Source: an uncultured Paracoccaceae bacterium (lineage in GTDB: Bacteria > Pseudomonadota > Alphaproteobacteria > Rhodobacterales > Rhodobacteraceae). From it: DNA of 64,000 nt. This document shows positions 1 through 64,000 of this stretch, in pieces. The translations under genes were made by a program, and so were the position numbers. Where the stretch lies: the NCBI GenBank assembly GCA_947496605.1, contig CANMDF010000002.1:434001-498000 (forward strand), written 5' to 3'. Within the stretch, counting starts at the first letter, position 1. Each line of letters begins with the position of its first letter. The notes under the pieces are model-generated. The model had not been told where the DNA came from. It made no database searches and was given only the letters and a program-made list of their open reading frames with translations.

Positions 1-1605
1 GGTGATCCGCGCCGGATGACCGGTTTTATGGGTGGCTATGTGCGCGTCCTGGAATGGTCGATCTTGCGGCCTTGGACCACGTTGAGCTTTGCGATGATGG
101 CACTTGTGGCGTCGTTTGTGGCTTATGGCAGCTTTGGCAATGGCCTCACGTTCTTTCCCGAGGTCGAACCAGAGTACGCCCAGGTCGAGGTGCGTGCCAA
201 GGACAACTTCTCGGTCTATGAGCAGGACGCTTTGGTGCGTCAGGTTGAAGCGCGGCTTGCCGTTTATGATGAAATTGCCAGCGTCTATGCCCGTTCCGGT
301 GGGGGGAATGAAGGCGATGCGATTGGGGCGATCCAGTTGGAACTGGCGGATTGGGACACGCGGCGACCTGTTGCCAAGATTGCCGAAGATATCCGCACAG
401 ATATGGCTCAAATCCCGGGCATCGATGTGCAGGTTCAAACAGATTCCGGCGGCCCCGGTGGCGGTAAACCGATCAACCTTGAAGTTGTCGGCAATGTTCA
501 GGCCGAGCAGGAAGCCGCCATTGACTCGATCATCGCCGAAATGGACCGCATGGGTGGTTTTATCGACGTGGTCGATACCCGCCCAAGCCCGGGGGTTGAA
601 TGGCAGATTGCGGTTGACCGGTCCGAGGCTGCGCGTAGCGGTGCCAATGTCGCCGTTCTGGGACAGGCCGTGCAATTGCTAACCCGCGGCATCACAGTGG
701 CTGACTATCGCCCCGAGGATGGTGACGGCGAAGTCGATATTGTGGTGCGCTTTCCAGCCGGTGACCGTACTTTGGCTGAACTTGAGGCCCTGCGCGTGCC
801 CACCGATGCAGGCCTTGTTCCGATCTCGAATTTTGTGTCTTTCATTCCCGCCCCGCGCAGTGGTGTCATTACCCGCATTGACCAAGAGCGAGTGATTACG
901 ATCTCCGCTGATGTAGCTACGGGTGTGCTGGCCAATGATCAGACGGTGGCCTTACAAGCCGCCATTGCAGACCTTAATCTGCCCGCGAGCGTCCGTGTTG
1001 AATTCGGCGGTGAAGCCGAAGAACAAGCAGAATCCATGACCTTCCTGATCGGCGCATTTGTGTCCTCGATTGGGTTGATGTTCGTGATCTTGCTGACCCA
1101 ATTCAACAGCTTCTGGCAAGCATTCGTGGTGATGTCGGCGATTGTGTTTTCAATCGCGGGTGTTTTGCTGGGCTTGATGATCACCGGCCGTCCCTTTGGC
1201 GTCGTCATGGGCGGTATTGGTGTGATCGCTTTGGCGGGCATTGTGGTGAACAACAATATCGTTCTGATTGATACGTTTAATCAGTTGAAGGCGCTAGGGT
1301 ATTCGTCGCTTGAGGCCGCCTTGCGCACAGGTGCGCAGCGTTTGCGCCCGGTGGTGTTGACCTCTGTCACAACGGCGTTGGGTCTCATGCCGATGGTGAT
1401 TGGGTTGAACATCAACTTTTTCACGCGGGAAATTGTTTATGGGGCGCCTTCAACCCAGTGGTGGACCGAACTCTCCAGTGCGATTGCGGGTGGTTTGGTC
1501 TTTGCAACCGTACTGACGCTATTGGTTACCCCTGCAATGTTGATGCTGGGTGAACGTCGTGCGAAGCGGTTTGAAGCGGGACCTGCGTTGGTTCCAGCCG
1601 AATAA
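1..1605 (+). CDS. RND-family efflux permease, C-terminal half (cut by window edge)
   Basis: Inner-membrane resistance-nodulation-division (AcrB-like, HAE1-type) proton-driven drug efflux permease. The reading frame is open to base 1, so about the first half of the usual ~1000-1050 residue protein lies outside the window. Visible are a transmembrane helix followed by a large periplasmic loop (glycine-rich GGPGGG stretch, porter-domain repeats) and then the C-terminal membrane bundle with the segments SIGLMFVILLTQFNSFWQAF and GVIALAGIVVNNNIVLIDTF, followed by LRPVVLTSVTTALGLMPM, all typical of the RND second half. A membrane-fusion partner would be expected upstream, outside the window. Substrate cannot be inferred. 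The stop lies one base from the end of the convergent amine oxidase gene. Confidence 0.93.
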   Translation, partial: GDPRRMTGFMGGYVRVLEWSILRPWTTLSFAMMALVASFVAYGSFGNGLTFFPEVEPEYAQVEVRAKDNFSVYEQDALVRQVEARLAVYDEIASVYARSGGGNEGDAIGAIQLELADWDTRRPVAKIAEDIRTDMAQIPGIDVQVQTDSGGPGGGKPINLEVVGNVQAEQEAAIDSIIAEMDRMGGFIDVVDTRPSPGVEWQIAVDRSEAARSGANVAVLGQAVQLLTRGITVADYRPEDGDGEVDIVVRFPAGDRTLAELEALRVPTDAGLVPISNFVSFIPAPRSGVITRIDQERVITISADVATGVLANDQTVALQAAIADLNLPASVRVEFGGEAEEQAESMTFLIGAFVSSIGLMFVILLTQFNSFWQAFVVMSAIVFSIAGVLLGLMITGRPFGVVMGGIGVIALAGIVVNNNIVLIDTFNQLKALGYSSLEAALRTGAQRLRPVVLTSVTTALGLMPMVIGLNINFFTREIVYGAPSTQWWTELSSAIAGGLVFATVLTLLVTPAMLMLGERRAKRFEAGPALVPAE

Positions 1606-1606
1606 C

Positions 1607-2656
1607 CTAGTGCCCAAGTATTTGCGCGGCAGCGGCTTCGGCTGCTGCCAGCGCACCTTCGATCAACCCACCATTGTCTGGCGCCATTTCGGTGGTGGCA
1701 AATAACACTTTGCCGTTCCAGATGTCGCGAACCGCTAGCGGGACTGCATAGGGCGGGTGTCCGGGTGGCGGCGTCGCGTCTGCATGTGTTGCCGTGAATG
1801 ATGCTTGGGACCAGTCCTCTAGGCTTGTCATAATTGGAGATCGCGCTGTAGGCCCAAACAGATTGGCAAGTTGGTCGATCACGGCCGCTGCCAACGCATT
1901 CCCGGCTTGTTTACGCACATCTGCGGGCAAGCCCATAAAGCCAAACAATGCGCCATACCTGCCATCCTCTGGGCTGGCGTCATGGATTTCTGCCAAGGGT
2001 CCGCGTCTGCTGCTGGCATCGCCAGAGAGGCCGTTATCGCGCCAGAACGGTGTTGGATAGACGGCCACAAATTTCGCATGGGCGCCCATCCATGTTGGGA
2101 TAGATTGTAAGGCCGCAGTCGCTGCTTTTGGTAGGGCAGGGGTGAAAGCAATCTGTGCAGTCAGCCGGGGTGGAATGCAAAGCACCACGCGGTCGGCCGT
2201 GATGGATTGACCGTCCGCGCATTGTACTTTGAGGCTGTCGTCGATCGCGCTGACCGATTTGCCAAGGTGAATGCGTGCAGGATCGAGGCGTGCGGCCAAG
2301 GCATCGGTCATAGCACTTGAGCCACCTGCAATGCGAAAAGACCCCGCCATCGACATGAAACCAGCGTTGCGGGCAACCTCGCCAGTGGGGTGTTCATAGA
2401 GCTGGTCGCCCGTGCTCCATTGTTCAAACAGATGCAGGCCGAGATCGGATACCAGTTCTGCCACACGCGTTTGTCCCGGCCAGACCCATGATGGGCCAAG
2501 ATCGAATTTTGCGCCATCAACGTCTAACGACTTGATGCGCCCACCAAATCGCGAACGGGCCTCGATCAGCTGGTAGTCATGCCCAGATTGGGCAAGCTGG
2601 TACGCAAGTGAAAGGCCAGACAATCCGCCGCCGATGATCAATGTTTGGGTGTGCAT
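1607..2656 (-). CDS. FAD-dependent amine oxidase (flavin monoamine oxidase family)
   Basis: A 349-residue soluble flavoprotein. The N-terminus carries the Rossmann FAD-binding motif IIGGGLSGLSLAYQLAQSG followed by the acidic end IEARSRFGGRIKS, the classic amine-oxidase DUF1 pattern. FDLGPSWVWPGQ is the substrate-domain entry, and the C-terminus has the expected second FAD contact (VLFATTEMAPDNGGLIEGALAAAEAAAAQIL). Family members oxidise amines, polyamines or related C-N bonds; the substrate is not predictable here. The protein is somewhat short for the family (usually 400-500) but both FAD motifs are present. It lies between the convergent RND permease and the katG terminator and looks monocistronic. 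Confidence 0.85.
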   Translation of the reverse strand: MHTQTLIIGGGLSGLSLAYQLAQSGHDYQLIEARSRFGGRIKSLDVDGAKFDLGPSWVWPGQTRVAELVSDLGLHLFEQWSTGDQLYEHPTGEVARNAGFMSMAGSFRIAGGSSAMTDALAARLDPARIHLGKSVSAIDDSLKVQCADGQSITADRVVLCIPPRLTAQIAFTPALPKAATAALQSIPTWMGAHAKFVAVYPTPFWRDNGLSGDASSRRGPLAEIHDASPEDGRYGALFGFMGLPADVRKQAGNALAAAVIDQLANLFGPTARSPIMTSLEDWSQASFTATHADATPPPGHPPYAVPLAVRDIWNGKVLFATTEMAPDNGGLIEGALAAAEAAAAQILGH

Positions 2657-2697
2657 GTGGCGACCGATCTTATTGGGTTCAGTCTGCCATAAAGGAC

Positions 2698-2724
2698 GGG
2701 CGCGGCCATGTGTAGGCCGCGCCC
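2698..2724 (-). terminator. GC-rich hairpin downstream of katG
   Basis: Perfect 10-bp inverted repeat GGGCGCGGCC / GGCCGCGCCC with a 7-nt loop, starting 7 nt past the katG stop codon on the minus strand. The T-run is better on the plus strand (GATTGTTTT), so the minus-strand terminator is inferred from position and stem strength. Confidence 0.7.
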
Positions 2725-2731
2725 GATTGTT

Positions 2732-5017
<2,286 letters not shown>

Positions 5018-5059
5018 TCACTTCTTTAGAATTATTTTAAGTTGCAATTTTTGATCGTA

Positions 5060-5080
5060 TTCATAACTTCAAGTTATGAA
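5060..5080. promoter_or_regulatory. 21-bp perfect palindrome over the oxyR start codon
   Basis: Inverted repeat TTCATAACTT-C-AAGTTATGAA (10-bp arms, single central base). The right arm contains the oxyR ATG (5076). It sits in the katG-oxyR divergent region next to an AT-rich stretch and is a good candidate operator. An autoregulatory OxyR site is inferred, not shown: the classical four-element ATAG/CTAT OxyR consensus is only loosely matched. Confidence 0.6.
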
Positions 5081-5981
5081 GAATCTCACGTTAAAGCAGT
5101 TGCGCTATTTCGAAGCTTTATCCCGCCATGGCCATTTCGGGCGTGCGGCAGATGCTTGCGCGATTTCGCAACCAGCATTGTCTGTGCAGATCAAAGAACT
5201 TGAACAGAACCTTGGCACGCCTTTGTTTGAACGCGGGCCGCGACAGGTGCGATTGACGGCCTTTGGTGAAGATTGGGCGCTGCGCGTGCGCGATATTCTT
5301 CGTGGCGTGGATGAACTTGGCGAAATGGCCCGGGCCGCCCGAAATGGGTTGGTTGGCCGTTTGCGTATTGGGGTCATTCCAACGATTGCCCCTTATCTTT
5401 TGCCGGGATTGATTGGCCATTTGGCGCGGGCTCATGCTGAATTAGATGTGCATATTCGTGAAACCGTGACCCCAAAACTGATTGAGGAACTGAGTGACGG
5501 GCGGATCGATACGGCGATTGTCGCTTTGCCTGTGTCAGAGCCCGGTTTTGAAGAAGTTCCCCTTTTTGATGAAAGCCTGATGTTGGTGCGCCCGATTGCG
5601 GATGCGGACCGTGTCGTACCTAGCCCTGATGCGTTGCGTGAAATGCGGTTGTTAATGCTGGAAGAAGGGCACTGTTTTCGCGATCAGGCACTATCGTTCT
5701 GTAATTTGCAAAGCGCATTGCCGCGCGAAGGGCTGGATGGCAGTTCACTCTCAACGCTGGTCCAGATGGTTGGTGCAGGGATAGGGGTGACGTTGATTCC
5801 CGAAATGGCAGTGTCTGTGGAAACGCGCTCGGCCCCGGTTTGCATTGGCCGTTTTGCTGAGCCGCAACCAAAACGGACAGTGGGGATGATCTGGCGCAAG
5901 ACCAACCCGCTGGCAGGCCAATTGCGGCAGATTGCTGATGTGGTCCAACAGGTTGGGCTTGATATGCCGAAAAGAGACTAG
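5076..5981 (+). CDS. oxyR: LysR-family peroxide sensor OxyR
   Basis: A 301-residue LysR-type regulator. The N-terminal winged helix-turn-helix spans about residues 5-62 (LTLKQLRYFEALSRHGHFGRA, then ISQPALSVQIKELEQNLGTPLFER). The C-terminal sensor domain carries the redox pair C200 and C209 in GHCFRDQALSFC, the same context and 9-residue spacing as the E. coli C199/C208 disulfide. Together with divergent katG this makes OxyR confident. The ATG used here starts exactly at the conserved family N-terminus but has no Shine-Dalgarno sequence and is embedded in a palindrome, so translation may be leaderless. The stop overlaps the stop of the next, convergent gene. Confidence 0.93.
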   Translation: MKNLTLKQLRYFEALSRHGHFGRAADACAISQPALSVQIKELEQNLGTPLFERGPRQVRLTAFGEDWALRVRDILRGVDELGEMARAARNGLVGRLRIGVIPTIAPYLLPGLIGHLARAHAELDVHIRETVTPKLIEELSDGRIDTAIVALPVSEPGFEEVPLFDESLMLVRPIADADRVVPSPDALREMRLLMLEEGHCFRDQALSFCNLQSALPREGLDGSSLSTLVQMVGAGIGVTLIPEMAVSVETRSAPVCIGRFAEPQPKRTVGMIWRKTNPLAGQLRQIADVVQQVGLDMPKRD

Positions 5982-6853
5982 TGCACTTCGGCGAGCAGTT
6001 TGCCTAACAACGGATTGGGGAATTTGCGGGCGACGGTCACGGCGTGAAAGCTCTCTGACAGACCCATTTGGTGCTGCGATTCCACCAACATGCCCGATTG
6101 CAATTCGTTCTGCACTGCGATGGGCGGTAACACAGCAAGGCCGATATCTTCGCGGGCCAAAAGGCGCATCATCGCCATGTCGTCGACTTCTGCCGCGATA
6201 GTGGGGCTGATGTCTTCGCGCGCGCAAAGGCGGTCAAACCCTGCGCGAACGGGGCTGTCCTCGGTCGGCACGATCATCGGGTTGTCGCGGAGTAGCGTTG
6301 TGAGCGGGACGTCTTGGCCCAGTCGTTTCGGCGTTCCTATCAAACTGACAGGTTGGTCCGAGATGGGCTGTGACGTGAAGTTCGACATCGCGTCATGAAA
6401 TGGTGCGCGGTTGGTCAGGACGACATCAAGGCTGAGCGTTTCAAGGCTTTGCAGCAGTTCAACCAAGGTGCCCGACCGTAAGACAAGTTCTACATCAGAC
6501 AGGCCCAGCAGGGGGCGCAGAAACGCGATTTGAAAGTTGCGAGATAGTGTCGCCAGCGCGCCAACCCGCAAGACCTGACGTGGCCGCCCTTGCTGGCTAA
6601 GCGTGCCAAGCAGGTCTTTGCCCGCATCAAAAATCGTATCCGCGTAGTCCAAAGTGATCCGTCCGGCCTCGGTCAGGTGCAATTGCCGCCCGCGCCGTTC
6701 AAACAAGGCGTGCCCAAGGCGCTCTTCCAGCTTTCTGATCTGCACTGACAGCGCGGATTGCGACAGGTTCAGCTTGCCTGCCGTCCGCGTCAGGTTGCCG
6801 TCATGGGCGACCGCCCAGAAATACCGCAGGTGGTTGTAATTCATATCAGCCAT
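5978..6853 (-). CDS. LysR-family regulator divergent from dabBA
   Basis: A 291-residue LysR-type activator. It has an N-terminal HTH (NYNHLRYFWAVAHDGNLTRTA, LSQSALSVQIRKLEERLGHALFER) of the NhaR-like subtype and a C-terminal effector domain. It is transcribed away from dabB with a ~100-bp shared promoter region, so regulation of the inorganic-carbon transporter is the obvious inference. LysR genes commonly flank dab operons. The 3' end overlaps oxyR by 4 bases: the palindrome CTAG supplies a TAG stop on both strands. An alternative start is the ATG three codons downstream (6844). Confidence 0.85.
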   Translation of the reverse strand: MADMNYNHLRYFWAVAHDGNLTRTAGKLNLSQSALSVQIRKLEERLGHALFERRGRQLHLTEAGRITLDYADTIFDAGKDLLGTLSQQGRPRQVLRVGALATLSRNFQIAFLRPLLGLSDVELVLRSGTLVELLQSLETLSLDVVLTNRAPFHDAMSNFTSQPISDQPVSLIGTPKRLGQDVPLTTLLRDNPMIVPTEDSPVRAGFDRLCAREDISPTIAAEVDDMAMMRLLAREDIGLAVLPPIAVQNELQSGMLVESQHQMGLSESFHAVTVARKFPNPLLGKLLAEVH

Positions 6854-6855
6854 AA

Positions 6856-6874
6856 CGTTCTATTTAAGTGAACG
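6856..6874. promoter_or_regulatory. Candidate LysR operator upstream of dabBA
   Basis: Interrupted inverted repeat CGTTC-N9-GAACG immediately before the divergent LysR start codon, in an AT-rich promoter region. The geometry fits a LysR-type box, but the arms are only 5 bp. Confidence 0.35.
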
Positions 6875-6956
6875 ATTTGTGTTAAACAATGTATTTTTTA
6901 TCTTTAAGCCAGTGCCCTATTCCATCAGGAAATGAACCACGCGATGGAGACCACCT

Positions 6957-8543
6957 ATGCTGCTCAACGCTCTTCCCCTGCTCGCACCACTTATTCTATT
7001 GGCCGCTGCCTTTGCGCCGAGCCTTATGGAAGGGGTATCCGTGAAGAAAGGCGCAGAGTTCGCCGAGCAAGCGACCTTGGGTGCTATCGCAGTGGCCGTT
7101 GTGTCGGCGATTGTTTTGGCCATGAACGGCAGTGGTGACAGCTTCTTGCTGGGCCTCTTCGGCATTGGCCTATCGGTGCGTCTGGATATCGTCAGTGTCG
7201 TCATGCTGCTACTTGTTACTTTCATCGGTTGGGTGGTTGTCCGCTACGCCCGCACATATCTTGACGGCGAAGAGCGGCAGGATGCGTTTACCTTTTGGCT
7301 GCTTGCGACACTCTCTGCGGTCTTACTGCTGGTCCAGTCAGGTAACGTGACGCAGTTCGTCGGTGCATGGATCGCGACCAGCATGTGTTTGCATAAGCTG
7401 CTGTTGTTCTATCCGGGCCGGGTCGCTGCACAGCGTGCCGCGCATAAGAAACATATCATGGCGCGGATTGGCGATGTGGCCGTGATTGGCGCAGCGATCT
7501 TGCTGGCTAGCACCTATGGGACGACCCAAATCTCAGGCATTCTGGAACAGGCAGGACAAGGTGCAGGCGGGGGTATGGCCCTTGCGGCTGCCGCTCTCAT
7601 CGCCTTTGCCGCCATTTTGAAATCTGCCCAGTTTCCGACCCATGGCTGGCTGACCGAAGTGATGGAGGCGCCGACCCCGGTCTCTGCTTTGCTGCATGCG
7701 GGTGTTGTGAACGCAGGCGGATTTGCATTGATCCGTTTTGCCGACGTTATGCTGCTCTCGCCACTGGTCTTGGCGATCCTAGTGATGGTGGGCGGATTTA
7801 CCGCGCTGTTTGGCGGTTTGGTTATGTTGACCCAACCGACAGTGAAAGCGTCCCTTGCATGGTCGACCATCGCGCAGATGGGCTTTATGATATTGCAGTG
7901 TGGTTTGGCGCTGTTCCCGCTGGCTTTGCTGCACATCGTGGCACATTCACTCTATAAGGCGCATGCGTTTTTGTCCGCGGGGAATGCGGTCCAGAATGTG
8001 GCCGCCATTCGCAAGCCGGGGCCGGTTGCCGTACCCAATTTGGGGGCTGTCGCGCGGGCGTTTCTGATCGCATTGGTCATCTATGGCGTTGTCTATGCAA
8101 TCCTCGGACTGGGCTTTGACTATGCGGGCAAGTCGCCGCAAGCCGTGGCCCTTGGTGCAATCCTGATCTTCGGGGTGGCCTATTTGCTGGCCCAAGGTTT
8201 TGCTGACGAAGCCCCCCAAGCGCTAACCCAACGCACGGCTGCATATGCAGGCACAGTGACCATAAGCTACCTCGTTTTGCAGCGTGCATCAGAGTGGCTG
8301 ACCGCTGGCACATTGCCCGCGACCCCACCGGCCGGCGCGTTGGAATGGGCATTGATCTTACTGGCCATGATCAGCTTTGGTCTGGTCGCCCTTGCCCAAG
8401 CAACACTGCCTTTGTGGTCCTATCACCCTGCCGCACAGGGCGTGCGGGTGCATCTGTCGAACGGGCTTTACATCAACGCGGTCTCTGACCGGATTATGGG
8501 CGGCTGGAAACGGAAACCGTCCAACAAAGGAGAGGCACAATGA
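6957..8543 (+). CDS. dabB: DabB, proton-conducting membrane subunit of inorganic carbon transporter
   Basis: A 528-residue polytopic membrane protein of the NuoL/MrpA proton-conducting transporter family. The signature region [39 protein letters not shown] (antiporter-family lysine and histidines) lies near residues 220-258. In the DAB complex this subunit is thought to couple ion movement to CO2 hydration by DabA. The start ATG has GGAGACC upstream. The stop overlaps the dabA start by 4 bases (ATGA), indicating translational coupling. No other respiratory complex I genes surround it, which separates it from nuoL. The length matches DabB. Confidence 0.92.
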
Positions 8544-10948
8544 GAGCTGAGACATACGCAGGCTATTCCGGCGCACACCTTGAAGTGATCGCCAAGGCCG
8601 ACGCCGCTGGCCGTGCCATTCCGCCGCTTTGGCCGCTGTCCTCATCGGTCGCAGTGAACCCGTTCTTGGGGCAAACAGAGCAAAGCTTGCCGCAAGTCGC
8701 AGCCTTGTTAGACCGCGTCGCGGGTACATCCGTCACGATGCCGCGCGATTGGTATCAGGACAAGATTGCAGATGGTACGATCATTGATACTGACCTGAGT
8801 GCGGCATTGGCACAGTTTCCAGCTGCAGCCCAAGATGTCGCCGGATTGAAGGCCGCAGCGCAAACGGCTGCCGGATCGCATGCGGCGCTGCCGACTGTTG
8901 CAGACCTTGCCGCAGACGTTTCCGGCATCGACTGGCCGGGCATCGTGGAAGAGCGCATTGGAGTGTGGGCCGCAGGGTATTTTGATGCAGGCCAAGCCCT
9001 GTGGCAAAACAAACCGGGCAGACGGGCATTTGACGCGTGGCGTGATTTCGCAAGCCGTGATCTGACGGCTGAGATTGCCGGATTATCTGGCTTTGGCAGT
9101 TTGGTTGCAAACACCGCGGCACGCATGCGCACATCGCTTGTGGATGCATCTGATGCACTGGGACTGACGCCGGAAGCAAGCGAGACTTATTTCCATCAGC
9201 TCTTGCTTGGATTGGGTGGTTGGTCGCAGGTGGCCCGTTATCACCTATGGCAGGCGGAACTGGCCGGCGGTACAGATCTGACTTTGACAGATGTGCTGAC
9301 GATCCGCCTGATTTGGGAACAAGCGCTGTATCAAAAATACGCGTCCAAGATTGAGGCAAAATGGGCCGAGGTGCGTGACGCACATGCAGCCCCGGTTACA
9401 CCATCCCAAGATCAGCTCATTGACGCCGTCTTGCAAACGGCCGCCGAATTTGCAGGCCAACGCGGGCTCGCGGACACCCTGAGCATGCCCAGCGCCACCA
9501 CACCCGCAGGACGCCCTGCCATGCAGGCTGCCTTTTGTATCGACGTGCGGTCCGAAGTGTTCCGCCGTGCACTGGAAAGCGTTGATCCGGGTATCCAGAC
9601 GCTTGGCTTTGCTGGTTTCTTTGGCTTGACCGCGTCGCACCAAAGCTTTGCCTCAGACGTGGCGGAAAAACGTCTACCTGTGCTGCTGACCCATGGTGTG
9701 ACCAGCAAAGCGGGCGGTGCAGGGGATGCAACGGCAGATCAGAATGCACGGTTTACGGCGCGTGCAGGTCGTGCTTGGGGGCGGTTTAAGTTGGCGGCGG
9801 TGTCATCGTTTGCCTTTGTCGAAGCATCCGGTCCGATTTACGTGGGCAAGCTGTTGCGGGATGCGCTGGGTATGGATGCTGCGAAAGCGCCGGACAGCCA
9901 TGCGCCTGTCCTCGATGACAGCTTTGGCCTGGATGATCGCATTGCGGCCGCCACCGCAATTCTAGGCGCGATGTCGATGACTGATAATTTTGCCCCCTTG
10001 GTTCTGTTGTTGGGGCACGGTGCAAATGTCGTAAATAACCCCCATGCAAGTGCGCTGCACTGTGGTGCATGTGGTGGGTACACTGGCGAAGTGAACGCCC
10101 GGCTTTTGGCAGGTATCTTGAATGACAAAGATGTGCGCGCAGGGCTGGTTGAGAACGGCATCACAATCCCTGACGATACGCTATTTGTTGGCGGTCTACA
10201 TGACACAACGACTGATGATGTCACGATCTATGACGGCGATTTTGCAGGGCATAAGCACCACAGTCACCTGAAGATGTCACACGATTGGTTGACCGCTGCG
10301 GGCAAGTTGGCGCGGACCGAAAGGGCCATACGTTTGCCCCGTGCCGCAAATGGCGATGATATTGGCAAACGGAGCCGTGACTGGTCTGAAACGCGGCCAG
10401 AATGGGCTTTGGCTGGTTGTAAAGCGTTCATTGCAGCACCGCGTTCTCGGACGAAAGGCAAGGGCCTTGGTGGCCGTGCGTTCTTGCATGATTATGATTG
10501 GCAAAAAGACGATGGTTTCGGGGTGTTAGAACTGATCCTGACGGCTCCTGTCGTTGTGGCCAGCTGGATTAGCTTGCAATATTACGGATCGGTCGTGGCG
10601 CCCACTGTCTTTGGCGCAGGAAACAAGCTGTTGCACAATGTAACCGGCGGAATCGGTGTGGTCGAAGGCAATGGCGGTGCGCTGCGCGGCGGTCTGCCGT
10701 GGCAATCCGTGCATGATGGCGAAGGATACACACATGATCCGCTGCGTCTGTCAGTCTGTGTTGAGGCCCCGATCGAGGCAATCACCGCTATTTTGGACAA
10801 GCACCCAAATGTTCGTGCGCTGTTTGATAACCGGTGGCTGCATTTGTTCACGCTTGATGCAGATGGGGCGATGGCGCAGCGCTATGATGGTGATCTGCAG
10901 TGGGTAGCGTTTGAGGAGGAAGCTGCGTCTGAAGGCGTCGCCGCTTAA
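8540..10948 (+). CDS. dabA: DabA, zinc-binding cytoplasmic subunit of inorganic carbon transporter
   Basis: An 802-residue DUF2309 protein, the carbonic-anhydrase-like subunit of the DAB CO2/bicarbonate accumulation complex. The predicted zinc/active-site residues are present: C333 and D335 in [13 protein letters not shown]493 in [11 protein letters not shown], and C508 in LHCGACGG. The 2-residue C-D and 15-residue H-C spacings equal those of characterised DabA2 (C351/D353, H524/C539). Early motif [16 protein letters not shown] is typical of the family. Translationally coupled to dabB. In a heterotroph the likely role is supplying bicarbonate to carboxylases, for example those of the ethylmalonyl-CoA route, and this part is inference. 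Confidence 0.94.
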
Positions 10949-11071
10949 AGCCGAACGCCGGCTTAACCAGTCTTTGGTTTCTGTGAAAATACCTGATTTC
11001 GGTAACTGTTGATTCACCTTTGCCCTTTAATCCGGTCCCCAGACATTTGGTGGCGGGTAAAGGATGAAACA

Positions 11072-11395
11072 ATGACGAAGTTGAAGAAACTATCACTGGC
11101 GTTTGCGGCAATGGCGCTCTCCGGTTCCCTTGCAGGGCCGGTGAATGCCTTGGGCAGTTCAGAGGTTGCCCAAATCAGGGCGCTTGTCGAAGCAGGCGAT
11201 GAAGCAGCATTACGCAGCTACATTTTGCAGAACCTGTCATTGCTGGATGATAGCCAGCTTTCCATGATGCTGCGTGAATATGTGAATTCACCGCCGGAAC
11301 GGACTTTCTTTACGTCTTTGGGCTTTCAAAGTGCGATGCCAGATGACCTGCAGGATATTCTTGCGCGGTCGAAAACAGATTCGTCTTTGTACTGA
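11072..11395 (+). CDS. Small exported protein of unknown function
   Basis: A 107-residue protein with a clear signal peptide (KLKKLSLAFAAMALSGSLA, predicted cleavage near AGPVNA-LG). The mature part is helical and acidic with no cysteine or recognised domain (EVAQIRALVEAGDEAALRSY...). The start was chosen at the ATG preceded by AAGGA at good spacing; an upstream in-frame codon would place 21 odd residues before the signal peptide. Monocistronic: it follows dabA by about 120 bp and is closed by a strong hairpin. Function unknown. Confidence 0.7.
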   Translation: MTKLKKLSLAFAAMALSGSLAGPVNALGSSEVAQIRALVEAGDEAALRSYILQNLSLLDDSQLSMMLREYVNSPPERTFFTSLGFQSAMPDDLQDILARSKTDSSLY

Positions 11396-11410
11396 TGCGA
11401 TAGGTTTTTT

Positions 11411-11448
11411 GCGCGTCAGCCCGCAGCTCTTTCAGCGGGCTGACGCGC
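11411..11448 (+). terminator. 14-bp perfect hairpin after the small exported protein gene
   Basis: GCGCGTCAGCCCGC pairs perfectly with GCGGGCTGACGCGC across a 10-nt loop, 15 nt after the stop codon. The downstream tail (GATATTCTC) is only modestly T-rich, so termination is inferred mainly from the stem. Confidence 0.6.
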
Positions 11449-11501
11449 GATATTCTCAAGATAACGATCCGGTAAAATTCGGATTTTGAAGGAGGACCAG
11501 A

Positions 11502-12590
11502 ATGGTCCCTACTAAACAGCTTCGGCTGAACCTTGTAATTGACCCTAGGTTCAACGGCGGCACATCATCAGCGGTCGCGCGTGAACTGTATGCGCTTGCA
11601 CCACTATGCGATCTGTCTGTGACGGCAATCTCGTCTAACTTTTTCAAAGGCAAAACAGTTCATCCGCTTATTGCAAGGGCCTGTGCCGATCTATCTGTCC
11701 CTCTGATATGGGACCCAGACGTTGTTGCATCAGATATTGTCGCACTTCATAACCCCTGTTTTCTGAAATTCGATACGACACTAAGAACCCGCATGATCTG
11801 TGATCGTTTGTTTGTCATTTGCCATGAGAATTTCGTGCGCCCCGACGGGCCAGAAGGTTTTGATGTTTCCCATTGTCTTGATTTGATCAGTCAGAACGCG
11901 GTGGCACGCAAAAAGTACCTTGCACCGATCTCAACTTGGAACAGGCAATGCACATCTGACTGGATGTCAAAGAACCCGACCAGCTGGGATATCGCACCAT
12001 TAGACTGGACAAACATCTGTGATTTTACGCTTATTGCGCCAACAAATGCGCCGCGTGATCGTCGCGGGCGGCATTCCCGCCCTGGGGCAGATAAATTCCC
12101 ACCATTGCCCGAGCTTCTGTGCGCCTTTTCTGAAAACTGTGAAAGCGTTCGTATTTTGGGCGCTGATGGACTGGGCATCGAGGATATACCGCAGAACTGG
12201 GATCTTTTGGATTTCGGGACGGAGCCGGTGGATAGGTTTCTGAAAACGATAGATTTCTTCGTCTATTTTACCCATCCATTTTTGCAAGAAAGCTTTGGTC
12301 GCGTCATCGCGGAGGCGATCGCTGCGGGCAAAGTTGTCATCACATCGCCCGCGACTGCGGCAACTTTTGGCGATGCCGTGATCGCAGCAAGCCCGGAAGA
12401 CGTTGATGCGATTGTTGCCCGGATGATCGCCGACCCTGCGCTCTATGAAGCCCAAGTTTTGCGCGGGCAAGCCGCGTTGCGATACTTTGACGCGACCGCC
12501 GTTCAGGACCGCTTTCAACACCTATTAGCGCAAACCTCACGCAGGGCTCAGCCCGGAGAGCAATTGGAGGCACTCTATGATTTTTTGTGA
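11502..12590 (+). CDS. Glycosyltransferase, GT-B fold (GT4-like)
   Basis: A 362-residue soluble protein. The C-terminal half has the GT-B donor-site signature FLQESFGRVIAEAIAAGKVVITSP (an E-x7-E pattern) followed by a typical tail (ASPEDVDAIVARMIADPALYEAQ). The N-terminal half begins with the acceptor-lobe glycine stretch IDPRFNGGTSSAVARELYAL and lacks membrane helices. A very strong Shine-Dalgarno (GGAGG) precedes the ATG. It is the first gene of a three-gene operon, overlapping the next gene by 14 bases. Sugar donor and acceptor are unknown. No polysaccharide polymerase or flippase is nearby, so a stand-alone glycoconjugate modification is more likely than capsule synthesis. Confidence 0.72.
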   Translation: MVPTKQLRLNLVIDPRFNGGTSSAVARELYALAPLCDLSVTAISSNFFKGKTVHPLIARACADLSVPLIWDPDVVASDIVALHNPCFLKFDTTLRTRMICDRLFVICHENFVRPDGPEGFDVSHCLDLISQNAVARKKYLAPISTWNRQCTSDWMSKNPTSWDIAPLDWTNICDFTLIAPTNAPRDRRGRHSRPGADKFPPLPELLCAFSENCESVRILGADGLGIEDIPQNWDLLDFGTEPVDRFLKTIDFFVYFTHPFLQESFGRVIAEAIAAGKVVITSPATAATFGDAVIAASPEDVDAIVARMIADPALYEAQVLRGQAALRYFDATAVQDRFQHLLAQTSRRAQPGEQLEALYDFL

Positions 12591-14613
12591 AACGGGCGGG
12601 TCCGATTCCGCTGCATATGATGCGCTTGCCGTCTTCTTATCTCAACTGCGTGCGCATGAATTGCCCGTTGTTGTTGCAGGCAAGAGTATGCCTGAAGACC
12701 TGAGTGCCGCGCATCAATTCGACCTGTCGTCCTTCATTTCAAACGCGAACCCTCAGGCCTCAGATAGCTTGCTTATTCTTCAAGCCGAAGAGTTAAGCCA
12801 AGTCAAAGCAAACGAGATACGCAACTTTGCTAAGTGTGGGTCATTGCAATGCATGGCAATGGGGCATTTCCAAACGCGGCAGTCAGAGATTACAATTTCG
12901 TCGCGCATTGCGCATGCGGTGAACCAAGAACCGGTGCTTTTCTCACCGCCCGAGATTGCCGGATTACCCTACACGGGTGTGCCAATTTTTGCAGCTCCGG
13001 TTGCGCACATGCCGCGCAGCAAACCAACGGTTGGCTTATTTTTTCCTGACCTCGAAAAGCCCAATGCGCGCGAAGCGATCCGTGCGCTTGCACTGTCCTC
13101 TCGCTTTACGATTGAGATCATTACGACAGGTGCTGAGAAGCAGAAATGGATCGATGTCGACGGGTATAATGTGCCAGTCTGGCATCTGGGCGAGCTTTTA
13201 CCTCGGGCACTTGCCGCGCGATTTGATGCTGCCGTTTTATTTGCAAAACCGTCGACATGGCCCCGTTTCCAGATGTTGGTTGCTAATTTGACGTTGGCAG
13301 GTGCAGCACTGATCGATGCGACGATGGACCGTCTTTGGCAGCAAAGCCGTCCTGAGATGATCGCAGGCCCGGTTCAAATATCTGACTTGGCGGACTGGCT
13401 CACCAAATCAATCCTGCCAAACCTGGATGAGATAAAAGATACAGTGACGTCCTCTTCTTTGGCCGCGTATTTCAAATTACCGGATATTCTGGCCGGGTTG
13501 CGCGAGCCCCCTCTGTCGCAAAAGCCAGCACGTAAGGCCGTTAAGCCGCCCGTCCTGTTCATTCCAACGAATGGCGTTGGATTGGGGCACGCGAAACGGT
13601 GCAGTCTTATTGCCGACGCGATGCGCGACGCGGCAACACCGCAATTTGGAGCATTCCCGTCTTGCATTGGCATGCTGACTGCATCTGGTTTTGACACAGT
13701 TCCGTTGGTCAGCCGTACACAAAAGCAGGCAAGCCATAAGAATGACATTGTCAATCTGGCCCGTCTTTCGGCAGCCGCGAAAGAGGCAAAGATCACTGTT
13801 TTTGATGGTGGATATGTCTTTGATAGCGTGATGCGTGCAGCTGCCGATCATGGGCGGCGCAGTGTGTGGGTGCGGCGCGGATTATGGCAAGCAAGTCAAA
13901 ATAACCAGGTGGCACTTGACCGTCAAAAGACCTTTTCCCGGATTGTTGTACCTTCAGAGGCATTTGATGAACTAAACGCGCCTGCGCGTTACGATGAAAA
14001 TCTGGTGCAAGTCGGTCCGATTGTTCAGCAAACGCTGCAAGATACCAAAGAGAAGGCAACTTTGCGCAAGCAGCTTGAGGATAACTTGGGTCTTCACGGC
14101 AAACACTTGGTTGTGACTATGTTGGGCGGTGGCGTTGCTGCTGATCGCCGTGCCCAGGTCAACACTGTCTGTGCCCATCTTGAGGGCCGGTCTGACGTGA
14201 TGCATGTGCTTGTGGTCTGGCCGACGGCAACAACCGATCCGGGGTGGTTCCAATATCAAAACACACGCGTGGTACAGTCGGTTCACGCGAGCGTCCTCGT
14301 GCAAATGGCGGATTTGTTTGTGTCGGCCATCGGCTATAATTCCTTCCACGAGGCGCTTTATGGAAAGGTCCCAACGATCTTTGTGCCGCAAATGGCAAGC
14401 TTTATGGATGACCAGCGTGCCCGTGGAAAAGCAGCCGCCGACCGAGAGGTCGCGATCATGTTGGAACCATGGGAGCTTTTGACTCTGACCAAAAAGATTG
14501 ATGAATGTTTGGACGGGCAGTCTGACGTTCTACGTGAAAACTTGCGTGGCCTTAATTTGCCAGAACCAGGCATTGGTGCGGCTGCCCAAAGCATATTGGA
14601 GATTGCCCAATGA
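12577..14613 (+). CDS. Two-domain glycosyltransferase with MurG/GT28-like C-terminal half
   Basis: A 678-residue protein. Residues ~325-678 resemble the MurG/GT28 GT-B fold: glycine loop PTNGVGLGHAKRCSLIADAM (G333 onward), an interdomain segment LVVTMLGGGVAADRRAQVN, and the nucleotide-sugar pocket FVSAIGYNSFHEALYGKVPTIFVP then DDQRARGKAA. Residues 1-320 are not confidently recognised; they include Rossmann-like strands (TVGLFFPDLEKPNAREAIRALALSS, FDAAVLFAKPS) and may be a degenerate second GT lobe pair. It overlaps the upstream glycosyltransferase by 14 bases and the downstream gene by 4 (ATGA). The combination suggests a fused, dual-GT enzyme. Specificity unknown. Confidence 0.68.
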   Translation: MIFCETGGSDSAAYDALAVFLSQLRAHELPVVVAGKSMPEDLSAAHQFDLSSFISNANPQASDSLLILQAEELSQVKANEIRNFAKCGSLQCMAMGHFQTRQSEITISSRIAHAVNQEPVLFSPPEIAGLPYTGVPIFAAPVAHMPRSKPTVGLFFPDLEKPNAREAIRALALSSRFTIEIITTGAEKQKWIDVDGYNVPVWHLGELLPRALAARFDAAVLFAKPSTWPRFQMLVANLTLAGAALIDATMDRLWQQSRPEMIAGPVQISDLADWLTKSILPNLDEIKDTVTSSSLAAYFKLPDILAGLREPPLSQKPARKAVKPPVLFIPTNGVGLGHAKRCSLIADAMRDAATPQFGAFPSCIGMLTASGFDTVPLVSRTQKQASHKNDIVNLARLSAAAKEAKITVFDGGYVFDSVMRAAADHGRRSVWVRRGLWQASQNNQVALDRQKTFSRIVVPSEAFDELNAPARYDENLVQVGPIVQQTLQDTKEKATLRKQLEDNLGLHGKHLVVTMLGGGVAADRRAQVNTVCAHLEGRSDVMHVLVVWPTATTDPGWFQYQNTRVVQSVHASVLVQMADLFVSAIGYNSFHEALYGKVPTIFVPQMASFMDDQRARGKAAADREVAIMLEPWELLTLTKKIDECLDGQSDVLRENLRGLNLPEPGIGAAAQSILEIAQ

Positions 14614-15077
14614 TGACGGCGTTACGCACGGATAAGAGCTTTTTGGCCGACAAAGCAACGCAAGATTGGGTCAGTATCATCATGCGGGCCTCTGTGGAGT
14701 GTCCGGCAGATCTGGACGATCTTTTGGTGAAGCAAAACAATCTGGCACACAAAAATGTTGGGCGTGCCATTTTCCATGAAGCAGAAATGCCCGTCCTCTT
14801 GAAGAGTACCGGGGCATCACAACGTGCGACGATTGCGGTTGTGCTGGATGACGCAACCACGCGGATTTCCGACAAAGAATCAATAGACTTGGCCGTGCGC
14901 TATGCAGCGTTGGCGATTGAAAAAGAATGCGATTTGGTGATCATGTCCCATCAGAACAACGCTGGATTTGAACGCTTTGGGTTTCGTGTGGAACGGATTG
15001 CAGGTGAAACTGATGCACAACGCAAAGCATGTTTGGATCAACTTATCGATTTCTGGGGGGCTCAGATTGTGATCTGA
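14610..15077 (+). CDS. Unknown protein coupled to glycosyltransferase operon
   Basis: A 155-residue soluble protein of no recognised family. It has alternating strand-helix character (ATIAVVLDDATTRISD, CDLVIMSHQNNAGFERFGFRVERIAG) suggesting a small alpha/beta fold. The start overlaps the stop of the preceding glycosyltransferase by 4 bases, so it is probably translated with it and serves the same glycosylation process. It ends about 110 bp before the convergent sulfolactate dehydrogenase-like gene. No function is assigned. Confidence 0.65.
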   Translation: MMTALRTDKSFLADKATQDWVSIIMRASVECPADLDDLLVKQNNLAHKNVGRAIFHEAEMPVLLKSTGASQRATIAVVLDDATTRISDKESIDLAVRYAALAIEKECDLVIMSHQNNAGFERFGFRVERIAGETDAQRKACLDQLIDFWGAQIVI

Positions 15078-15188
15078 ATTGCGGTGACAGAGGAAAAAAT
15101 TTGGGGTGGTCTCATACGGTCAATTGACCTGCATCTTGTCCCGAATGTGTGGGCCCTAGACATAGCGCCAGCGCGGCATCCTCTCGCA

Positions 15189-16277
15189 CTATTTGATCAA
15201 TGATCGTTCGCCAATTTGTGCAAGCGTGATACTCGCTTCGCTTTTCAGAACGTCCCAAAGTTCATGCAATCCTTCCTCGCCACCTGCAGCGATTGCAAAC
15301 TGCAAAACGCGCCCGAAGAATGTGAAGTTCGCACCTTGCGCATAAGCTTTGACGACATCTTCGCCGCTGCGCAGCCCCGTGTCGTAGAACAGCGGATAGT
15401 CAGCACCAACAGCGTCGCGAATTTCTGCAAGCTTCAGGATCGGCGGCGGGGCACTGTCGAGTTGGCGTGAGCCGTGGCTGGAGACTTGGATCGCGTCAAC
15501 ACCAGCCGCTTTCAGTGCCACAGAATCTTCGACGTCCAAAACGCCTTTGACGACCAGCTTGCCCGGCCACATGTCGCGCAGTTTGGTTAGGGTGTCCCAA
15601 TCCGCCTTTGCGCGACTTTCAGTGCGGTCAAAGTCATAGCCATCCATGTCGAAATTCGCCATTTGCGGTTTGCCGGCGAACAGCGATGTTAGCGACCAGC
15701 GCGGGTGCAATGCGAAGTCGATGAACTGCTTGGGGCCAATTTTGAATGGCATGGTGAAACCGTGGCGCAATTCGCGCGGGCGGCGGCCCACTTCGGCGAC
15801 GTCGACGGTAAGGACAATTGTGTCGTATCCAGCGGCCTTGGCCCGTTCGACCAGTTTGAAAGTGTCTGTGCCATCGCCGCTAAAGTAAAGCTGGAACCAC
15901 GCGTTGCCTTCGGCCTCTTCGATCAGTGGCTCCATCGCGGTGGATGCGACAGTGGACACGCCCAAGGGCACGCTTTCGCGTGCTGCCAATCGCGCCAGCA
16001 TCATGTCCGCGCCGGGACCGGATAGGTTACACATCCCCATCGGGCTGATCCCGAAGGGGGCGTTGGTCGGCTTGTCCCACAAAGGAACTGACAACGACCG
16101 ATCACTCACATCGCGCAAAACACGCGGGCGCAGTTCCATGTTATCAAAGGCCGCACGGTTACGCGCGGCCCCTGTCTCGGTGCCTGCGGCACCGTCGATA
16201 TAGTCAAAGACCATCCAAGGAAGGCGCTTACGGGCGAGCCTGCGCGCGTCCTCGCTTGAATGAATCTTTGCAGCCAT
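15189..16277 (-). CDS. slcD: FMN-dependent alpha-hydroxy-acid dehydrogenase, probable (S)-sulfolactate dehydrogenase
   Basis: A 362-residue member of the L-lactate dehydrogenase / glycolate oxidase family. It shows the family opening (LARKRLPWMVFDYIDGAAGTE), the FMN-binding NAPFGISPMG, and the catalytic SSHGSRQLD (H268) and following arginine, then YDTGLRSGEDVVKA near the C-terminus. In the sulfonate literature a flavin enzyme of this family (SlcD) oxidises (S)-3-sulfolactate to sulfopyruvate. The assignment rests on context: it is the last gene of the hpsN-to-comE operon, and its ATG directly abuts the comE stop (TAA-ATG). Without that context it would be called an L-lactate/2-hydroxyacid oxidoreductase. 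Confidence 0.78.
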   Translation of the reverse strand: MAAKIHSSEDARRLARKRLPWMVFDYIDGAAGTETGAARNRAAFDNMELRPRVLRDVSDRSLSVPLWDKPTNAPFGISPMGMCNLSGPGADMMLARLAARESVPLGVSTVASTAMEPLIEEAEGNAWFQLYFSGDGTDTFKLVERAKAAGYDTIVLTVDVAEVGRRPRELRHGFTMPFKIGPKQFIDFALHPRWSLTSLFAGKPQMANFDMDGYDFDRTESRAKADWDTLTKLRDMWPGKLVVKGVLDVEDSVALKAAGVDAIQVSSHGSRQLDSAPPPILKLAEIRDAVGADYPLFYDTGLRSGEDVVKAYAQGANFTFFGRVLQFAIAAGGEEGLHELWDVLKSEASITLAQIGERSLIK

Positions 16278-16832
16278 TTAGCTGGCGACCGCTTTCATGA
16301 AACGATCACGGATCACGACGGGGTCCATCGTGATGACCGGCAGCTTGATGTTGCCGCTGTCGCATTTGCTGACGATGATTGTCATCTGCTTGCTGTCGAT
16401 CGCCGCTTGCAGGGTCTTGCCTGTGTCCACGTCTTGGCAGACCACGACGTTTTCACAACCGCAGGCTTTTGCCACGTTCTCAAGCTTGGTTTTCATGCCC
16501 GCATAAGTTGGCTGATCACCGGTAGAGCCGTACGAGCCGTTGTCGATGATCAACAGGATATAGTTGTCAGCTACGTTGTTCGCGATCGTTGGCAGCGTAC
16601 CAAGGTTCGTCAGAACCGAACCGTCACCATCAATTGAGATGACCGTTTTGTCTTGTGCCAAGGCAAGGCCCAGACCGATGGATGATGACAAACCCATTGT
16701 GCCGAGCATGTAAAAGTTCTTGGCGTTGTCGTCGATCATATGCAGCTCTTGGCTGGGCAGACCGATGTTACAAACGACCAGGTTATCATGAAGGATGGGC
16801 GCGATTTCGCGCAGGATTTCAGAACGGATCAT
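16278..16832 (-). CDS. comE: Sulfopyruvate decarboxylase beta subunit (TPP-binding)
   Basis: A 184-residue thiamine-diphosphate enzyme subunit corresponding to the pyrophosphate-binding half of a TPP enzyme. The motif GDGSVLTNLGTL...IIDN (GDG at 69-71, Asn 98) is the classic GDG-x(~26)-N Mg/TPP site. It would act with ComD to decarboxylate sulfopyruvate to sulfoacetaldehyde. The start is the ATG overlapping the comD stop (ATGA). Split phosphonopyruvate decarboxylases look alike, but no phosphonate gene (ppm, phn) is nearby whereas hpsN- and slcD-like genes share the operon. Confidence 0.85.
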   Translation of the reverse strand: MIRSEILREIAPILHDNLVVCNIGLPSQELHMIDDNAKNFYMLGTMGLSSSIGLGLALAQDKTVISIDGDGSVLTNLGTLPTIANNVADNYILLIIDNGSYGSTGDQPTYAGMKTKLENVAKACGCENVVVCQDVDTGKTLQAAIDSKQMTIIVSKCDSGNIKLPVITMDPVVIRDRFMKAVAS

Positions 16833-17335
16833 TGGTCGCCGTAGCCTCCCCAGAAGGACGCATCCGTCAGGATCGCCACAGGTTTGTTGCACATGAAGGT
16901 GTATTTCAGGATCGCGTCCAGCTCATCCGCATCTGATTCCTTATGGAAGTGGTAGGTGGGGATGTTCAGCTGGTTCAGCAGCGCTTTGGTGTGCACAGCC
17001 ATTTCAACCTGACAGGCCACTGGTTCACGCAGCTCACCACGGTAGCTGATCAGCATCGGCAAAGGCATGCGGTAATACTGTGTCAGTGTCGCCAGCGTGT
17101 TGATGGTCACACCAATCGCTGTGTTCTGCATGATGATTGCAGGGCGTTTACCGCCCATGAATGCACCCGCGCACAGGCCCATGCCTTCGTCTTCTTTGTT
17201 CGACGGGATGTGAAAGATTTCCGGGCGTGCTTCGACTTCGTCGATCACACCGGCCAACTGTTTACACGGTACAGTCGTGATGAAGGATACATCGTTGGCG
17301 ACAAGGTCATCCACGATCTTCTTGCTGATATCCAA
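16829..17335 (-). CDS. comD: Sulfopyruvate decarboxylase alpha subunit
   Basis: A 168-residue pyrimidine-binding half of the TPP-dependent decarboxylase (DISKKIVDDLVANDVSFITTVPCKQL..., acidic TPP-activating cluster SNKEDEGMG near residues 46-53, NTAIGVTINTL). It pairs with ComE. No ATG exists at the conserved N-terminus; the best start is a TTG at 17335, preceded by AGGAGA with a 9-nt spacing. Using an upstream ATG (17473) would give a 46-residue non-homologous extension and an 83-bp overlap with the upstream stress-protein gene. The last four bases overlap comE. Confidence 0.85.
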   Translation of the reverse strand: MDISKKIVDDLVANDVSFITTVPCKQLAGVIDEVEARPEIFHIPSNKEDEGMGLCAGAFMGGKRPAIIMQNTAIGVTINTLATLTQYYRMPLPMLISYRGELREPVACQVEMAVHTKALLNQLNIPTYHFHKESDADELDAILKYTFMCNKPVAILTDASFWGGYGDQ

Positions 17336-17390
17336 GGGCTTCGGTCTCCTGATTGCGCCAAGAATGGCGCGTTGCGGGTTAATGGGTGGT

Positions 17391-17804
17391 TTAGGCGGGG
17401 TAGCGGGCGACGTGCACGGCACATGGTGCGTGCTGAACAACGCGCGCTGCGGTCGATCCAAGAAGGTAGTCAATTAAACCAGGTTTGTGAGAACCGAGAA
17501 CGATGCAATCTGCCTTTAGGCTGGTGGCGGTGTCGACAATTGTCCGACCGCTGTGACCTTGCACGGTTAGCGCTCCAACGCCTTCCATGGATAAAACACG
17601 AGATTCCATTTCGGCTGTTGCGCGGGCAAAGGCATCGTCCATGACTGACTTTTCGACATAGGCGCCGACGGAATTATTGGGGGCTTCGTGGACGTGCAAT
17701 GCTGTGATCTTGCCGCCTTCGGCAAGCAAGGTACGTGCAATTTCCATGGTCGTTTGTGAGATGCCATGGTCAAGGGCCATTGGGACGATAATATGTTTGT
17801 ACAT
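17391..17804 (-). CDS. Universal stress protein (UspA family)
   Basis: A 137-residue single-domain UspA protein. N-terminus MYKHIIVPMALDHG is the family first strand, and the C-terminal nucleotide-binding loop is GSHKPGLIDYLLGSTAARVVQHAPCAVHV (G-x-x-x-P-G ... G-S pattern of ATP-binding Usps). The start ATG has AAGGAG 7 nt upstream; longer in-frame starts lack this. It lies inside the sulfonate operon between the alcohol dehydrogenase and comD, so it is probably co-expressed with sulfonate catabolism. Its role there is unknown; Usp genes beside TRAP or TTT transporters are common in this group of bacteria. Confidence 0.88.
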   Translation of the reverse strand: MYKHIIVPMALDHGISQTTMEIARTLLAEGGKITALHVHEAPNNSVGAYVEKSVMDDAFARATAEMESRVLSMEGVGALTVQGHSGRTIVDTATSLKADCIVLGSHKPGLIDYLLGSTAARVVQHAPCAVHVARYPA

Positions 17805-17832
17805 CTGAAGTCTCCTTAGGTTTGTCTTTGGT

Positions 17833-18813
17833 TCAGGGCCGCAGAATGATCTTTGGTGCGGCCACAACCCCTGCACGGATATCAGCAAAGGCCTGCCCAC
17901 CTTCGGACAATGGCCGCTCTTCTGTCCAGTCTAGTGCACCCAACCGTCCGTCAAAGATGGCCGCCGCTGTGTCGCGGAAATCTTGGGCAGTGTAGGTGTA
18001 GGTTCCGATGAATGTGATTTCTTGCAAGGTCATTCGGCGGATGTCCAAGCCACCGGTGCCTTCGCCGAGCCCGATATGCATGATCACACCGCCAGGGCGG
18101 GTGATCGTTGTGGCATCCGCACGCGTTGCGGCATAGCCGACACCGTCGATCACAAGGTCGGCTTCGGTAATTTCACCCGGCTCAACGGCGGTGAAACCTG
18201 CGATGTTGTCCAATGTTTCGCGACGTACTGCGTTGGGCTCAATGACGTGAATGTCTGTTGCCCCAAAGGCCCGAAGACATAAAGCAGCACCCACACCAAT
18301 CGCGCCGCCTCCAACGACAACACATCGTGCATCAGCGAGTGGCATATCAAGCGCATCAGCACCCAGTCGCACTGCATGCCAGCCGCAGGCCAACGGCTCG
18401 GCCAAGGCAGCCTTGGCCAGTGGTACACCATCAGGCACTTCGACAAGGTTCCGGTCAGCCATCACAACATATTCGCCGAACGCACCTTCGCGTGGCGGCA
18501 TTGAGATGATCATGCGATCCGGGCACAGGTTATCCCGGCCAGATTTGCATGCCTTGCAGAGCCCGCATGTTGTGAGTGGGTTGATCGTCACACGCTTACC
18601 GTTCAATACGCCGCCTTCGACAGTGCCCGCGGCTTCGTGTCCAAGTATAACCGGGGCAGGGCGTCGTTCATCGTGCCCAAGATAGGCATGCATATCTGAT
18701 CCGCAGATGCCCGAGGCTTCGATCTTGATCAGGCTCTGCCCGGCTGCTGGCACGGGATCGGCCATATACCGATACACAAGTGTCTCAACGTCGTCGTAAA
18801 CAAGCGCTTTCAT
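17833..18813 (-). CDS. Zinc-dependent alcohol dehydrogenase, probable DHPS 2-dehydrogenase (HpsP-like)
   Basis: A 326-residue medium-chain dehydrogenase. Catalytic zinc ligands C37 (GICGSD) and H59-E60 (GHE), and the structural zinc cysteines C83, C86, C89, C97 (CGLCKACKSGRDNLC) are all present. The Rossmann motif is CVVVGGGAIGVGAAL. In known DHPS clusters a Zn-alcohol dehydrogenase and a short-chain dehydrogenase beside hpsN (hpsO and hpsP) interconvert the DHPS enantiomers through a 2-keto intermediate, so that HpsN receives the R-form. This gene overlaps the SDR gene by 4 bases. Which of the two names applies cannot be settled by reading alone, and polyol dehydrogenases are close relatives. 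Confidence 0.72.
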   Translation of the reverse strand: MKALVYDDVETLVYRYMADPVPAAGQSLIKIEASGICGSDMHAYLGHDERRPAPVILGHEAAGTVEGGVLNGKRVTINPLTTCGLCKACKSGRDNLCPDRMIISMPPREGAFGEYVVMADRNLVEVPDGVPLAKAALAEPLACGWHAVRLGADALDMPLADARCVVVGGGAIGVGAALCLRAFGATDIHVIEPNAVRRETLDNIAGFTAVEPGEITEADLVIDGVGYAATRADATTITRPGGVIMHIGLGEGTGGLDIRRMTLQEITFIGTYTYTAQDFRDTAAAIFDGRLGALDWTEERPLSEGGQAFADIRAGVVAAPKIILRP

Positions 18814-19571
18814 TTGGCTGTAAATCCCCCGTCGACCATCAAAACCTGCCCGGTGACATATGCGGATGCGTCAGAGCAAAGAAAAAGGAGTGGGCCGTCG
18901 ATATCCGACAATTCACCATTGCGACCCACACATGTGTTTGCGGCATTACGCGCTGCGCGTTCGGGGTCTGCAAAAACGGGCCCGGTCAATTCAGTTGGAA
19001 AGAACCCCGGACCAATTGCATTCGCTGTGATCCCGTCTTTGGACCATGCTTCGGCCATTGCCCGCGTCAATTGCGCAATGCCCGCCTTTGAAGCGCCGTA
19101 GCTCACGCCACCGGGAAACGCCCTGCTGGTTTGCAATGAAGCAAAATTCACGATCCGCCCCCATTTGCGGTCCTTCATATCAGGCACAAATGCTTGGCTG
19201 AGAAAGAAAGGAGCCGCCAAGTTCAGGTTCATTGTCACATCCCACCCCGCGCCTGTGACATCGTCGGCTGTCTCGCGTGTGTTGATGCCCGCGGCATGCA
19301 CCACGATGTCAGGCACCCCGAAAGGTGCACTGATTTTCGTTGCAATCTCTTTGATCTGGTCGCGTTGCGATAGGTCTGCTGCGACAACTGCCGCATTGTC
19401 ACCAATCGAAGCGGCCCAGTCGTCTAGGGCTTCGGCACGGCGTGCAACGCCAACGACCTTGGCCCCGGCCGCTGCCAGCGCTCGTGCTGCCTGCTGCCCA
19501 AGGCCCGCACTTGCGCCGGTGACGCAAGCAACACGACCCGTTAGGTCAAAGAGATCGCTAGGATTACTCAT
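18810..19571 (-). CDS. Short-chain dehydrogenase, probable DHPS 2-dehydrogenase (HpsO-like)
   Basis: A 253-residue classical SDR. It shows the cofactor motif TGASAGLGQQAARAL (T-G-x3-G-x-G), HAAGINTR (NAG-equivalent), the catalytic FASLQTS...YGASKAG (Ser, Tyr-x3-Lys), and the C-terminal GQVLMVDGGFT. An arginine after the second strand (VGVARRAEAL) is compatible with either NAD or NADP. It is situated between hpsN-like and alcohol dehydrogenase genes with 8- and 4-base overlaps. Proposed partner reaction: the opposite-stereochemistry DHPS / 3-sulfohydroxyacetone interconversion. Gluconate 5-dehydrogenase-type SDRs are the main alternative. Confidence 0.72.
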   Translation of the reverse strand: MSNPSDLFDLTGRVACVTGASAGLGQQAARALAAAGAKVVGVARRAEALDDWAASIGDNAAVVAADLSQRDQIKEIATKISAPFGVPDIVVHAAGINTRETADDVTGAGWDVTMNLNLAAPFFLSQAFVPDMKDRKWGRIVNFASLQTSRAFPGGVSYGASKAGIAQLTRAMAEAWSKDGITANAIGPGFFPTELTGPVFADPERAARNAANTCVGRNGELSDIDGPLLFLCSDASAYVTGQVLMVDGGFTAK

Positions 19572-20871
19572 TCGGTGTCAGGTCAAAGTTTTCGCCGGGG
19601 AAGTATTTGGCCAAACGCACATCAGCTGCGCGTGCGTGACCTTCCATCCCTTCAAGGCGCGAAATACGGGCGGTGGCTTCGGCGACTCGCTTGGACCCTT
19701 CGCGCGTGGCCTGCTGCCATGTGACGATCTTCATGTATTTATGGACCGATAGGCCGCCGGTGTATGATGCAGCACCCGATGTTGGCAGAACGTGGTTCGT
19801 GCCAGATGCTTTGTCGCCGTAGGACACGGTTGTTTCTTCGCCCAAGAAAAGCGAGCCATAGCAGCTGAGGCGATCCAGCCACCAAGGCAGATCCTCGGCT
19901 TGGACGGTCAAGTGCTCTGGTGCGTAGTCATCCGAACATGCGGCCATTTCTTCGCGGTCAGCACACAAGATGACTTCGGCATAGTCGCGCCATGCGGCGG
20001 CAGCGTTGTCGCGGTTCACTTCTGGCAGGTCAGCGATCAGATCGGGGACACGGTTCATCACGTCCTCGGCCAATGCGCGGTCATCGGTGACCAACCAAAC
20101 AGGTGAGTTATACCCATGCTCGGCTTGGCTGACGAGGTCGGTCGCGACGATGTGCGGATCGGCAGATTTATCTGCAAGGATCAGGCTGTCCGTAGGGCCA
20201 GCGATCATGTCGATGCCGACGCGTCCGAACAAGATACGCTTTGCTTCAGCCACAAACTGGTTGCCGGGACCGACAAGGATGTTGGCTTTGGGCAGGTCGA
20301 ACAGGCCAAAGGTCATTGCGGCCACGCCTTGGACACCGCCCATTGCCATGATTTTGTCAGCGCCACAAATGTGGGCGGCATAGATGATTGCAGGGGCAAC
20401 ACCCACTTCGGGGCGTGGTGGAGAGGCGACGGCAATGTGGTTACAACCCGCAACCTTGGCTGTTGTGACGGTCATGATAGCCGATGCGATGTGGCTGTAA
20501 CGGCCACCCGGGACATAGCAACCCGCCGCATCAACAGGGATCGCTTTTTGACCAGCAATTAGCCCGGGGACGATCTCATATTCGATGTCGCTGACTGTCG
20601 CTTTTTGTGCCTCGGCAAAGCGTTTCACGTTGTCATGAGCGAATTGAATGTCTTCTTTGAGCTTTTGAGGCACCAAGGCAGAGGCCGCCTCAATCTCTTC
20701 CGGCGTCAACATCACGTTGCCTTCGTATTTGTCGAACTTGGCCGCATACTCCAACGCCTTGGCGTCGCCGCCCGCCTCGATGTCATCAAGGATGCCTTTG
20801 ACAAGGTCGTGAACGTCGGATGCGCCAGACTGTGCCGTGAGGGTCGCTTTTTTGAGATACTCAAGTGCCAT
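19564..20871 (-). CDS. hpsN: Sulfopropanediol 3-dehydrogenase HpsN (histidinol dehydrogenase family)
   Basis: A 435-residue HisD-family NAD- and zinc-dependent dehydrogenase. Motifs are AGCYVPGGRYSHIASAIM, GGVQGVAAMTFG, VGPGNQFVAEAKRILFG, and the family signature region IDMIAGPTDSLILAD through SQAEHGYNSP. HpsN oxidises (R)-2,3-dihydroxypropane-1-sulfonate to (R)-sulfolactate in two NAD-dependent steps. Histidine biosynthesis is unlikely because no other his gene is near and the gene leads an operon with ComDE and SlcD homologues. It is the first gene of the operon, facing a LacI regulator across an operator-rich intergenic region. Confidence 0.85.
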   Translation of the reverse strand: MALEYLKKATLTAQSGASDVHDLVKGILDDIEAGGDAKALEYAAKFDKYEGNVMLTPEEIEAASALVPQKLKEDIQFAHDNVKRFAEAQKATVSDIEYEIVPGLIAGQKAIPVDAAGCYVPGGRYSHIASAIMTVTTAKVAGCNHIAVASPPRPEVGVAPAIIYAAHICGADKIMAMGGVQGVAAMTFGLFDLPKANILVGPGNQFVAEAKRILFGRVGIDMIAGPTDSLILADKSADPHIVATDLVSQAEHGYNSPVWLVTDDRALAEDVMNRVPDLIADLPEVNRDNAAAAWRDYAEVILCADREEMAACSDDYAPEHLTVQAEDLPWWLDRLSCYGSLFLGEETTVSYGDKASGTNHVLPTSGAASYTGGLSVHKYMKIVTWQQATREGSKRVAEATARISRLEGMEGHARAADVRLAKYFPGENFDLTPNE

Positions 20872-21030
20872 GCGTGATTTGCCTTACTTAGGAAAAAGAG
20901 ATTGCGATGTAGGTCAGAGGACGAGAGGGGCGCATACCCTTGATGCACGGGGCAGGGGAAAGTTGAACATCTGCAAAGATTGTCGTCATCCCGTCGCTCC
21001 CCCTCGTTACCTCGATGATTCTTGCCGTTA

Positions 21031-21067
21031 TGTAAGCCTTTACATTGATGTAATGCAAGCCTTTACA
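21031..21067. promoter_or_regulatory. TGTAA/TTACA operator array between hpsN and lacI-type gene
   Basis: Three overlapping inverted repeats: TGTAAGCCTTTACA (21031-21044), TTACATTGATGTAA (21040-21053) and the imperfect TGCAAGCCTTTACA (21054-21067). A 15-bp direct repeat AAGCCTTTACATTGA recurs with a 23-bp period (21034 and 21057). Short odd- or even-centred palindromes like this in front of a LacI gene are the usual LacI-family operators. It lies 160-200 bp upstream of hpsN and 56-92 bp upstream of the regulator. Confidence 0.72.
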
Positions 21068-21122
21068 TTGACCCAGCGTTAGTTTGATTATGCGGTAGTC
21101 TGAAAACTGGTTAAAAGATGTC

Positions 21123-22184
21123 GTGGACCACACAATAAAGGGAGAAAAGACAATCGCTGCTCAACCCACCCCGACCTTGCATGATGTCGCGCACGCGGCC
21201 GAGGTTTCGACAGCGACAGTGTCTCGGTGTCTGAACTTCCCTGACAAGGTCGCCCCGGAAACGCGCGAGAAAGTCCAGAATGCGATTGCAAAGTTAGGTT
21301 ATTCCCCGAATTTTGGCGCAAGGGTTATGGCCGCGCGGCGAACAAATACGATTGGCGCCGTGATCCCGACAATGGAGAACGCTATCTTTGCGCGTGGTCT
21401 TGAGGCCTTTCAGGAAGAACTACGACACCACGGTTTCACAATGTTGGTTGCCAGTACCGGATATGATCCTGCGACCGAAGAAGAACAAATAAGATCGCTT
21501 GTCGCGCGTGGGGCTGATGCGCTGTTGTTGATCGGCTACCGGCGTGACCCAGAAATCTTCCGATTTCTTAATGCACAAGGTGTGCCAGCTTTGGTGACTT
21601 GGGCATTTGATCCAGACTTTGACAAGCCATCGATTGGTTTTGATAACACCGCCGCGATGCAAGAAATGGCGGCCAAGGTCATTTCACTTGGCCACACCAG
21701 ACTTGCGATGATTTCGGCTGATATGTCGTCAAATGACCGCGCTTCAGCACGCTACCAAGGCATCCTGAACGCGATGAAAGCGGCTGGGTTGGACCCGTCA
21801 TTGCTGAATTGTATTGAGACATCCTATGGGGTTGAAGAAGGGGCCGCTGGGTTGGACCAACTTATGTCGCTGCAGACACGTCCGACGGCTGTCTTGTGCG
21901 GAAATGATGTTCTGGCGGTCGGTGCGTTAAAACGCGCCCGAGAAATGGGTCTTTCTGTTCCAGATGATCTGTCGATTGTCGGCTTTGATGATATCGAATT
22001 AGCGCAGATTACCTACCCCGCGCTGACAACCGTACATGTGCCGCACCGCGAAATGGGACGTCAGGCTGGCAAAGCGTTGGCAGGTTTGTTGCGCGAAGGG
22101 ATTCCGCTCGAATCTGTTGGCTTGCGATCCCGACTGGTTTTGCGCCAGACGTTGGCACCGCCTAACCTATCGCGGCGGCGTTAG
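21123..22184 (+). CDS. LacI-family regulator, probable controller of the sulfonate operon
   Basis: A 353-residue LacI/GalR regulator. The N-terminal HTH is LHDVAHAAEVSTATVSRCLNFPDKVAPETR with hinge LGYSPNFGARVMAARRT, followed by a periplasmic-binding-like effector domain (TIGAVIPTMENAIFARGLEAFQEEL ... RPTAVLCGNDVLAVGALKRAREMGLSVPDDLSIVGFDD). Divergent from hpsN with an operator array between. The only upstream start for the annotated length is a GTG with no good ribosome site; AAAGGGAG lies inside the first codons, so the real start may be slightly downstream (before PTPTLHDVAH) at a non-ATG codon. The effector is unknown; DHPS or a pathway intermediate is the inference. Confidence 0.88.
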   Translation: MDHTIKGEKTIAAQPTPTLHDVAHAAEVSTATVSRCLNFPDKVAPETREKVQNAIAKLGYSPNFGARVMAARRTNTIGAVIPTMENAIFARGLEAFQEELRHHGFTMLVASTGYDPATEEEQIRSLVARGADALLLIGYRRDPEIFRFLNAQGVPALVTWAFDPDFDKPSIGFDNTAAMQEMAAKVISLGHTRLAMISADMSSNDRASARYQGILNAMKAAGLDPSLLNCIETSYGVEEGAAGLDQLMSLQTRPTAVLCGNDVLAVGALKRAREMGLSVPDDLSIVGFDDIELAQITYPALTTVHVPHREMGRQAGKALAGLLREGIPLESVGLRSRLVLRQTLAPPNLSRRR

Positions 22185-22343
22185 CGGGCGTTTTTGGGCT
22201 CTTCTGTGACTTTTGTCACGGAAATTAACCTTTCCTAAAGCTATTTAAAGGAAAATAATTGGACAAATAAAGACAAACTCTTTGCTCATTCTTGCCACAT
22301 TGGCTATACTTGGTGAATAGGCTGTTAATTTTCGGTTGAAACT

Positions 22344-22844
22344 ATGTTGCGTTACGATTTCCAGATGTATCCCGTCGACAATGCTGCTAATTCAGGTGGA
22401 TTGGCCGCGGCAAAGGGACTTACCAGCCAAGGGCAAGCCCGTTCAAATACCGTTGTCGCATTTTTTCGTGATCCCCATACAACCGATGTTGTGACCGCTG
22501 CACCCCCAATCGTGCGACTTTTCCTTGAGGAAGCTGGCTTCGAGCTTTCAGAGTCTGATTGCTGTGCAAATGGCGGCAAATCTGCTGACTCTGATGATGA
22601 ATTGCGTCGTGCACTTGCCTCTCAACTAACAGCTGCGTTGTCGAACCGCGCTCTTAAGAAGGCCTTGGCACGCGCTGCCGACGAAAGTGAATTTGATGTC
22701 GCTGCGTTCATCTCGGCGGTTGTTTCAAAAGATGCGCCTTGCGACCATCCCAAAGATGCGGCACCAAGATCACCCGTTATACCGCGCAGGCCAAATCAAT
22801 TGCGTGCAAGTGGCATGAACGGTCGGGCGCGCCCACGTTCCTAA
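22344..22844 (+). CDS. Hypothetical protein
   Basis: A 166-residue soluble protein with no recognised domain. The middle section is acidic and contains a CC pair (SESDCCANGG); a helical stretch follows (DELRRALASQLTAALSNRALKKALARAADESEFDVAAFISAVV), and the tail is basic and proline/arginine-rich. It stands alone between the LacI gene (160 bp) and a convergent membrane-protein gene. The 160 bp upstream are AT-rich with a TGTGAC/GTCAC hairpin at 22205-22219. No clear Shine-Dalgarno precedes the ATG. Coding potential is plausible, function unknown. Confidence 0.5.
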   Translation: MLRYDFQMYPVDNAANSGGLAAAKGLTSQGQARSNTVVAFFRDPHTTDVVTAAPPIVRLFLEEAGFELSESDCCANGGKSADSDDELRRALASQLTAALSNRALKKALARAADESEFDVAAFISAVVSKDAPCDHPKDAAPRSPVIPRRPNQLRASGMNGRARPRS

Positions 22845-22915
22845 GTCAGATAGTCTTAGGGCAAGCGACAGGTTCTGTCTTGCGATTGCTCAAAGTAAAC
22901 GGCCTTTCCTAATAG

Positions 22916-23620
22916 TTATCGCAATCGCATTGAGACAGTTGATTTCGTTTCTGTCCTGCGCACGCGCCATAGCGTTTTCCAAAGCCAGTAGACCATTGTG
23001 GCGATGATCAGCAGCTCAGGAAGGGACAAGATACCAGAGTCTTGTATGACTTTCGGGAAAGCGGACGCACCGGGCCCAGTGAACGCCGATCCGGCCGCGA
23101 TGAAAAACCCAATGCACATCCGCAAAAGATGCTGGGCGATCCTGCGATTGTTTGATGCGGCCGCGGCCAGGATCATACGCAGATCACCAATGCCCGCTAT
23201 GGCCGCCATGCCAAAGAGGAAAAGGTAATCTTCGGCTGGAAATCCAAAGAATCGTGCTTCAGGTAATTGCATGGCGTAAATACCCACAGCAAAAAGAGCT
23301 GCGGCATTGAGTGCGTTGACGCAAGCTATTGCGGAGAAAAAGCGCTTCATGGTTGGGATCCGCAATACGACCACTCCGCTAGCGACCAATGTTGCCCCCA
23401 GCAGTCCGGCATGAAACGTAATCCAAAGCGTTTCATATTTCAGCGCGCCCAACATCGCACCAAGCACTGACGACAGGCCCATGCTCCAAACGAAAACGCG
23501 CCCAGCGCCGATGTGGTGTGCGCCGCCTTTGCGCATTGCAAGCGCAACTGCGCCCATTGCCACAGCCAGCGTTCCGAGCGTGACATGTGAGATAACGGCG
23601 AAGAAATCGAAGGTGGGCAT
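22916..23620 (-). CDS. Multi-pass inner-membrane protein, function unknown
   Basis: A 234-residue protein with about seven predicted hydrophobic segments (FFAVISHVTLGTLAVAMGAVAL, VFVWSMGLSSVLGAMLGAL, TFHAGLLGATLVASGVVVL, ...) and a histidine-containing first helix. The layout recalls DUF2306-like membrane proteins, but this is tentative. The start ATG has AGGAT upstream; the longer in-frame version adds 31 polar residues that do not fit. Divergently arranged with a membrane-bound AraC regulator gene (about 150 bp apart), so the regulator may control it. Confidence 0.65.
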   Translation of the reverse strand: MPTFDFFAVISHVTLGTLAVAMGAVALAMRKGGAHHIGAGRVFVWSMGLSSVLGAMLGALKYETLWITFHAGLLGATLVASGVVVLRIPTMKRFFSAIACVNALNAAALFAVGIYAMQLPEARFFGFPAEDYLFLFGMAAIAGIGDLRMILAAAASNNRRIAQHLLRMCIGFFIAAGSAFTGPGASAFPKVIQDSGILSLPELLIIATMVYWLWKTLWRVRRTETKSTVSMRLR

Positions 23621-23768
23621 ACTACATCCTATGTGTTGCGTGAATTGGTGGTCGGTATCTCTTGATTTTCGGTGTACGTCGTCCGTGCATGACGGCGTGC
23701 ACCTTTTGCGCAACTAAGACCGGATGCCCCGGATTGATGCGTGCCGCGCAATCAGCGTAACAAGTGGT

Positions 23769-24902
23769 ATGGAAGATACCGCCACTCTCACTCTCGCTGG
23801 TCTGTGCATTGGTATTGCTTTGACCGGGCTTTGCAGCACCTTTGCGCAGTTAGCGGATCGAACAGAACGGCTCAGCCTGTGTATGGTGTTCGGCGCATTT
23901 GGGATTATCGTTGCGCTGCCGGTGTCATGGGCGTTCGGGAAGGCGCTTTATGTGTTTTACCTGCCCTTTGCGTTTGTGATGCTGCTCACATTGCCGGCTG
24001 CGATTTACTATTATGTCGGATCCAAAACCGGACAGGGATCAGCACCAAGGATCCTTTGGCGCGATCTGGCCATGCCCGTCGTTGGATTTCTAGTGTGCCT
24101 TGGCTATTGGGTTTTGCCACTTGAGACGAAGACGACCATGTTCATCCTGGGGGAGCTTCCGATGGGCAACGCACCGGCAACGCTTGCTCTGATAACATTT
24201 GCACTCATTCTTTGCTGGTTCGTTGCATCGTTTGTCTACCTATTGGCGATCGTCAGACGGCTGACCCGGTATCGCACACACATCAGGACGTTATATTCCA
24301 ACTTAGAGAACCGTGACTTGCGTTGGATCGATTGGGTCATGGCAATGTTTGTATTCATATGGGCCGCTGGTGCGCTACTGCTTGCAGATGAGAATTTTGG
24401 CAGCGGTTCGTTCTACTTTGGCGAAGTCCTGTTCGGCTTGACGGCCTGTTGTCTGCTTTCACTCAGTGTATTTGCATTCAAAACATGGCCTGTGGTTGAC
24501 ACTGAGGAACAAGCACCAGAGCCCGAACCCAAGTACGCCCGTTCAGCGCTGACGACAGATCATGCTGCAAAGCTGGCCAAAAGAATCGAAAAAGCGATGC
24601 AGCAAGACGCACTGTACGTTGATCCAAACCTGTCACTACAAAAACTGTCCCAACATATTGGCGCGGTCCCAAATCACGTATCGCAAACCCTCAACCAAGA
24701 AATTGGCACAACATTCTTTGACTATGTCGGACAGTGGCGGATCAAAGCGGCAAAACCGCTTATTCTTGCGGGCGATGGTTCTGTTCTGGCTGTTGCGTTG
24801 GAGGTTGGCTTCAACTCAAAATCTACGTTCTACAAAGCCTTCAAGAAAGAAACAGGGGTTACACCCAAAGCTTATCGTTTAAACGGTTCTGCACGAAATT
24901 AG
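23769..24902 (+). CDS. Membrane-anchored AraC-family regulator
   Basis: About 377 residues. The N-terminal ~250 residues comprise seven hydrophobic helices (LTLAGLCIGIALTGL, LCMVFGAFGIIVALPVSW, ... CCLLSLSVFAF); then come a proline/glutamate linker (EEQAPEPEP) and a C-terminal AraC DNA-binding domain (LAKRIEKAMQQDALYVDPNLSLQKLSQHIG, VPNHVSQTLNQEIGTTFFDYVGQWRI, VALEVGFNSKSTFYKAFKKETGVTPKAYR). Such 7TM-AraC proteins sense a signal at or in the membrane. Start: the ATG of MEDTATL immediately before the first helix; an ATG/other start 45 bp upstream is possible. Likely target: the divergent membrane-protein gene or itself. Confidence 0.82.
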   Translation: MEDTATLTLAGLCIGIALTGLCSTFAQLADRTERLSLCMVFGAFGIIVALPVSWAFGKALYVFYLPFAFVMLLTLPAAIYYYVGSKTGQGSAPRILWRDLAMPVVGFLVCLGYWVLPLETKTTMFILGELPMGNAPATLALITFALILCWFVASFVYLLAIVRRLTRYRTHIRTLYSNLENRDLRWIDWVMAMFVFIWAAGALLLADENFGSGSFYFGEVLFGLTACCLLSLSVFAFKTWPVVDTEEQAPEPEPKYARSALTTDHAAKLAKRIEKAMQQDALYVDPNLSLQKLSQHIGAVPNHVSQTLNQEIGTTFFDYVGQWRIKAAKPLILAGDGSVLAVALEVGFNSKSTFYKAFKKETGVTPKAYRLNGSARN

Positions 24903-24975
24903 GCAGAAGGCGTAACCCCGCTTGGGCTGGTTGAATGCACCTCTTCTTTTGGCGAAGGGCCGGGAAAAGGGTGAC

Positions 24976-25047
24976 ATGTCTGGTGAATTCAAAGAACATG
25001 TTGAAGCGGCGCCTGCATCAGACAAAGATGATCAGGATGCGACATAA
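24976..25047 (+). CDS. Possible 23-residue leader peptide upstream of the Liv-type operon
   Basis: A short acidic reading frame starting MSGEFKEHVEAA and ending in DDQDAT, preceded by AAAAGGGTGAC at a usable distance. It lies 70 bp upstream of the substrate-binding protein gene. There is no homology evidence. The rest of the 215-bp gap shows only the ribosome site of the next gene. Confidence 0.25.
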   Translation: MSGEFKEHVEAAPASDKDDQDAT

Positions 25048-25117
25048 AACGCCCCAAAGAGGGCGATCACAATTCCTGACGATCGTCGGGTGATAGAACA
25101 AGACTGGGAGAGACGAA

Positions 25118-26251
25118 ATGAAGAACCTAATACTTGCGACCGCCACCGCAGCACTTTGTGCGACAGGTGTGTTGGCCGAAGATGTGAAGGTGGGAATGAT
25201 CACCACCTTGTCCGGCGGCGGCGCTGGTTTGGGCATTGATGTGCGTGACGGCTTTATGCTGGCGATTGCACAGTCAGGTCGCGATGACATCGAAGTCGTG
25301 ATCGAGGATGATCAGCGCAAGCCAGATATCGCGGTGCAATTATCAGACAAGATGATTCAGTCGGAGCGGGTTGATGTGATGACCGGCATTATCTGGTCCA
25401 ATCTTGCGATGGCCGTCGTGCCTGCTGCGGTCAATCAGGATGTGTTCTACCTTTCGCCTAATGCCGGACCTTCGCCTTTGGCCGGCCAAGGCTGCCATCA
25501 GAATTATTTCAACGTCGCGTGGCAGAACGATAACTTGCATGAGGCTGCGGGATCATATGCGAATGGGGCAGGCTACGCCAATTCCTTCATCCTTGCGCCC
25601 AACTATCCGGCAGGTCAGGACGCGCTAACGGGTTACAAGCGCATGTATGATGGCGAACTGGCAGGCGAAGTCTTTACCCAACTTGGTCAGACAGATTACG
25701 CCGCCGAGATCGCCCAAATTCGCGCTTCGGGTGCAGATAGCGTGTTCTTCTTCTTGCCGGGTGGCATGGGGATCTCCTTTCTGAAGCAATACGCGGACAG
25801 CGGTGTAGATATCCCTGTCGTTGGTCCGGCTTTCAGTTTTGACCAAGGTATTTTGCAAGCGGTGGGCGATGCAGCTTTGGGCGTCGTGAACACAAGTCAG
25901 TGGAACAAAGACATCGACAATCCGACGAATGCGGCCTTTGTCGATAGCTTCCAAGCGGAATACGACCGGCTGCCTTCGCTTTATGCAAGCCAAGGTTTTG
26001 ACACAGCAAATCTCTTGCTGTCAGCGTTGTCAGTTGCACATCCCAATGATGCAGATGCGTTCCGTGACGCGTTAAGGGCCGCTGATTTTGATAGCACACG
26101 TGGTGATTTTGCGTTTGGACCGAACCATCATCCGGTCCAGACGATCTATGCCCGCGAGGTGATTCAGGAAGGTGATGTGTTCACCAACAAGATCATCGGG
26201 GTTGCATTGGAAAACCATTCAGACGCTTATGCGGCAATGTGCAAAATGTAA
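25118..26251 (+). CDS. ABC transporter substrate-binding protein, Liv type
   Basis: A 377-residue periplasmic type-I binding protein. It has a signal peptide (KNLILATATAALCATGVLA with cleavage before EDVKVG) and then the LivK-fold opening VKVGMITTLSGGGAGLGIDVRDGFMLAI. FYLSPNAGPSPLAGQGCHQNYF contacts ligand carboxylate groups in the family. The ATG follows GGGAGAGACGAA. First gene of a complete five-gene import operon. Family members bind branched-chain or other amino acids, amides, urea or aromatic acids; the ligand is unknown, and a sulfonate is possible given the flanking genes. Confidence 0.88.
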   Translation: MKNLILATATAALCATGVLAEDVKVGMITTLSGGGAGLGIDVRDGFMLAIAQSGRDDIEVVIEDDQRKPDIAVQLSDKMIQSERVDVMTGIIWSNLAMAVVPAAVNQDVFYLSPNAGPSPLAGQGCHQNYFNVAWQNDNLHEAAGSYANGAGYANSFILAPNYPAGQDALTGYKRMYDGELAGEVFTQLGQTDYAAEIAQIRASGADSVFFFLPGGMGISFLKQYADSGVDIPVVGPAFSFDQGILQAVGDAALGVVNTSQWNKDIDNPTNAAFVDSFQAEYDRLPSLYASQGFDTANLLLSALSVAHPNDADAFRDALRAADFDSTRGDFAFGPNHHPVQTIYAREVIQEGDVFTNKIIGVALENHSDAYAAMCKM

Positions 26252-26260
26252 TCTGTGACC

Positions 26261-26289
26261 GTCGGGCGCATCGTCACAATGCGCCCGAC
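26261..26289 (+). other. Intercistronic hairpin after the binding-protein gene
   Basis: Perfect 11-bp stem GTCGGGCGCAT / ATGCGCCCGAC with a 7-nt loop between the binding-protein stop and the first permease. Such hairpins commonly protect the binding-protein mRNA from 3' decay and partially terminate, giving excess binding protein. Confidence 0.7.
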
Positions 26290-26303
26290 ATCAAAAGGTT
26301 TTC

Positions 26304-27224
26304 ATGTCTTCAATACTTATCATTGAGCAGATCCTGAACGGTCTGCAATTTGGCGTCATGCTATTCTTAATGGCCGCCGGGCTGACCTTGATCTTTGGTG
26401 TCATGGGGTTGATCAACCTTGCGCATGGGTCACTCTATATGGTGGGGGCCTTTGCTGCGGCTGCTGTGGCGGGGCTTACAGGATCTTTCTTGCTGGGGCT
26501 TATCGCCGCGCTGATTGCTGCGGCATTTGCGGGCGCGATCATTGAAATGGTGGTGATCCGAAGGCTTTATAAAGCAGCTCACTTAGATCAGGTTTTGGCG
26601 ACTTTTGCGCTTATCTTGATCTTTTCCGAAGGCACGCGCTGGGTCTTTGGGTCTTTTCCGTTGTTCTTGGACATTCCTGATGCGTTGTCCGGTCCAGTGA
26701 CTTTGCCGGGGGGCATTCAATATCCGCTTTATCGTCTAACGTTGATCGCGATCGGCCTTTTGGTGGCCCTTGGCCTTTGGGCGCTGATTGAGCGCACGCG
26801 CATCGGTATCCAAATCCGCGCAGGCGAAAATGACCGTGAAATGATTGGTGCCTTGGGTGTTGATATCTCAAAGCTCTATACACTGATTTTTGCACTTGGT
26901 GCTGCACTTGCCGGGCTTGCGGGCGCGTTGGTAGGGGCAATCCAATCGGTGCAGGTCGGCATGGGAGAGCCGGTCTTGATCCTTGCCTTTGTGGTGATCG
27001 TCATTGGTGGCATTGGTTCCATTCGGGGGGCCTTCGTTGGCGCCCTGCTGGTCGGCCTAACTGACACGCTGGGTGGGGTGTTCCTGCCTGAACTCTTCAA
27101 ACTGTTCATGGAGGCAGGGGCCGCCCAAAAGTCAGGTTCAGCGCTGGCATCGATGAGCATCTATATGCTGATGGGCCTTGTGCTGATCTGGCGACCCACA
27201 GGTCTGTTCGGAGCACGGACATGA
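26304..27224 (+). CDS. ABC transporter permease, LivH type
   Basis: A 306-residue inner-membrane permease with about eight helices. LivH hallmarks: ILNGLQFGVMLFLMAAGLTLIFGVMGLINLAHGSLYMVGAF at the N-terminus, the cytoplasmic coupling motif ERTRIGIQIRAGENDREMIGALGVD, and VIVIGGIGSIRGAFVGALLVGL. It forms the channel with the adjacent LivM-type permease; its stop overlaps that gene's start by 4 bases. Confidence 0.92.
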   Translation: MSSILIIEQILNGLQFGVMLFLMAAGLTLIFGVMGLINLAHGSLYMVGAFAAAAVAGLTGSFLLGLIAALIAAAFAGAIIEMVVIRRLYKAAHLDQVLATFALILIFSEGTRWVFGSFPLFLDIPDALSGPVTLPGGIQYPLYRLTLIAIGLLVALGLWALIERTRIGIQIRAGENDREMIGALGVDISKLYTLIFALGAALAGLAGALVGAIQSVQVGMGEPVLILAFVVIVIGGIGSIRGAFVGALLVGLTDTLGGVFLPELFKLFMEAGAAQKSGSALASMSIYMLMGLVLIWRPTGLFGART

Positions 27225-28207
27225 AGCTGAATGAGCGTGCGATCAATACTGTCGTCTTGCTTGGGCTGCTGGCACTGCCGCTTTATGCGCTCGTGGTCGA
27301 TGAGCCGTTTACGATCACGCTGGTGACACGCGCAGTGATCCTTGCACTTGCAGCCGTTGGATTGAACATTGTGCTTGGAATCGGCGGGTTGGTCAGCTTT
27401 GGCCACGCATTGTTTTTTGGGATCGGCGGTTATGCGATGGGCATTCTGGCCTATCATGCGCAGACCTACACCACCCTCAACCTTGGATTTTTCAGCACAG
27501 GTGGCACAAAGTTGATGCCCGTGATCTGGCTGGTCGCGATGACGGTTTCGGCGATCGTGGCCTATGTGATTGGCAAGCTGACGCTGCGCACGTCGGGTGT
27601 CTACTTCATTATGATCACCCTGGCATTCGCACAGATGTTTTATTACTTCACGATCTCTTGGGCGCAGTATGGCGGCGAAGACGGGTTGTCGATCTATATC
27701 CGCAATGATTTCCCGGGGCTGAACACATTGGTCCCCATCCAGTTCTTTGCGATCTGTTTTGTCATCCTGTGTAGTGTCTTGTTCCTATACGCGCGCTTGC
27801 AAGCATCGCCTTTCGGGTTGGCGCTAAACGCGACACGACAATCGGCCACAAGGGTTGAAGCGGTTGGTCTTGATCCGATGAAATTGAAACTACTGGCATT
27901 CGTGATTTCGGGCGCTGTGACCGGATTGGCAGGGGCGTTGTTTGCTGACCTCAATCGCTTTGTATCGCCCACAATGTTCAGCTGGCAGCTGTCGGGTGAA
28001 CTGATTGTGCTGATCATCATTGGTGGCGTGGGGCGCCTGATGGGGCCGGTAATCGGGGCCTGCGTTTTCGTCGCGCTAGAACATTTCTTGGGTGGGCTGA
28101 CGTCTTTCTGGCACATCTATCTGGGCGTGATCCTGTTGTGCATCGTCTTGTTCGCGCGGGGCGGTATCCTTGGGTTGCTAACCGGCAAAGAGGGCGCACA
28201 TGTCTGA
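27221..28207 (+). CDS. ABC transporter permease, LivM type
   Basis: A 328-residue inner-membrane permease. Family features: LALAAVGLNIVLGIGGLVSFGHALFFGIGGYAMGIL, ATRQSATRVEAVGLDPMKLKLLAFVISGAVTGLAGAL and IIIGGVGRLMGPVIGACVFV. Translationally coupled on both sides (4-base overlap with LivH type, 8-base overlap with the ATPase). Compared with many LivM proteins it has a longer loop after the third helix (QTYTTLNLGFFSTGGTKLM), which may relate to substrate path. Confidence 0.92.
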   Translation: MKLNERAINTVVLLGLLALPLYALVVDEPFTITLVTRAVILALAAVGLNIVLGIGGLVSFGHALFFGIGGYAMGILAYHAQTYTTLNLGFFSTGGTKLMPVIWLVAMTVSAIVAYVIGKLTLRTSGVYFIMITLAFAQMFYYFTISWAQYGGEDGLSIYIRNDFPGLNTLVPIQFFAICFVILCSVLFLYARLQASPFGLALNATRQSATRVEAVGLDPMKLKLLAFVISGAVTGLAGALFADLNRFVSPTMFSWQLSGELIVLIIIGGVGRLMGPVIGACVFVALEHFLGGLTSFWHIYLGVILLCIVLFARGGILGLLTGKEGAHV

Positions 28208-28949
28208 CCCGATCCTTGCCACACATGGTCTGAGCAAGCGCTTTGGTGCTTTGCAGGCAACAGATGATGTCTCGATTGATCTACGCGCGGGCGAGATCCA
28301 TGCCATCATTGGTCCAAACGGCGCGGGTAAATCCACGTTGATCAAACAAATCTGTGGTGGGCTGGTGCCTGATGCTGGGACCGTTTCGTTATTGGGGCGC
28401 GATATCTCGGGGCTATCTACAGGCGCACGGGCACAGGCGGGGCTGGGGCGGACGTTCCAGATATCGGAACTGGCGATGGAAGACACCGTGCTGGAAAACG
28501 CGGTGCTGGGTGCGCTTGGCGCAAGGGCCAGCCCTTGGTCGTTTTGGACGCGGGCATTGGGCCGTACTGATCTGACCGAACGCGCAAAATCCGGATTGGA
28601 CCGTGTTGGATTGCTGGATCAGCAAGACATGATCGTGGCAAACCTTAGCCATGGTCAACGCCGCCAGCTTGAGGTGGCGGTGTCGCTGACGCTGTCACCC
28701 AAAGCGTTTATCATGGATGAACCGATGGCAGGCCTTGGTGCCGAGGGCTCGAAGACAATGACCAGCTTTCTAGATGGTTTGCGGGAAGAGGCGCCGATCT
28801 TGCTGGTCGAACATGACATGGACGCAGTTTTTGCATTAGCCGACCGGATCAGCGTTTTGGTTTATGGCCGGATCATCGCGACCGGCACAGCAGATCAGAT
28901 TCGAAACGACGCACAAGTGCGCGAAGCCTATCTGGGAGAGGAGGCATGA
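28200..28949 (+). CDS. ABC transporter ATP-binding protein, LivG type
   Basis: A 249-residue nucleotide-binding subunit. Walker A is GPNGAGKST, the Q-loop region is GRTFQISELAMEDTVLENAVLGAL, the ABC signature is degenerate (LSHGQRRQLEVAVSL in place of LSGGQ), Walker B is AFIMDEPMAGLG and the switch His is in LLVEHDMDAVFALADRI. The LSHGQ/LSYG form is normal for LivG proteins. Ends ...YLGEEA as is common in the family. Overlaps the second ATPase by 4 bases. Confidence 0.93.
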   Translation: MSDPILATHGLSKRFGALQATDDVSIDLRAGEIHAIIGPNGAGKSTLIKQICGGLVPDAGTVSLLGRDISGLSTGARAQAGLGRTFQISELAMEDTVLENAVLGALGARASPWSFWTRALGRTDLTERAKSGLDRVGLLDQQDMIVANLSHGQRRQLEVAVSLTLSPKAFIMDEPMAGLGAEGSKTMTSFLDGLREEAPILLVEHDMDAVFALADRISVLVYGRIIATGTADQIRNDAQVREAYLGEEA

Positions 28950-29632
28950 ACTTGCTGACGCTCCAAGGGCTCACGGCAAGCTACGGCAGTTCACAAGCGC
29001 TGTTTGGAGTGGATCTGAGCATGGCTGAGGGCGAGGTCACCGCGCTAATGGGGCGCAACGGTATGGGCAAATCCACAACCGTGAAAGCGATTTGCCGGAT
29101 GATCAATGCGCAGGGCGAGTTGCGTTTATTGGGGCAAGATTTGCACAGCCTGCCAAGCCATAAGGTCTCGCGTCTTGGTGTTGGATTGGTGCCCGAGGGG
29201 CGGCGCTGCTTTCCTGACTTGACCGTGCGCGAGAACTTGATCGCTGCCGCACGCCCCGGTGATTGGACGCTGAAAACGGTGGCTGATCTTTTCCCCCGCT
29301 TGGGTGAACGTGCTGGCCAAAGGGCTGCGTCGCTATCAGGTGGTGAGCAACAAATGTTGGCAATTGGGCGCGCCCTAATGACAAACCCGCGCCTGCTCAT
29401 CTTGGACGAGGCGACCGAGGGACTTGCCCCGCTAATCCGGCAGGAAATCTGGTCGGCAGTGCGCAAGTTGAAGCAAGAAACAGGTATGGCGATCCTGTTG
29501 ATTGATAAGTCACTGAGAGAGCTGTCCTTGGTCTCCGACCAAGCCGTCATTCTGGAACGCGGGAAAACCGTTTGGGCCGACCGGATGACAGCTCTGACCC
29601 CGGATATTTCTGCAAAATTTGTTGGCGTTTAA
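28946..29632 (+). CDS. ABC transporter ATP-binding protein, LivF type
   Basis: A 228-residue nucleotide-binding subunit. Walker A GRNGMGKSTT, family-specific GLVPEGRRCFPDLTVRENL, signature LSGGEQQMLAIGRAL, Walker B LLILDEATEGLAPLI. The usual switch histidine region reads ILLIDKSLRELSLVSDQ: the histidine before D/K appears replaced (normally E-Q/H), a known variation in LivF. Last gene of the operon; it converges with the sauT-like gene 44 bp away. Confidence 0.92.
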   Translation: MNLLTLQGLTASYGSSQALFGVDLSMAEGEVTALMGRNGMGKSTTVKAICRMINAQGELRLLGQDLHSLPSHKVSRLGVGLVPEGRRCFPDLTVRENLIAAARPGDWTLKTVADLFPRLGERAGQRAASLSGGEQQMLAIGRALMTNPRLLILDEATEGLAPLIRQEIWSAVRKLKQETGMAILLIDKSLRELSLVSDQAVILERGKTVWADRMTALTPDISAKFVGV

Positions 29633-29672
29633 ACGGCTTTGCTATTTTGCATTTAAATGCAGCGTTGCCGTT
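29632..29672. terminator. Possible bidirectional terminator between livF-type and sauT-like genes
   Basis: Outer arms AACGGC / GCCGTT enclose a central palindrome TGCATTTAAATGCA (29648-29661). The 44-bp convergent gap offers room for little else. No long T-run, so moderate support. Confidence 0.45.
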
Positions 29673-29676
29673 CGGC

Positions 29677-31164
29677 TCAGACCAGATCAGCCAGCTTTAA
29701 TCTTTGTATCTTGCCAGAGGGACCTTTGGGTAGTTCGGTTAAAAAGTGAATGGTGTCAGGGGATTTGAATTTTCCCAGACGGTTGTGACAAAGCTCGATC
29801 AGCGCCTTCTCGGATAATTCTGATCCGGGCTTGATCGCGACTGCGGCTTCTACTGTTTCGCCGTAACTTTTGCAGGCCCGGGCAAAGGCAGCCGCTTCTA
29901 TAATATCCGGTTCAGAGTATAGCACTTCATCAATTTCGCGCGGCGCGATGTTTTCACCACCCTTGATGATCAGTTCTTTCAACCGCCCAGTGACAAAGAC
30001 ATATCCGTCTTCGTCAATGTGCCCCAGATCGCCGGTCCGCAGCCATGCCCCTGCGAATGTTTTCTGTGTGGCATCAGGATTATGCAAGTATTCTACCATA
30101 ACATTGGGCCCGCGGATCGCGATCTCGCCTTCTTGATGTGCGGGGGCGGCTTCAAGGTCCTCAGTCAGGATGCACACTTCGTTGCCATACCCGATCCCGG
30201 GTGACCCAATTTTACGGATGCCGGGCGGCAACGGGTTGGACAGGATTTGCGCTGCCGTCTCAGTCAGGCCCATGGTTTCTATGATGGGGACGTTGAAACG
30301 GTCTTCAAATGCAGATTGTGTTTCGACCGCAAGGGCAGATGACGCAGAGCGTCCGAACCGCAATCGGGCACAAACCTCGGCGCTGGGATTGGCGTCATTG
30401 TGGAGAAGGTGGCTGATGATCGTTGGCACGACCGAAAACCATGTAACTTCTGCTTGCTCCGCCTGATCCCAAAATTTGCTTGCTGAGAACTTGGCCGTCA
30501 TCGCGAGTGAACCGCCAGAGACTAGCGCGCCCATCATCGTCACACAGAGTCCGTTGATGTGGTAGATCGGCAAAACACAAAAGCCACAGTCATTAGGTGA
30601 CAAATCATGCGCGATCGCTGTGGTCCATCCGCCTGCCAGCAGGCTTGCGTGGCTATGAACGACACCTTTGGGCTGCCCTGTTGTGCCAGAAGTATACATC
30701 AACAGCGCATGTTGATCTGGTTGAAATTCAGGAATTTCGGTGCGGTTCTGTAACATCTTAGGCGCGATAACTGTCAGACCATCAGGTGCGATAGTTCCAA
30801 TTTGATTTTTTTGGCTTTCATGCACAAAGGCAAACTGCGCCCCGCTATGTTCCAGCGCATAGGATATCGCAGCAGGCCCCGCTGCCAAATTGATCATGGT
30901 CGCGCGAAAACCGCCGTAAAGTGCTGCGTAAACCGACAATACCCCTTCGCGCCCGTTCGGATGAACAATGGCCACGCTTTCACCTTGCTTGACCCCAAGC
31001 CCAATCAGGCCTTGCGCCATCTTACGCGCATCATCACGCAGTGCATGCCAACTCAGGCTTTCGCCAGTTTCGGGAAAAAAAACGGCCGTGCCATCCTCCA
31101 AGGCCCGCGCATCTAACCAATCTTTCACGGTGCCTTTGGGTGGTGCCGCCTTTTCAAAGATCAT
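29677..31164 (-). CDS. sauT: Acyl-CoA synthetase (AMP-forming), probable sulfoacetate-CoA ligase SauT
   Basis: A 495-residue ANL-superfamily ligase. Motifs: P-loop YTSGTTGQPKG from Y157, ETMGLTETAAQ, the A8 region WLRTGDLGHIDEDGYVFVTGRLKELI, and the catalytic lysine in GPSGKIQRLKL near the C-terminus. The gene overlaps the upstream acylating aldehyde dehydrogenase gene by 4 bases. In the sulfoacetate pathway of Cupriavidus necator, SauT activates sulfoacetate to sulfoacetyl-CoA and SauS reduces it to sulfoacetaldehyde; the pairing here is the main reason for the name. A generic carboxylate-CoA ligase is the alternative. Confidence 0.72.
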   Translation of the reverse strand: MIFEKAAPPKGTVKDWLDARALEDGTAVFFPETGESLSWHALRDDARKMAQGLIGLGVKQGESVAIVHPNGREGVLSVYAALYGGFRATMINLAAGPAAISYALEHSGAQFAFVHESQKNQIGTIAPDGLTVIAPKMLQNRTEIPEFQPDQHALLMYTSGTTGQPKGVVHSHASLLAGGWTTAIAHDLSPNDCGFCVLPIYHINGLCVTMMGALVSGGSLAMTAKFSASKFWDQAEQAEVTWFSVVPTIISHLLHNDANPSAEVCARLRFGRSASSALAVETQSAFEDRFNVPIIETMGLTETAAQILSNPLPPGIRKIGSPGIGYGNEVCILTEDLEAAPAHQEGEIAIRGPNVMVEYLHNPDATQKTFAGAWLRTGDLGHIDEDGYVFVTGRLKELIIKGGENIAPREIDEVLYSEPDIIEAAAFARACKSYGETVEAAVAIKPGSELSEKALIELCHNRLGKFKSPDTIHFLTELPKGPSGKIQRLKLADLV

Positions 31165-32564
31165 TGACCAGCCTCATCCCAATAATCACTAAAGATGTCT
31201 TCAACAGCCGGTTCATTGGCCGGGATTTCGCGGACGATCTTTGTTGACTGCATGAAGTGGCGCCAATGCAGGTTGGTATCGATCGAGTTGCCGCCCCAAG
31301 ACCCACATCCCATCGACAACGAGAAGGGCATACCGTTGGTAAACGACCCACCGGTCGCGAAAGTATGCGCTTGGTTCACAATAACGCGGCTGGTGGGGAT
31401 TGCCTTGGCAAGTGTGAGCGGCCGGTCTTGGGACTGTGTGTGCAGGCCTACAGAATGACCTGCGCCTTGGTGCACCTCGATTTCATGCGTGATGCGGACG
31501 GCGTCATCAAAGTCTTTGGCACGATAGACAGTCAATACGCGGCTTAGCTTTTCGCCAGACAATGGATGGTCCGGACCGATCCCTTTGGTTTCTACTGCAA
31601 TGTAGGCGGTATCGACGGGCACTTGGTCAGTCAGCCCGAGGGCGGCGATCATTTTGTCCGCGTCTTGCGCAATCGCTTGGGGGTTCAGATGCCCTTTCAC
31701 CCAAAGTTTCGACGTGACTTTGGTTTCGTCTTTGATCAACGCACCACCCGTACGCGCCATCTCTGCCGCGAAGGCATCATAGATGGCGTCAACAACAACG
31801 ATCGCGTTCTCGGACGAACAAGAGGTTGCATTATCGAAAGTCTTCGAGGCTTTGATCTTTTCTGCGGCCGCAGCCAGATCAGCCGTCTCATCTATGATTA
31901 CGGCTACGTTGCCCGCACCCACCGCCAATGCCGGTGTGCCGGACGTGTAGGCCCGTTTGACGTTATTCTGGCTACCGGTCACGACGATCAAATCCGCGAT
32001 CTCAAGCAAGCGCTGTGTTTTTTCTTTTGAACCGCGCCCAGGGATCATCTGGACCAGATCGCGGTCAATCCCGAGTTTATCGAATTCGGTATGGATATAA
32101 CCCAGCAGGGCTTGGCATGTGGGCACACCTTTTGGTGAGGGCGACACGACAATCGCGTTGCCGCATTTGAGCGCATTGATGATGTTATTCGCAGGTGTCG
32201 CGCCCGGATTTGTCGAAGGAACAACCGCGCCGATCACGCCGATTGGGCGTGCGACTTCGGTGATGCCTGTCGTTAGATCATCGCTGATGATTCCATGTGT
32301 CTTGGCATGCTGAATATCCCGCATCAGCCCCAGCGTCTTGCGGTGGTTTTTGGTGATCTTGTCGGGCACATTGCCAAGGCCGGTTGTCTCAACCGCAAGC
32401 TCTGCAAGATGGCGATTGCGTGATGGTTCCATGATGGCCCACGCTACGGCCTGTGCCGCACGGTCATAAGCCTTTTGTGATCCGTCACGCTCAAAAACGC
32501 CCTGTGCAGTGCGCGCCCGGGCGATGATAGCTTCGACCTCTGCGATGGGATCAACGGTGTTCAT
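31161..32564 (-). CDS. sauS: Acylating aldehyde dehydrogenase, probable sulfoacetaldehyde dehydrogenase SauS
   Basis: A 467-residue CoA-acylating aldehyde dehydrogenase (AdhE-N / EutE-like fold). PIGVIGAVVPSTNPGATPANNIINALKCGNAIVVSPSP and IVVTGSQNNVKRAYTSGTPALAVGAGNVAVIID form the cofactor region; catalytic C249 sits in FDNATSCSSENAIVV. The start at ATG of MNTVDPIAEVEA has AGGA 8 nt upstream. SauS converts sulfoacetyl-CoA to sulfoacetaldehyde. Context (ligase partner, TTT carboxylate-type importer, HpsN/ComDE route to sulfoacetaldehyde 15 kb away) favours SauS over ethanolamine or ethanol metabolism, of which no other gene is seen. Confidence 0.77.
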   Translation of the reverse strand: MNTVDPIAEVEAIIARARTAQGVFERDGSQKAYDRAAQAVAWAIMEPSRNRHLAELAVETTGLGNVPDKITKNHRKTLGLMRDIQHAKTHGIISDDLTTGITEVARPIGVIGAVVPSTNPGATPANNIINALKCGNAIVVSPSPKGVPTCQALLGYIHTEFDKLGIDRDLVQMIPGRGSKEKTQRLLEIADLIVVTGSQNNVKRAYTSGTPALAVGAGNVAVIIDETADLAAAAEKIKASKTFDNATSCSSENAIVVVDAIYDAFAAEMARTGGALIKDETKVTSKLWVKGHLNPQAIAQDADKMIAALGLTDQVPVDTAYIAVETKGIGPDHPLSGEKLSRVLTVYRAKDFDDAVRITHEIEVHQGAGHSVGLHTQSQDRPLTLAKAIPTSRVIVNQAHTFATGGSFTNGMPFSLSMGCGSWGGNSIDTNLHWRHFMQSTKIVREIPANEPAVEDIFSDYWDEAGQ

Positions 32565-32586
32565 GGGTCTATTCCTGTTCAAGTAT

Positions 32587-32614
32587 GCGCAGCACCTTAT
32601 GTCGGGTGCTGCGC
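32587..32614 (-). other. Intercistronic hairpin between tctC and sauS
   Basis: Perfect 10-bp stem GCGCAGCACC / GGTGCTGCGC in the 57-bp gap. On the transcribed (minus) strand it has no T-tail, so it more likely stabilises the upstream tctC message or lowers read-through than ends transcription. Confidence 0.6.
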
Positions 32615-32621
32615 AGTTGTT

Positions 32622-33593
32622 TTAAAGACCAGCCAAAAGCTCTTCGAGCGTTTCTTGACGTGCGGCCCACATCGCGAGCACTTCGTCACGTGTCATGATC
32701 TGCATGGGCGAGCCACCTGCAGCCATGCGACTTTGGACACGGCCATTCTCAAACATCGCAGGTACCGTTGCGGCCAGTTTGTCGATGATTGGCTGAGGCG
32801 TACCTTTGGGTACCATTACACCGCGAAAGTTCACGGATGCGTTGTCGATTTCAAAACCCTGTTCCATCATGGTTGGAACATCTGGCAGGAACTCTGCGTT
32901 GCGCTCAAGATCAAACACACCCAGGATTTTGACGTTGCCTGCGGCCTGTGCACGGAACGCATCAGACAGATTATTCACGCCGCCCAGAACTTCGCCAGCT
33001 ATCACGGCACGCATCGCACCTGCGCCACCAGCGTTGTTTGGAATATAGGCAAGCTTTACACCGGCTGCTTTTTCAAGCTGCAAAGCTGCAATGTGGTGGC
33101 CAACGAACAGACCAGCGCCTGAGAAGGTCAATCCACCGGGGTTTGCTTTGGCATAGTCGACAACGTCTGCCATTGAGTTGAAGTCGCTGTCAGCGCCCAC
33201 AACAAACACAGCCGGGTCGGCGCCCCAGTTTGCGATAGGCTCAAAACTGTCGGACGAATAAGACACTCCACCCTCAATCGACTGTGCGACGAAGTGCGGG
33301 ATGTTATATGCACCAAGCGTATAGCCATCTGCTTCGGCCTCAGTCGCAAACCAATTCCAGCCAACACGGCCACCCGCACCGGGGCGGTTTACAATCGCGA
33401 TAGGCATACCAAGCGCATCTTCATTGCCAGCCGTCATGGTCACGATACGCGCCTGAAAATCAGTCGCACCACCGGCACCATAGCTGACCATCATCATGAT
33501 CGGCCGCTCCGGATAGTCGCCGTGACCGTCAGCATACGCCGTTCCTGTCATTGTGGCTAAGGCCAGCGCGGCCCCTGCAATCCATTTTTTCAT
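32622..33593 (-). CDS. tctC: Tripartite tricarboxylate transporter substrate-binding protein (TctC)
   Basis: A 323-residue periplasmic receptor of the TTT family. Signal peptide KKWIAGAALALATMTGTAYA, then the family opening DYPERPIMMMVSYGAGGATD, and later FSGAGLFVGHHIAALQLEKAAGVKLAYIPNNAGGAGAMRAVIAGEV. The ATG follows GGGAGGAAACT. Members bind di/tricarboxylates and related organic anions. Upstream of sauS-sauT, so sulfoacetate is the inferred ligand; a TTT system in place of the SauU permease has been noted for sulfoacetate gene clusters in some bacteria. Confidence 0.88.
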   Translation of the reverse strand: MKKWIAGAALALATMTGTAYADGHGDYPERPIMMMVSYGAGGATDFQARIVTMTAGNEDALGMPIAIVNRPGAGGRVGWNWFATEAEADGYTLGAYNIPHFVAQSIEGGVSYSSDSFEPIANWGADPAVFVVGADSDFNSMADVVDYAKANPGGLTFSGAGLFVGHHIAALQLEKAAGVKLAYIPNNAGGAGAMRAVIAGEVLGGVNNLSDAFRAQAAGNVKILGVFDLERNAEFLPDVPTMMEQGFEIDNASVNFRGVMVPKGTPQPIIDKLAATVPAMFENGRVQSRMAAGGSPMQIMTRDEVLAMWAARQETLEELLAGL

Positions 33594-33631
33594 AGTTTCC
33601 TCCCTAGGGTTCAATCTGCCGCTTGTGCGGT

Positions 33632-34096
33632 TCAGAAAAAGATCTCTCGCGGTGTGAAGACGTTCAGCAGCTGCGCGAAAAGACCATACATGACCGCCAT
33701 GAAACCGGCGGTAATCAAGATCCGTTTGCCCCAGGTCTTTAACTCCGAGTGGGGTGCTGGATCGTAAAGTGAAAGCAAAACGAAGAAAGCAATCGTCGTT
33801 GCAGTGTAGAAACCAAGCGCTTTTGCAGCCCAGTAAACGTAGACAATCGCGACAACCAAACCGGGCAGCATGTTGCGCATAGCATCAGCGCTGATCCCAT
33901 TGCCAACCTTGGTGCGTCCCAAGATGGCCTTGACGAAAGTCCAGATCGCCAAGACGGCGAAAACGGATGAGATCAGGCGCGGAAAGATGAACGCAGCTGC
34001 CGGCTCTTGGGTAAAGCTGATGTAGGCAATGCTGACGCCAACACATGCGATAAAGCCAGATGCAATGATATGCTGGTTGCGTGGCAGATCGGTCAT
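33632..34096 (-). CDS. tctB: Tripartite tricarboxylate transporter small membrane subunit (TctB)
   Basis: A 154-residue protein with four predicted helices, the expected size and topology for TctB (IIASGFIACVGVSIAYISF, FPRLISSVFAVLAIWTFVKAI, MLPGLVVAIVYVYWAAKALGFYTATTIAFFVLL, ILITAGFMAVMYGLFAQLLNV). The start ATG overlaps the tctA stop (ATGA). The phenylalanine-proline-arginine motif FPRLIS after the first helix is usual in the family. Confidence 0.85.
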   Translation of the reverse strand: MTDLPRNQHIIASGFIACVGVSIAYISFTQEPAAAFIFPRLISSVFAVLAIWTFVKAILGRTKVGNGISADAMRNMLPGLVVAIVYVYWAAKALGFYTATTIAFFVLLSLYDPAPHSELKTWGKRILITAGFMAVMYGLFAQLLNVFTPREIFF

Positions 34097-35622
34097 GACA
34101 ACGCCTCTTCTTTCGCGACGGCGTCGTCTTTGGTGGTGTAGCGGCGGGCCATGATTTCCATCCAGACCGAGTAGCAAATTGAGGCCACGACGATCAGAAT
34201 AAGCAGCCAGTTCAGCCAACCGGTGAAGAAATATGTACCCGTGCCGACGGTCGCATTCGCAATCATAGAGCCTTGGATAAAGTTCGCCTCGGCAATCGGC
34301 CCAAGGATTAAGCCAAGGACAAGTGGGGCTGCCGAGAAGCCGAAGCGCTCAAGAAAATACATGGCCAGTCCAAGGGTCGCCATCACATAGACATCACCCA
34401 TAGAGTTCTGGACCGAGTAACTGCCAAATACGGCAAGCCCCAGCACAATGGCAGCCATGACCGCATGGGGAACGCGCGCAACGCTTGCGGCCAATCCCGC
34501 GATATAGAGGCCGAAGATGCACATCAACAACTGGCCGATCAGCATTGAATCGATGAACGTCCATGCGACTTGTGGGTAGTTTAGAAACAGATCTGGGCCT
34601 GGAAAAATACCATGGATCAAAAGTCCGCCAAGAAGGACCGCAGCAGTTGGTGAACCGGGGATTGAAAGGGTCAGAAGCGGCACCAAAGAAGGACCAACCA
34701 TCGCGTTGTTCGCACTTTCGGCGGCAATGACACCTTCGCTATGACCCGTCCCGAATTTTTCGCTCTCTTTGCTGAATTTCTTAGATTGGTCGTAGGCGAC
34801 AAGACCGGCAATTTGCCCGCCGACACCGGGGATCAAACCGATGATGGATCCGGTGATTGTACCGATGGCCAATGCAGTCTTGCGCTTAAACACTTCGACG
34901 AAAGCCAGACGAATAGGATGTTTCTTGACGCTGATAATCTCGGCATCGTCACTGGACCGGCCTTTGGTGAACATTGTGATGACTTGGGGTATCGCAAATA
35001 GGCCGATCAGTGCGGGGATTACGTTGATGCCGCCACTTACAGCCGGGTGGAAGATAAAGCGTTGGGCACCCATGATATCGTCAAACCCGATGGTCGCGAG
35101 CCACAGGCCGATGCAGCCAGACAATAGCCCTTTCACGACCGAGCTGGAATCCAACGTCCCGATAACCGTGACACCAAGGATCGCAAGCCAGAACAAATGG
35201 GACGGTCCGAACGCCAGCGCCCATTGGGCAAGAACAGGGGTAAGAAAGATCAATAGGAACACACCAAAGAGGCCGCCAATGGCTGAGGCGATAAAGGACA
35301 GTTGCAGTGCCTTCGCACCTTCGCCTTTCGTCGCCATCGTGTGTCCATCAAGGGTCGTTGCGATATTCGCAGGCGCGCCGGGAATTTTAAGTAGAATGGC
35401 ACTGACTGCACCACCGGCCACTGTCGATGTATATGCAGCCCCCAGAAGGATGAGCCCTTGTTGGGGCTCCAATTGAAACGTGAAAGGGATAAGCAAAGCG
35501 ACCGCCATTGTCGGCGAAAGCCCGGGGGTTGCACCAAGGATCAGCCCTCCAATGGTTCCGAGCAGCAGCAACCCGAAATTAATCGGGGTAAAGACGTCGC
35601 CCATGTAGAACAGGAATTCCAT
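34093..35622 (-). CDS. tctA: Tripartite tricarboxylate transporter large membrane subunit (TctA)
   Basis: A 509-residue polytopic membrane protein. TctA hallmarks: GTIGGLILGATPGLSPTMAVALLIPFTF (the conserved G-x-x-P-G-L motif), AYTSTVAGGAVSAILLKIPGAPANIATTLDGH and the repeated mid-protein GTITGSIIGLIPGVGGQIAGLVAYDQ with ESANNAMVG and LTLSIPGSPTAAVLLGGLLIHG. The start is the ATG with GGAGGAG 9 nt upstream; an in-frame TTG three codons earlier abuts the ribosome site and is excluded. First gene of the tctABC-sauST unit, divergent from a LacI gene. Confidence 0.93.
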   Translation of the reverse strand: MEFLFYMGDVFTPINFGLLLLGTIGGLILGATPGLSPTMAVALLIPFTFQLEPQQGLILLGAAYTSTVAGGAVSAILLKIPGAPANIATTLDGHTMATKGEGAKALQLSFIASAIGGLFGVFLLIFLTPVLAQWALAFGPSHLFWLAILGVTVIGTLDSSSVVKGLLSGCIGLWLATIGFDDIMGAQRFIFHPAVSGGINVIPALIGLFAIPQVITMFTKGRSSDDAEIISVKKHPIRLAFVEVFKRKTALAIGTITGSIIGLIPGVGGQIAGLVAYDQSKKFSKESEKFGTGHSEGVIAAESANNAMVGPSLVPLLTLSIPGSPTAAVLLGGLLIHGIFPGPDLFLNYPQVAWTFIDSMLIGQLLMCIFGLYIAGLAASVARVPHAVMAAIVLGLAVFGSYSVQNSMGDVYVMATLGLAMYFLERFGFSAAPLVLGLILGPIAEANFIQGSMIANATVGTGTYFFTGWLNWLLILIVVASICYSVWMEIMARRYTTKDDAVAKEEALS

Positions 35623-35669
35623 CTTGCCCAACTCCTCCCAAACTTAGGCTTGACCGACTACGCTAAGCG

Positions 35670-35697
35670 ATGAAAATAGTTTTGCAAATGTTTTCAT
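35670..35697. promoter_or_regulatory. Candidate LacI operator between tctA and its regulator
   Basis: ATGAAAA and TTTTCAT arms 14 bp apart, with an internal TTTTGCAAA core. It lies in the 87-bp divergent gap, 13 bp before the regulator start and about 50 bp upstream of tctA. A single operator could serve both directions. Confidence 0.5.
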
Positions 35698-35709
35698 AAA
35701 TTCCCAAGA

Positions 35710-36750
35710 ATGGTGGATCAAGTGTCTGATAATAAATCTAAAAAAGCGGATATTATCACCGTGGCCAAGGCAGCACGTGTTTCCCCTTCTACGGTTTCAC
35801 GTTACTTCAATCATCCCGAGTTGCTGAAAACGACGACGCGCAAGAAGATCGATTCCGCGGTCCGCAGAACCGGCTACATCCGCAATCGGGCCGCTCAAAC
35901 AATCCATGGGATCAGGTCAGGCACAATCGGTGTTTTGGTGCCAACCTTGGATCATGCGATCTTTGCCGAAGTCGTTCAGGCCTTTTCTGACACGGTTGCG
36001 AAGCAAGGGTTTACAATTCTGCTCGCTTCGCACGGTTACGACCTGCAACGCGAGTATGCGATTTTGCGCAAGTTCCTTGAGCACCGCGTCGATGGCGTTG
36101 TGTTGACAGGGCTTGACCATGATGAGGCTGTTTTCCAGCTCCTCGATAGCCAGGAAATACCCTGCGTGTTGATGTGGAATTATTCAGAAACTTCGCGTTT
36201 TCCCTCAATTGGTGCCGATAACGAACAAGCTGGCCGATTGATTGCAGAGCATGTCCTTGCGTTAGGGCATAGGGATGTCGCTTGCATGTTCCCCCCGACA
36301 AATGGCAACGACCGCGCTTTGGCAAGGCGCGAGATTGTCATCAATATGTTGCATGCATCCGGTGTCGAGGTGCCGAAGGAATGGATGCTTGAAACTGTCT
36401 ATAGCATTTCAGAATCAAAGCAGGACGCGAAGAAGCTCTTCGCGCAAACAAATCGGCCAACGGCACTGATTTGTGGCAACGACATTCTGGCAACTGGCGC
36501 ACTTTACGGCGCAACAGCAAGCGGTCTGAAGGTTCCCGATGACGTCACGGTTGTGGGCATTGGTGATTTTAAGGGATCTTCAGAAATCGAACCAGCTTTG
36601 ACAACGGTTCGGCTGCCCGCACGCCGTATCGGACAAGAGGCAGGGAACGCATTGGTGACCGCAATCATCGATCCGATTTCAAACAGTGTTGGCAGTTTGA
36701 ACTGTGCGCCAGAGTTTGTAGAACGTAGATCAAGTGCGGTGCTTGAATAA
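35710..36750 (+). CDS. LacI-family regulator, probable controller of tctABC-sauST
   Basis: A 346-residue LacI/GalR regulator. HTH: ITVAKAARVSPSTVSRYFNHPELLKTTTRKKI; hinge NRAAQTIHGIRSGTIGVL; effector domain with DNEQAGRLIAEHVLALGHRDVACMFPPTNGNDRALARREI and RPTALICGNDILATGALYGATASGLKVPDDVTVVGIGD. It resembles the LacI regulator at 21123 (shared RSGTIGVLVPTLDHAIFAE / TIGAVIPTMENAIFAR pattern), so the two sulfonate units may use paralogous regulators. The ATG has no strong Shine-Dalgarno sequence. Ligand unknown. Confidence 0.88.
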   Translation: MVDQVSDNKSKKADIITVAKAARVSPSTVSRYFNHPELLKTTTRKKIDSAVRRTGYIRNRAAQTIHGIRSGTIGVLVPTLDHAIFAEVVQAFSDTVAKQGFTILLASHGYDLQREYAILRKFLEHRVDGVVLTGLDHDEAVFQLLDSQEIPCVLMWNYSETSRFPSIGADNEQAGRLIAEHVLALGHRDVACMFPPTNGNDRALARREIVINMLHASGVEVPKEWMLETVYSISESKQDAKKLFAQTNRPTALICGNDILATGALYGATASGLKVPDDVTVVGIGDFKGSSEIEPALTTVRLPARRIGQEAGNALVTAIIDPISNSVGSLNCAPEFVERRSSAVLE

Positions 36751-36773
36751 TAGGGCGACATGCAAGGTGAGGG

Positions 36774-37160
36774 TTGTCTTCATTGGCGCCGCTTGAAAAG
36801 CCTCGATCACACGTCAACGTGCCTTTGGTTGTCGTGTCCAGCATGAGAACACACGTTGATGAAAATGGTCATATTGATGTGTCGTTGCTCTACAGTCAGG
36901 CCAACAGGCGATTGTTTGCAACCCCGCGGAATGGTGGCAATGCCTTTACTCTACGTTTTGCGCGAACTGACAGGGTGACGAACCGTGCAGCGGCACTTCA
37001 ATTTGCCCGCACGGGGCTTGGCGCTGTCATGGTGATGAAGGGATCTGTTGAGGTTGAAATTAAAGAGAGCAAACTCGTCGAATTGTTGCCAGATCATGAT
37101 TTCGGCGCTGCGGGGGCTGCGATACTAAGTTCAAGAGCCTCGCAAAGCCGTTTCAATTGA
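36774..37160 (+). pseudogene. Remnant of a LysR-family regulator (C-terminal sensor domain only)
   Basis: The frame is open for 128 codons but has no ATG start at a usable site and no DNA-binding domain. The second half reads like the end of a LysR effector domain: TDRVTNRAAALQFARTGLG, then VEIKESKLVELLPDHDFGAAGAAILSSRASQS (the usual N-x-A..A..G-x-G ... G-x-LV-x-LLPD ... YPSR pattern). Upstream sequence is not recognisable. Interpreted as the 3' stub of a lost regulator; recognition is by pattern only. Confidence 0.55.
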
Positions 37161-37184
37161 AAACATATTATTTTTCTGCGCTTT

Positions 37185-37964
37185 CTAGCGAAAGCCATCT
37201 TCACCTTCAGCATGCAGCTTGGGGCCACGCGCCGTGATCGGCTCTAACGCCTGTGCGACATCAATATTGGGTGCGGCATGCACATCGACAATACGCTGTT
37301 CAGGGTTTGCGGCCCAATGGACGGCATTGACCAAGACCTTTTGTACGTTTCCGTCGTAGTAGGTTGGATAGGTTTCATGTCCCGGCCGGAAGTAGAATAT
37401 ATTGCCGGCGCCACGTCTATAGGTCAGGCCGGATCTAAAAACTTCGCCTCCCTGAAACCAACTGACAAAGACAGTCTCGAGTGGCTCAGGGACGCCGAAG
37501 GGTTCGCCGTACATCTCTTCTTGCTCAAGCTCAAAATGGTCAGGAAGCCCGCGCACAATTGGGTGATGACGGGACGTGACCCAAAGACGCTCACGTTCAC
37601 CAGCTTCGCGCCATGTCAAATTGCACGGGGTTCCCATCAGTTTCTTAAATATCTTCGAAAAATGGGCAGAGTGCAAAAGGATCAGCCCCATCCCGCCGTA
37701 AACCGCATCGGCCACGCGTTCGACCACTGCATTGTCGACATCACCGTGGGCGGCGTGGCCCCACCAAATCAACACATCCGTGTCATCCAGCCGCGCTTGC
37801 GGCAGGCCATGCTCGGGGTCTTGTAATGTTGCGGTCGTCGCCTGAATGCCGCCATCCTGTAGCGCCTTTGCGATGCAAGTGTGCATGCCTTCGGGATATA
37901 GGTCAGCAACGACTTGGCTCCTTTTCTCATGGACATTTTCGCCCCAAACGACTGCGCGGATCAT
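37185..37964 (-). CDS. thuA: ThuA-like trehalose-utilisation domain protein
   Basis: A 259-residue ThuA (glutamine-amidotransferase-like fold) protein: [65 protein letters not shown] and [33 protein letters not shown] are family hallmarks. ThuA acts with ThuB in uptake-linked conversion of trehalose-type disaccharides to 3-keto derivatives. Start: ATG with AAGGAG 8 nt upstream; the ATG shares one base with the TGA of an upstream LacI remnant. No ThuB or sugar transporter survives nearby, so this intact gene is an orphan of a decayed sugar operon. Confidence 0.85.
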
Positions 37965-38227
37965 CAATTTTGCTCCTTATTATTGTGGTTCTCTGGCCGC
38001 CTTCGAGGGGCAGCCGTGCTTACCCGGACGACAAGTTCAGGTGTGATCATAAGTGGATCACTTGCATTTGGTTGACCTTCAAGGACAGCGATCGGCTTAC
38101 GTGCCGCCAGTTGACCCCATTCGCGTCGTGGCAAGCGCATGCTGGAAATGCCAGGATTAAACATCGTTGGGCTGAGGCATCGCACGCGATACTGTTGCGA
38201 TCGAAACAACAGCTTTGTGTATGACAT
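37964..38227 (-). pseudogene. Remnant of a LacI-family regulator (C-terminus)
   Basis: Minus-strand frame of about 87 codons. Its central part (SSMRLPRREWGQLAARK, IAVLEGQPNASDPLMITPELVVR-VSTAAP) is the typical end of a LacI/GalR effector domain (x-LP-x-E-x-G...A...PELVVRxST). No HTH and no core domain exist upstream on this strand. Its TGA overlaps the thuA start (TGATG), which shows the two genes were once co-transcribed neighbours. Confidence 0.65.
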
Positions 38228-38274
38228 CCGTTACCGTTGGTCTGCTCGAGCTCATGGGCACCACGTTCAAATGA

Positions 38275-38460
38275 TCACACCGTCATTGGGCGAACCTCTT
38301 GGTCGAATGTATGGATGAATTGCGCGTTAGGCTTCAAGTGTACTGTGTCCCCGACGTTTTGGTTATGTTGACCGCTTACGTTTACGGTCAGCGCGCCCGC
38401 GCCCTCTACGTTCACATATAAGACAGTATCGTGGCCAAGTCTTTCAACCAAGGCAACCTG
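38275..38460 (-). pseudogene. Remnant of a sugar ABC-transporter ATPase (MalK/UgpC type, C-terminal domain)
   Basis: Translating the minus strand from about 38460 to the TGA at 38275 gives QVALVERLGHDTVLYVNVEG, then ALTVNVSGQHNQNVGDTVHLKPNAQFIHTFD ending near VRPMTV. This matches the regulatory TOBE-type end of MalK-like ATPases (V-E-x-LG-x-x-T-x-x-Y-V ... VGDxVxLxxxxxxxHxFD). An in-frame TGA occurs a few codons upstream and no Walker motifs are found, so it is a stub. It sits upstream of the LacI remnant and thuA in the same orientation. Confidence 0.6.
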
Positions 38461-38746
38461 ACCTTCTCACGTACCATCACCGATCGAATTGACTTTGCTT
38501 TTTGATCTTCCAGAGAACACCGTAATCACCGCCGTTCCGCTGGATAAGGCCGCATCCGAGTTGCTGGATGGTAGCGCCATGCCAATGGCGACCATCCTTG
38601 GGCCAAATCGGATCATGACTGATTTTGCGTCAGGCGTAGTGCGAGGTGTTGGTTTCAACCCGGTCTACCAAATAACAGTCGCAGAAACCGAGTAGACCTG
38701 GACTGTATGGCGAATATCGCAGAGTCACGGACGCTGAGAGAGAAAA
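38461..38746. other. Unassigned 286-bp stretch between the ATPase remnant and tRNA-Ala
   Basis: A plus-strand frame (38489-38695, VITAVPLDKAASELLDGSAM...) is open but unrecognised and lacks a ribosome site; the minus strand shows no further transporter homology by eye. Probably more decayed sequence. Nothing else supported. Confidence 0.4.
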
Positions 38747-38822
<76 letters not shown>

Positions 38823-38906
38823 ATCCTAACAGCATACGCTGTGCTGGTGCTGTCTATGCAGCGTTCCGGGCGAGATCAAGTGAAAATCGCGCCCGGAGCA
38901 ATTGAC

Positions 38907-39233
38907 TTAGTCGTCGTCGCTGGCTGGCACATCGGCCAGTTCGTCAAGCGATACGGTGTCATCATCGTCATCGTCTTCCAAGACATCATCGCCAAGATCG
39001 ACGTCATCGCTGTCGTCGTCGTCGTCGAGCACCAGATCTTCTTCTTCGGTGTTCTCTTTGCTCTTCGTTGTCTGCGCATCTTCAGCATCCGCAACCATGG
39101 TGCGGGTCTTGGATGTGTCGACGGCCACTTCATTGCCCGTGTAGGGGCTGATGATTGGAGTGGCGTTCAGGTCGTAAAAGCGTTTGCCGGTTTCGGGGCA
39201 AAGGCGCTTCGTGCCCCACTCTTCCTTAGGCAT
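38907..39233 (-). CDS. FYDLN-acid family protein (TIGR02300)
   Basis: A 108-residue protein with a conserved N-terminal head (EEWGTKRLCPETGKRFYDLNATPIISPYTG, containing the FYDLN motif and one cysteine of a probable metal knuckle) and a long acidic low-complexity tail rich in Asp/Glu (three D-runs). The family is restricted to Alphaproteobacteria and of unknown function; it is often found near aroA. Here it lies downstream of tRNA-Ala in the same orientation. Confidence 0.9.
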   Translation of the reverse strand: MPKEEWGTKRLCPETGKRFYDLNATPIISPYTGNEVAVDTSKTRTMVADAEDAQTTKSKENTEEEDLVLDDDDDSDDVDLGDDVLEDDDDDDTVSLDELADVPASDDD

Positions 39234-39342
39234 AGGCTATCCCTTCAAAAACTTGGTCTTCCCTTGCGGGTGATCGATGCCAATTGCCATAAGCAAGGTG
39301 CTGTGTCAAAGCCTTTGGCACATGAAATATGAGTAGTTGGAT

Positions 39343-40032
39343 ATGGGCCGTCATACGCTTGAAGGCAACCCCCCGATTGAGGTCACTTTGCGCCATTCCG
39401 CCCGCGCCAAGCGATTATCGCTGCGGGTGTCGCGTCTTGATGGCCGTGTGACCCTGACTTTGCCTCGCCGCGCAGCGATGCGCGAGGGAATCGCCTTCTT
39501 GCAAACGAAAGAGGACTGGTTGCGTGGTCACCTGCAACAAATGCGACCGTCTACGACGATCGCACCGGGGCAATCCATACCTGTCTTTGGCGTGCCACAT
39601 CCGATTGTCGTGGGAACCGGTAAGCGGGCAGTTATCACAGACGGACAGCTTGCAGTGTCTGCCGCGTCCCCCTCCGGTCCGCAAGTCAAAGTGCTTTTGC
39701 GGTTGTTGGCCCGTGATGCGCTTGCGCGGGCGTCGGATAAGTATGCGCACCAGTTGGGGCGGGAATACACACGCTTGTCGATCCGGGATACGCGGTCGCG
39801 ATGGGGATCTTGTTCTAGTCAGGGCGGGTTGATGTATTCTTGGCGGCTGATTATGGCGCCGCCCGAGGTGCTGGATTACGTAGCTGCACATGAGGTCGCG
39901 CATCTTGTTGAGATGAACCATCAGCCCGAATTCTGGGCAGTGGTTGCTGGACTTTGCCCAGACTTTGATAAGCATCGCAGGTGGCTAAAGGACAACGGCG
40001 ACCAATTGCACCGGGTTATTTTCGACGATTGA
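39343..40032 (+). CDS. YgjP-like zinc metallopeptidase (M48/DUF45)
   Basis: A 229-residue soluble protein of the YgjP/WLM family. N-terminal beta-rich part (EVTLRHSARAKRLSLRVSRLDGRVTLTLPR) and RWGSCSSQGGLMYSWRLIMAPPEVLDYVAAHEVAHLVEMNHQPEFW with HEVAH zinc site (H183 first) and third-ligand histidine in MNHQPEFW. An in-frame TTG two codons upstream is an alternative start. Divergent from the FYDLN gene by about 110 bp. Substrate unknown. Confidence 0.88.
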   Translation: MGRHTLEGNPPIEVTLRHSARAKRLSLRVSRLDGRVTLTLPRRAAMREGIAFLQTKEDWLRGHLQQMRPSTTIAPGQSIPVFGVPHPIVVGTGKRAVITDGQLAVSAASPSGPQVKVLLRLLARDALARASDKYAHQLGREYTRLSIRDTRSRWGSCSSQGGLMYSWRLIMAPPEVLDYVAAHEVAHLVEMNHQPEFWAVVAGLCPDFDKHRRWLKDNGDQLHRVIFDD

Positions 40033-40044
40033 CCAATCTGCGAA

Positions 40045-40056
40045 TTGTGATCACAA
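40045..40056. promoter_or_regulatory. TTGTGATCACAA palindrome in front of the GntR gene
   Basis: A perfect 12-bp palindrome ending 8 bp before the GntR start codon. The core TGTGATCACA recurs in tandem in front of sucC and sdhC. The form (TTGT-N4-ACAA) fits operators of FadR/FCD-type GntR regulators; position suggests autoregulation. Confidence 0.75.
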
Positions 40057-40063
40057 ATGCTGT

Positions 40064-40714
40064 ATGTTGATCCAGCCTCGCCCCCAAGATAATACCACAG
40101 CCGCCCATGAACGGGTCTACCGCGCATTGCGCACTGAGATCATGCATGGCGAAATTGCCCCCGGCGCTGCGCTAACCCTGCGCGGTATCGGAAAGAAGTT
40201 CGACGTCTCTATGACCCCAGCACGCGAAGCGGTTCGCCGATTGGTTGCGGAAGGGGCACTGTTCTTGTCATCATCAGGCCGCGTATCAACGCCCGCCTTA
40301 TCCAATGAACGTATCGAAGAGCTGGCCACATTGCGTGCTTTGCTTGAGCCTGAGTTGGCCTCACGCGCATTGCCACGTGCACATTTTGCGTTGATTGAGC
40401 GGTTGGAGGCGATCAATCAAGGCGTCAATCAGGTAATCGCGCTTCATGATGCGACGGGCTATATTCGCCTGAACCTCGAATTTCACCGCACCCTTTACCT
40501 GCGCGCACAAGCACCCGCGATGTTGGCTATGGCAGAAACTGTCTGGCTCCAGCTTGGACCGACGATGTGCGCACTCTATGGGCGGCTCAATCGGACAGAA
40601 CCGCCAGCACATCACAAACTGATCTTATCAGCACTCAAAGCAGGCGATGACCCTGGCTTGCGCTTGGCAGTGCGGGCGGACGCAACGCAGGGTCTGCGGA
40701 TGCTTAAGGGCTAG
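40064..40714 (+). CDS. GntR-family regulator (FCD type), candidate TCA-cycle regulator
   Basis: A 216-residue GntR regulator. The winged HTH covers residues ~13-80 (HERVYRALRTEIMHGEIAPGAALTLRGIGKKFDVSMTPAREAVRRLVAEGAL); the C-terminal FCD domain has LATLRALLEPELASRAL, NLEFHRTLYLRA (metal/ligand Asn-His) and PPAHHKLILSALKAGD. FCD regulators respond to organic acids such as lactate, pyruvate, glycolate or citrate. A matching palindrome lies at its own start and at sucC and sdhC, so control of TCA operons is proposed. Its stop is 3 bp from the convergent TerB-like gene. Confidence 0.88.
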   Translation: MLIQPRPQDNTTAAHERVYRALRTEIMHGEIAPGAALTLRGIGKKFDVSMTPAREAVRRLVAEGALFLSSSGRVSTPALSNERIEELATLRALLEPELASRALPRAHFALIERLEAINQGVNQVIALHDATGYIRLNLEFHRTLYLRAQAPAMLAMAETVWLQLGPTMCALYGRLNRTEPPAHHKLILSALKAGDDPGLRLAVRADATQGLRMLKG

Positions 40715-40717
40715 CGT

Positions 40718-41557
40718 TTAAGAGGTTGGATATAAGTCGAGGTCCGACAACGCAGTATTCATGACACGACGAAAATCTTCTCCCGGCATGCCGATGCCAT
40801 GTGCGAGATTGGTCAAAAATTCATATTCCGAAGGAATGATCCGACCACTTGCAAGTGCAACAACGAAAGCCCCACGCATCATCGTGTCCTTTTCGGAATC
40901 CCTCAGACCTTTGCCAAAATCAAGAAAGTCCTGAGGGGTCAAATCCATATCGATGTGGTCTGAAATACGGACAACTTCGTTCGATTGTACCTTTTGCCGG
41001 GTCAACCGGCTGGCCGTCTTGGTGATTGTCGAAATCTCATTCGAGGCGACAATGCCATCGCATTTTCCCATATAGCACATCGCGGTCAGAATGCGTTGCG
41101 CGGCCTTTTTGCGCATCGGAGAGGTCGGATCCAACCCCATAAGCGATTTCAAGCGACGCAGAATGACGGCAACCAATGCCAGACAAATCGCAATCCAGAT
41201 ACCATAATTCTGGATATTTCGTTGCAGGCTATTTTCAGCAACGGATGGCAGGCTTGCATCAATCAGGTTCAGTGACTGGGCTGTTTCCATCTGCTGTTGG
41301 CTAAACGGCCGTTCCGCCTGTCCTGCGCATTTGTCGACCGCAAGCACGTAACCTATGATGTTGCTCGAGAGGGTATAGCCTAAGATACGAAGATCGCGTG
41401 TTTGATGACACAGAGCGAGTTCCTGCCCGCTAGGCGCTGCAATATTTGTATCAGCGACATATTCTAGGTCGTCAAACATACCGCTATCAGCGGTAAAGGC
41501 ATAGGCCGGGCTGGTGACCAGGACACTCAAGAAAAAGGCGACAATGAAACGCTTCAT
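40718..41557 (-). CDS. Exported membrane protein with TerB-like C-terminal domain
   Basis: A 279-residue protein. Signal peptide KRFIVAFFLSVLVTSPAYA, a periplasmic segment with a cysteine pair (ELALCHQTRDLRIL, AVDKCAGQ), one transmembrane helix near residues 117-135 (IWIAICLALVAVIL), then a cytoplasmic helical domain (AMCYMGKCDGIVASNEISTI ... FVVALASGRIIPSEYEFLTNLAHGIGM) resembling the TerB/DjlA-N fold (D-G-x-x-x-x-E pattern). Function unknown. Downstream of lpd in the same orientation with a 212-bp gap that shows no gene. Confidence 0.65.
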   Translation of the reverse strand: MKRFIVAFFLSVLVTSPAYAFTADSGMFDDLEYVADTNIAAPSGQELALCHQTRDLRILGYTLSSNIIGYVLAVDKCAGQAERPFSQQQMETAQSLNLIDASLPSVAENSLQRNIQNYGIWIAICLALVAVILRRLKSLMGLDPTSPMRKKAAQRILTAMCYMGKCDGIVASNEISTITKTASRLTRQKVQSNEVVRISDHIDMDLTPQDFLDFGKGLRDSEKDTMMRGAFVVALASGRIIPSEYEFLTNLAHGIGMPGEDFRRVMNTALSDLDLYPTS

Positions 41558-41769
41558 ACGGGATTCTCGGATTTACTAAGTACTATTCACACCACTGAAA
41601 ACGGAAAATTGTGGCGTCCGTATGTTAATAAGGGTGCGACAGCACGGAAATTGCAAGCGTAAGCGCGATGACTGTGCTGTTTTTGCAGCAGGTGCTTTGT
41701 GAACGCTGCAACTGCAAGCGCACCTCCATTCAAGGGAATCGCTTGCTTTCTTAGGGATGGACATGCGGT

Positions 41770-43158
41770 CTAGGCGTGAATTGCGCCATCGCCACAGGCG
41801 AGTGCGGCTTCGCGCACAGCCTCGGAATACGTCGGGTGTGCGTGGCACGTCCGTGCGAGGTCTTCCGCCGCCGCACCAAATTCCATCGCGACGCAAATCT
41901 CATGGATCAAATCACCGGCCATTGGACCGATGATATGGGCGCCGAGCACCCGGTCGGTTGCTGCATCCACAAGGATTTTGACAAAACCGTCGCCAGCGAA
42001 ATTGGCCTTGGCGCGTGCGTTGCCCATGAAGGGGAACTTGCCAACCTTATAGGCACGCCCCTGTTCTTTCAGTGTTTCTTCGGTCTCGCCCACATTGGCG
42101 ACCTCTGGATGGGTGTAGATCACGCCAGGGATCACGCCGTAGTTTACGTGCGGATGCTGGCCTGCGATGCCTTCGGCGACAGCCATGCCTTCGTCTTCGG
42201 CTTTGTGGGCCAGCATTGGGCCTGCGATCGTGTCGCCGATGGCGTAAATGCCTGCGACGTTGGTGGCGTATTTGTCGTTTGTTTTGATCTGACCGCGGTC
42301 TGACATTTCCACGCCAAGCGCATCAAGACCAAGACCATCGGTGAAGGGTTTGCGCCCTGTGGCGACCAGAACGGTGTCGGCTTGCAGCGTGTGTTCGCTG
42401 TCGTCTTTGCGCAGCTTGTAGGTGACGGTTGCCTTGCTGTTTTTGACAGACACACCCTGAACGGCGGCACCAAGGGTGAACTTAAGACCTTGTTTGGTAA
42501 GCATTTTCTGGAATTGACGCGCAATTTCCTTGTCCATGCCGGGGGTGATAGCGTCAAGGAATTCAATGACCTCAACCTCGGCCCCAAGACGGGCATAAAC
42601 GGAACCCAGTTCCAGCCCGATCACGCCTGCACCAATGACGGCAAGCTTCTTAGGCACCTTGCCCAATTCCAGCGCACCTGTAGATGTGACAACGGTTTTT
42701 TCATCCACCTCAACGCCGGGCAGCGACGATGCCTCGGACCCGGAGGCGATCACGATATGCTTTGCCTCGTGGACCTCATCGCCGACCTTGACTTTTCCGG
42801 CTTCGGGGATGGACCCCCACCCTTTGAGCCAGTCTATCTTGTTCTTTTTGAACAAAAATTCGATGCCGCCGGTGTTCTGGGCAATCGTTTCGTCCTTGTA
42901 GGTCAGCATCTGCTTCCAATCGACGGACGGGGCTTTGCCCTTTAGGCCCATGGTTGCAAAATTGTGCTCGGCTTCGTGCAGCATATGGGTTGCGTGCAGC
43001 ATCGCCTTTGATGGAATACAGCCGACGTTCAAACATGTCCCGCCCAGCGTTTCGCGGCCTTCGACGCAGGCCACCTTCATACCCAGTTGGGCACAGCGAA
43101 TAGCGCAGACATAGCCGCCGGGGCCGGCGCCGATTACGATGACATCATAGCTGGACAT
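41770..43158 (-). CDS. lpd: Dihydrolipoyl dehydrogenase (E3)
   Basis: A 462-residue FAD/NAD flavoprotein disulfide reductase. FAD motif [26 protein letters not shown], redox disulfide [13 protein letters not shown] (C43/C48), NAD-binding [26 protein letters not shown], and the C-terminal dimer-interface catalytic [11 protein letters not shown] (His-Glu pair). It regenerates lipoamide on SucB in the 2-oxoglutarate dehydrogenase complex. Located downstream of sucAB in the same orientation but separated by about 1.8 kb of inserted glycosyltransferase and MAPEG genes, so it has its own promoter region (TGTAC palindromes upstream). Confidence 0.96.
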
Positions 43159-43192
43159 GGGGTCTCCTTAAGCGAGCAATATTGCGTACATA

Positions 43193-43217
43193 TTCTGTAC
43201 AGAACCTGTACGTACAG
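43193..43217. promoter_or_regulatory. Two TGTAC palindromes upstream of lpd
   Basis: TTCTGTACAGAA (43193-43204) and CTGTACGTACAG (43206-43217), both perfect 12-bp palindromes with centres 13 bp apart, 35-59 bp upstream of the lpd start and directly after the MAPEG stop. Another GTACA occurs at about 43186. Probable operator for an unidentified regulator; distinct from the TGTGATCACA sites. Confidence 0.55.
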
Positions 43218-43221
43218 TTTG

Positions 43222-43632
43222 TTATATTACGGCTGACAGTATCATCAGCATGGTTGAGAGGAACCCCACAAACCAGATCAGTGAACGCCACGGGGCGAGG
43301 CCGAAATAATAAGCGGGGATATAAAGGATGCGGGCGGCCAGATAGACCCACGCGCAGACGGCGCTGAAACCGGTGCCTTTGTCGCCAAGAGTGATGACGA
43401 CGACGGCGATGGTGAAAAGGATCAGCGCCTCAAAATGGTTGTTCATCGCGCGGATCAGGCGGCCGGTTTTGTCGCTGACCTGTTCGACCATCGGCTTGCC
43501 CATACGGCTGGTATCGCGGGGCGACAGGGTTTTGCCGACACCGAGCTCGATGTTGGCGGGGATGGCCATCAGGGTGAACTGGACGGCTTGAAGGAGGGCA
43601 GCGAGGCAAAGGACGGTGAGTTCGGGGGTCAT
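43222..43632 (-). CDS. MAPEG-family membrane protein
   Basis: A 136-residue four-helix membrane protein of the MAPEG (eicosanoid/glutathione metabolism) family: LAALLQAVQFTLMAIPANIELG, then the conserved loop RLIRAMNNHFEALILFTIAVVV (R-x2-R-A-x2-N-x2-E pattern), and YLAARILYIPAYYFGLAPWRSLIW. Bacterial members are of unknown function. The first 66 codons are duplicated about 1.3 kb upstream. Same orientation as sucAB and lpd. Confidence 0.88.
   Translation of the reverse strand: MTPELTVLCLAALLQAVQFTLMAIPANIELGVGKTLSPRDTSRMGKPMVEQVSDKTGRLIRAMNNHFEALILFTIAVVVITLGDKGTGFSAVCAWVYLAARILYIPAYYFGLAPWRSLIWFVGFLSTMLMILSAVI
43435..43632. repeat. 198-bp direct repeat, copy A (5' part of intact MAPEG gene)
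   Basis: Gap-free match to 44733-44930, differing at only about 10-12 positions by eye. Covers MAPEG codons 1-66. Copy B is a truncated gene, so copy A is probably the parent or the surviving half of a tandem duplication. Confidence 0.9.
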
Positions 43633-43761
43633 GTGGCTATGGGCCCTAAAGATTGTAATTTCTATAAGTCGCGTTCATTCGCGTCGTCCCGGTTACATTC
43701 CGCATTTTGGCCGCGAAAACAATCGAAAGCCAGACTGGCGTAAATTGAGTTGTCTTTTGCA

Positions 43762-44706
43762 TTAGTTCTGCCGTCCGTGTTCGAGTGCATCACGCCGTGC
43801 AAAAAACCATTCGCGGCAGTGATTGTGAAGACGGTCAATCTCGGGGTCCGCCAATATGTCCTCCAATGTGCGCAGAACCGCATCCCAATGGCGCAGGATC
43901 GAACGATCGTCGGCGTCATTCAGATTATGGCTACGGTGGTGTTTTTCGCCCGGGGTGTATTTCGACGCATCCAATCCCATGCCATCTCCGCGATCTGTCT
44001 TCAGCCGCATGATGTCGGGCGTCTTGACGGCATAATGGTTGATCGCAGCGTTGTCCCAATTGCGATGCTCAATTGGGATCGCAAACCTGTTCAATCGCGG
44101 TCTGAACAACGGTGACGGGTCGATGTCAAATCCTTCGAGGGTCATCACCGTTGGGTTTTCCATGACGGGCTGTTTTGGCATATGGTCTCGCCCACTCTTG
44201 AACAGGTTGGGACGGAAGATTGTTTTGGTGAGCGAGTAACGCGGACGCGGCGCATATTGCGCTTTGGTGAAACTTTGGAGGACAAAGCCGCCATCCCACT
44301 GCGCCATTCCAGAATCGCCAAACAACCGCCAGTATAAAGGGACGGCGGACACATGCGCTGGTATAAGTTTGATGAGGTCAGCAACTTTGCCGTCGCCCGC
44401 GTGAATATTTAGAAATTCATCTGAATCGATGAATAAGAGCCAGTCAATATCGGCCATTTCAGGCGCAGCAAGTGCCACCTCAATGCCTGCGCGTTGTGGC
44501 GGGACATCTTCCGGGACGACATTGTGGATGTGGCGCACCAACCCGCGGTCCGCCATGCAATCCAACAACACATCAGACCCATCACGGCACCCGTTTGTCG
44601 CCACCCAGATTTCATCAAACCCAATAGCTTTGTGATAGGCGATCCATTCCAGCAGAAAGATTCCTTCGTCTTTCATACAAGACAGAACAGCGGTGCGGCT
44701 TGTCAT
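43762..44706 (-). CDS. Glycosyltransferase family 2/92-like protein
   Basis: A 314-residue protein. The N-terminus AVLSCMKDEGIFLLEWIAYHKAIGFDEIWVATNGCRDGSD is the GT2/GT92-like (DUF23-type) nucleotide-sugar domain, with the metal-binding DIDWLLFIDSDEFLNI (D-x-D). The C-terminus has HRNWDNAAINHYAVKTPDIM, an NHYxxKS-like motif found in these proteins. The true start is the ATG overlapping the stop of a truncated MAPEG copy (ATGA); a longer in-frame extension runs through the MAPEG copy in the wrong frame and is rejected. It probably decorates surface glycans; acceptor unknown. Confidence 0.82.
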   Translation of the reverse strand: MTSRTAVLSCMKDEGIFLLEWIAYHKAIGFDEIWVATNGCRDGSDVLLDCMADRGLVRHIHNVVPEDVPPQRAGIEVALAAPEMADIDWLLFIDSDEFLNIHAGDGKVADLIKLIPAHVSAVPLYWRLFGDSGMAQWDGGFVLQSFTKAQYAPRPRYSLTKTIFRPNLFKSGRDHMPKQPVMENPTVMTLEGFDIDPSPLFRPRLNRFAIPIEHRNWDNAAINHYAVKTPDIMRLKTDRGDGMGLDASKYTPGEKHHRSHNLNDADDRSILRHWDAVLRTLEDILADPEIDRLHNHCREWFFARRDALEHGRQN

Positions 44707-44930
44707 CGCAGAGGATAAACCTTTGGCATAAGATGGTTGTTCATCGCGCGGATCAGGCGGGCCGTTTTGTCGCTGACCTGTTCGACCATCGGCTTGCCCA
44801 TGCGGCTGGTGTCGCGGGGGGACAGCGTTTTGCCGACACCGAGCTCGATGTTGGCGGGGATGGCCATCAGGGTGAACTGGGCGGCTTGGAGGAGGGCAGC
44901 GAGGGCGAGGACGGTGAGTTCGGGGGTCAT
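44703..44930 (-). pseudogene. Truncated MAPEG copy
   Basis: Codons 1-66 match the intact MAPEG gene at 43632 almost exactly (TLSPRDTSRMGKPMVEQVSD conserved), then the frame ends after nine unrelated codons (LMPKVYPLR). Three of four helices are lost. Its TGA overlaps the glycosyltransferase ATG, so the fragment now acts, at most, as a translated leader coupled to that gene. Confidence 0.85.
44733..44930. repeat. 198-bp direct repeat, copy B
   Basis: Second copy of the MAPEG 5' segment (see 43435-43632). Together the two copies flank the glycosyltransferase gene, so the 1.3-kb unit between repeat ends is bounded by direct repeats and could be lost or amplified by recombination. Confidence 0.9.
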
Positions 44931-44956
44931 TGTGAATTGTCCAGAATCTGAATTTG

Positions 44957-45301
44957 TTAGCTAGGTGATCGTTGCACAATTTCAGACATTGGCAACGTTG
45001 GTTGCTTAAAGCACTCTGTTGCCAGCCAGCCCATCGCATATGCAAACCGATCCTCTCTTTCGGAAAACTTCGAATCTCCAATTGCGGTAACATAGCTGTG
45101 CCACAACTTCACCTTTTCGAACTCAGTCGTGTTTGAGTTCGAAAAGTTGTCTTGAAGCACCATGAGATCCAAACATGGGTCCTTTCCGAACATGTTTATC
45201 TGCATGACTGTCAATTCACTCAGAGTCATCTCAGCGATAGACATGGAACCAATGCAGATGCCAATCGCGCAAATCACCATTCTATGCTTTCGGTTTTTCA
45301 C
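44957..45301 (-). CDS. Small hypothetical protein downstream of sucB
   Basis: A 114-residue protein, GTG start preceded by GGAG with 6-nt spacing, 10 bp after the sucB stop. N-terminus has a short hydrophobic stretch (MVICAIGICIGSMSIAE) that may be a signal peptide; the mature part contains FAYAMGWLATECFKQPTLPM and two cysteines. Unlike the surrounding TCA genes it is AT-richer, and the function is unknown. Probably co-transcribed with sucAB. Confidence 0.55.
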   Translation of the reverse strand: MKNRKHRMVICAIGICIGSMSIAEMTLSELTVMQINMFGKDPCLDLMVLQDNFSNSNTTEFEKVKLWHSYVTAIGDSKFSEREDRFAYAMGWLATECFKQPTLPMSEIVQRSPS

Positions 45302-45311
45302 CGAATGCTCC

Positions 45312-46499
45312 TTACAAATCCATCAACAACCGCCGTGGGTCCTCAAGCGCTTCTTTCACCCGCACAAGGAACGTCACCGCCCCTTTGCCGTCGACGATCC
45401 GGTGGTCGTAGGACAGGGCCAGATACATCATCGGACGGATCACGACTTCTCCGTTGATTGCCATCGGTCGGTCTTGGATTTTATGCATGCCGAGGATGCC
45501 CGACTGTGGCGGGTTCAGGATGGGGGACGACATGAGCGAGCCGTAGACCCCGCCGTTCGAAATCGTGAAGGTGCCGCCTTGCATTTCGGCCATGCTCAGC
45601 TTGCCGTCGCGGGCTTTGGCACCCATCGTGGCGATGCTTTTCTCGATTGTCGCAAACGACATCTGGTCGGCGTCGTTGATGACTGGCACCACAAGGCCCG
45701 TTGGCGTCCCCGCCGCGATCCCCATGTTGACGTAGTTTTTGTAGACTACATCGGTGCCGTCTATTTCGGCGTTTACCTCTGGCACCTCATTGAGGGCGTG
45801 CACGCAGGCCTTGGTGAAGAAGGACATGAAGCCCAGTTTGACGCCATGCTTTTTCAGGAACAGGTCTTTGTATTCGTTGCGCAGGGCCATCACCTCGGTC
45901 ATGTCGACCTCGTTGTAGGTGGTCAGCATGGCGGCGGTGTTTTGGCTGTCTTTCAGGCGCTTGGCGATGGTCTGGCGCAGGCGGGTCATCTTGACCCGCT
46001 CTTCGCGCTCTGCCTGATCTGCGGCGACCGGTGCGCGCGGTGCAGCGGCTGGTGCAGGTGCGGGTGAGGCGAGGGCGTTCAATACGTCCTCTTTCATCAC
46101 GCGACCGTCTTTGCCGGTGCCTGCAACGTCAGAGAGGTTGTTTTCTGCCATCAGTTTTTTGGCAGATGGGGCGTCTTCGACGTCCTTTGCAGCGGCTGCT
46201 GGGGCAGGGGCTGCCTCCGCTTTGGGTTTTTCTTTCTTGGCCGCAGGGGCCGGCGCTGCATCGCCTTCGGCGATTTGAGCCAGCAACGCGTCAACACCAA
46301 CGGTTTCGCCTTCGGCGGCGACGATTTCGGACAGGGTGCCTGCGATCGGGCTTGGCACTTCGACCGTCACCTTATCTGTTTCCAGCTCGCAGAGCATTTC
46401 ATCAACGGCAACGGCATCGCCGGGTTGTTTGAACCATGTGGCGACAGTGGCCTCTGTCACGGATTCGCCAAGGGTTGGGACGCGGACTTCGGTGCTCAT
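45312..46499 (-). CDS. sucB: Dihydrolipoyllysine succinyltransferase, E2 of 2-oxoglutarate dehydrogenase
   Basis: A 395-residue E2. Single N-terminal lipoyl domain ([24 protein letters not shown]; lipoylated K43 in [10 protein letters not shown]), an Ala/Pro-rich linker, the E3/E1-binding domain ([32 protein letters not shown]), and a C-terminal acyltransferase domain ending [32 protein letters not shown] with the catalytic DHR-x3-G motif. Start: the ATG overlapping the sucA stop by one base (TAATG). An in-frame extension upstream lies inside sucA and is rejected. Confidence 0.97.
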
Positions 46500-49456
46500 T
46501 ACTTTGTTCCTTTGATGGTCAGCGCATCGTCGACGAGGGCTGCTTGTTCTGCTTTGTGTTTGCTGGCCAGACCTGTTGCAGGTGAGGCGGCGGCGGCGCG
46601 TCCGGCATAGACGGGCCGCGTGTGTTTGGCTTTGATCCGGGTGAGGACCCATTCGATATTGGGCTCCATAAATGACCACGCACCTTGGTTGCGCGGCTCT
46701 TCCTGACACCAGACCATTTCAGCGTTTTTGAACCGTTCGAGTTCTTTGACCGCTGATTGCGCGGGGAACGGATAGAACTGTTCGTAACGCATAATGTAGA
46801 CATCCTTGATGCCCCGCGCATCGCGTTCTTCCAGCAGATCGTAGTAAACCTTGCCTGAACACATGACGACGCGTTTGATCTTGTCATCAGCCGCCAGTTT
46901 GGTGTCCGAGTTGCCTTGTTGTGCATCGTCCCAAAGGACGCGGTGGAAGGACGATCCAACGGTGAATTCTTCGCGTTTGGACACCGCCATTTTATGCCGC
47001 AACAGCGACTTTGGCGTCATCAGGATCAGCGGTTTCCGGAAAGTCCGGTGCAGCTGACGCCGCAGCAGGTGGAAGTAGTTCGCCGGTGTCGTGCAGTTGG
47101 CCACGATCCAGTTGTCGCCGCCGCACATGGTCAAGAACCGTTCCAGACGTGCGCTTGAGTGTTCAGGTCCTTGCCCTTCATACCCATGCGGTAGCAGGCA
47201 AACGAGGCCGGACATACGCAGCCATTTGCTCTCGCCTGAGCTGATGAACTGGTCAAACATGATCTGTGCACCATTGGCGAAGTCGCCGAACTGCGCTTCC
47301 CACAAGGTCAGCGCGTTGGGTTCGGCCAGTGAATAGCCATACTCGAAACCCAGCACCGCGTATTCTGACAACATCGAGTCGATGACTTCGTAGTTTGCTT
47401 GGCCTTCGCGAATGTTGTTCAGCGGGTAATACCGGTCTTCGTTGTCCTGATTGATCAGGCCGGAATGGCGGTGGCTGAATGTGCCGCGTGTACAATCTTG
47501 GCCGGACAAGCGCACAGGGTAGCCTTCTGTCAGCAGTGACCCGAATGCGAGCGCTTCACCAGTGGCCCAGTCGATGTTTTCACCGGTCTCGAACATCTTG
47601 GCTTTGTTTTCGATCAGACGGCCAATGGTTTTATGCAACGGAAAGTTTTCGGGCGCTTTCGATAGCGCCTCGCCCACCGCGTTGAATGTCGCGTCCTCAA
47701 TCGCTGTCACGCCACGTTGATAGTCTTCGTCTTTACGGTCGAGGTGAGACCACTTGCCATCCAGCCAGTCGGCTTTGTTGGGCTTAAAGTTGCGGCCTGC
47801 CTCAAATTCTTCATTCAAGTGCGCCTGGAACGCGGCCTTCATGTCCTCGATCTCGCCTTCGGGGATCAGACCGTCGCGCACCAGCCGTTCGGTGTAAAGC
47901 GTCAGTGTGGTCTTTTGCTTTTTGATCTTTTTGTACATCACCGGGTTGGTGAACATCGGCTCGTCGCCCTCATTATGTCCAAAGCGGCGGTAGCAGATAA
48001 TGTCGAGGACCACGTCCTTGTGGAATTTCTGACGGAATTCGGTTGCGACACGGGCGGCGTGTACGACAGCCTCTGGATCGTCGCCGTTCACGTGGAAGAT
48101 CGGGGCCTCAACCATCAGTGCGATGTCTGTGGGGTAGGGGCTGGAGCGGCTAAAGTGCGGGGCCGTGGTGAAACCGATCTGGTTGTTCACCACGATATGC
48201 ATGGTGCCACCGGTTTTGTGCCCTTTCAGGCCAGAGAGACCCAGACCTTCGGCCACAACGCCTTGGCCCGCAAAGGCCGCATCACCGTGCAGCAGGACGC
48301 CCATGACGCGGGTGCGGTCTTCGTCTTTCTTTTGGTCTTGTTTCGCGCGGACCTTGCCGATGACGACGGGGTTTACCGCCTCAAGGTGGCTGGGATTCGC
48401 TGTCAGCGACAGGTGCACAGTGTTGTCATCAAAGCTGCGATCACTGGACGCGCCGAGGTGGTATTTCACGTCACCTGAACCATCCACGTCTTCGGGTTTG
48501 AATGACCCGCCTTGGAATTCGTTAAAGATCGCGCGGTAGGGTTTTTCCATCACGTTCGCCAACACGGACAAACGGCCACGGTGGGGCATGCCGATGATGA
48601 TTTCATCAATGCCCAGCTGACCACCGCGTTTGATGATCTGCTCCATCGCGGGGATCAGGCTTTCGCCGCCATCAAGGCCGAAACGCTTGGTGCCCATGTA
48701 TTTGACGTGCAGGAATTTCTCGAAACCTTCAGCCTCAACAAGGCTATTCAGGATCGCCTTACGCCCGTTCTTAGTGAACGCGATTTCCTTGCCGTAGCCC
48801 TCAATCCTTTCCTTCAGCCAACCCGCCTCTTCGGGGTTGGAAATATGCATGTATTGCAGCGCAAAAGTGCCACAATAGGTGCGCTGCACGATCGCCATAA
48901 TCTCGGTCATCGTCGCGACTTCGAGGCCGAGAACATTGTCGATAAAGATCGGGCGATCCATGTCCGCGGCAGTAAAGCCGTAGTTCGCAGGGTCCAGTTC
49001 AGGGTGCGGTTTTTGATCGCGCATGCCCAGCGGATCAAGGTCGGCAATCAGATGGCCACGGATACGGTAGGCGCGGATGATCATCAGCGCGCGGATACTA
49101 TCGAGGACAGCAGCGCGGACCTGCGCCTCATCCAATGCGACACCCTTTTCCGCGGCTTTTTCTTTGATCTTCTTGCCCGCCGCTTCAGGTTCGGCGGGCC
49201 ACTGGCCATCAAGGGCGGCGGTCAGATCATCCGTTGGGGCAGGGGGCCAATCAGTACGCGCCCAGCTTGGGCCCGTGGCCTCTGCCTTGGCATCCGCAGG
49301 GGCATCGCCCAAGGACCGGAAGAACGCTTGCCACGACTCATCCACCGCACCGGGGTTATCGGCGTAGCGGGCGTAGAGTTGTTCCACATACTCCGCGTTA
49401 TGTCCTTGCAGGAAGGAGGAGGCGTGGAAGACGTCGTTGGGGGAATGATCGTTCAT
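46499..49456 (-). CDS. sucA: 2-oxoglutarate dehydrogenase E1 component
   Basis: A 985-residue thiamine-diphosphate enzyme that decarboxylates 2-oxoglutarate and succinylates SucB. N-terminal [28 protein letters not shown] is the E2-binding head; [17 protein letters not shown] is a substrate-site motif, with TPP-binding [13 protein letters not shown] and [19 protein letters not shown]-type loop appears as [16 protein letters not shown]. The C-terminal transketolase part shows [17 protein letters not shown] and [15 protein letters not shown]. Tightly coupled to sucB; 111 bp after sucD with palindromic repeats between. Confidence 0.98.
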
Positions 49457-49523
49457 GAGGGGACCTCAATGCGTTTGCCGATGATTAAGTCCCGGGCCAC
49501 GCCCGAGACGCCTTTTCGTGAGA

Positions 49524-49567
49524 CGGGGATTTTCCCCGCCTTTGTTTGTGTCGGGGAGAACCCCGAC
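49524..49567. repeat. REP-like palindromes between sucD and sucA
   Basis: Two hairpins: CGGGGATTTTCCCCG (49524-49538) and GTCGGGGAGAACCCCGAC (49550-49567), the second touching the sucD stop codon. The second shares the CGGGGTTCTCCCCG core with the larger inverted repeat between sucC and sucD, indicating a dispersed short palindromic element. Confidence 0.75.
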
Positions 49568-50449
49568 CTACCCAATCGCTTCCAGCACAGCCTCGCCCAG
49601 TGTCGCGGGGCTGTCTGCCACCACGATACCCGCGGACTTCATCGCTTCGATCTTGCTTTCCGCGTCGCCTTTGCCGCCTGCGACAATCGCACCGGCGTGG
49701 CCCATGCGGCGGCCGGGAGGGGCGGTGCGTCCGGCGATGAAACCGGCTGTTGGTTTCCAACGGCCCTTTTTCTTTTGGGCGGTTAGGAATTCGGCGGCTT
49801 CTTCCTCGGCGGACCCGCCGATTTCGCCAATCATGATCATGGAATGCGTTTCGTCGTCATCAAGGAACATATCCAGCACGTCGATATGTTCGGTTCCTTT
49901 GATGGGGTCGCCGCCGATACCCACGGCTGTGGACTGGCCCAGGCCGCTGTCGGAGGTCTGCTTGACCGCTTCATAGGTCAGCGTGCCGGAACGGGACACA
50001 ACGCCGACCGAGCCGCGCTTGTGGATGTGGCCGGGCATGATGCCGATCTTGCAGGCATCCGGCGTGATGATGCCGGGGCAGTTGGGGCCGATGAGGCGAG
50101 AGGCTGAACCTTCCAGCGCCTTTTTCACACGCATCATGTCGAGGACAGGGATGCCTTCGGTGATGCAGATGATCAGCTCCATTTCGGCGTCGATGGCTTC
50201 AAGGATACTGTCCGCAGCGAAGGGGGGCGGCACGTAGATGACAGAGGCGTTGGCCTCGGTCACGTGTTTCGCCTCATGCACCGAGTTGAAGATCGGCAGG
50301 TCGAGGTGGGTTTGCCCGCCTTTGCCGGGGGTCACGCCGCCGACCATTTTGGTGCCGTAAGCAATCGCTTGCTCAGAGTGGAATGTGCCCTGCGAGCCGG
50401 TGAGGCCTTGGCAGATAACGCGGGTGTTTTCGTTTACGAGAATGGCCAT
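49568..50449 (-). CDS. sucD: Succinyl-CoA synthetase alpha subunit
   Basis: A 293-residue ADP/GDP-forming succinate-CoA ligase alpha chain. CoA-binding N-terminus ([42 protein letters not shown]), mid-protein [10 protein letters not shown], and the phosphorylated active-site histidine in [20 protein letters not shown]. Works with SucC to make succinate plus ATP from succinyl-CoA. 83 bp downstream of sucC with an inverted repeat between. Confidence 0.98.
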
Positions 50450-50474
50450 GGGGGCCTCCTTGGAAATTCTTGGT

Positions 50475-50530
50475 GTAGGGCGGGGTTCTCCCCGCCGATG
50501 AGATGCACGGCGGGGAGAACCCCGCCCTAC
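50475..50530. repeat. 23-bp perfect inverted repeat between sucC and sucD
   Basis: Left arm 50475-50497, right arm 50508-50530, perfect complement over 23 bases with a 10-base loop. Each arm is itself palindromic (GGCGGGGTTCTCCCCGCC). The cruciform fills the whole intercistronic space, starting 25 nt upstream of sucD and ending 2 nt from the sucC stop. REP/BIME-like; may modulate mRNA stability between sucC and sucD. Confidence 0.85.
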
Positions 50531-50532
50531 GT

Positions 50533-51726
50533 TTATCCTTTGACCGCCTTCACGATCTTCTCCGCACCATCTTTCAAATCATCCGCTGCGATAACGTCAA
50601 CGTCGGACTCATTAATGATGCGCTTGCCTTCTTCGACGTTCGTGCCTTCAAGCCGTACGACAAGGGGCACTTGCAGACCGACTTCTTTCACCGCGGAGAC
50701 AACGCCCTCGGCGATCACGTCGCAGCGCATGATGCCGCCGAAGATGTTCACAAGGATGCCTTTGACCTGCGGGTCAGAGGTGATGATCTTGAACGCCTCG
50801 GTCACTTTCTCTTTCGTCGCACCGCCGCCTACGTCAAGGAAGTTGGCAGGTTCGGCACCGTAGAGTTTGATGATGTCCATCGTCGCCATGGCAAGGCCCG
50901 CGCCGTTGACCATGCAGCCGATCTCACCGTCGAGCGCGATATAGTTCAGGTCGAACTTGGAGGCCGCGAGTTCTTTGGGGTCTTCTTCGGTTTCATCCCG
51001 CAATGCTGCCACATCGGCGTGGCGGTAGACCGCGTTGCCGTCAAAGGCGACCTTGGCGTCGAGCACTTTCAGATCGCCACTGTCTGTGACGATCAGCGGG
51101 TTAATTTCCAGCATCTCCATGTCTTTTTCGACGAAGGCTTGGTACAGTTGGCCCATCAGTTTCACGCATTGCTTGACCTGATTACCGGTCAGCCCCAGCG
51201 CGAAGGCGACGCGGCGTCCGTGGAATGGTTGGTACCCTGTGGCCGGATCAACGGTGAAGTTGAGGATTTTCTCTGGCGTGTTGGCAGCCACTTCTTCGAT
51301 GTCCATGCCGCCCTCAGTAGAACAGACGAAACCAATGCGGCTGGTCTGGCGGTCAACGAGAAGGGCGAGGTACATTTCTGTCTCAATGCCAGAACCGTCT
51401 TCGATGTAGATGCGGTTGACGACTTTGCCGGCTGGGCCTGTCTGATGTGTGACCAATGTGCGGCCCAGCATCTTTTTGGCTTCAGTCGCGGCTTCTTCGA
51501 CCGATTTGGCCAAACGCACACCGCCTGCTTCGCCCGCGTCGGCTTCTTTGAATTTGCCTTTGCCGCGGCCACCTGCATGGATCTGTGCTTTGACGACCCA
51601 AAGGGGGCCGTCCATTTCGCCAGCGGCTGTTTTGGCATCTTCGGCGCGGGTCACAGGGCGACCGTCCGAGACGGGCGCGCCATAGCTGCGCAACAAAGCT
51701 TTGGCCTGATATTCGTGAATGTTCAT
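50533..51726 (-). CDS. sucC: Succinyl-CoA synthetase beta subunit
   Basis: A 397-residue ATP-grasp subunit. N-terminus [18 protein letters not shown], nucleotide-binding [40 protein letters not shown] (Mg ligands), and the C-terminal [17 protein letters not shown]. First gene of the suc operon; tandem TGTGATCACA palindromes lie about 100 bp upstream of the start. Confidence 0.98.
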
Positions 51727-51823
51727 AGGGACAATTCCAATGTGGCTACGGTTGCCAGCAGCTAAACATGGAAAAATCAGGGGTTATAAGCGAAAAATGT
51801 CAAATCAGTGGAAATTCGCACAT

Positions 51824-51855
51824 TTGTGATCACAGAAATTTTTGGTGTGATCACA
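51824..51855. promoter_or_regulatory. Tandem TGTGATCACA operators upstream of sucC
   Basis: Two perfect TGTGATCACA palindromes at 51825-51834 and 51846-51855, centres exactly 21 bp apart (two helical turns, same DNA face). They lie 99-129 bp upstream of sucC and 75-105 bp upstream of the divergent glycosyltransferase. Matches the site in front of the GntR gene and the pair in front of sdhC. Confidence 0.8.
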
Positions 51856-51929
51856 AATATGCCCGCACCTTGATTTTGATCAACTTTATTCAGTTTTTAA
51901 AGATTCGTTCTAATGATAGCAAAGTCCCC

Positions 51930-52931
51930 ATGATGCAGAACAGACCAACATGGGCCGTTGTGGCCACGGTTGATGAACCGCCCGCGCTGGTGCTGGCGTT
52001 TGTTGCTTGGCATTTAGCGATGGGTGCGTCGCGCGTGTTTATCTATTGTGATCGTCCTGACGATCCGGTGCAGACCCTGCTTGCCGCTGTGCCGCAGGTC
52101 AAGGTTGTTGCTTGTGATCAGGCCCATTGGCTGCGGGTGGGCAAAAGTAGGCCGCGCCGCCATGAGGTGCGTCAGGTTCGCAATGCGCATGATGCGTATG
52201 TGCAGACGGATGCGGACTGGATTTTGCATAGCGATGCGGATGAGTTTGTATGGGCTAAGGACCGTGTTGATACGGTGCTATCGACTGCATCAGATGCGGT
52301 TGATTGCCTTGTCATCCCTGTGGCTGAACGCAATCATCAATCGGATGAGGATGGTGTTAGCATTTTTGAGGGTGCGTTTCGCCGTCCTTTCCGAGAGCCA
52401 GCGCATCGCGGGCGTAAGGTTTTCGGGGCAGACTTTGATCTGACGTATCGCGGTTTGACAGGGCATGCCCAAGGCAAGGCGTTTGTGCGCACAGGTCGCG
52501 CCATGCGTCTGTCGATCCACCGGCCGCGCCCGCCAGTCCCGGATCAAGACTTGCGCTTGGAGCGTGCGCCTGTTGACGATTTGGAATTACTGCATTTTGA
52601 AGGGCTAACGCCGCGGTATTGGGTCTACAAGCTGACGCGCATGATGCAGGCGCTGCATGAACGTGACGGTATGCCTTTGTCAGATCATCGCAGTAAGCAG
52701 GCCAATCTTTTGCCAGACGCACCTGATCTTTACCGCCGGTTGAAGCAGCCAGATGCGGATGTTGTAGGCGTTCTGACAAGGTTGGGCCTTTGGCACACAC
52801 CATCGTTTGATCCGTTGCCTGCCGTCGCGGAGTATTTTCCGGAAGTTACTTGCGACCTTAGTCCGGCTGCGATTGATCATTGGCTGGAACGCAACAAGCC
52901 AGATGTGCTGGCCTACCGCCGTAAATCGTAA
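51930..52931 (+). CDS. Glycosyltransferase family 2-like protein between mdh and sucC
   Basis: A 333-residue protein of the same GT2/GT92-like group as the gene at 43762: TWAVVATVDEPPALVLAFVAWHLAMGASRVFIYCDRPDD, metal-site DADWILHSDADEFVW (D-x-D), HRPRPPVP near the C-terminal third and a basic end. The start is one of two adjacent ATGs (51930/51933), neither with a good ribosome site; a longer in-frame start would run through the operator region. Opposite in orientation to the flanking TCA genes and closed by a bidirectional terminator shared with mdh. Confidence 0.82.
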   Translation: MMQNRPTWAVVATVDEPPALVLAFVAWHLAMGASRVFIYCDRPDDPVQTLLAAVPQVKVVACDQAHWLRVGKSRPRRHEVRQVRNAHDAYVQTDADWILHSDADEFVWAKDRVDTVLSTASDAVDCLVIPVAERNHQSDEDGVSIFEGAFRRPFREPAHRGRKVFGADFDLTYRGLTGHAQGKAFVRTGRAMRLSIHRPRPPVPDQDLRLERAPVDDLELLHFEGLTPRYWVYKLTRMMQALHERDGMPLSDHRSKQANLLPDAPDLYRRLKQPDADVVGVLTRLGLWHTPSFDPLPAVAEYFPEVTCDLSPAAIDHWLERNKPDVLAYRRKS

Positions 52932-52942
52932 AGCGGACATGA

Positions 52943-52971
52943 AAAAGGGCCGCCCAATGGGCAGCCCTTTT
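52943..52971. terminator. Bidirectional terminator between glycosyltransferase and mdh
   Basis: AAAAGGGC ... GCCCTTTT with an inner CCC/GGG stem. A-rich on the left and T-rich on the right gives T-tails on both strands, so it can end both converging transcripts. Confidence 0.85.
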
Positions 52972-52993
52972 CGCATTCGGATGATGTCGCTTT

Positions 52994-54870
<1,877 letters not shown>

Positions 54871-54884
54871 GCCGGACCTGCCAT

Positions 54885-55199
54885 TCAGCTTTGGCTGTCG
54901 AAATTTGCCAAAGGTTCATTGAGGTATTGATAGGCTTGGCCTGCCGCAACCATACATGTGGGGCCGCCGGGGCGCGTGACAGTGATGGTCCAAGACCCTG
55001 TGTCCATGGAGGCAAACACCTCAACCACCGAGTTATCGCTGCCCAGCCCAATGGATTGTCTGCTTTCGCCATAGCGTTCGCCTAAGCGTTCCACGACTTG
55101 CGCGTGATCGGCGCAATTGCCGGTTTGGGCGCTGGCCGGGTAGGCGGCAAGCAGTGCGGCACCGATGCCAAAGGACATCAGAAAGAAAGTGCGTCTCAT
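54885..55199 (-). CDS. Small secreted protein, function unknown
   Basis: A 104-residue protein. Signal peptide RRTFFLMSFGIGAALLAAYPASA, then QTGNCADHAQVVERLGERYGESRQSIGLGSDNSVVEVFASMDTGSWTITVTRPGGPTCMVAAGQAYQYL with two cysteines probably forming a disulfide. This pattern (NCADHxxVxxxLxxxYGExRxxxGL) is widespread as small exported proteins in Rhodobacterales, role unknown. GGGGAA precedes the ATG. Converges with the TSUP gene (14 bp gap). Confidence 0.75.
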   Translation of the reverse strand: MRRTFFLMSFGIGAALLAAYPASAQTGNCADHAQVVERLGERYGESRQSIGLGSDNSVVEVFASMDTGSWTITVTRPGGPTCMVAAGQAYQYLNEPLANFDSQS

Positions 55200-55395
55200 T
55201 TTTGTTCCCCTTTTACGAAAGGCCACTGCCGGATCGGCACGTCTGACCAAGTGGATCAAATTCTGCGTTCAACTTGCGCGAAAATGGTTAACACACCGTA
55301 ACGATGGGTCCTGTCGCTGCGTTGCGGCAATTTTGCCTTGAATGATCTGTCTAAATCTGGCGTTGTTCGCGCAACAATATTGCGAGGAAGATTCG

Positions 55396-56238
55396 ATGCA
55401 TGACCGCCCTTACCGCTCTGCACTTTATATACCTGGGTCCAAGGACCGGGCCTTGGATAAGGCGCGGGGGTTGCCTGTCGATGTGATCTTGTTTGATTTG
55501 GAAGATGCCGTTTCCCCCGATGCCAAGGTCGCGGCGCGGGATACGCTTTATGCCGCATTGGCTGATGATGGCTACGGCGCGCGCTTAAAGATCGTGCGCA
55601 TCAATGGGCTGGATACCGAATGGGGTGCGGCGGATGCAGCTGCCGTGGCTGCTATGAATTGCGATGCTGTGTTGTTGCCTAAGGTGAATGGCCCTGACGA
55701 TGTCGATGCGCTGGCCGCTTTGGTGCCCGATCTGCCGATCTGGGCGATGATGGAGACGCCGCAGGGCATTTTGAATGCGGCGAGTATTGCTGCGCACCCC
55801 CGTATTGCGGGGTTTGTGTTGGGCACAAATGATCTGGCAAAAGATCTGAATTCGCGGACCCGTGCAGCGCTAATGACGTCATTGCAGATGTGTATGCTGG
55901 CTGCCAAGGCTGCGGGGATTGTCGCGCTCGATGGTGTTTACAATGCCTTTAAGGACGAAGACGGTCTCCGTGTCGAATGTGAAGAGGGCCGCGATATGGG
56001 CTTTGATGGCAAGACCTTGATCCATCCTGCGCAGGTGGCCATCGCGAACGCCGCCTTTGGTCCGACAACGGATGAGATTGATCTGGCCCGCCGCCAGATT
56101 GCGGCGTTTGAGGCCGCTGAGGCCGAAGGGCAGGGCGTCGCCGTCGTGGATGGCCGCATTGTTGAAAACTTGCATATCGTGACCGCGCGGGCGACCTTGG
56201 CCAAAGCTGACGCCATCGCCGCATTGGAGACCACATGA
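55396..56238 (+). CDS. mcl2: CitE/HpcH-family CoA lyase or thioesterase, probable (3S)-malyl-CoA thioesterase Mcl2
   Basis: A 280-residue TIM-barrel protein of the citrate lyase beta family. RSALYIPGSKDRALDKARGLPVDVILFDLEDAVSPDAK holds the Mg/acyl-CoA binding start (DLEDAV); VRINGLDTEW, MMETPQGILNAASIA (catalytic Glu) and GKTLIHPAQVAIAN follow. In the ethylmalonyl-CoA pathway Mcl2 hydrolyses malyl-CoA; Mcl1 (about 318 residues, different N-terminus) is the lyase. Length and the neighbouring mesaconyl-CoA hydratase gene favour Mcl2. GAGGAAG precedes the ATG. Confidence 0.82.
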   Translation: MHDRPYRSALYIPGSKDRALDKARGLPVDVILFDLEDAVSPDAKVAARDTLYAALADDGYGARLKIVRINGLDTEWGAADAAAVAAMNCDAVLLPKVNGPDDVDALAALVPDLPIWAMMETPQGILNAASIAAHPRIAGFVLGTNDLAKDLNSRTRAALMTSLQMCMLAAKAAGIVALDGVYNAFKDEDGLRVECEEGRDMGFDGKTLIHPAQVAIANAAFGPTTDEIDLARRQIAAFEAAEAEGQGVAVVDGRIVENLHIVTARATLAKADAIAALETT

Positions 56239-56789
56239 CACTATTGATCGCAGGCGTTGCCCTTTGGTGGGCCGCGCATTTGTTCAAACGGCTTGCACCG
56301 GGTGTGCGGCAATCGCTGGGGGCCAAAGGGTATCCGGTGATGGCGGTCGCTATTCTGGCCAGTGTGGTGCTGATGGTTCTTGGCTATCGCGCCGCTGATG
56401 GTGCGGTTTACTGGGGGCGCGAACCGATGTTGGTGGGCATCAATAACCTGCTGATGGTTGTCGCCTTCTATTTCTATGCAGCAAGCGCCGCCAAGGACGT
56501 CAAAATCTGGTTGGGCACCAAAGTCCGCCACCCGCAGCTGACGGGCTTTTCCATTTGGGCTGCGGCGCATTTGCTGGTGAATGGCGACACACCTTCGTTC
56601 ATCCTGTTTGGCGGATTACTGGCTTGGGCGATTGTCGAAATCCTGCTGATCAATGCGCAAGAGGGGCCTTGGGAAAGGCCAGAGCGTGCGCCTGTGAAAA
56701 AAGAAATCGTCGCCGTTGTCGTGACCTGTGTGATGGTCAGCGTTGTGATGGCCATCCACTTTGCTTTGGGCGTGACACCTTGGGGGTAA
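56235..56789 (+). CDS. NnrU-family membrane protein
   Basis: A 184-residue protein with about five membrane helices (LLIAGVALWWAAHLFKRLAPG, GYPVMAVAILASVVLMVLGY, GINNLLMVVAFYFY, HPQLTGFSIWAAAHLLVNGD). The histidine-containing W-A-A-H and LTGFSxWAxAHLLVNG motifs are NnrU/MddA-like. First described near nitrite/nitric oxide reduction genes, but often found elsewhere; its function is not established. Start overlaps the mcl2-like stop (ATGA). Confidence 0.85.
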   Translation: MTLLIAGVALWWAAHLFKRLAPGVRQSLGAKGYPVMAVAILASVVLMVLGYRAADGAVYWGREPMLVGINNLLMVVAFYFYAASAAKDVKIWLGTKVRHPQLTGFSIWAAAHLLVNGDTPSFILFGGLLAWAIVEILLINAQEGPWERPERAPVKKEIVAVVVTCVMVSVVMAIHFALGVTPWG

Positions 56790-56793
56790 GCAC

Positions 56794-56997
56794 ATGAAAA
56801 TATATCGTTTGTTGACCGAAGATGACACGTCGGCCTTCTGCCACAAGGTGTCTGAGGCGATGGCCAAAGGATGGGAGCTTTATGGCGATCCGACCTACGC
56901 CTTTGACCACGCCAATGGCGTGATGCGCTGCGGCCAAGCGGTAACGAAAGACATCGATACCCCCTATTCCCCAGATATGAAGTTGGGACAGCAATGA
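56794..56997 (+). CDS. DUF1737 small protein
   Basis: A 67-residue protein starting KIYRLLTEDDTSAFCHKVSEAMAKGWELYGDPTYAFD, the DUF1737 pattern (aromatic-rich, two-layer sandwich). Lies 4 bp after the NnrU stop and overlaps the mch start by 4 bases, so it is part of one operon. Function unknown. Confidence 0.8.
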   Translation: MKIYRLLTEDDTSAFCHKVSEAMAKGWELYGDPTYAFDHANGVMRCGQAVTKDIDTPYSPDMKLGQQ

Positions 56998-58019
56998 CCA
57001 AGACGAACGCAGGCCGCTTTTTTGAAGATTACGCCGTTGGCGATGTGATCACCCACGCGGTGCCACGCACGATTTCAGGGGGCGAGCGGGCGCTGTATCA
57101 CGCGCTTTATCCTGCACGCGGGGCCCTTTATTCGTCGGATGAATTTGCGCGGACCTGCGGTTTGTCCGCCTCGCCTGTTGATGACCTGGTCACCTTTCAT
57201 ACGGTCTTTGGCAAAACCGTTCCGGATGTGTCGCTGAATGCTGTGGCCAACCTAGGGTATGCCGAAGGGCGCTGGCTGCAGCCTGTCTATCCAGGCGACA
57301 CGCTGCTTTCGCAGTCTGAAGTGATCGGGGTCAAGCAGAACTCAAACGGGAAATCCGGTGTTGTATGGGTCCGCACAACAGGGCGCAATCAGCGCGATGA
57401 GGTTGTGTTGAGCTATGTGCGCTGGGTCATGGTGCGCAAGCGCGGCGATGGTGCTGCGCCAGATACGGTGATCCCGGAGTTGTCGGCTGCGGTTGCTGCG
57501 TCTGATATTAGTGTCCCAGATGGGCTGACGTTTGCAGGGTATGACTTTGCCCAAGCAGGTGAACCGCACCGCTTGGCTGATTATGCCGTGGGCGAGATTA
57601 TCGATCACGTTGATGGGGTCACCATTGAAGAGGCCGAGCATATGCTGGCCACCCGCCTGTGGCAGAACACCGCCAAAGTGCATTTTGATGCGACCAATAG
57701 GCCAGATGGCAAGCGGTTGATCTACGGTGGTCATGTGATTTCACTGGTGCGGGCGCTTTCGTTTAATGGGCTGGCCAACGCGCAGATGATTGTGGCCCTG
57801 AACGGCGGCGCGCATGCGAACCCTTGTTTTGCGGGTGATACTGTACGGGCGTGGTCTGAGGTGTTGGACATAGCTGAAACTGATGCGCCGGGTGTGGGTG
57901 CTATCCGACTGCGGCTGGTTGCGACGAAAGGCGAGGCGGGCGTTTTACGTGGGGAGGATGGCAAGTATCACCCCGACGTATTGCTTGACCTGGACTACTG
58001 GGCGTTGATGCCGCTTTAA
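56994..58019 (+). CDS. mch: Mesaconyl-CoA hydratase (beta-methylmalyl-CoA dehydratase)
   Basis: A 341-residue double hot-dog MaoC-family hydratase of the ethylmalonyl-CoA pathway (mesaconyl-CoA to beta-methylmalyl-CoA). NAGRFFEDYAVGDVITHAVPRTISGGERALYHALYPARGALYSSDEFAR is characteristic of Mch rather than generic MaoC proteins; the second hot-dog repeat runs from DYAVGEIIDHVDGVTIEEAEHM. Last gene of the mcl2-NnrU-DUF1737-mch operon, all linked by 4-base overlaps or a 4-bp gap. Confidence 0.92.
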   Translation: MTKTNAGRFFEDYAVGDVITHAVPRTISGGERALYHALYPARGALYSSDEFARTCGLSASPVDDLVTFHTVFGKTVPDVSLNAVANLGYAEGRWLQPVYPGDTLLSQSEVIGVKQNSNGKSGVVWVRTTGRNQRDEVVLSYVRWVMVRKRGDGAAPDTVIPELSAAVAASDISVPDGLTFAGYDFAQAGEPHRLADYAVGEIIDHVDGVTIEEAEHMLATRLWQNTAKVHFDATNRPDGKRLIYGGHVISLVRALSFNGLANAQMIVALNGGAHANPCFAGDTVRAWSEVLDIAETDAPGVGAIRLRLVATKGEAGVLRGEDGKYHPDVLLDLDYWALMPL

Positions 58020-58068
58020 CATCTGAGTTGTGATTTGTGTTAGCCCGCCCGCCCGTTAGGGTGTTTTT

Positions 58069-58734
58069 ATGCGAGCGATCTTTTGTGCCAGCTTTCTGAC
58101 TTTCGCTACTCCTGTGCAGGCTTGCGAGGTGGCATTGATGCTGGCGGTCGATGTGTCCGGGTCTGTTGATCCGGCTGAGTACCGCATTCAGATGGATGGT
58201 TTGGCCGCGGGATTGCTGGACAGCGCTGTTTCCGGGGCATTGGTGGGCGGTCAATCCAAACTTGCGCTGATGCAGTGGACTGGGACCAACCGCCAAGAGG
58301 TTGTCATCGGTTGGACTACGATGCGCGATGACGCGGATGTTTTGGCCTTCGCCGAAAAGGTCACCTCGACCCCGCGTGTTTGGCGGAACTTTTCAACCGC
58401 GATTGGTGAAGCTTTGCAGTTGTCGCTGCCATACTTCGCACAGGTGCCAGAATGTGAGCGGCATGTTATCGACATCTCGGGTGATGGGCCAAGCAATGAG
58501 GGCAGGCTACCAAATTTAGTCTGGCCTCAGCTTGCGGCGGCGGGTGTCACGGTGAATGCTTTGGTGATCGAGGCCAGCTTGCCGGGACTAACGCGCTATT
58601 TTGAGAGCGACGTCATTACCGGCCCGGGGGCGTTTGCTGCGACCGCTGATACATTTGAAGACTATCCTAGGGAAATTACCCGCAAGCTGCTGAGGGAGTT
58701 GACCAAGTCGGTTGCTTTGCTCGACCCGCGGTAG
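58069..58734 (+). CDS. DUF1194 secreted von Willebrand A domain protein
   Basis: A 221-residue exported protein with signal peptide RAIFCASFLTFATPVQA then CEVALMLAVDVSGSVDPAEYRIQMDGLAAGL. The MIDAS metal site DVSGSV (D-x-S-x-S) and the IDISGDGPSNEG loop identify a VWA fold of the DUF1194 type. Two further cysteines. Function unknown; the stop is 5 bp before the first TGTGATCACA site of the sdh promoter region. Confidence 0.88.
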   Translation: MRAIFCASFLTFATPVQACEVALMLAVDVSGSVDPAEYRIQMDGLAAGLLDSAVSGALVGGQSKLALMQWTGTNRQEVVIGWTTMRDDADVLAFAEKVTSTPRVWRNFSTAIGEALQLSLPYFAQVPECERHVIDISGDGPSNEGRLPNLVWPQLAAAGVTVNALVIEASLPGLTRYFESDVITGPGAFAATADTFEDYPREITRKLLRELTKSVALLDPR

Positions 58735-58738
58735 TTTT

Positions 58739-58769
58739 TGTGATCACAGTTTTTCGAAGTGTGATCACA
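58739..58769. promoter_or_regulatory. Tandem TGTGATCACA operators upstream of sdhC
   Basis: Two perfect palindromes at 58739-58748 and 58760-58769, centres 21 bp apart, the same spacing as in front of sucC. They begin 5 bp after the DUF1194 stop and lie about 140-170 bp upstream of sdhC. Confidence 0.82.
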
Positions 58770-58909
58770 AGAGTGAGAAACCATCGTCCTCGCGACCTTT
58801 TTTCGCGGTTTGGTGGGCTTGCTGTGCGTGACTCTCGCGAATTAATGGTGCAAAAAGAACCTCAAGGCGTCGTCTTGCCGGACGACACATGCCAACGAAG
58901 GGAACATCT

Positions 58910-59293
58910 ATGTCTGACGTGAACCGGGGCAATCGCCCGCTTTCACCGCATTTGACGATATACCGACCACAGTGGACGTCTATGTCCTCAATCTTGGTCC
59001 GGATTACAGGTAACGCGCTGATCGTGGCGGCCTTGATGATCGTTTGGTGGTTTGTCGCTGCCGCCGCTGGGCCAGATGCGTTTGCCACGGCCAACGGTTT
59101 TGTCACCAGTTGGTTTGGTGATCTGGTCATGACGCTGTCGGTGCTGGGCCTTTGGTATCACCTGTTGGGTGGCCTGCGTCACTTGGTTTGGGATAGCGGA
59201 CGTATGCTTGACGTCGATAAGTCCGAGCTTGCAGCCCAAATGATGGTGGTGTTGTCAGTCTTGCTGACCATTTTCACCGTTATCGTCGTTTAA
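58910..59293 (+). CDS. sdhC: Succinate dehydrogenase cytochrome b556 subunit
   Basis: A 127-residue, three-helix membrane anchor of complex II. RPLSPHLTIYRPQWTSMSSILVRITG is the quinone-site N-terminal signature and LWYHLLGGLRHLVWDSG contains the haem b ligand His. Start ATG with AAGGGA upstream; a frame extension of 7 codons upstream is excluded by the ribosome site. First gene of sdhCDA-x-x-B. Confidence 0.96.
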   Translation: MSDVNRGNRPLSPHLTIYRPQWTSMSSILVRITGNALIVAALMIVWWFVAAAAGPDAFATANGFVTSWFGDLVMTLSVLGLWYHLLGGLRHLVWDSGRMLDVDKSELAAQMMVVLSVLLTIFTVIVV

Positions 59294-59305
59294 GAGGATC
59301 GTATC

Positions 59306-59677
59306 ATGGCATTTTTGACCGACCGTAAACGCGCAAGCGGCATGGGTTCTGCTAAGACCGGAACCGAGCATCATTGGCAGATGATGGTCACCTCTGTGGC
59401 CCTTTTGATCCTGACCCCGCTCTTCATATTCACCTTCGGCTGGATTCTTGGATCGCCCTATGAAGAGGTGATTGCCTACTACCAGCGTCCGTTCCCGGCT
59501 GTTGTCGCGATCCTGACCATGCTGGTTGGCTTTTTTCATTACCGGTTGGGTGTGCAAACCCTGATCGAAGACTATGTCCATGGGTTCGCGCGCAAGGCCG
59601 CGATCATCGGCATGATCTGCGTCTCTTACGCGGCGGCTGCTTTTGCGATTTTCGCAATCATCCGCATCGCCCTTTAA
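59306..59677 (+). CDS. sdhD: Succinate dehydrogenase membrane anchor subunit
   Basis: A 123-residue three-helix anchor. KRASGMGSAKTGTEHHWQMMVTSVALLIL at the start and FFHYRLGVQTLIEDYVHGFARKAAI (His ligand, Y-x-H) are typical for alphaproteobacterial SdhD. 12 bp after sdhC, 21 bp before sdhA. Confidence 0.95.
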   Translation: MAFLTDRKRASGMGSAKTGTEHHWQMMVTSVALLILTPLFIFTFGWILGSPYEEVIAYYQRPFPAVVAILTMLVGFFHYRLGVQTLIEDYVHGFARKAAIIGMICVSYAAAAFAIFAIIRIAL

Positions 59678-59698
59678 TTCTTTCGGAGCACCCCCAAG

Positions 59699-61504
59699 AT
59701 GGCAGCCTACGAATACGAAACACATACCTATGACGCGATTGTTGTAGGGGCCGGTGGCGCTGGCTTGCGGGCCACATTGGGTCTGGCGGAACAAGGTCTG
59801 CGGACTGCCTGTATCACCAAGGTTTTCCCGACCCGGTCGCACACTGTGGCAGCCCAAGGTGGCATCGCTGCTTCGCTTGGCAACATGGGTCCTGATAGCT
59901 GGCAGTGGCATATGTATGACACGGTCAAAGGCTCTGACTGGTTGGGTGATACCGACGCGATGGAATACCTTGCCCGCGAAGCGCCCAAGGCGGTTTATGA
60001 GCTTGAGCATTACGGTGTGCCCTTCAGCCGGACCGAAGAAGGCAAGATCTATCAGCGTCCTTTTGGTGGCCATACAACCGAGTTTGGTGAAGGCCCGCCC
60101 GTGCAGCGCACTTGTGCCGCTGCTGACCGGACTGGCCACGCGATTTTGCACACGCTTTATGGTCAGTCGCTGAAACAGCAGGCCGAGTTCTATATCGAAT
60201 ATTTCGCCCTTGATCTGATCATGTCTGACGATGGCATCTGTCAGGGTGTGATCGCATGGAAGCTGGATGACGGCACGATGCACGTCTTTAATGCGAAAAC
60301 GGTTGTTCTGGCGACGGGCGGTTATGGCCGTGCGTATTTCAGCGCCACATCTGCCCACACCTGCACAGGTGACGGTGGCGGTATGGTGGCCCGTCAGGGT
60401 CTGCCGTTGCAGGATATGGAGTTCGTGCAGTTCCACCCAACTGGCATTTATGGTGCGGGTTGCCTGATTACCGAAGGCGCACGCGGCGAAGGTGGTTATT
60501 TGACTAACTCCGAAGGTGAGCGATTTATGGAGCGTTATGCGCCCAACTATAAAGACCTTGCCCCGCGTGACTACGTTAGCCGCTGCATGACGATGGAAAT
60601 CCGCGAAGGCCGCGGTGTTGGTGCCAATGGCGATCACATCAGCCTGAACCTGAACCACTTGCCAAAAGAGGCATTGGCCGAACGTCTGCCCGGTATCTCT
60701 GAGTCAGCACGTATCTTTGCGGGTGTTGACGTGACTAAAGAAGCGATCCCGGTTTTGCCTACCGTGCACTACAATATGGGCGGTATCCCGACGAACTATC
60801 ATGGAGAGGTGCTAAACCCGACCAAGAAAGATCCGACCGCTGTCGTACCCGGCCTGATGGCTGTGGGTGAGGCGGGTTGTGCATCCGTGCATGGTGCAAA
60901 CCGTTTGGGTTCAAACAGCCTGATTGACCTTGTGGTCTTTGGCCGCGCCGCGGCGATCCGCGCAGGTAAGGTTGTAGACCGTGCGGGACCAAACCCGACA
61001 TTGAACCAAGCGTCGGTCGATGCATGTTTTGATCGTTTCGACGGGCTGCGGCATGCAAAAGGCACTGTTGGTACAGCGGAACTGCGTCTTGAGATGCAGA
61101 AGGCGATGCAGGCCGATGCCGCCGTCTTCCGAACTGACAAAACACTGGGTGAAGGCGTCAAGAAGATGACGGCGATTGCGGAAAAGATGGACGACCTTTA
61201 CGTCACCGACCGCAGCCTTGTCTGGAACAGCGATCTGATGGAAACGCTGGAACTGACGAACCTGATGCCCAACGCATTGGCCACGATTGTAGGTGCCGAG
61301 GCGCGCAAGGAAAGCCGCGGTGCGCATGCGCATGAAGATTACGCGACGCGCGATGATGAAAAATGGCGGGTGCATACGCTGAGCCATATTGATGCGGCGA
61401 ATGTTAAACTCAGCTACCGTCCTGTGATCACTGAAGGTTTGACCACCGAAGCCGAAGGCGGCATTTCAGAAGCGAAGATCGCACCAAAAGAGCGGACGTT
61501 CTGA
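59699..61504 (+). CDS. sdhA: Succinate dehydrogenase flavoprotein subunit
   Basis: A 601-residue FAD subunit: [22 protein letters not shown]-type FAD start, the covalent-FAD histidine in [11 protein letters not shown], active-site [19 protein letters not shown] with [11 protein letters not shown], and C-terminal [23 protein letters not shown]. Standard length. Its TGA shares a base with the next lipoprotein start (TGATG). Confidence 0.98.
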
Positions 61505-61827
61505 TGCGTGTTGCGGTCTCTTTATCCGTCGCATCAATGATGCTTGCGGGATGTCTGCAAGACTTGGGGTCGACAGGCGACGTTTTGGCGCGGGATGCAG
61601 CTAAGGGCGTGGTGAACAGTACGGTCGAAGCCCGGTTCCCCGGTGTGGACGCACGGCCTTTGACGGACTGCATTATTGATAATGCGTCGTCGGGTGAGAT
61701 TATCCAGATCGCTGAAAGCGCGATTGTCGGGTCGAACCAAGCCACGACAAACCTGATCCTTCAGATCGCGCAACGGCCTGATACGGTAAGGTGCACTGTC
61801 AACAATTCGCTCGGGTTGAACTTATGA
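61504..61827 (+). CDS. Putative lipoprotein encoded inside the sdh operon
   Basis: A 107-residue protein. Signal peptide with lipobox SMMLAGC (lipidated Cys 17), then a helical mature part with a cysteine pair (LTDCIIDNASSGE, TVRCTVNNS). Overlaps the sdhA stop by one base and the next gene by 4 bases. Similar small hypothetical genes separate sdhA and sdhB in other Rhodobacterales; role unknown, possibly surface-exposed or periplasmic complex II-linked. Confidence 0.75.
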   Translation: MRVAVSLSVASMMLAGCLQDLGSTGDVLARDAAKGVVNSTVEARFPGVDARPLTDCIIDNASSGEIIQIAESAIVGSNQATTNLILQIAQRPDTVRCTVNNSLGLNL

Positions 61828-62111
61828 TGCGATTGGTGGCCCTTCTCGGTGTCGCGCTGGTATCGGCCTGTTCGCCGATCACGCCCGAACGCGCGGCTGA
61901 TCGCTGCGAGGAACGGGCGCGTGCGGCACAAGGACCAGAGATCGGTCTAACGCTGGGGACTAACAGCAATAGTGGGCCATTTGCCAGCGGCAGTATCGGC
62001 ATCAGTGCTGATGCGATCCGTGGATTGGACCCAACCGCAGTCTATGAAAGTTGCGTTTTGAAATTAACAGGCGAGCCGCCGATCCGGCCCGCACGCCTGC
62101 GCGATATGTAA
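61824..62111 (+). CDS. Second putative lipoprotein inside the sdh operon
   Basis: A 95-residue protein. Lipobox LVSAC with a short signal peptide (MRLVALLGVALVSAC), then SPITPERAADRCEERARAAQGPEIGLTLGTNSNSGPFASGSIGISADAIRGLDPTAVYESCVLKLTGEPPIRP, two cysteines conserved in the mature part. Start: the ATG overlapping the previous TGA (ATGA); an in-frame start 33 bp upstream is in the preceding gene and is rejected. 42 bp before sdhB. Function unknown. Confidence 0.75.
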   Translation: MMRLVALLGVALVSACSPITPERAADRCEERARAAQGPEIGLTLGTNSNSGPFASGSIGISADAIRGLDPTAVYESCVLKLTGEPPIRPARLRDM

Positions 62112-62153
62112 GGATTTGAGGCCTCGCGCCTTAGACGGAAGGAACGACAAAAG

Positions 62154-62933
62154 ATGGTACAACTGACACTTCCCAAGAATTCCCGCATGACAGTGGGCAA
62201 AACATGGCCCAAGCCCGAGGGTGCCACCAACCTGCGCAAGGTACAGGTGTATCGTTGGAACCCTGACGATGGGAAAACCCCACAGCTCGATACGTATTTC
62301 ATCGATATGGATGACTGTGGGCCGATGGTGTTGGACGCGCTGATCAAGATCAAGAATGAGATTGACCCGACGCTGACGTTCCGCCGGTCTTGCCGTGAGG
62401 GTATTTGCGGATCTTGCGCGATGAACATCGACGGTATCAACACGCTGGCCTGTATTTACGGGATGGATGAAGTGAAGGGCGATGTGAAAATCTACCCTCT
62501 ACCGCATATGCCAGTGATCAAGGATTTGATCCCGGATCTGACCCATTTCTACGCGCAGCACGCGTCCGTGATGCCGTGGCTCGAGACGAAAACGAACCGC
62601 CCTGCCAAAGAGTGGAAGCAGTCGATTGATGACCGCAAAAAGCTTGATGGTTTGTATGAATGCGTGATGTGTGCGTGCTGTTCAACGTCCTGCCCATCCT
62701 ACTGGTGGAACGGTGATCGGTATTTGGGCCCAGCCGCCCTTTTGCATGCATATCGCTGGATCATTGATAGCCGTGATGAAGCGACGGGTGAGCGTTTGGA
62801 TGAATTGGAAGATCCGTTCAAACTGTACCGTTGTCACACCATCATGAACTGCGCCAAGACTTGTCCCAAGGGTTTGAACCCTGCCAAGGCAATCGCGCAC
62901 ATCAAAGGTATGATGGTCGAGCGGGTCGTTTAA
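62154..62933 (+). CDS. sdhB: Succinate dehydrogenase iron-sulfur subunit
   Basis: A 259-residue protein. [2Fe-2S] ligands in [22 protein letters not shown]; [4Fe-4S]/[3Fe-4S] ligands in [16 protein letters not shown] and [17 protein letters not shown]. Completes complex II. Translation from the ATG after GGAACGAC; ends 42 bp from the convergent deoD. Confidence 0.98.
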
Positions 62934-62975
62934 CGCGGGCCATTTGGCTTCAAGGCCTGAGGGAGCAAAGCCCCT

Positions 62976-63680
62976 TTATGCAAACGCAGCCGCAAGTGCG
63001 ATTTCAACCATATCACCGAATGACCGTTCGCGGTCTTCTGCCGGTAGCGCTTCATGCGTGATCAAATGATCGCTTACGGTTAGAACGGCCAAGGCACGAC
63101 GCCCGTGTCGTGCGGCCAAATTATAGAGTTCTGCAGTTTCCATCTCGACACCCAGAATACCATGACGGACCATCTGTTCGTTCAGATCTGGACGTTCGTC
63201 GTAGAATACGTCCGACGAATAGATGCCTCCGACATGTGTCGGCACGCCTTTCGCTTTGGCAGCATCATGTGCGGCCGCCAGCAGGCCGTAGTCGGCGCAG
63301 GGGGCAAAATTGAGCTCTTTGAATATCCCGCGTGAGGGCGTTGAAAGTGTCGAGGCTGTCATTGCCAAAATCACATCTCGGATGCCGACGTGTTTTTGCA
63401 TACCGCCACATGACCCAATGCGGATCAAGGTCTGGACATCGTAGTCTTTGATCAATTCATTGGCGTAGATCGACAGTGACGGCATGCCCATGCCTGATCC
63501 TTGGATCGTGACGGGATGTCCGTTCCATGTTCCTGTGAACCCCAACATACCGCGGACTTCGTTGATGCAGCGCGCATCTTGCAGGAACGTCTCTGCCGCC
63601 CATTTCGCGCGGTAGGGGTCGCCGGGCATCAATACGGTTGGGGCGATATCACCCTTTTCGGCGCCGATATGGATTGTCAT
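62976..63680 (-). CDS. deoD: Purine nucleoside phosphorylase (DeoD type)
   Basis: A 234-residue trimeric/hexameric nucleoside phosphorylase: [24 protein letters not shown] (phosphate site), [45 protein letters not shown]. Start: ATG with GAGG upstream; a GTG one codon earlier is possible. Salvages purine nucleosides. Monocistronic as seen. Confidence 0.95.
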
Positions 63681-63748
63681 CACTGGACCTCATTGTTGGA
63701 TGAGATCCAGTTTAGGCGCAGTCATGGGGGCAGGAAAGCCCGATTTAC

Positions 63749-64000
63749 CTATTCGGCTGCGACAGAGCGAGGATCAACAAGCGTGACGATGTCACCCATG
63801 ATCTTGTTTAGTTCAAAGTCCTTTGGCGTATAGACACGGGCCACACCCATGGCCCGCAGTTCATTTGCGTCGTCGTCGGGAATGATGCCGCCGGCGATCA
63901 CCGGGATATGTGTGATGCCTGCAGCCCTTAACCGGTTCATCACATCGCGTACCAGCGGGATATGCGAGCCTGACAAAATAGACAGCCCGATCACATGGCA
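63749..64000 (-). CDS. ecm: Cobalamin-dependent acyl-CoA mutase C-terminus, probable ethylmalonyl-CoA mutase (cut by window edge)
   Basis: The minus-strand frame is open to base 64000. The visible ~84 residues are the end of a B12-binding domain: HVIGLSILSGSHIPLVRDVM, PVIAGGIIPDDDANELRAMG and VYTPKDFELNKIMGDIVTLV. SILSGSH plus TPKDFELNxIM is the pattern of MeaA/Ecm; methylmalonyl-CoA mutase has GVSSLAAGH and a different end. The adjacent mcl2-like and mch genes (5-8 kb away) support the pathway. Confidence 0.75.
   Translation of the reverse strand, partial: CHVIGLSILSGSHIPLVRDVMNRLRAAGITHIPVIAGGIIPDDDANELRAMGVARVYTPKDFELNKIMGDIVTLVDPRSVAAE

Follow-up and report, generated by a model that had tools for sequence, protein, structure and literature searches.

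Which regulator reads a palindrome that recurs before TCA-cycle genes, and does it switch these genes on or off? The window, a stretch of 64,000 nucleotides from an uncultured Paracoccaceae bacterium, contains TGTGATCACA five times by exact-match count: once before the gene for an FCD-type GntR protein, and as tandem pairs before sucC and sdhC (Table 1).

Palindromes before gntR, sucC and sdhC

The five copies compare with a chance expectation of 0.03 in the window (100 shuffles, none of which reached five), and the two site centres lie exactly 21 bp from each other in the sucC pair as well as in the sdhC pair. Position, number and spacing of the sites are thus as the original prediction had them, as are the half-sites TGTGA and TCACA, which abut without CRP-type spacing in all five copies; only the distance of the gntR site to its gene had been misjudged, as eight rather than nine bases lie between its end at 40055 and the ATG at 40064. 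The downstream genes also proved to be those named, as assessed by Pfam, NCBIfam and translations. The GntR protein scores 62.2 bits for the FCD and 50 bits for the GntR domain, both above the cut-off; the sdhC pair is followed by sdhC and then directly by sdhD and sdhA. Other genes stand between sucB and lpd, and sucAB-lpd is presumably transcribed from the sucC promoter.

Table 1. Sites and genes of the locus (positions in the window)
Feature	Position	Strand	Basis or remark
YgjP-like metallopeptidase gene, conserved gntR neighbour	39337..40032	+	Pfam
Putative gntR -35 box TTGACC	40029..40034	+	18 bp 5' of GTGATCAC core; overlaps YgjP stop
gntR self-site TGTGATCACA	40046..40055	.	8 bases 5' of ATG
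gntR, FCD-type GntR, RSP_0981/AkgR ortholog	40064..40714	+	Pfam; 76% identity to G051 GntR
lpd, end of suc cluster	41770..43158	-	NCBIfam
sucB (start approximate)	45312..46484	-	translation, named by eye; synteny with G051
sucA	46499..49456	-	NCBIfam
sucD	49568..50449	-	identified by eye from the translation; synteny with G051 by tblastn
sucC	50533..51726	-	NCBIfam
sucC pair, proximal site	51825..51834	.	exact TGTGATCACA; 21-bp spacing
sucC pair, distal site	51846..51855	.	exact TGTGATCACA
sdhC pair, distal site	58739..58748	.	exact TGTGATCACA
sdhC pair, proximal site	58760..58769	.	exact TGTGATCACA
sdhC (start 58889 or 58910)	58889..59293	+	ORF translation; tblastn synteny with G051
sdhD	59306..59677	+	ORF translation; tblastn synteny with G051
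sdhA	59699..61504	+	NCBIfam
sdhB	62154..62933	+	ORF translation; tblastn synteny with G051

The whole genome (3.47 Mb) holds seven copies of TGTGATCACA; the two outside the window (L002, L003) fall within long coding frames, recognised by eye as probable dxs and leucyl aminopeptidase genes. The 12-bp form TTGTGATCACAA exists as a single genomic copy, at gntR, and the wider set of GTGATCAC cores comprises 126. Sites with one flank, TGTGATCAC, gave 28 forward and 25 reverse matches at 46 places, seven of which, beyond the five sites above, lie outside genes as placed by a crude codon-based gene caller (L284, L285, L312, L318, L326, L332, L333). Four of these seven have a gene called within 400 bp downstream, none of which was recognised by eye as a TCA gene, and three have none. 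Because they are single and have one imperfect flank, we take all seven as background. The suggested further target mdh has no upstream site with up to one mismatch.

Tandem sites and the regulator across the family

Of the 149 genera sampled in the family, 133 have paired sites, defined as two GTGATCAC cores with 2 to 32 bases between them; the reversed-pattern control gave none in any of the 149 rows. Among 47 pairs examined, of which 30 came from loci selected by the pair itself, 44 precede sucC or sdhC, and the 21-bp spacing is seen in 41. The suc and sdh sites of relatives lie far upstream at nearly fixed distances, a comparison from which L130 was dropped (slicing artefact at a contig end) and in which removal of L122, L130 and one duplicate reduced the sucC promoter set from 26 to 23. 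A putative sdhC -35 box, GTGAC, lies 65-67 bp past the start of the proximal core in 15 of 18 promoters, although the motif was chosen after inspection and the promoter boxes are read from sequence. The proposed search of orthologous promoters in relatives was therefore successful for sucC and sdhC; at gntR, an exact GTGATCAC is found upstream in 88 of 130 genera.

The pairs occur in 129 of 131 genomes with an ortholog of the GntR protein versus four of 18 without (Fisher P = 2.1e-14, uncorrected for relatedness), a co-occurrence that is confounded by shared ancestry. On an SdhA tree of 28 rows the absence of the ortholog is scattered, requiring nine changes, at least three of them forced by supported branches. 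The sdhC upstream regions agree: among 16 ortholog-lacking genomes with sdhA the site is absent in 13 and present in two, with the upstream DNA missing in one, and all 11 ortholog-bearing genomes that we selected for comparison carry at least one exact core there; in three of 30 genomes (G019, G122, G147) the search for sdhA gave no hit within the limit applied. Three genomes keep pairs despite having no ortholog (G019, G096 and G114), and since their assemblies are 91, 77 and 100% complete in 210, 50 and 320 contigs, respectively, a missing gene is indistinguishable from a missing stretch. The fourth, G033, has a diverged homolog (48%) with its own site. Conversely, G040 and G147 bear the ortholog without an exact pair; G040 has one exact core before sdhC, and the G147 assembly is 73% complete. 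With these few exceptions, co-occurrence and the published predictions for R. sphaeroides (below) support the original idea of a dedicated GntR regulator of suc and sdh.

A probable AkgR regulon and the sign of regulation

The GntR protein of the window is an ortholog of RSP_0981, which we take to be AkgR of Rhodobacter (Cereibacter) sphaeroides. The TCA regulon of the original prediction is supported as to regulator and targets, but both are already published, which had gone unnoticed. Among the sampled genomes, G051 is probably R. sphaeroides, judging by a 169-aa stretch that is 100% identical to PDB 4l9y (presumably from this organism), by Cereibacter ovatus at 95% and by an RSP-like gene order; among the 80 named loci listed, R. 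sphaeroides itself did not appear. A literature search found no description of the 21-bp pairs or of the self-site, with the main AkgR paper (Imam 2015, mBio) outside its reach. Predicted targets of RSP_0981 are sucCD, sucAB-lpd and sdh (excerpt of PMC4344238), and AkgR is described as a transcriptional activator with GTGATCAC among its sites (excerpt of PMC6365646).

G051 shares with the window the same suc and sdh blocks, with GTGATCAC pairs 21 bp apart at sucC and sdhC. The FCD GntR protein, its orthology to RSP_0981, the GTGATCAC motif and the published predicted targets sucCD, sucAB-lpd and sdh are all found in the window. The two loci differ in that gntR lies near lpd in the window, whereas the best GntR match of G051 is near sdhB, beside YgjP (a neighbour detected at 119 of 130 gntR loci); that gntR has a self-site in the window and none in G051; and that a glycosyltransferase-like gene (+ strand, named by eye) lies between the sucC pair and mdh in the window, while in G051 mdh is the neighbour.

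The window very probably represents an AkgR (RSP_0981-type) regulon, with activation at suc and sdh, probable self-repression and, most likely, sensing of a TCA-cycle carboxylate. A dimer of the FCD GntR protein would bind TGTGATCACA (core GTGATCAC). Activation of sucCDAB-lpd and sdhCDAB would come from two adjacent dimers with a 21-bp spacing on the same helix face, placed upstream of the promoter at a distance that hardly varies, while a single dimer over the -10 of gntR would probably repress and thereby make the supply of activator self-limiting. For the organism of the window, binding by the GntR protein, the sign at each promoter, self-repression and the ligand are readings of the sequence.

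The original prediction had left the sign open. Most FCD GntR proteins are repressors, and the geometry of the self-site suggests repression at gntR; it would nevertheless be surprising if the regulator also repressed suc and sdh until a TCA metabolite relieved it, because the sites there lie far upstream at nearly fixed distances, as expected of an activator. From the tandem dimers proposed there and from the published activator statement (excerpt of PMC6365646), we infer activation at suc and sdh.

For gntR, the locus set (n = 130) comprised 129 of the 131 orthologs plus G033, with G027 and G091 left out as their gene is cut by a contig end. In 73 of the 88 loci with a self-site, TTGAC stands exactly 18 bp 5' of the GTGATCAC core; it overlaps the YgjP stop in 33 of 66 mapped 18-bp cases and does not in the other 33, and it is also found in 28 of the 42 loci without an exact self-site. 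This spacing would put the self-site over the expected -10 and therefore suggests self-repression. Upstream of gntR in G051 and the nearest rows of the gntR tree the self-site is absent (L140, with a short upstream region, was dropped), in a tree whose bootstrap is unsettled and supports the G051 group at 91/77 only. Whether most of the family has a two-sided switch, which would activate suc and sdh through paired dimers with a 21-bp spacing and a set distance to the promoter, and silence its own promoter through the -10, we regard as evenly balanced. If it has, the feedback wiring of TCA control would differ between the R. sphaeroides lineage and many relatives, and feedback on the regulator may be unlearnable from R. 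sphaeroides alone because the self-site is frequent in the family and absent from that lineage. The AkgR-type circuit is hereby extended to most sampled genera, with a very regular site geometry that makes it a clean case in which to study activation by an FCD GntR protein.

Other candidate regulators and a putative ligand site

The sites might instead be bound by a different GntR paralog from a group about 40% identical, as many genomes of the family have such paralogs. A precedent is PS417_07240 of Pseudomonas simiae, a GntR-like protein 32% identical to AkgR and the proposed regulator of a deoxyribonate oxidation cluster, for which GTGATCAC, found before its own gene and the cluster, is the proposed site (excerpt of PMC6365646). 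We consider a paralog very improbable, given that G054, with a 40%-identical paralog, has neither pair nor sdhC site, and that at 88 of 130 loci the site precedes the ortholog gene itself.

CRP half-sites are TGTGA and TCACA, spaced as TGTGA-N6-TCACA, so that a CRP/FNR-family protein comes to mind. This is hardly credible: the half-sites abut without the six-base spacer, the spaced form being found in none of the five copies, and the pairs track the presence of the GntR ortholog. Moreover, R. sphaeroides is predicted to be without CRP-analogous proteins (excerpt of PMC4344238), yet G051 has the pairs. Least probable of all is that CceR, a LacI-family protein of the RSP_1663 type, or some other regulator of central carbon metabolism uses the sites. 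In R. sphaeroides, sdh and mdh are predicted targets of RSP_1663 too, but its published predicted motif, [A/G/T]GTT N6-8 AAC (both from the excerpt of PMC4344238), is by inspection not contained in TGTGATCACA.

By sequence, the closest solved relative is McbR (PDB 4p9f, E 2.4e-18), which differs in being an E. coli biofilm repressor with another regulon (excerpt of PMC4746285). CitO of Enterococcus faecalis is an FCD GntR protein with sites upstream of activated promoters; it senses citrate via a metal site and governs citrate use rather than suc and sdh (excerpt of PMC4746285). Its modelled metal set is Asn147-His191-His213 (same excerpt), and the window counterpart of the last residue, matched by spacing, is Asp206. 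The FCD domain of the window protein would most likely sense a TCA-cycle carboxylate via a metal-like site of N137, H141, H184 and D206; if the effector is a TCA acid, flux from 2-oxoglutarate to fumarate would be coupled through this circuit to its own intermediates. These four residues, a pattern resembling a metal site, are identical in 129 of 129 aligned orthologs, the alignment excluding L281 (G033) as too diverged.

Palindrome copies and the regulator protein

All five perfect copies of the palindrome TGTGATCACA that the original prediction had placed in the window were found at their coordinates, where shuffled sequences lead to an expectation of 0.03, and the identical 21-bp centre-to-centre spacing claimed for the sucC and sdhC pairs was borne out in both. 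The copy preceding gntR (the self-site) is likewise present, but 8 bases rather than 9 separate its end from the ATG. The 3.47 Mb genome contains only seven copies in total; the two outside the window fall within long coding frames (loci L002 and L003), which by eye are dxs and leucyl aminopeptidase, respectively. A one-mismatch site, TGTGATCATA, is listed in the table, with 2.5 matches of up to one mismatch expected by chance in the window.

Features of the window and longer core arrays in loci of some relatives (array coordinates approximate)
Feature	Coordinates	Strand	Remark
One-mismatch site	38042-38051		about 75 bp 5' of a ThuA-domain gene (minus strand)
Self-site	40046		before gntR
gntR	40064..40714	+	ATG at 40064
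sucC pair	51825/51846		
Glycosyltransferase-like gene	51768-52931	+	named by eye; separates sucC pair from mdh
sdhC pair	58739/58760		
sucC, sucA, lpd, sdhA			assigned by NCBIfam
sucD, sucB, sdhC, sdhD, sdhB			assigned from translations and synteny
Array in L104	20188-20263		run of four GTGATCAC cores 5' of sucC, spacings 21, 21, 26
Array in L122	20165-20219		three GTGATCAC cores before sucC
Array in L099	19903-19952		three GTGATCAC cores before sucC

The gntR product carries GntR and FCD domains, both exceeding Pfam cut-offs, and its nearest solved structure by sequence is McbR (4p9f). N137, H141, H184 and D206 are invariant among 129 aligned orthologs, and from their spacing we infer an FCD-like metal site. 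In other FCD proteins, according to excerpts of PMC4746285 and PMC7674646, residues of like kind and spacing bind a metal that aids ligand binding, for example Asn144, His148, His192 and His214 in Ps5454.

Tandem pairs across the family

We searched 149 family genomes (one per genus as listed, the window's own genome counted) for two tandem copies of the shorter palindrome centre (GTGATCAC-N2..32-GTGATCAC). Such pairs were found in 133 genomes, while the reversed-pattern control gave 0 matches in each of the 149 genome rows. Five genomes (G135, G042, G044, G069 and G125) contain four to six GTGATCAC pairs each versus the usual two, which may reflect extra targets or chance.

The 111 fetched loci (L039-L068, L073, L075-L154) contain 47 pairs: 28 precede sucC, 16 precede sdhC and three are near neither gene, and 41 have the 21-bp spacing; because 30 of the 47 rows stem from loci chosen via the pair and some pairs overlap within longer arrays, this count informs on location and spacing, not on frequency. 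The expected recurrence of sites in orthologous promoters was seen in these loci plus the window as an exact core in 18/18 sdhC and 25/26 sucC promoters, where the one miss (L130) reflects a slicing artefact. In a separate set of gntR loci an exact self-site recurs in 88/130.

In 15 of 18 sdhC promoters a putative -35 motif, GTGAC, which was picked after looking, lies 65-67 bp past the proximal core start. For sucC, downstream conservation is highest at a T at +55 (20/23). If these represent -35 boxes, the proximal centres would lie near -97 (sdhC) and -87 (sucC) with the distal ones 21 bp further, and the two geometries would differ by about one helical turn. This geometry would suit two dimers on one helix face activating suc and sdh.

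Co-occurrence of regulator and sites

With a threshold of at least 62% identity in the protein search, 131 of the 149 genomes have a gntR ortholog and 18 do not. Pairs are present in 129/131 genomes with the ortholog versus 4/18 without (Fisher p 2.1e-14, ignoring relatedness), and given this co-occurrence the proposal of a dedicated GntR regulator of suc and sdh is sound. SdhA was sought in 30 hand-chosen genomes and found in 27. One or more exact cores lie in the region upstream of sdhC in each of the 11 ortholog-bearing genomes; of the 16 ortholog-lacking genomes, 13 have no site there, two do (G096, G114) and one (G021) has no upstream DNA. Among the 13, G029 contains one core further down (-600 from sdhA), and G033 encodes a diverged 48% homolog with its own self-site (L281) and a sucC pair (L052).

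On an SdhA tree of the 27 genomes plus the window, hand-chosen and with many weak forks, the lack is scattered, requiring nine changes, of which at least three are forced by supported branches. Because presence is so widespread, repeated joint loss of regulator and sites is the simplest reading, and it constitutes the main evidence for this protein reading these sites. Against joint loss, G019, G096 and G114 retain pairs with no ortholog detected in their assemblies, and no exact pair accompanies the ortholog in G040 or G147.

The AkgR regulon and the self-site

A 169-residue piece of PDB 4l9y, the malyl-CoA lyase of R. sphaeroides, is 100% identical in G051, whose regulator shares 95% identity with its Cereibacter ovatus counterpart; the 80 named loci in that comparison did not include R. 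sphaeroides. On these identities G051 is taken as R. sphaeroides. Its locus order (lpd-sucB-sucA-sucD-sucC, pair, mdh ... mch, pair, sdhC-sdhD-sdhA-sdhB, gntR, YgjP), with mdh directly after the pair, agrees with the published R. sphaeroides locus numbers RSP_0962-0965, 0966-0967, 0968, 0974-0976 and 0981. We take AkgR to be RSP_0981. An excerpt of PMC4344238 gives RSP_0981 (GntR) as predicted regulator of succinyl-CoA synthetase, succinate dehydrogenase and alpha-ketoglutarate dehydrogenase. PMC6365646 describes AkgR as a transcriptional activator and gives it the same motif. With this match the system is known: its core is the already published AkgR regulon. What we add is the regularity of the tandem geometry and a self-site whose presence depends on lineage; no earlier mention of either was seen in the literature searched, the AkgR primary paper lying outside it.

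Among 130 gene loci for gntR, comprising G033 and all but two of the 131 orthologs, the self-site is exact in 88, near in three and absent in 39. Its presence is clustered on the protein tree, where it takes 22 changes versus 36 for shuffled labels, and G051 falls in an 11-row group that lacks it altogether (support 91/77; the bootstrap of this tree had not settled). A second set of 110 upstream regions, in which R. sphaeroides relatives are over-represented, yielded 39 with the self-site, one near and 70 with none. The self-site is thus frequent across the family and lacking in the lineage of the model species R. sphaeroides; either state may be ancestral.

In 73 of the 88 loci the core lies 18 bp past a TTGAC, so that the palindrome would overlie the spacer end and part of the -10, which suggests that gntR represses itself. 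TTGAC overlaps the stop codon of the adjoining metallopeptidase gene YgjP in 33 of the 66 18-bp cases with YgjP mapped and not in the other 33, and the spacing is therefore not just a consequence of where the stop codon lies. Of 42 loci without an exact self-site, 28 contain TTGAC as well.
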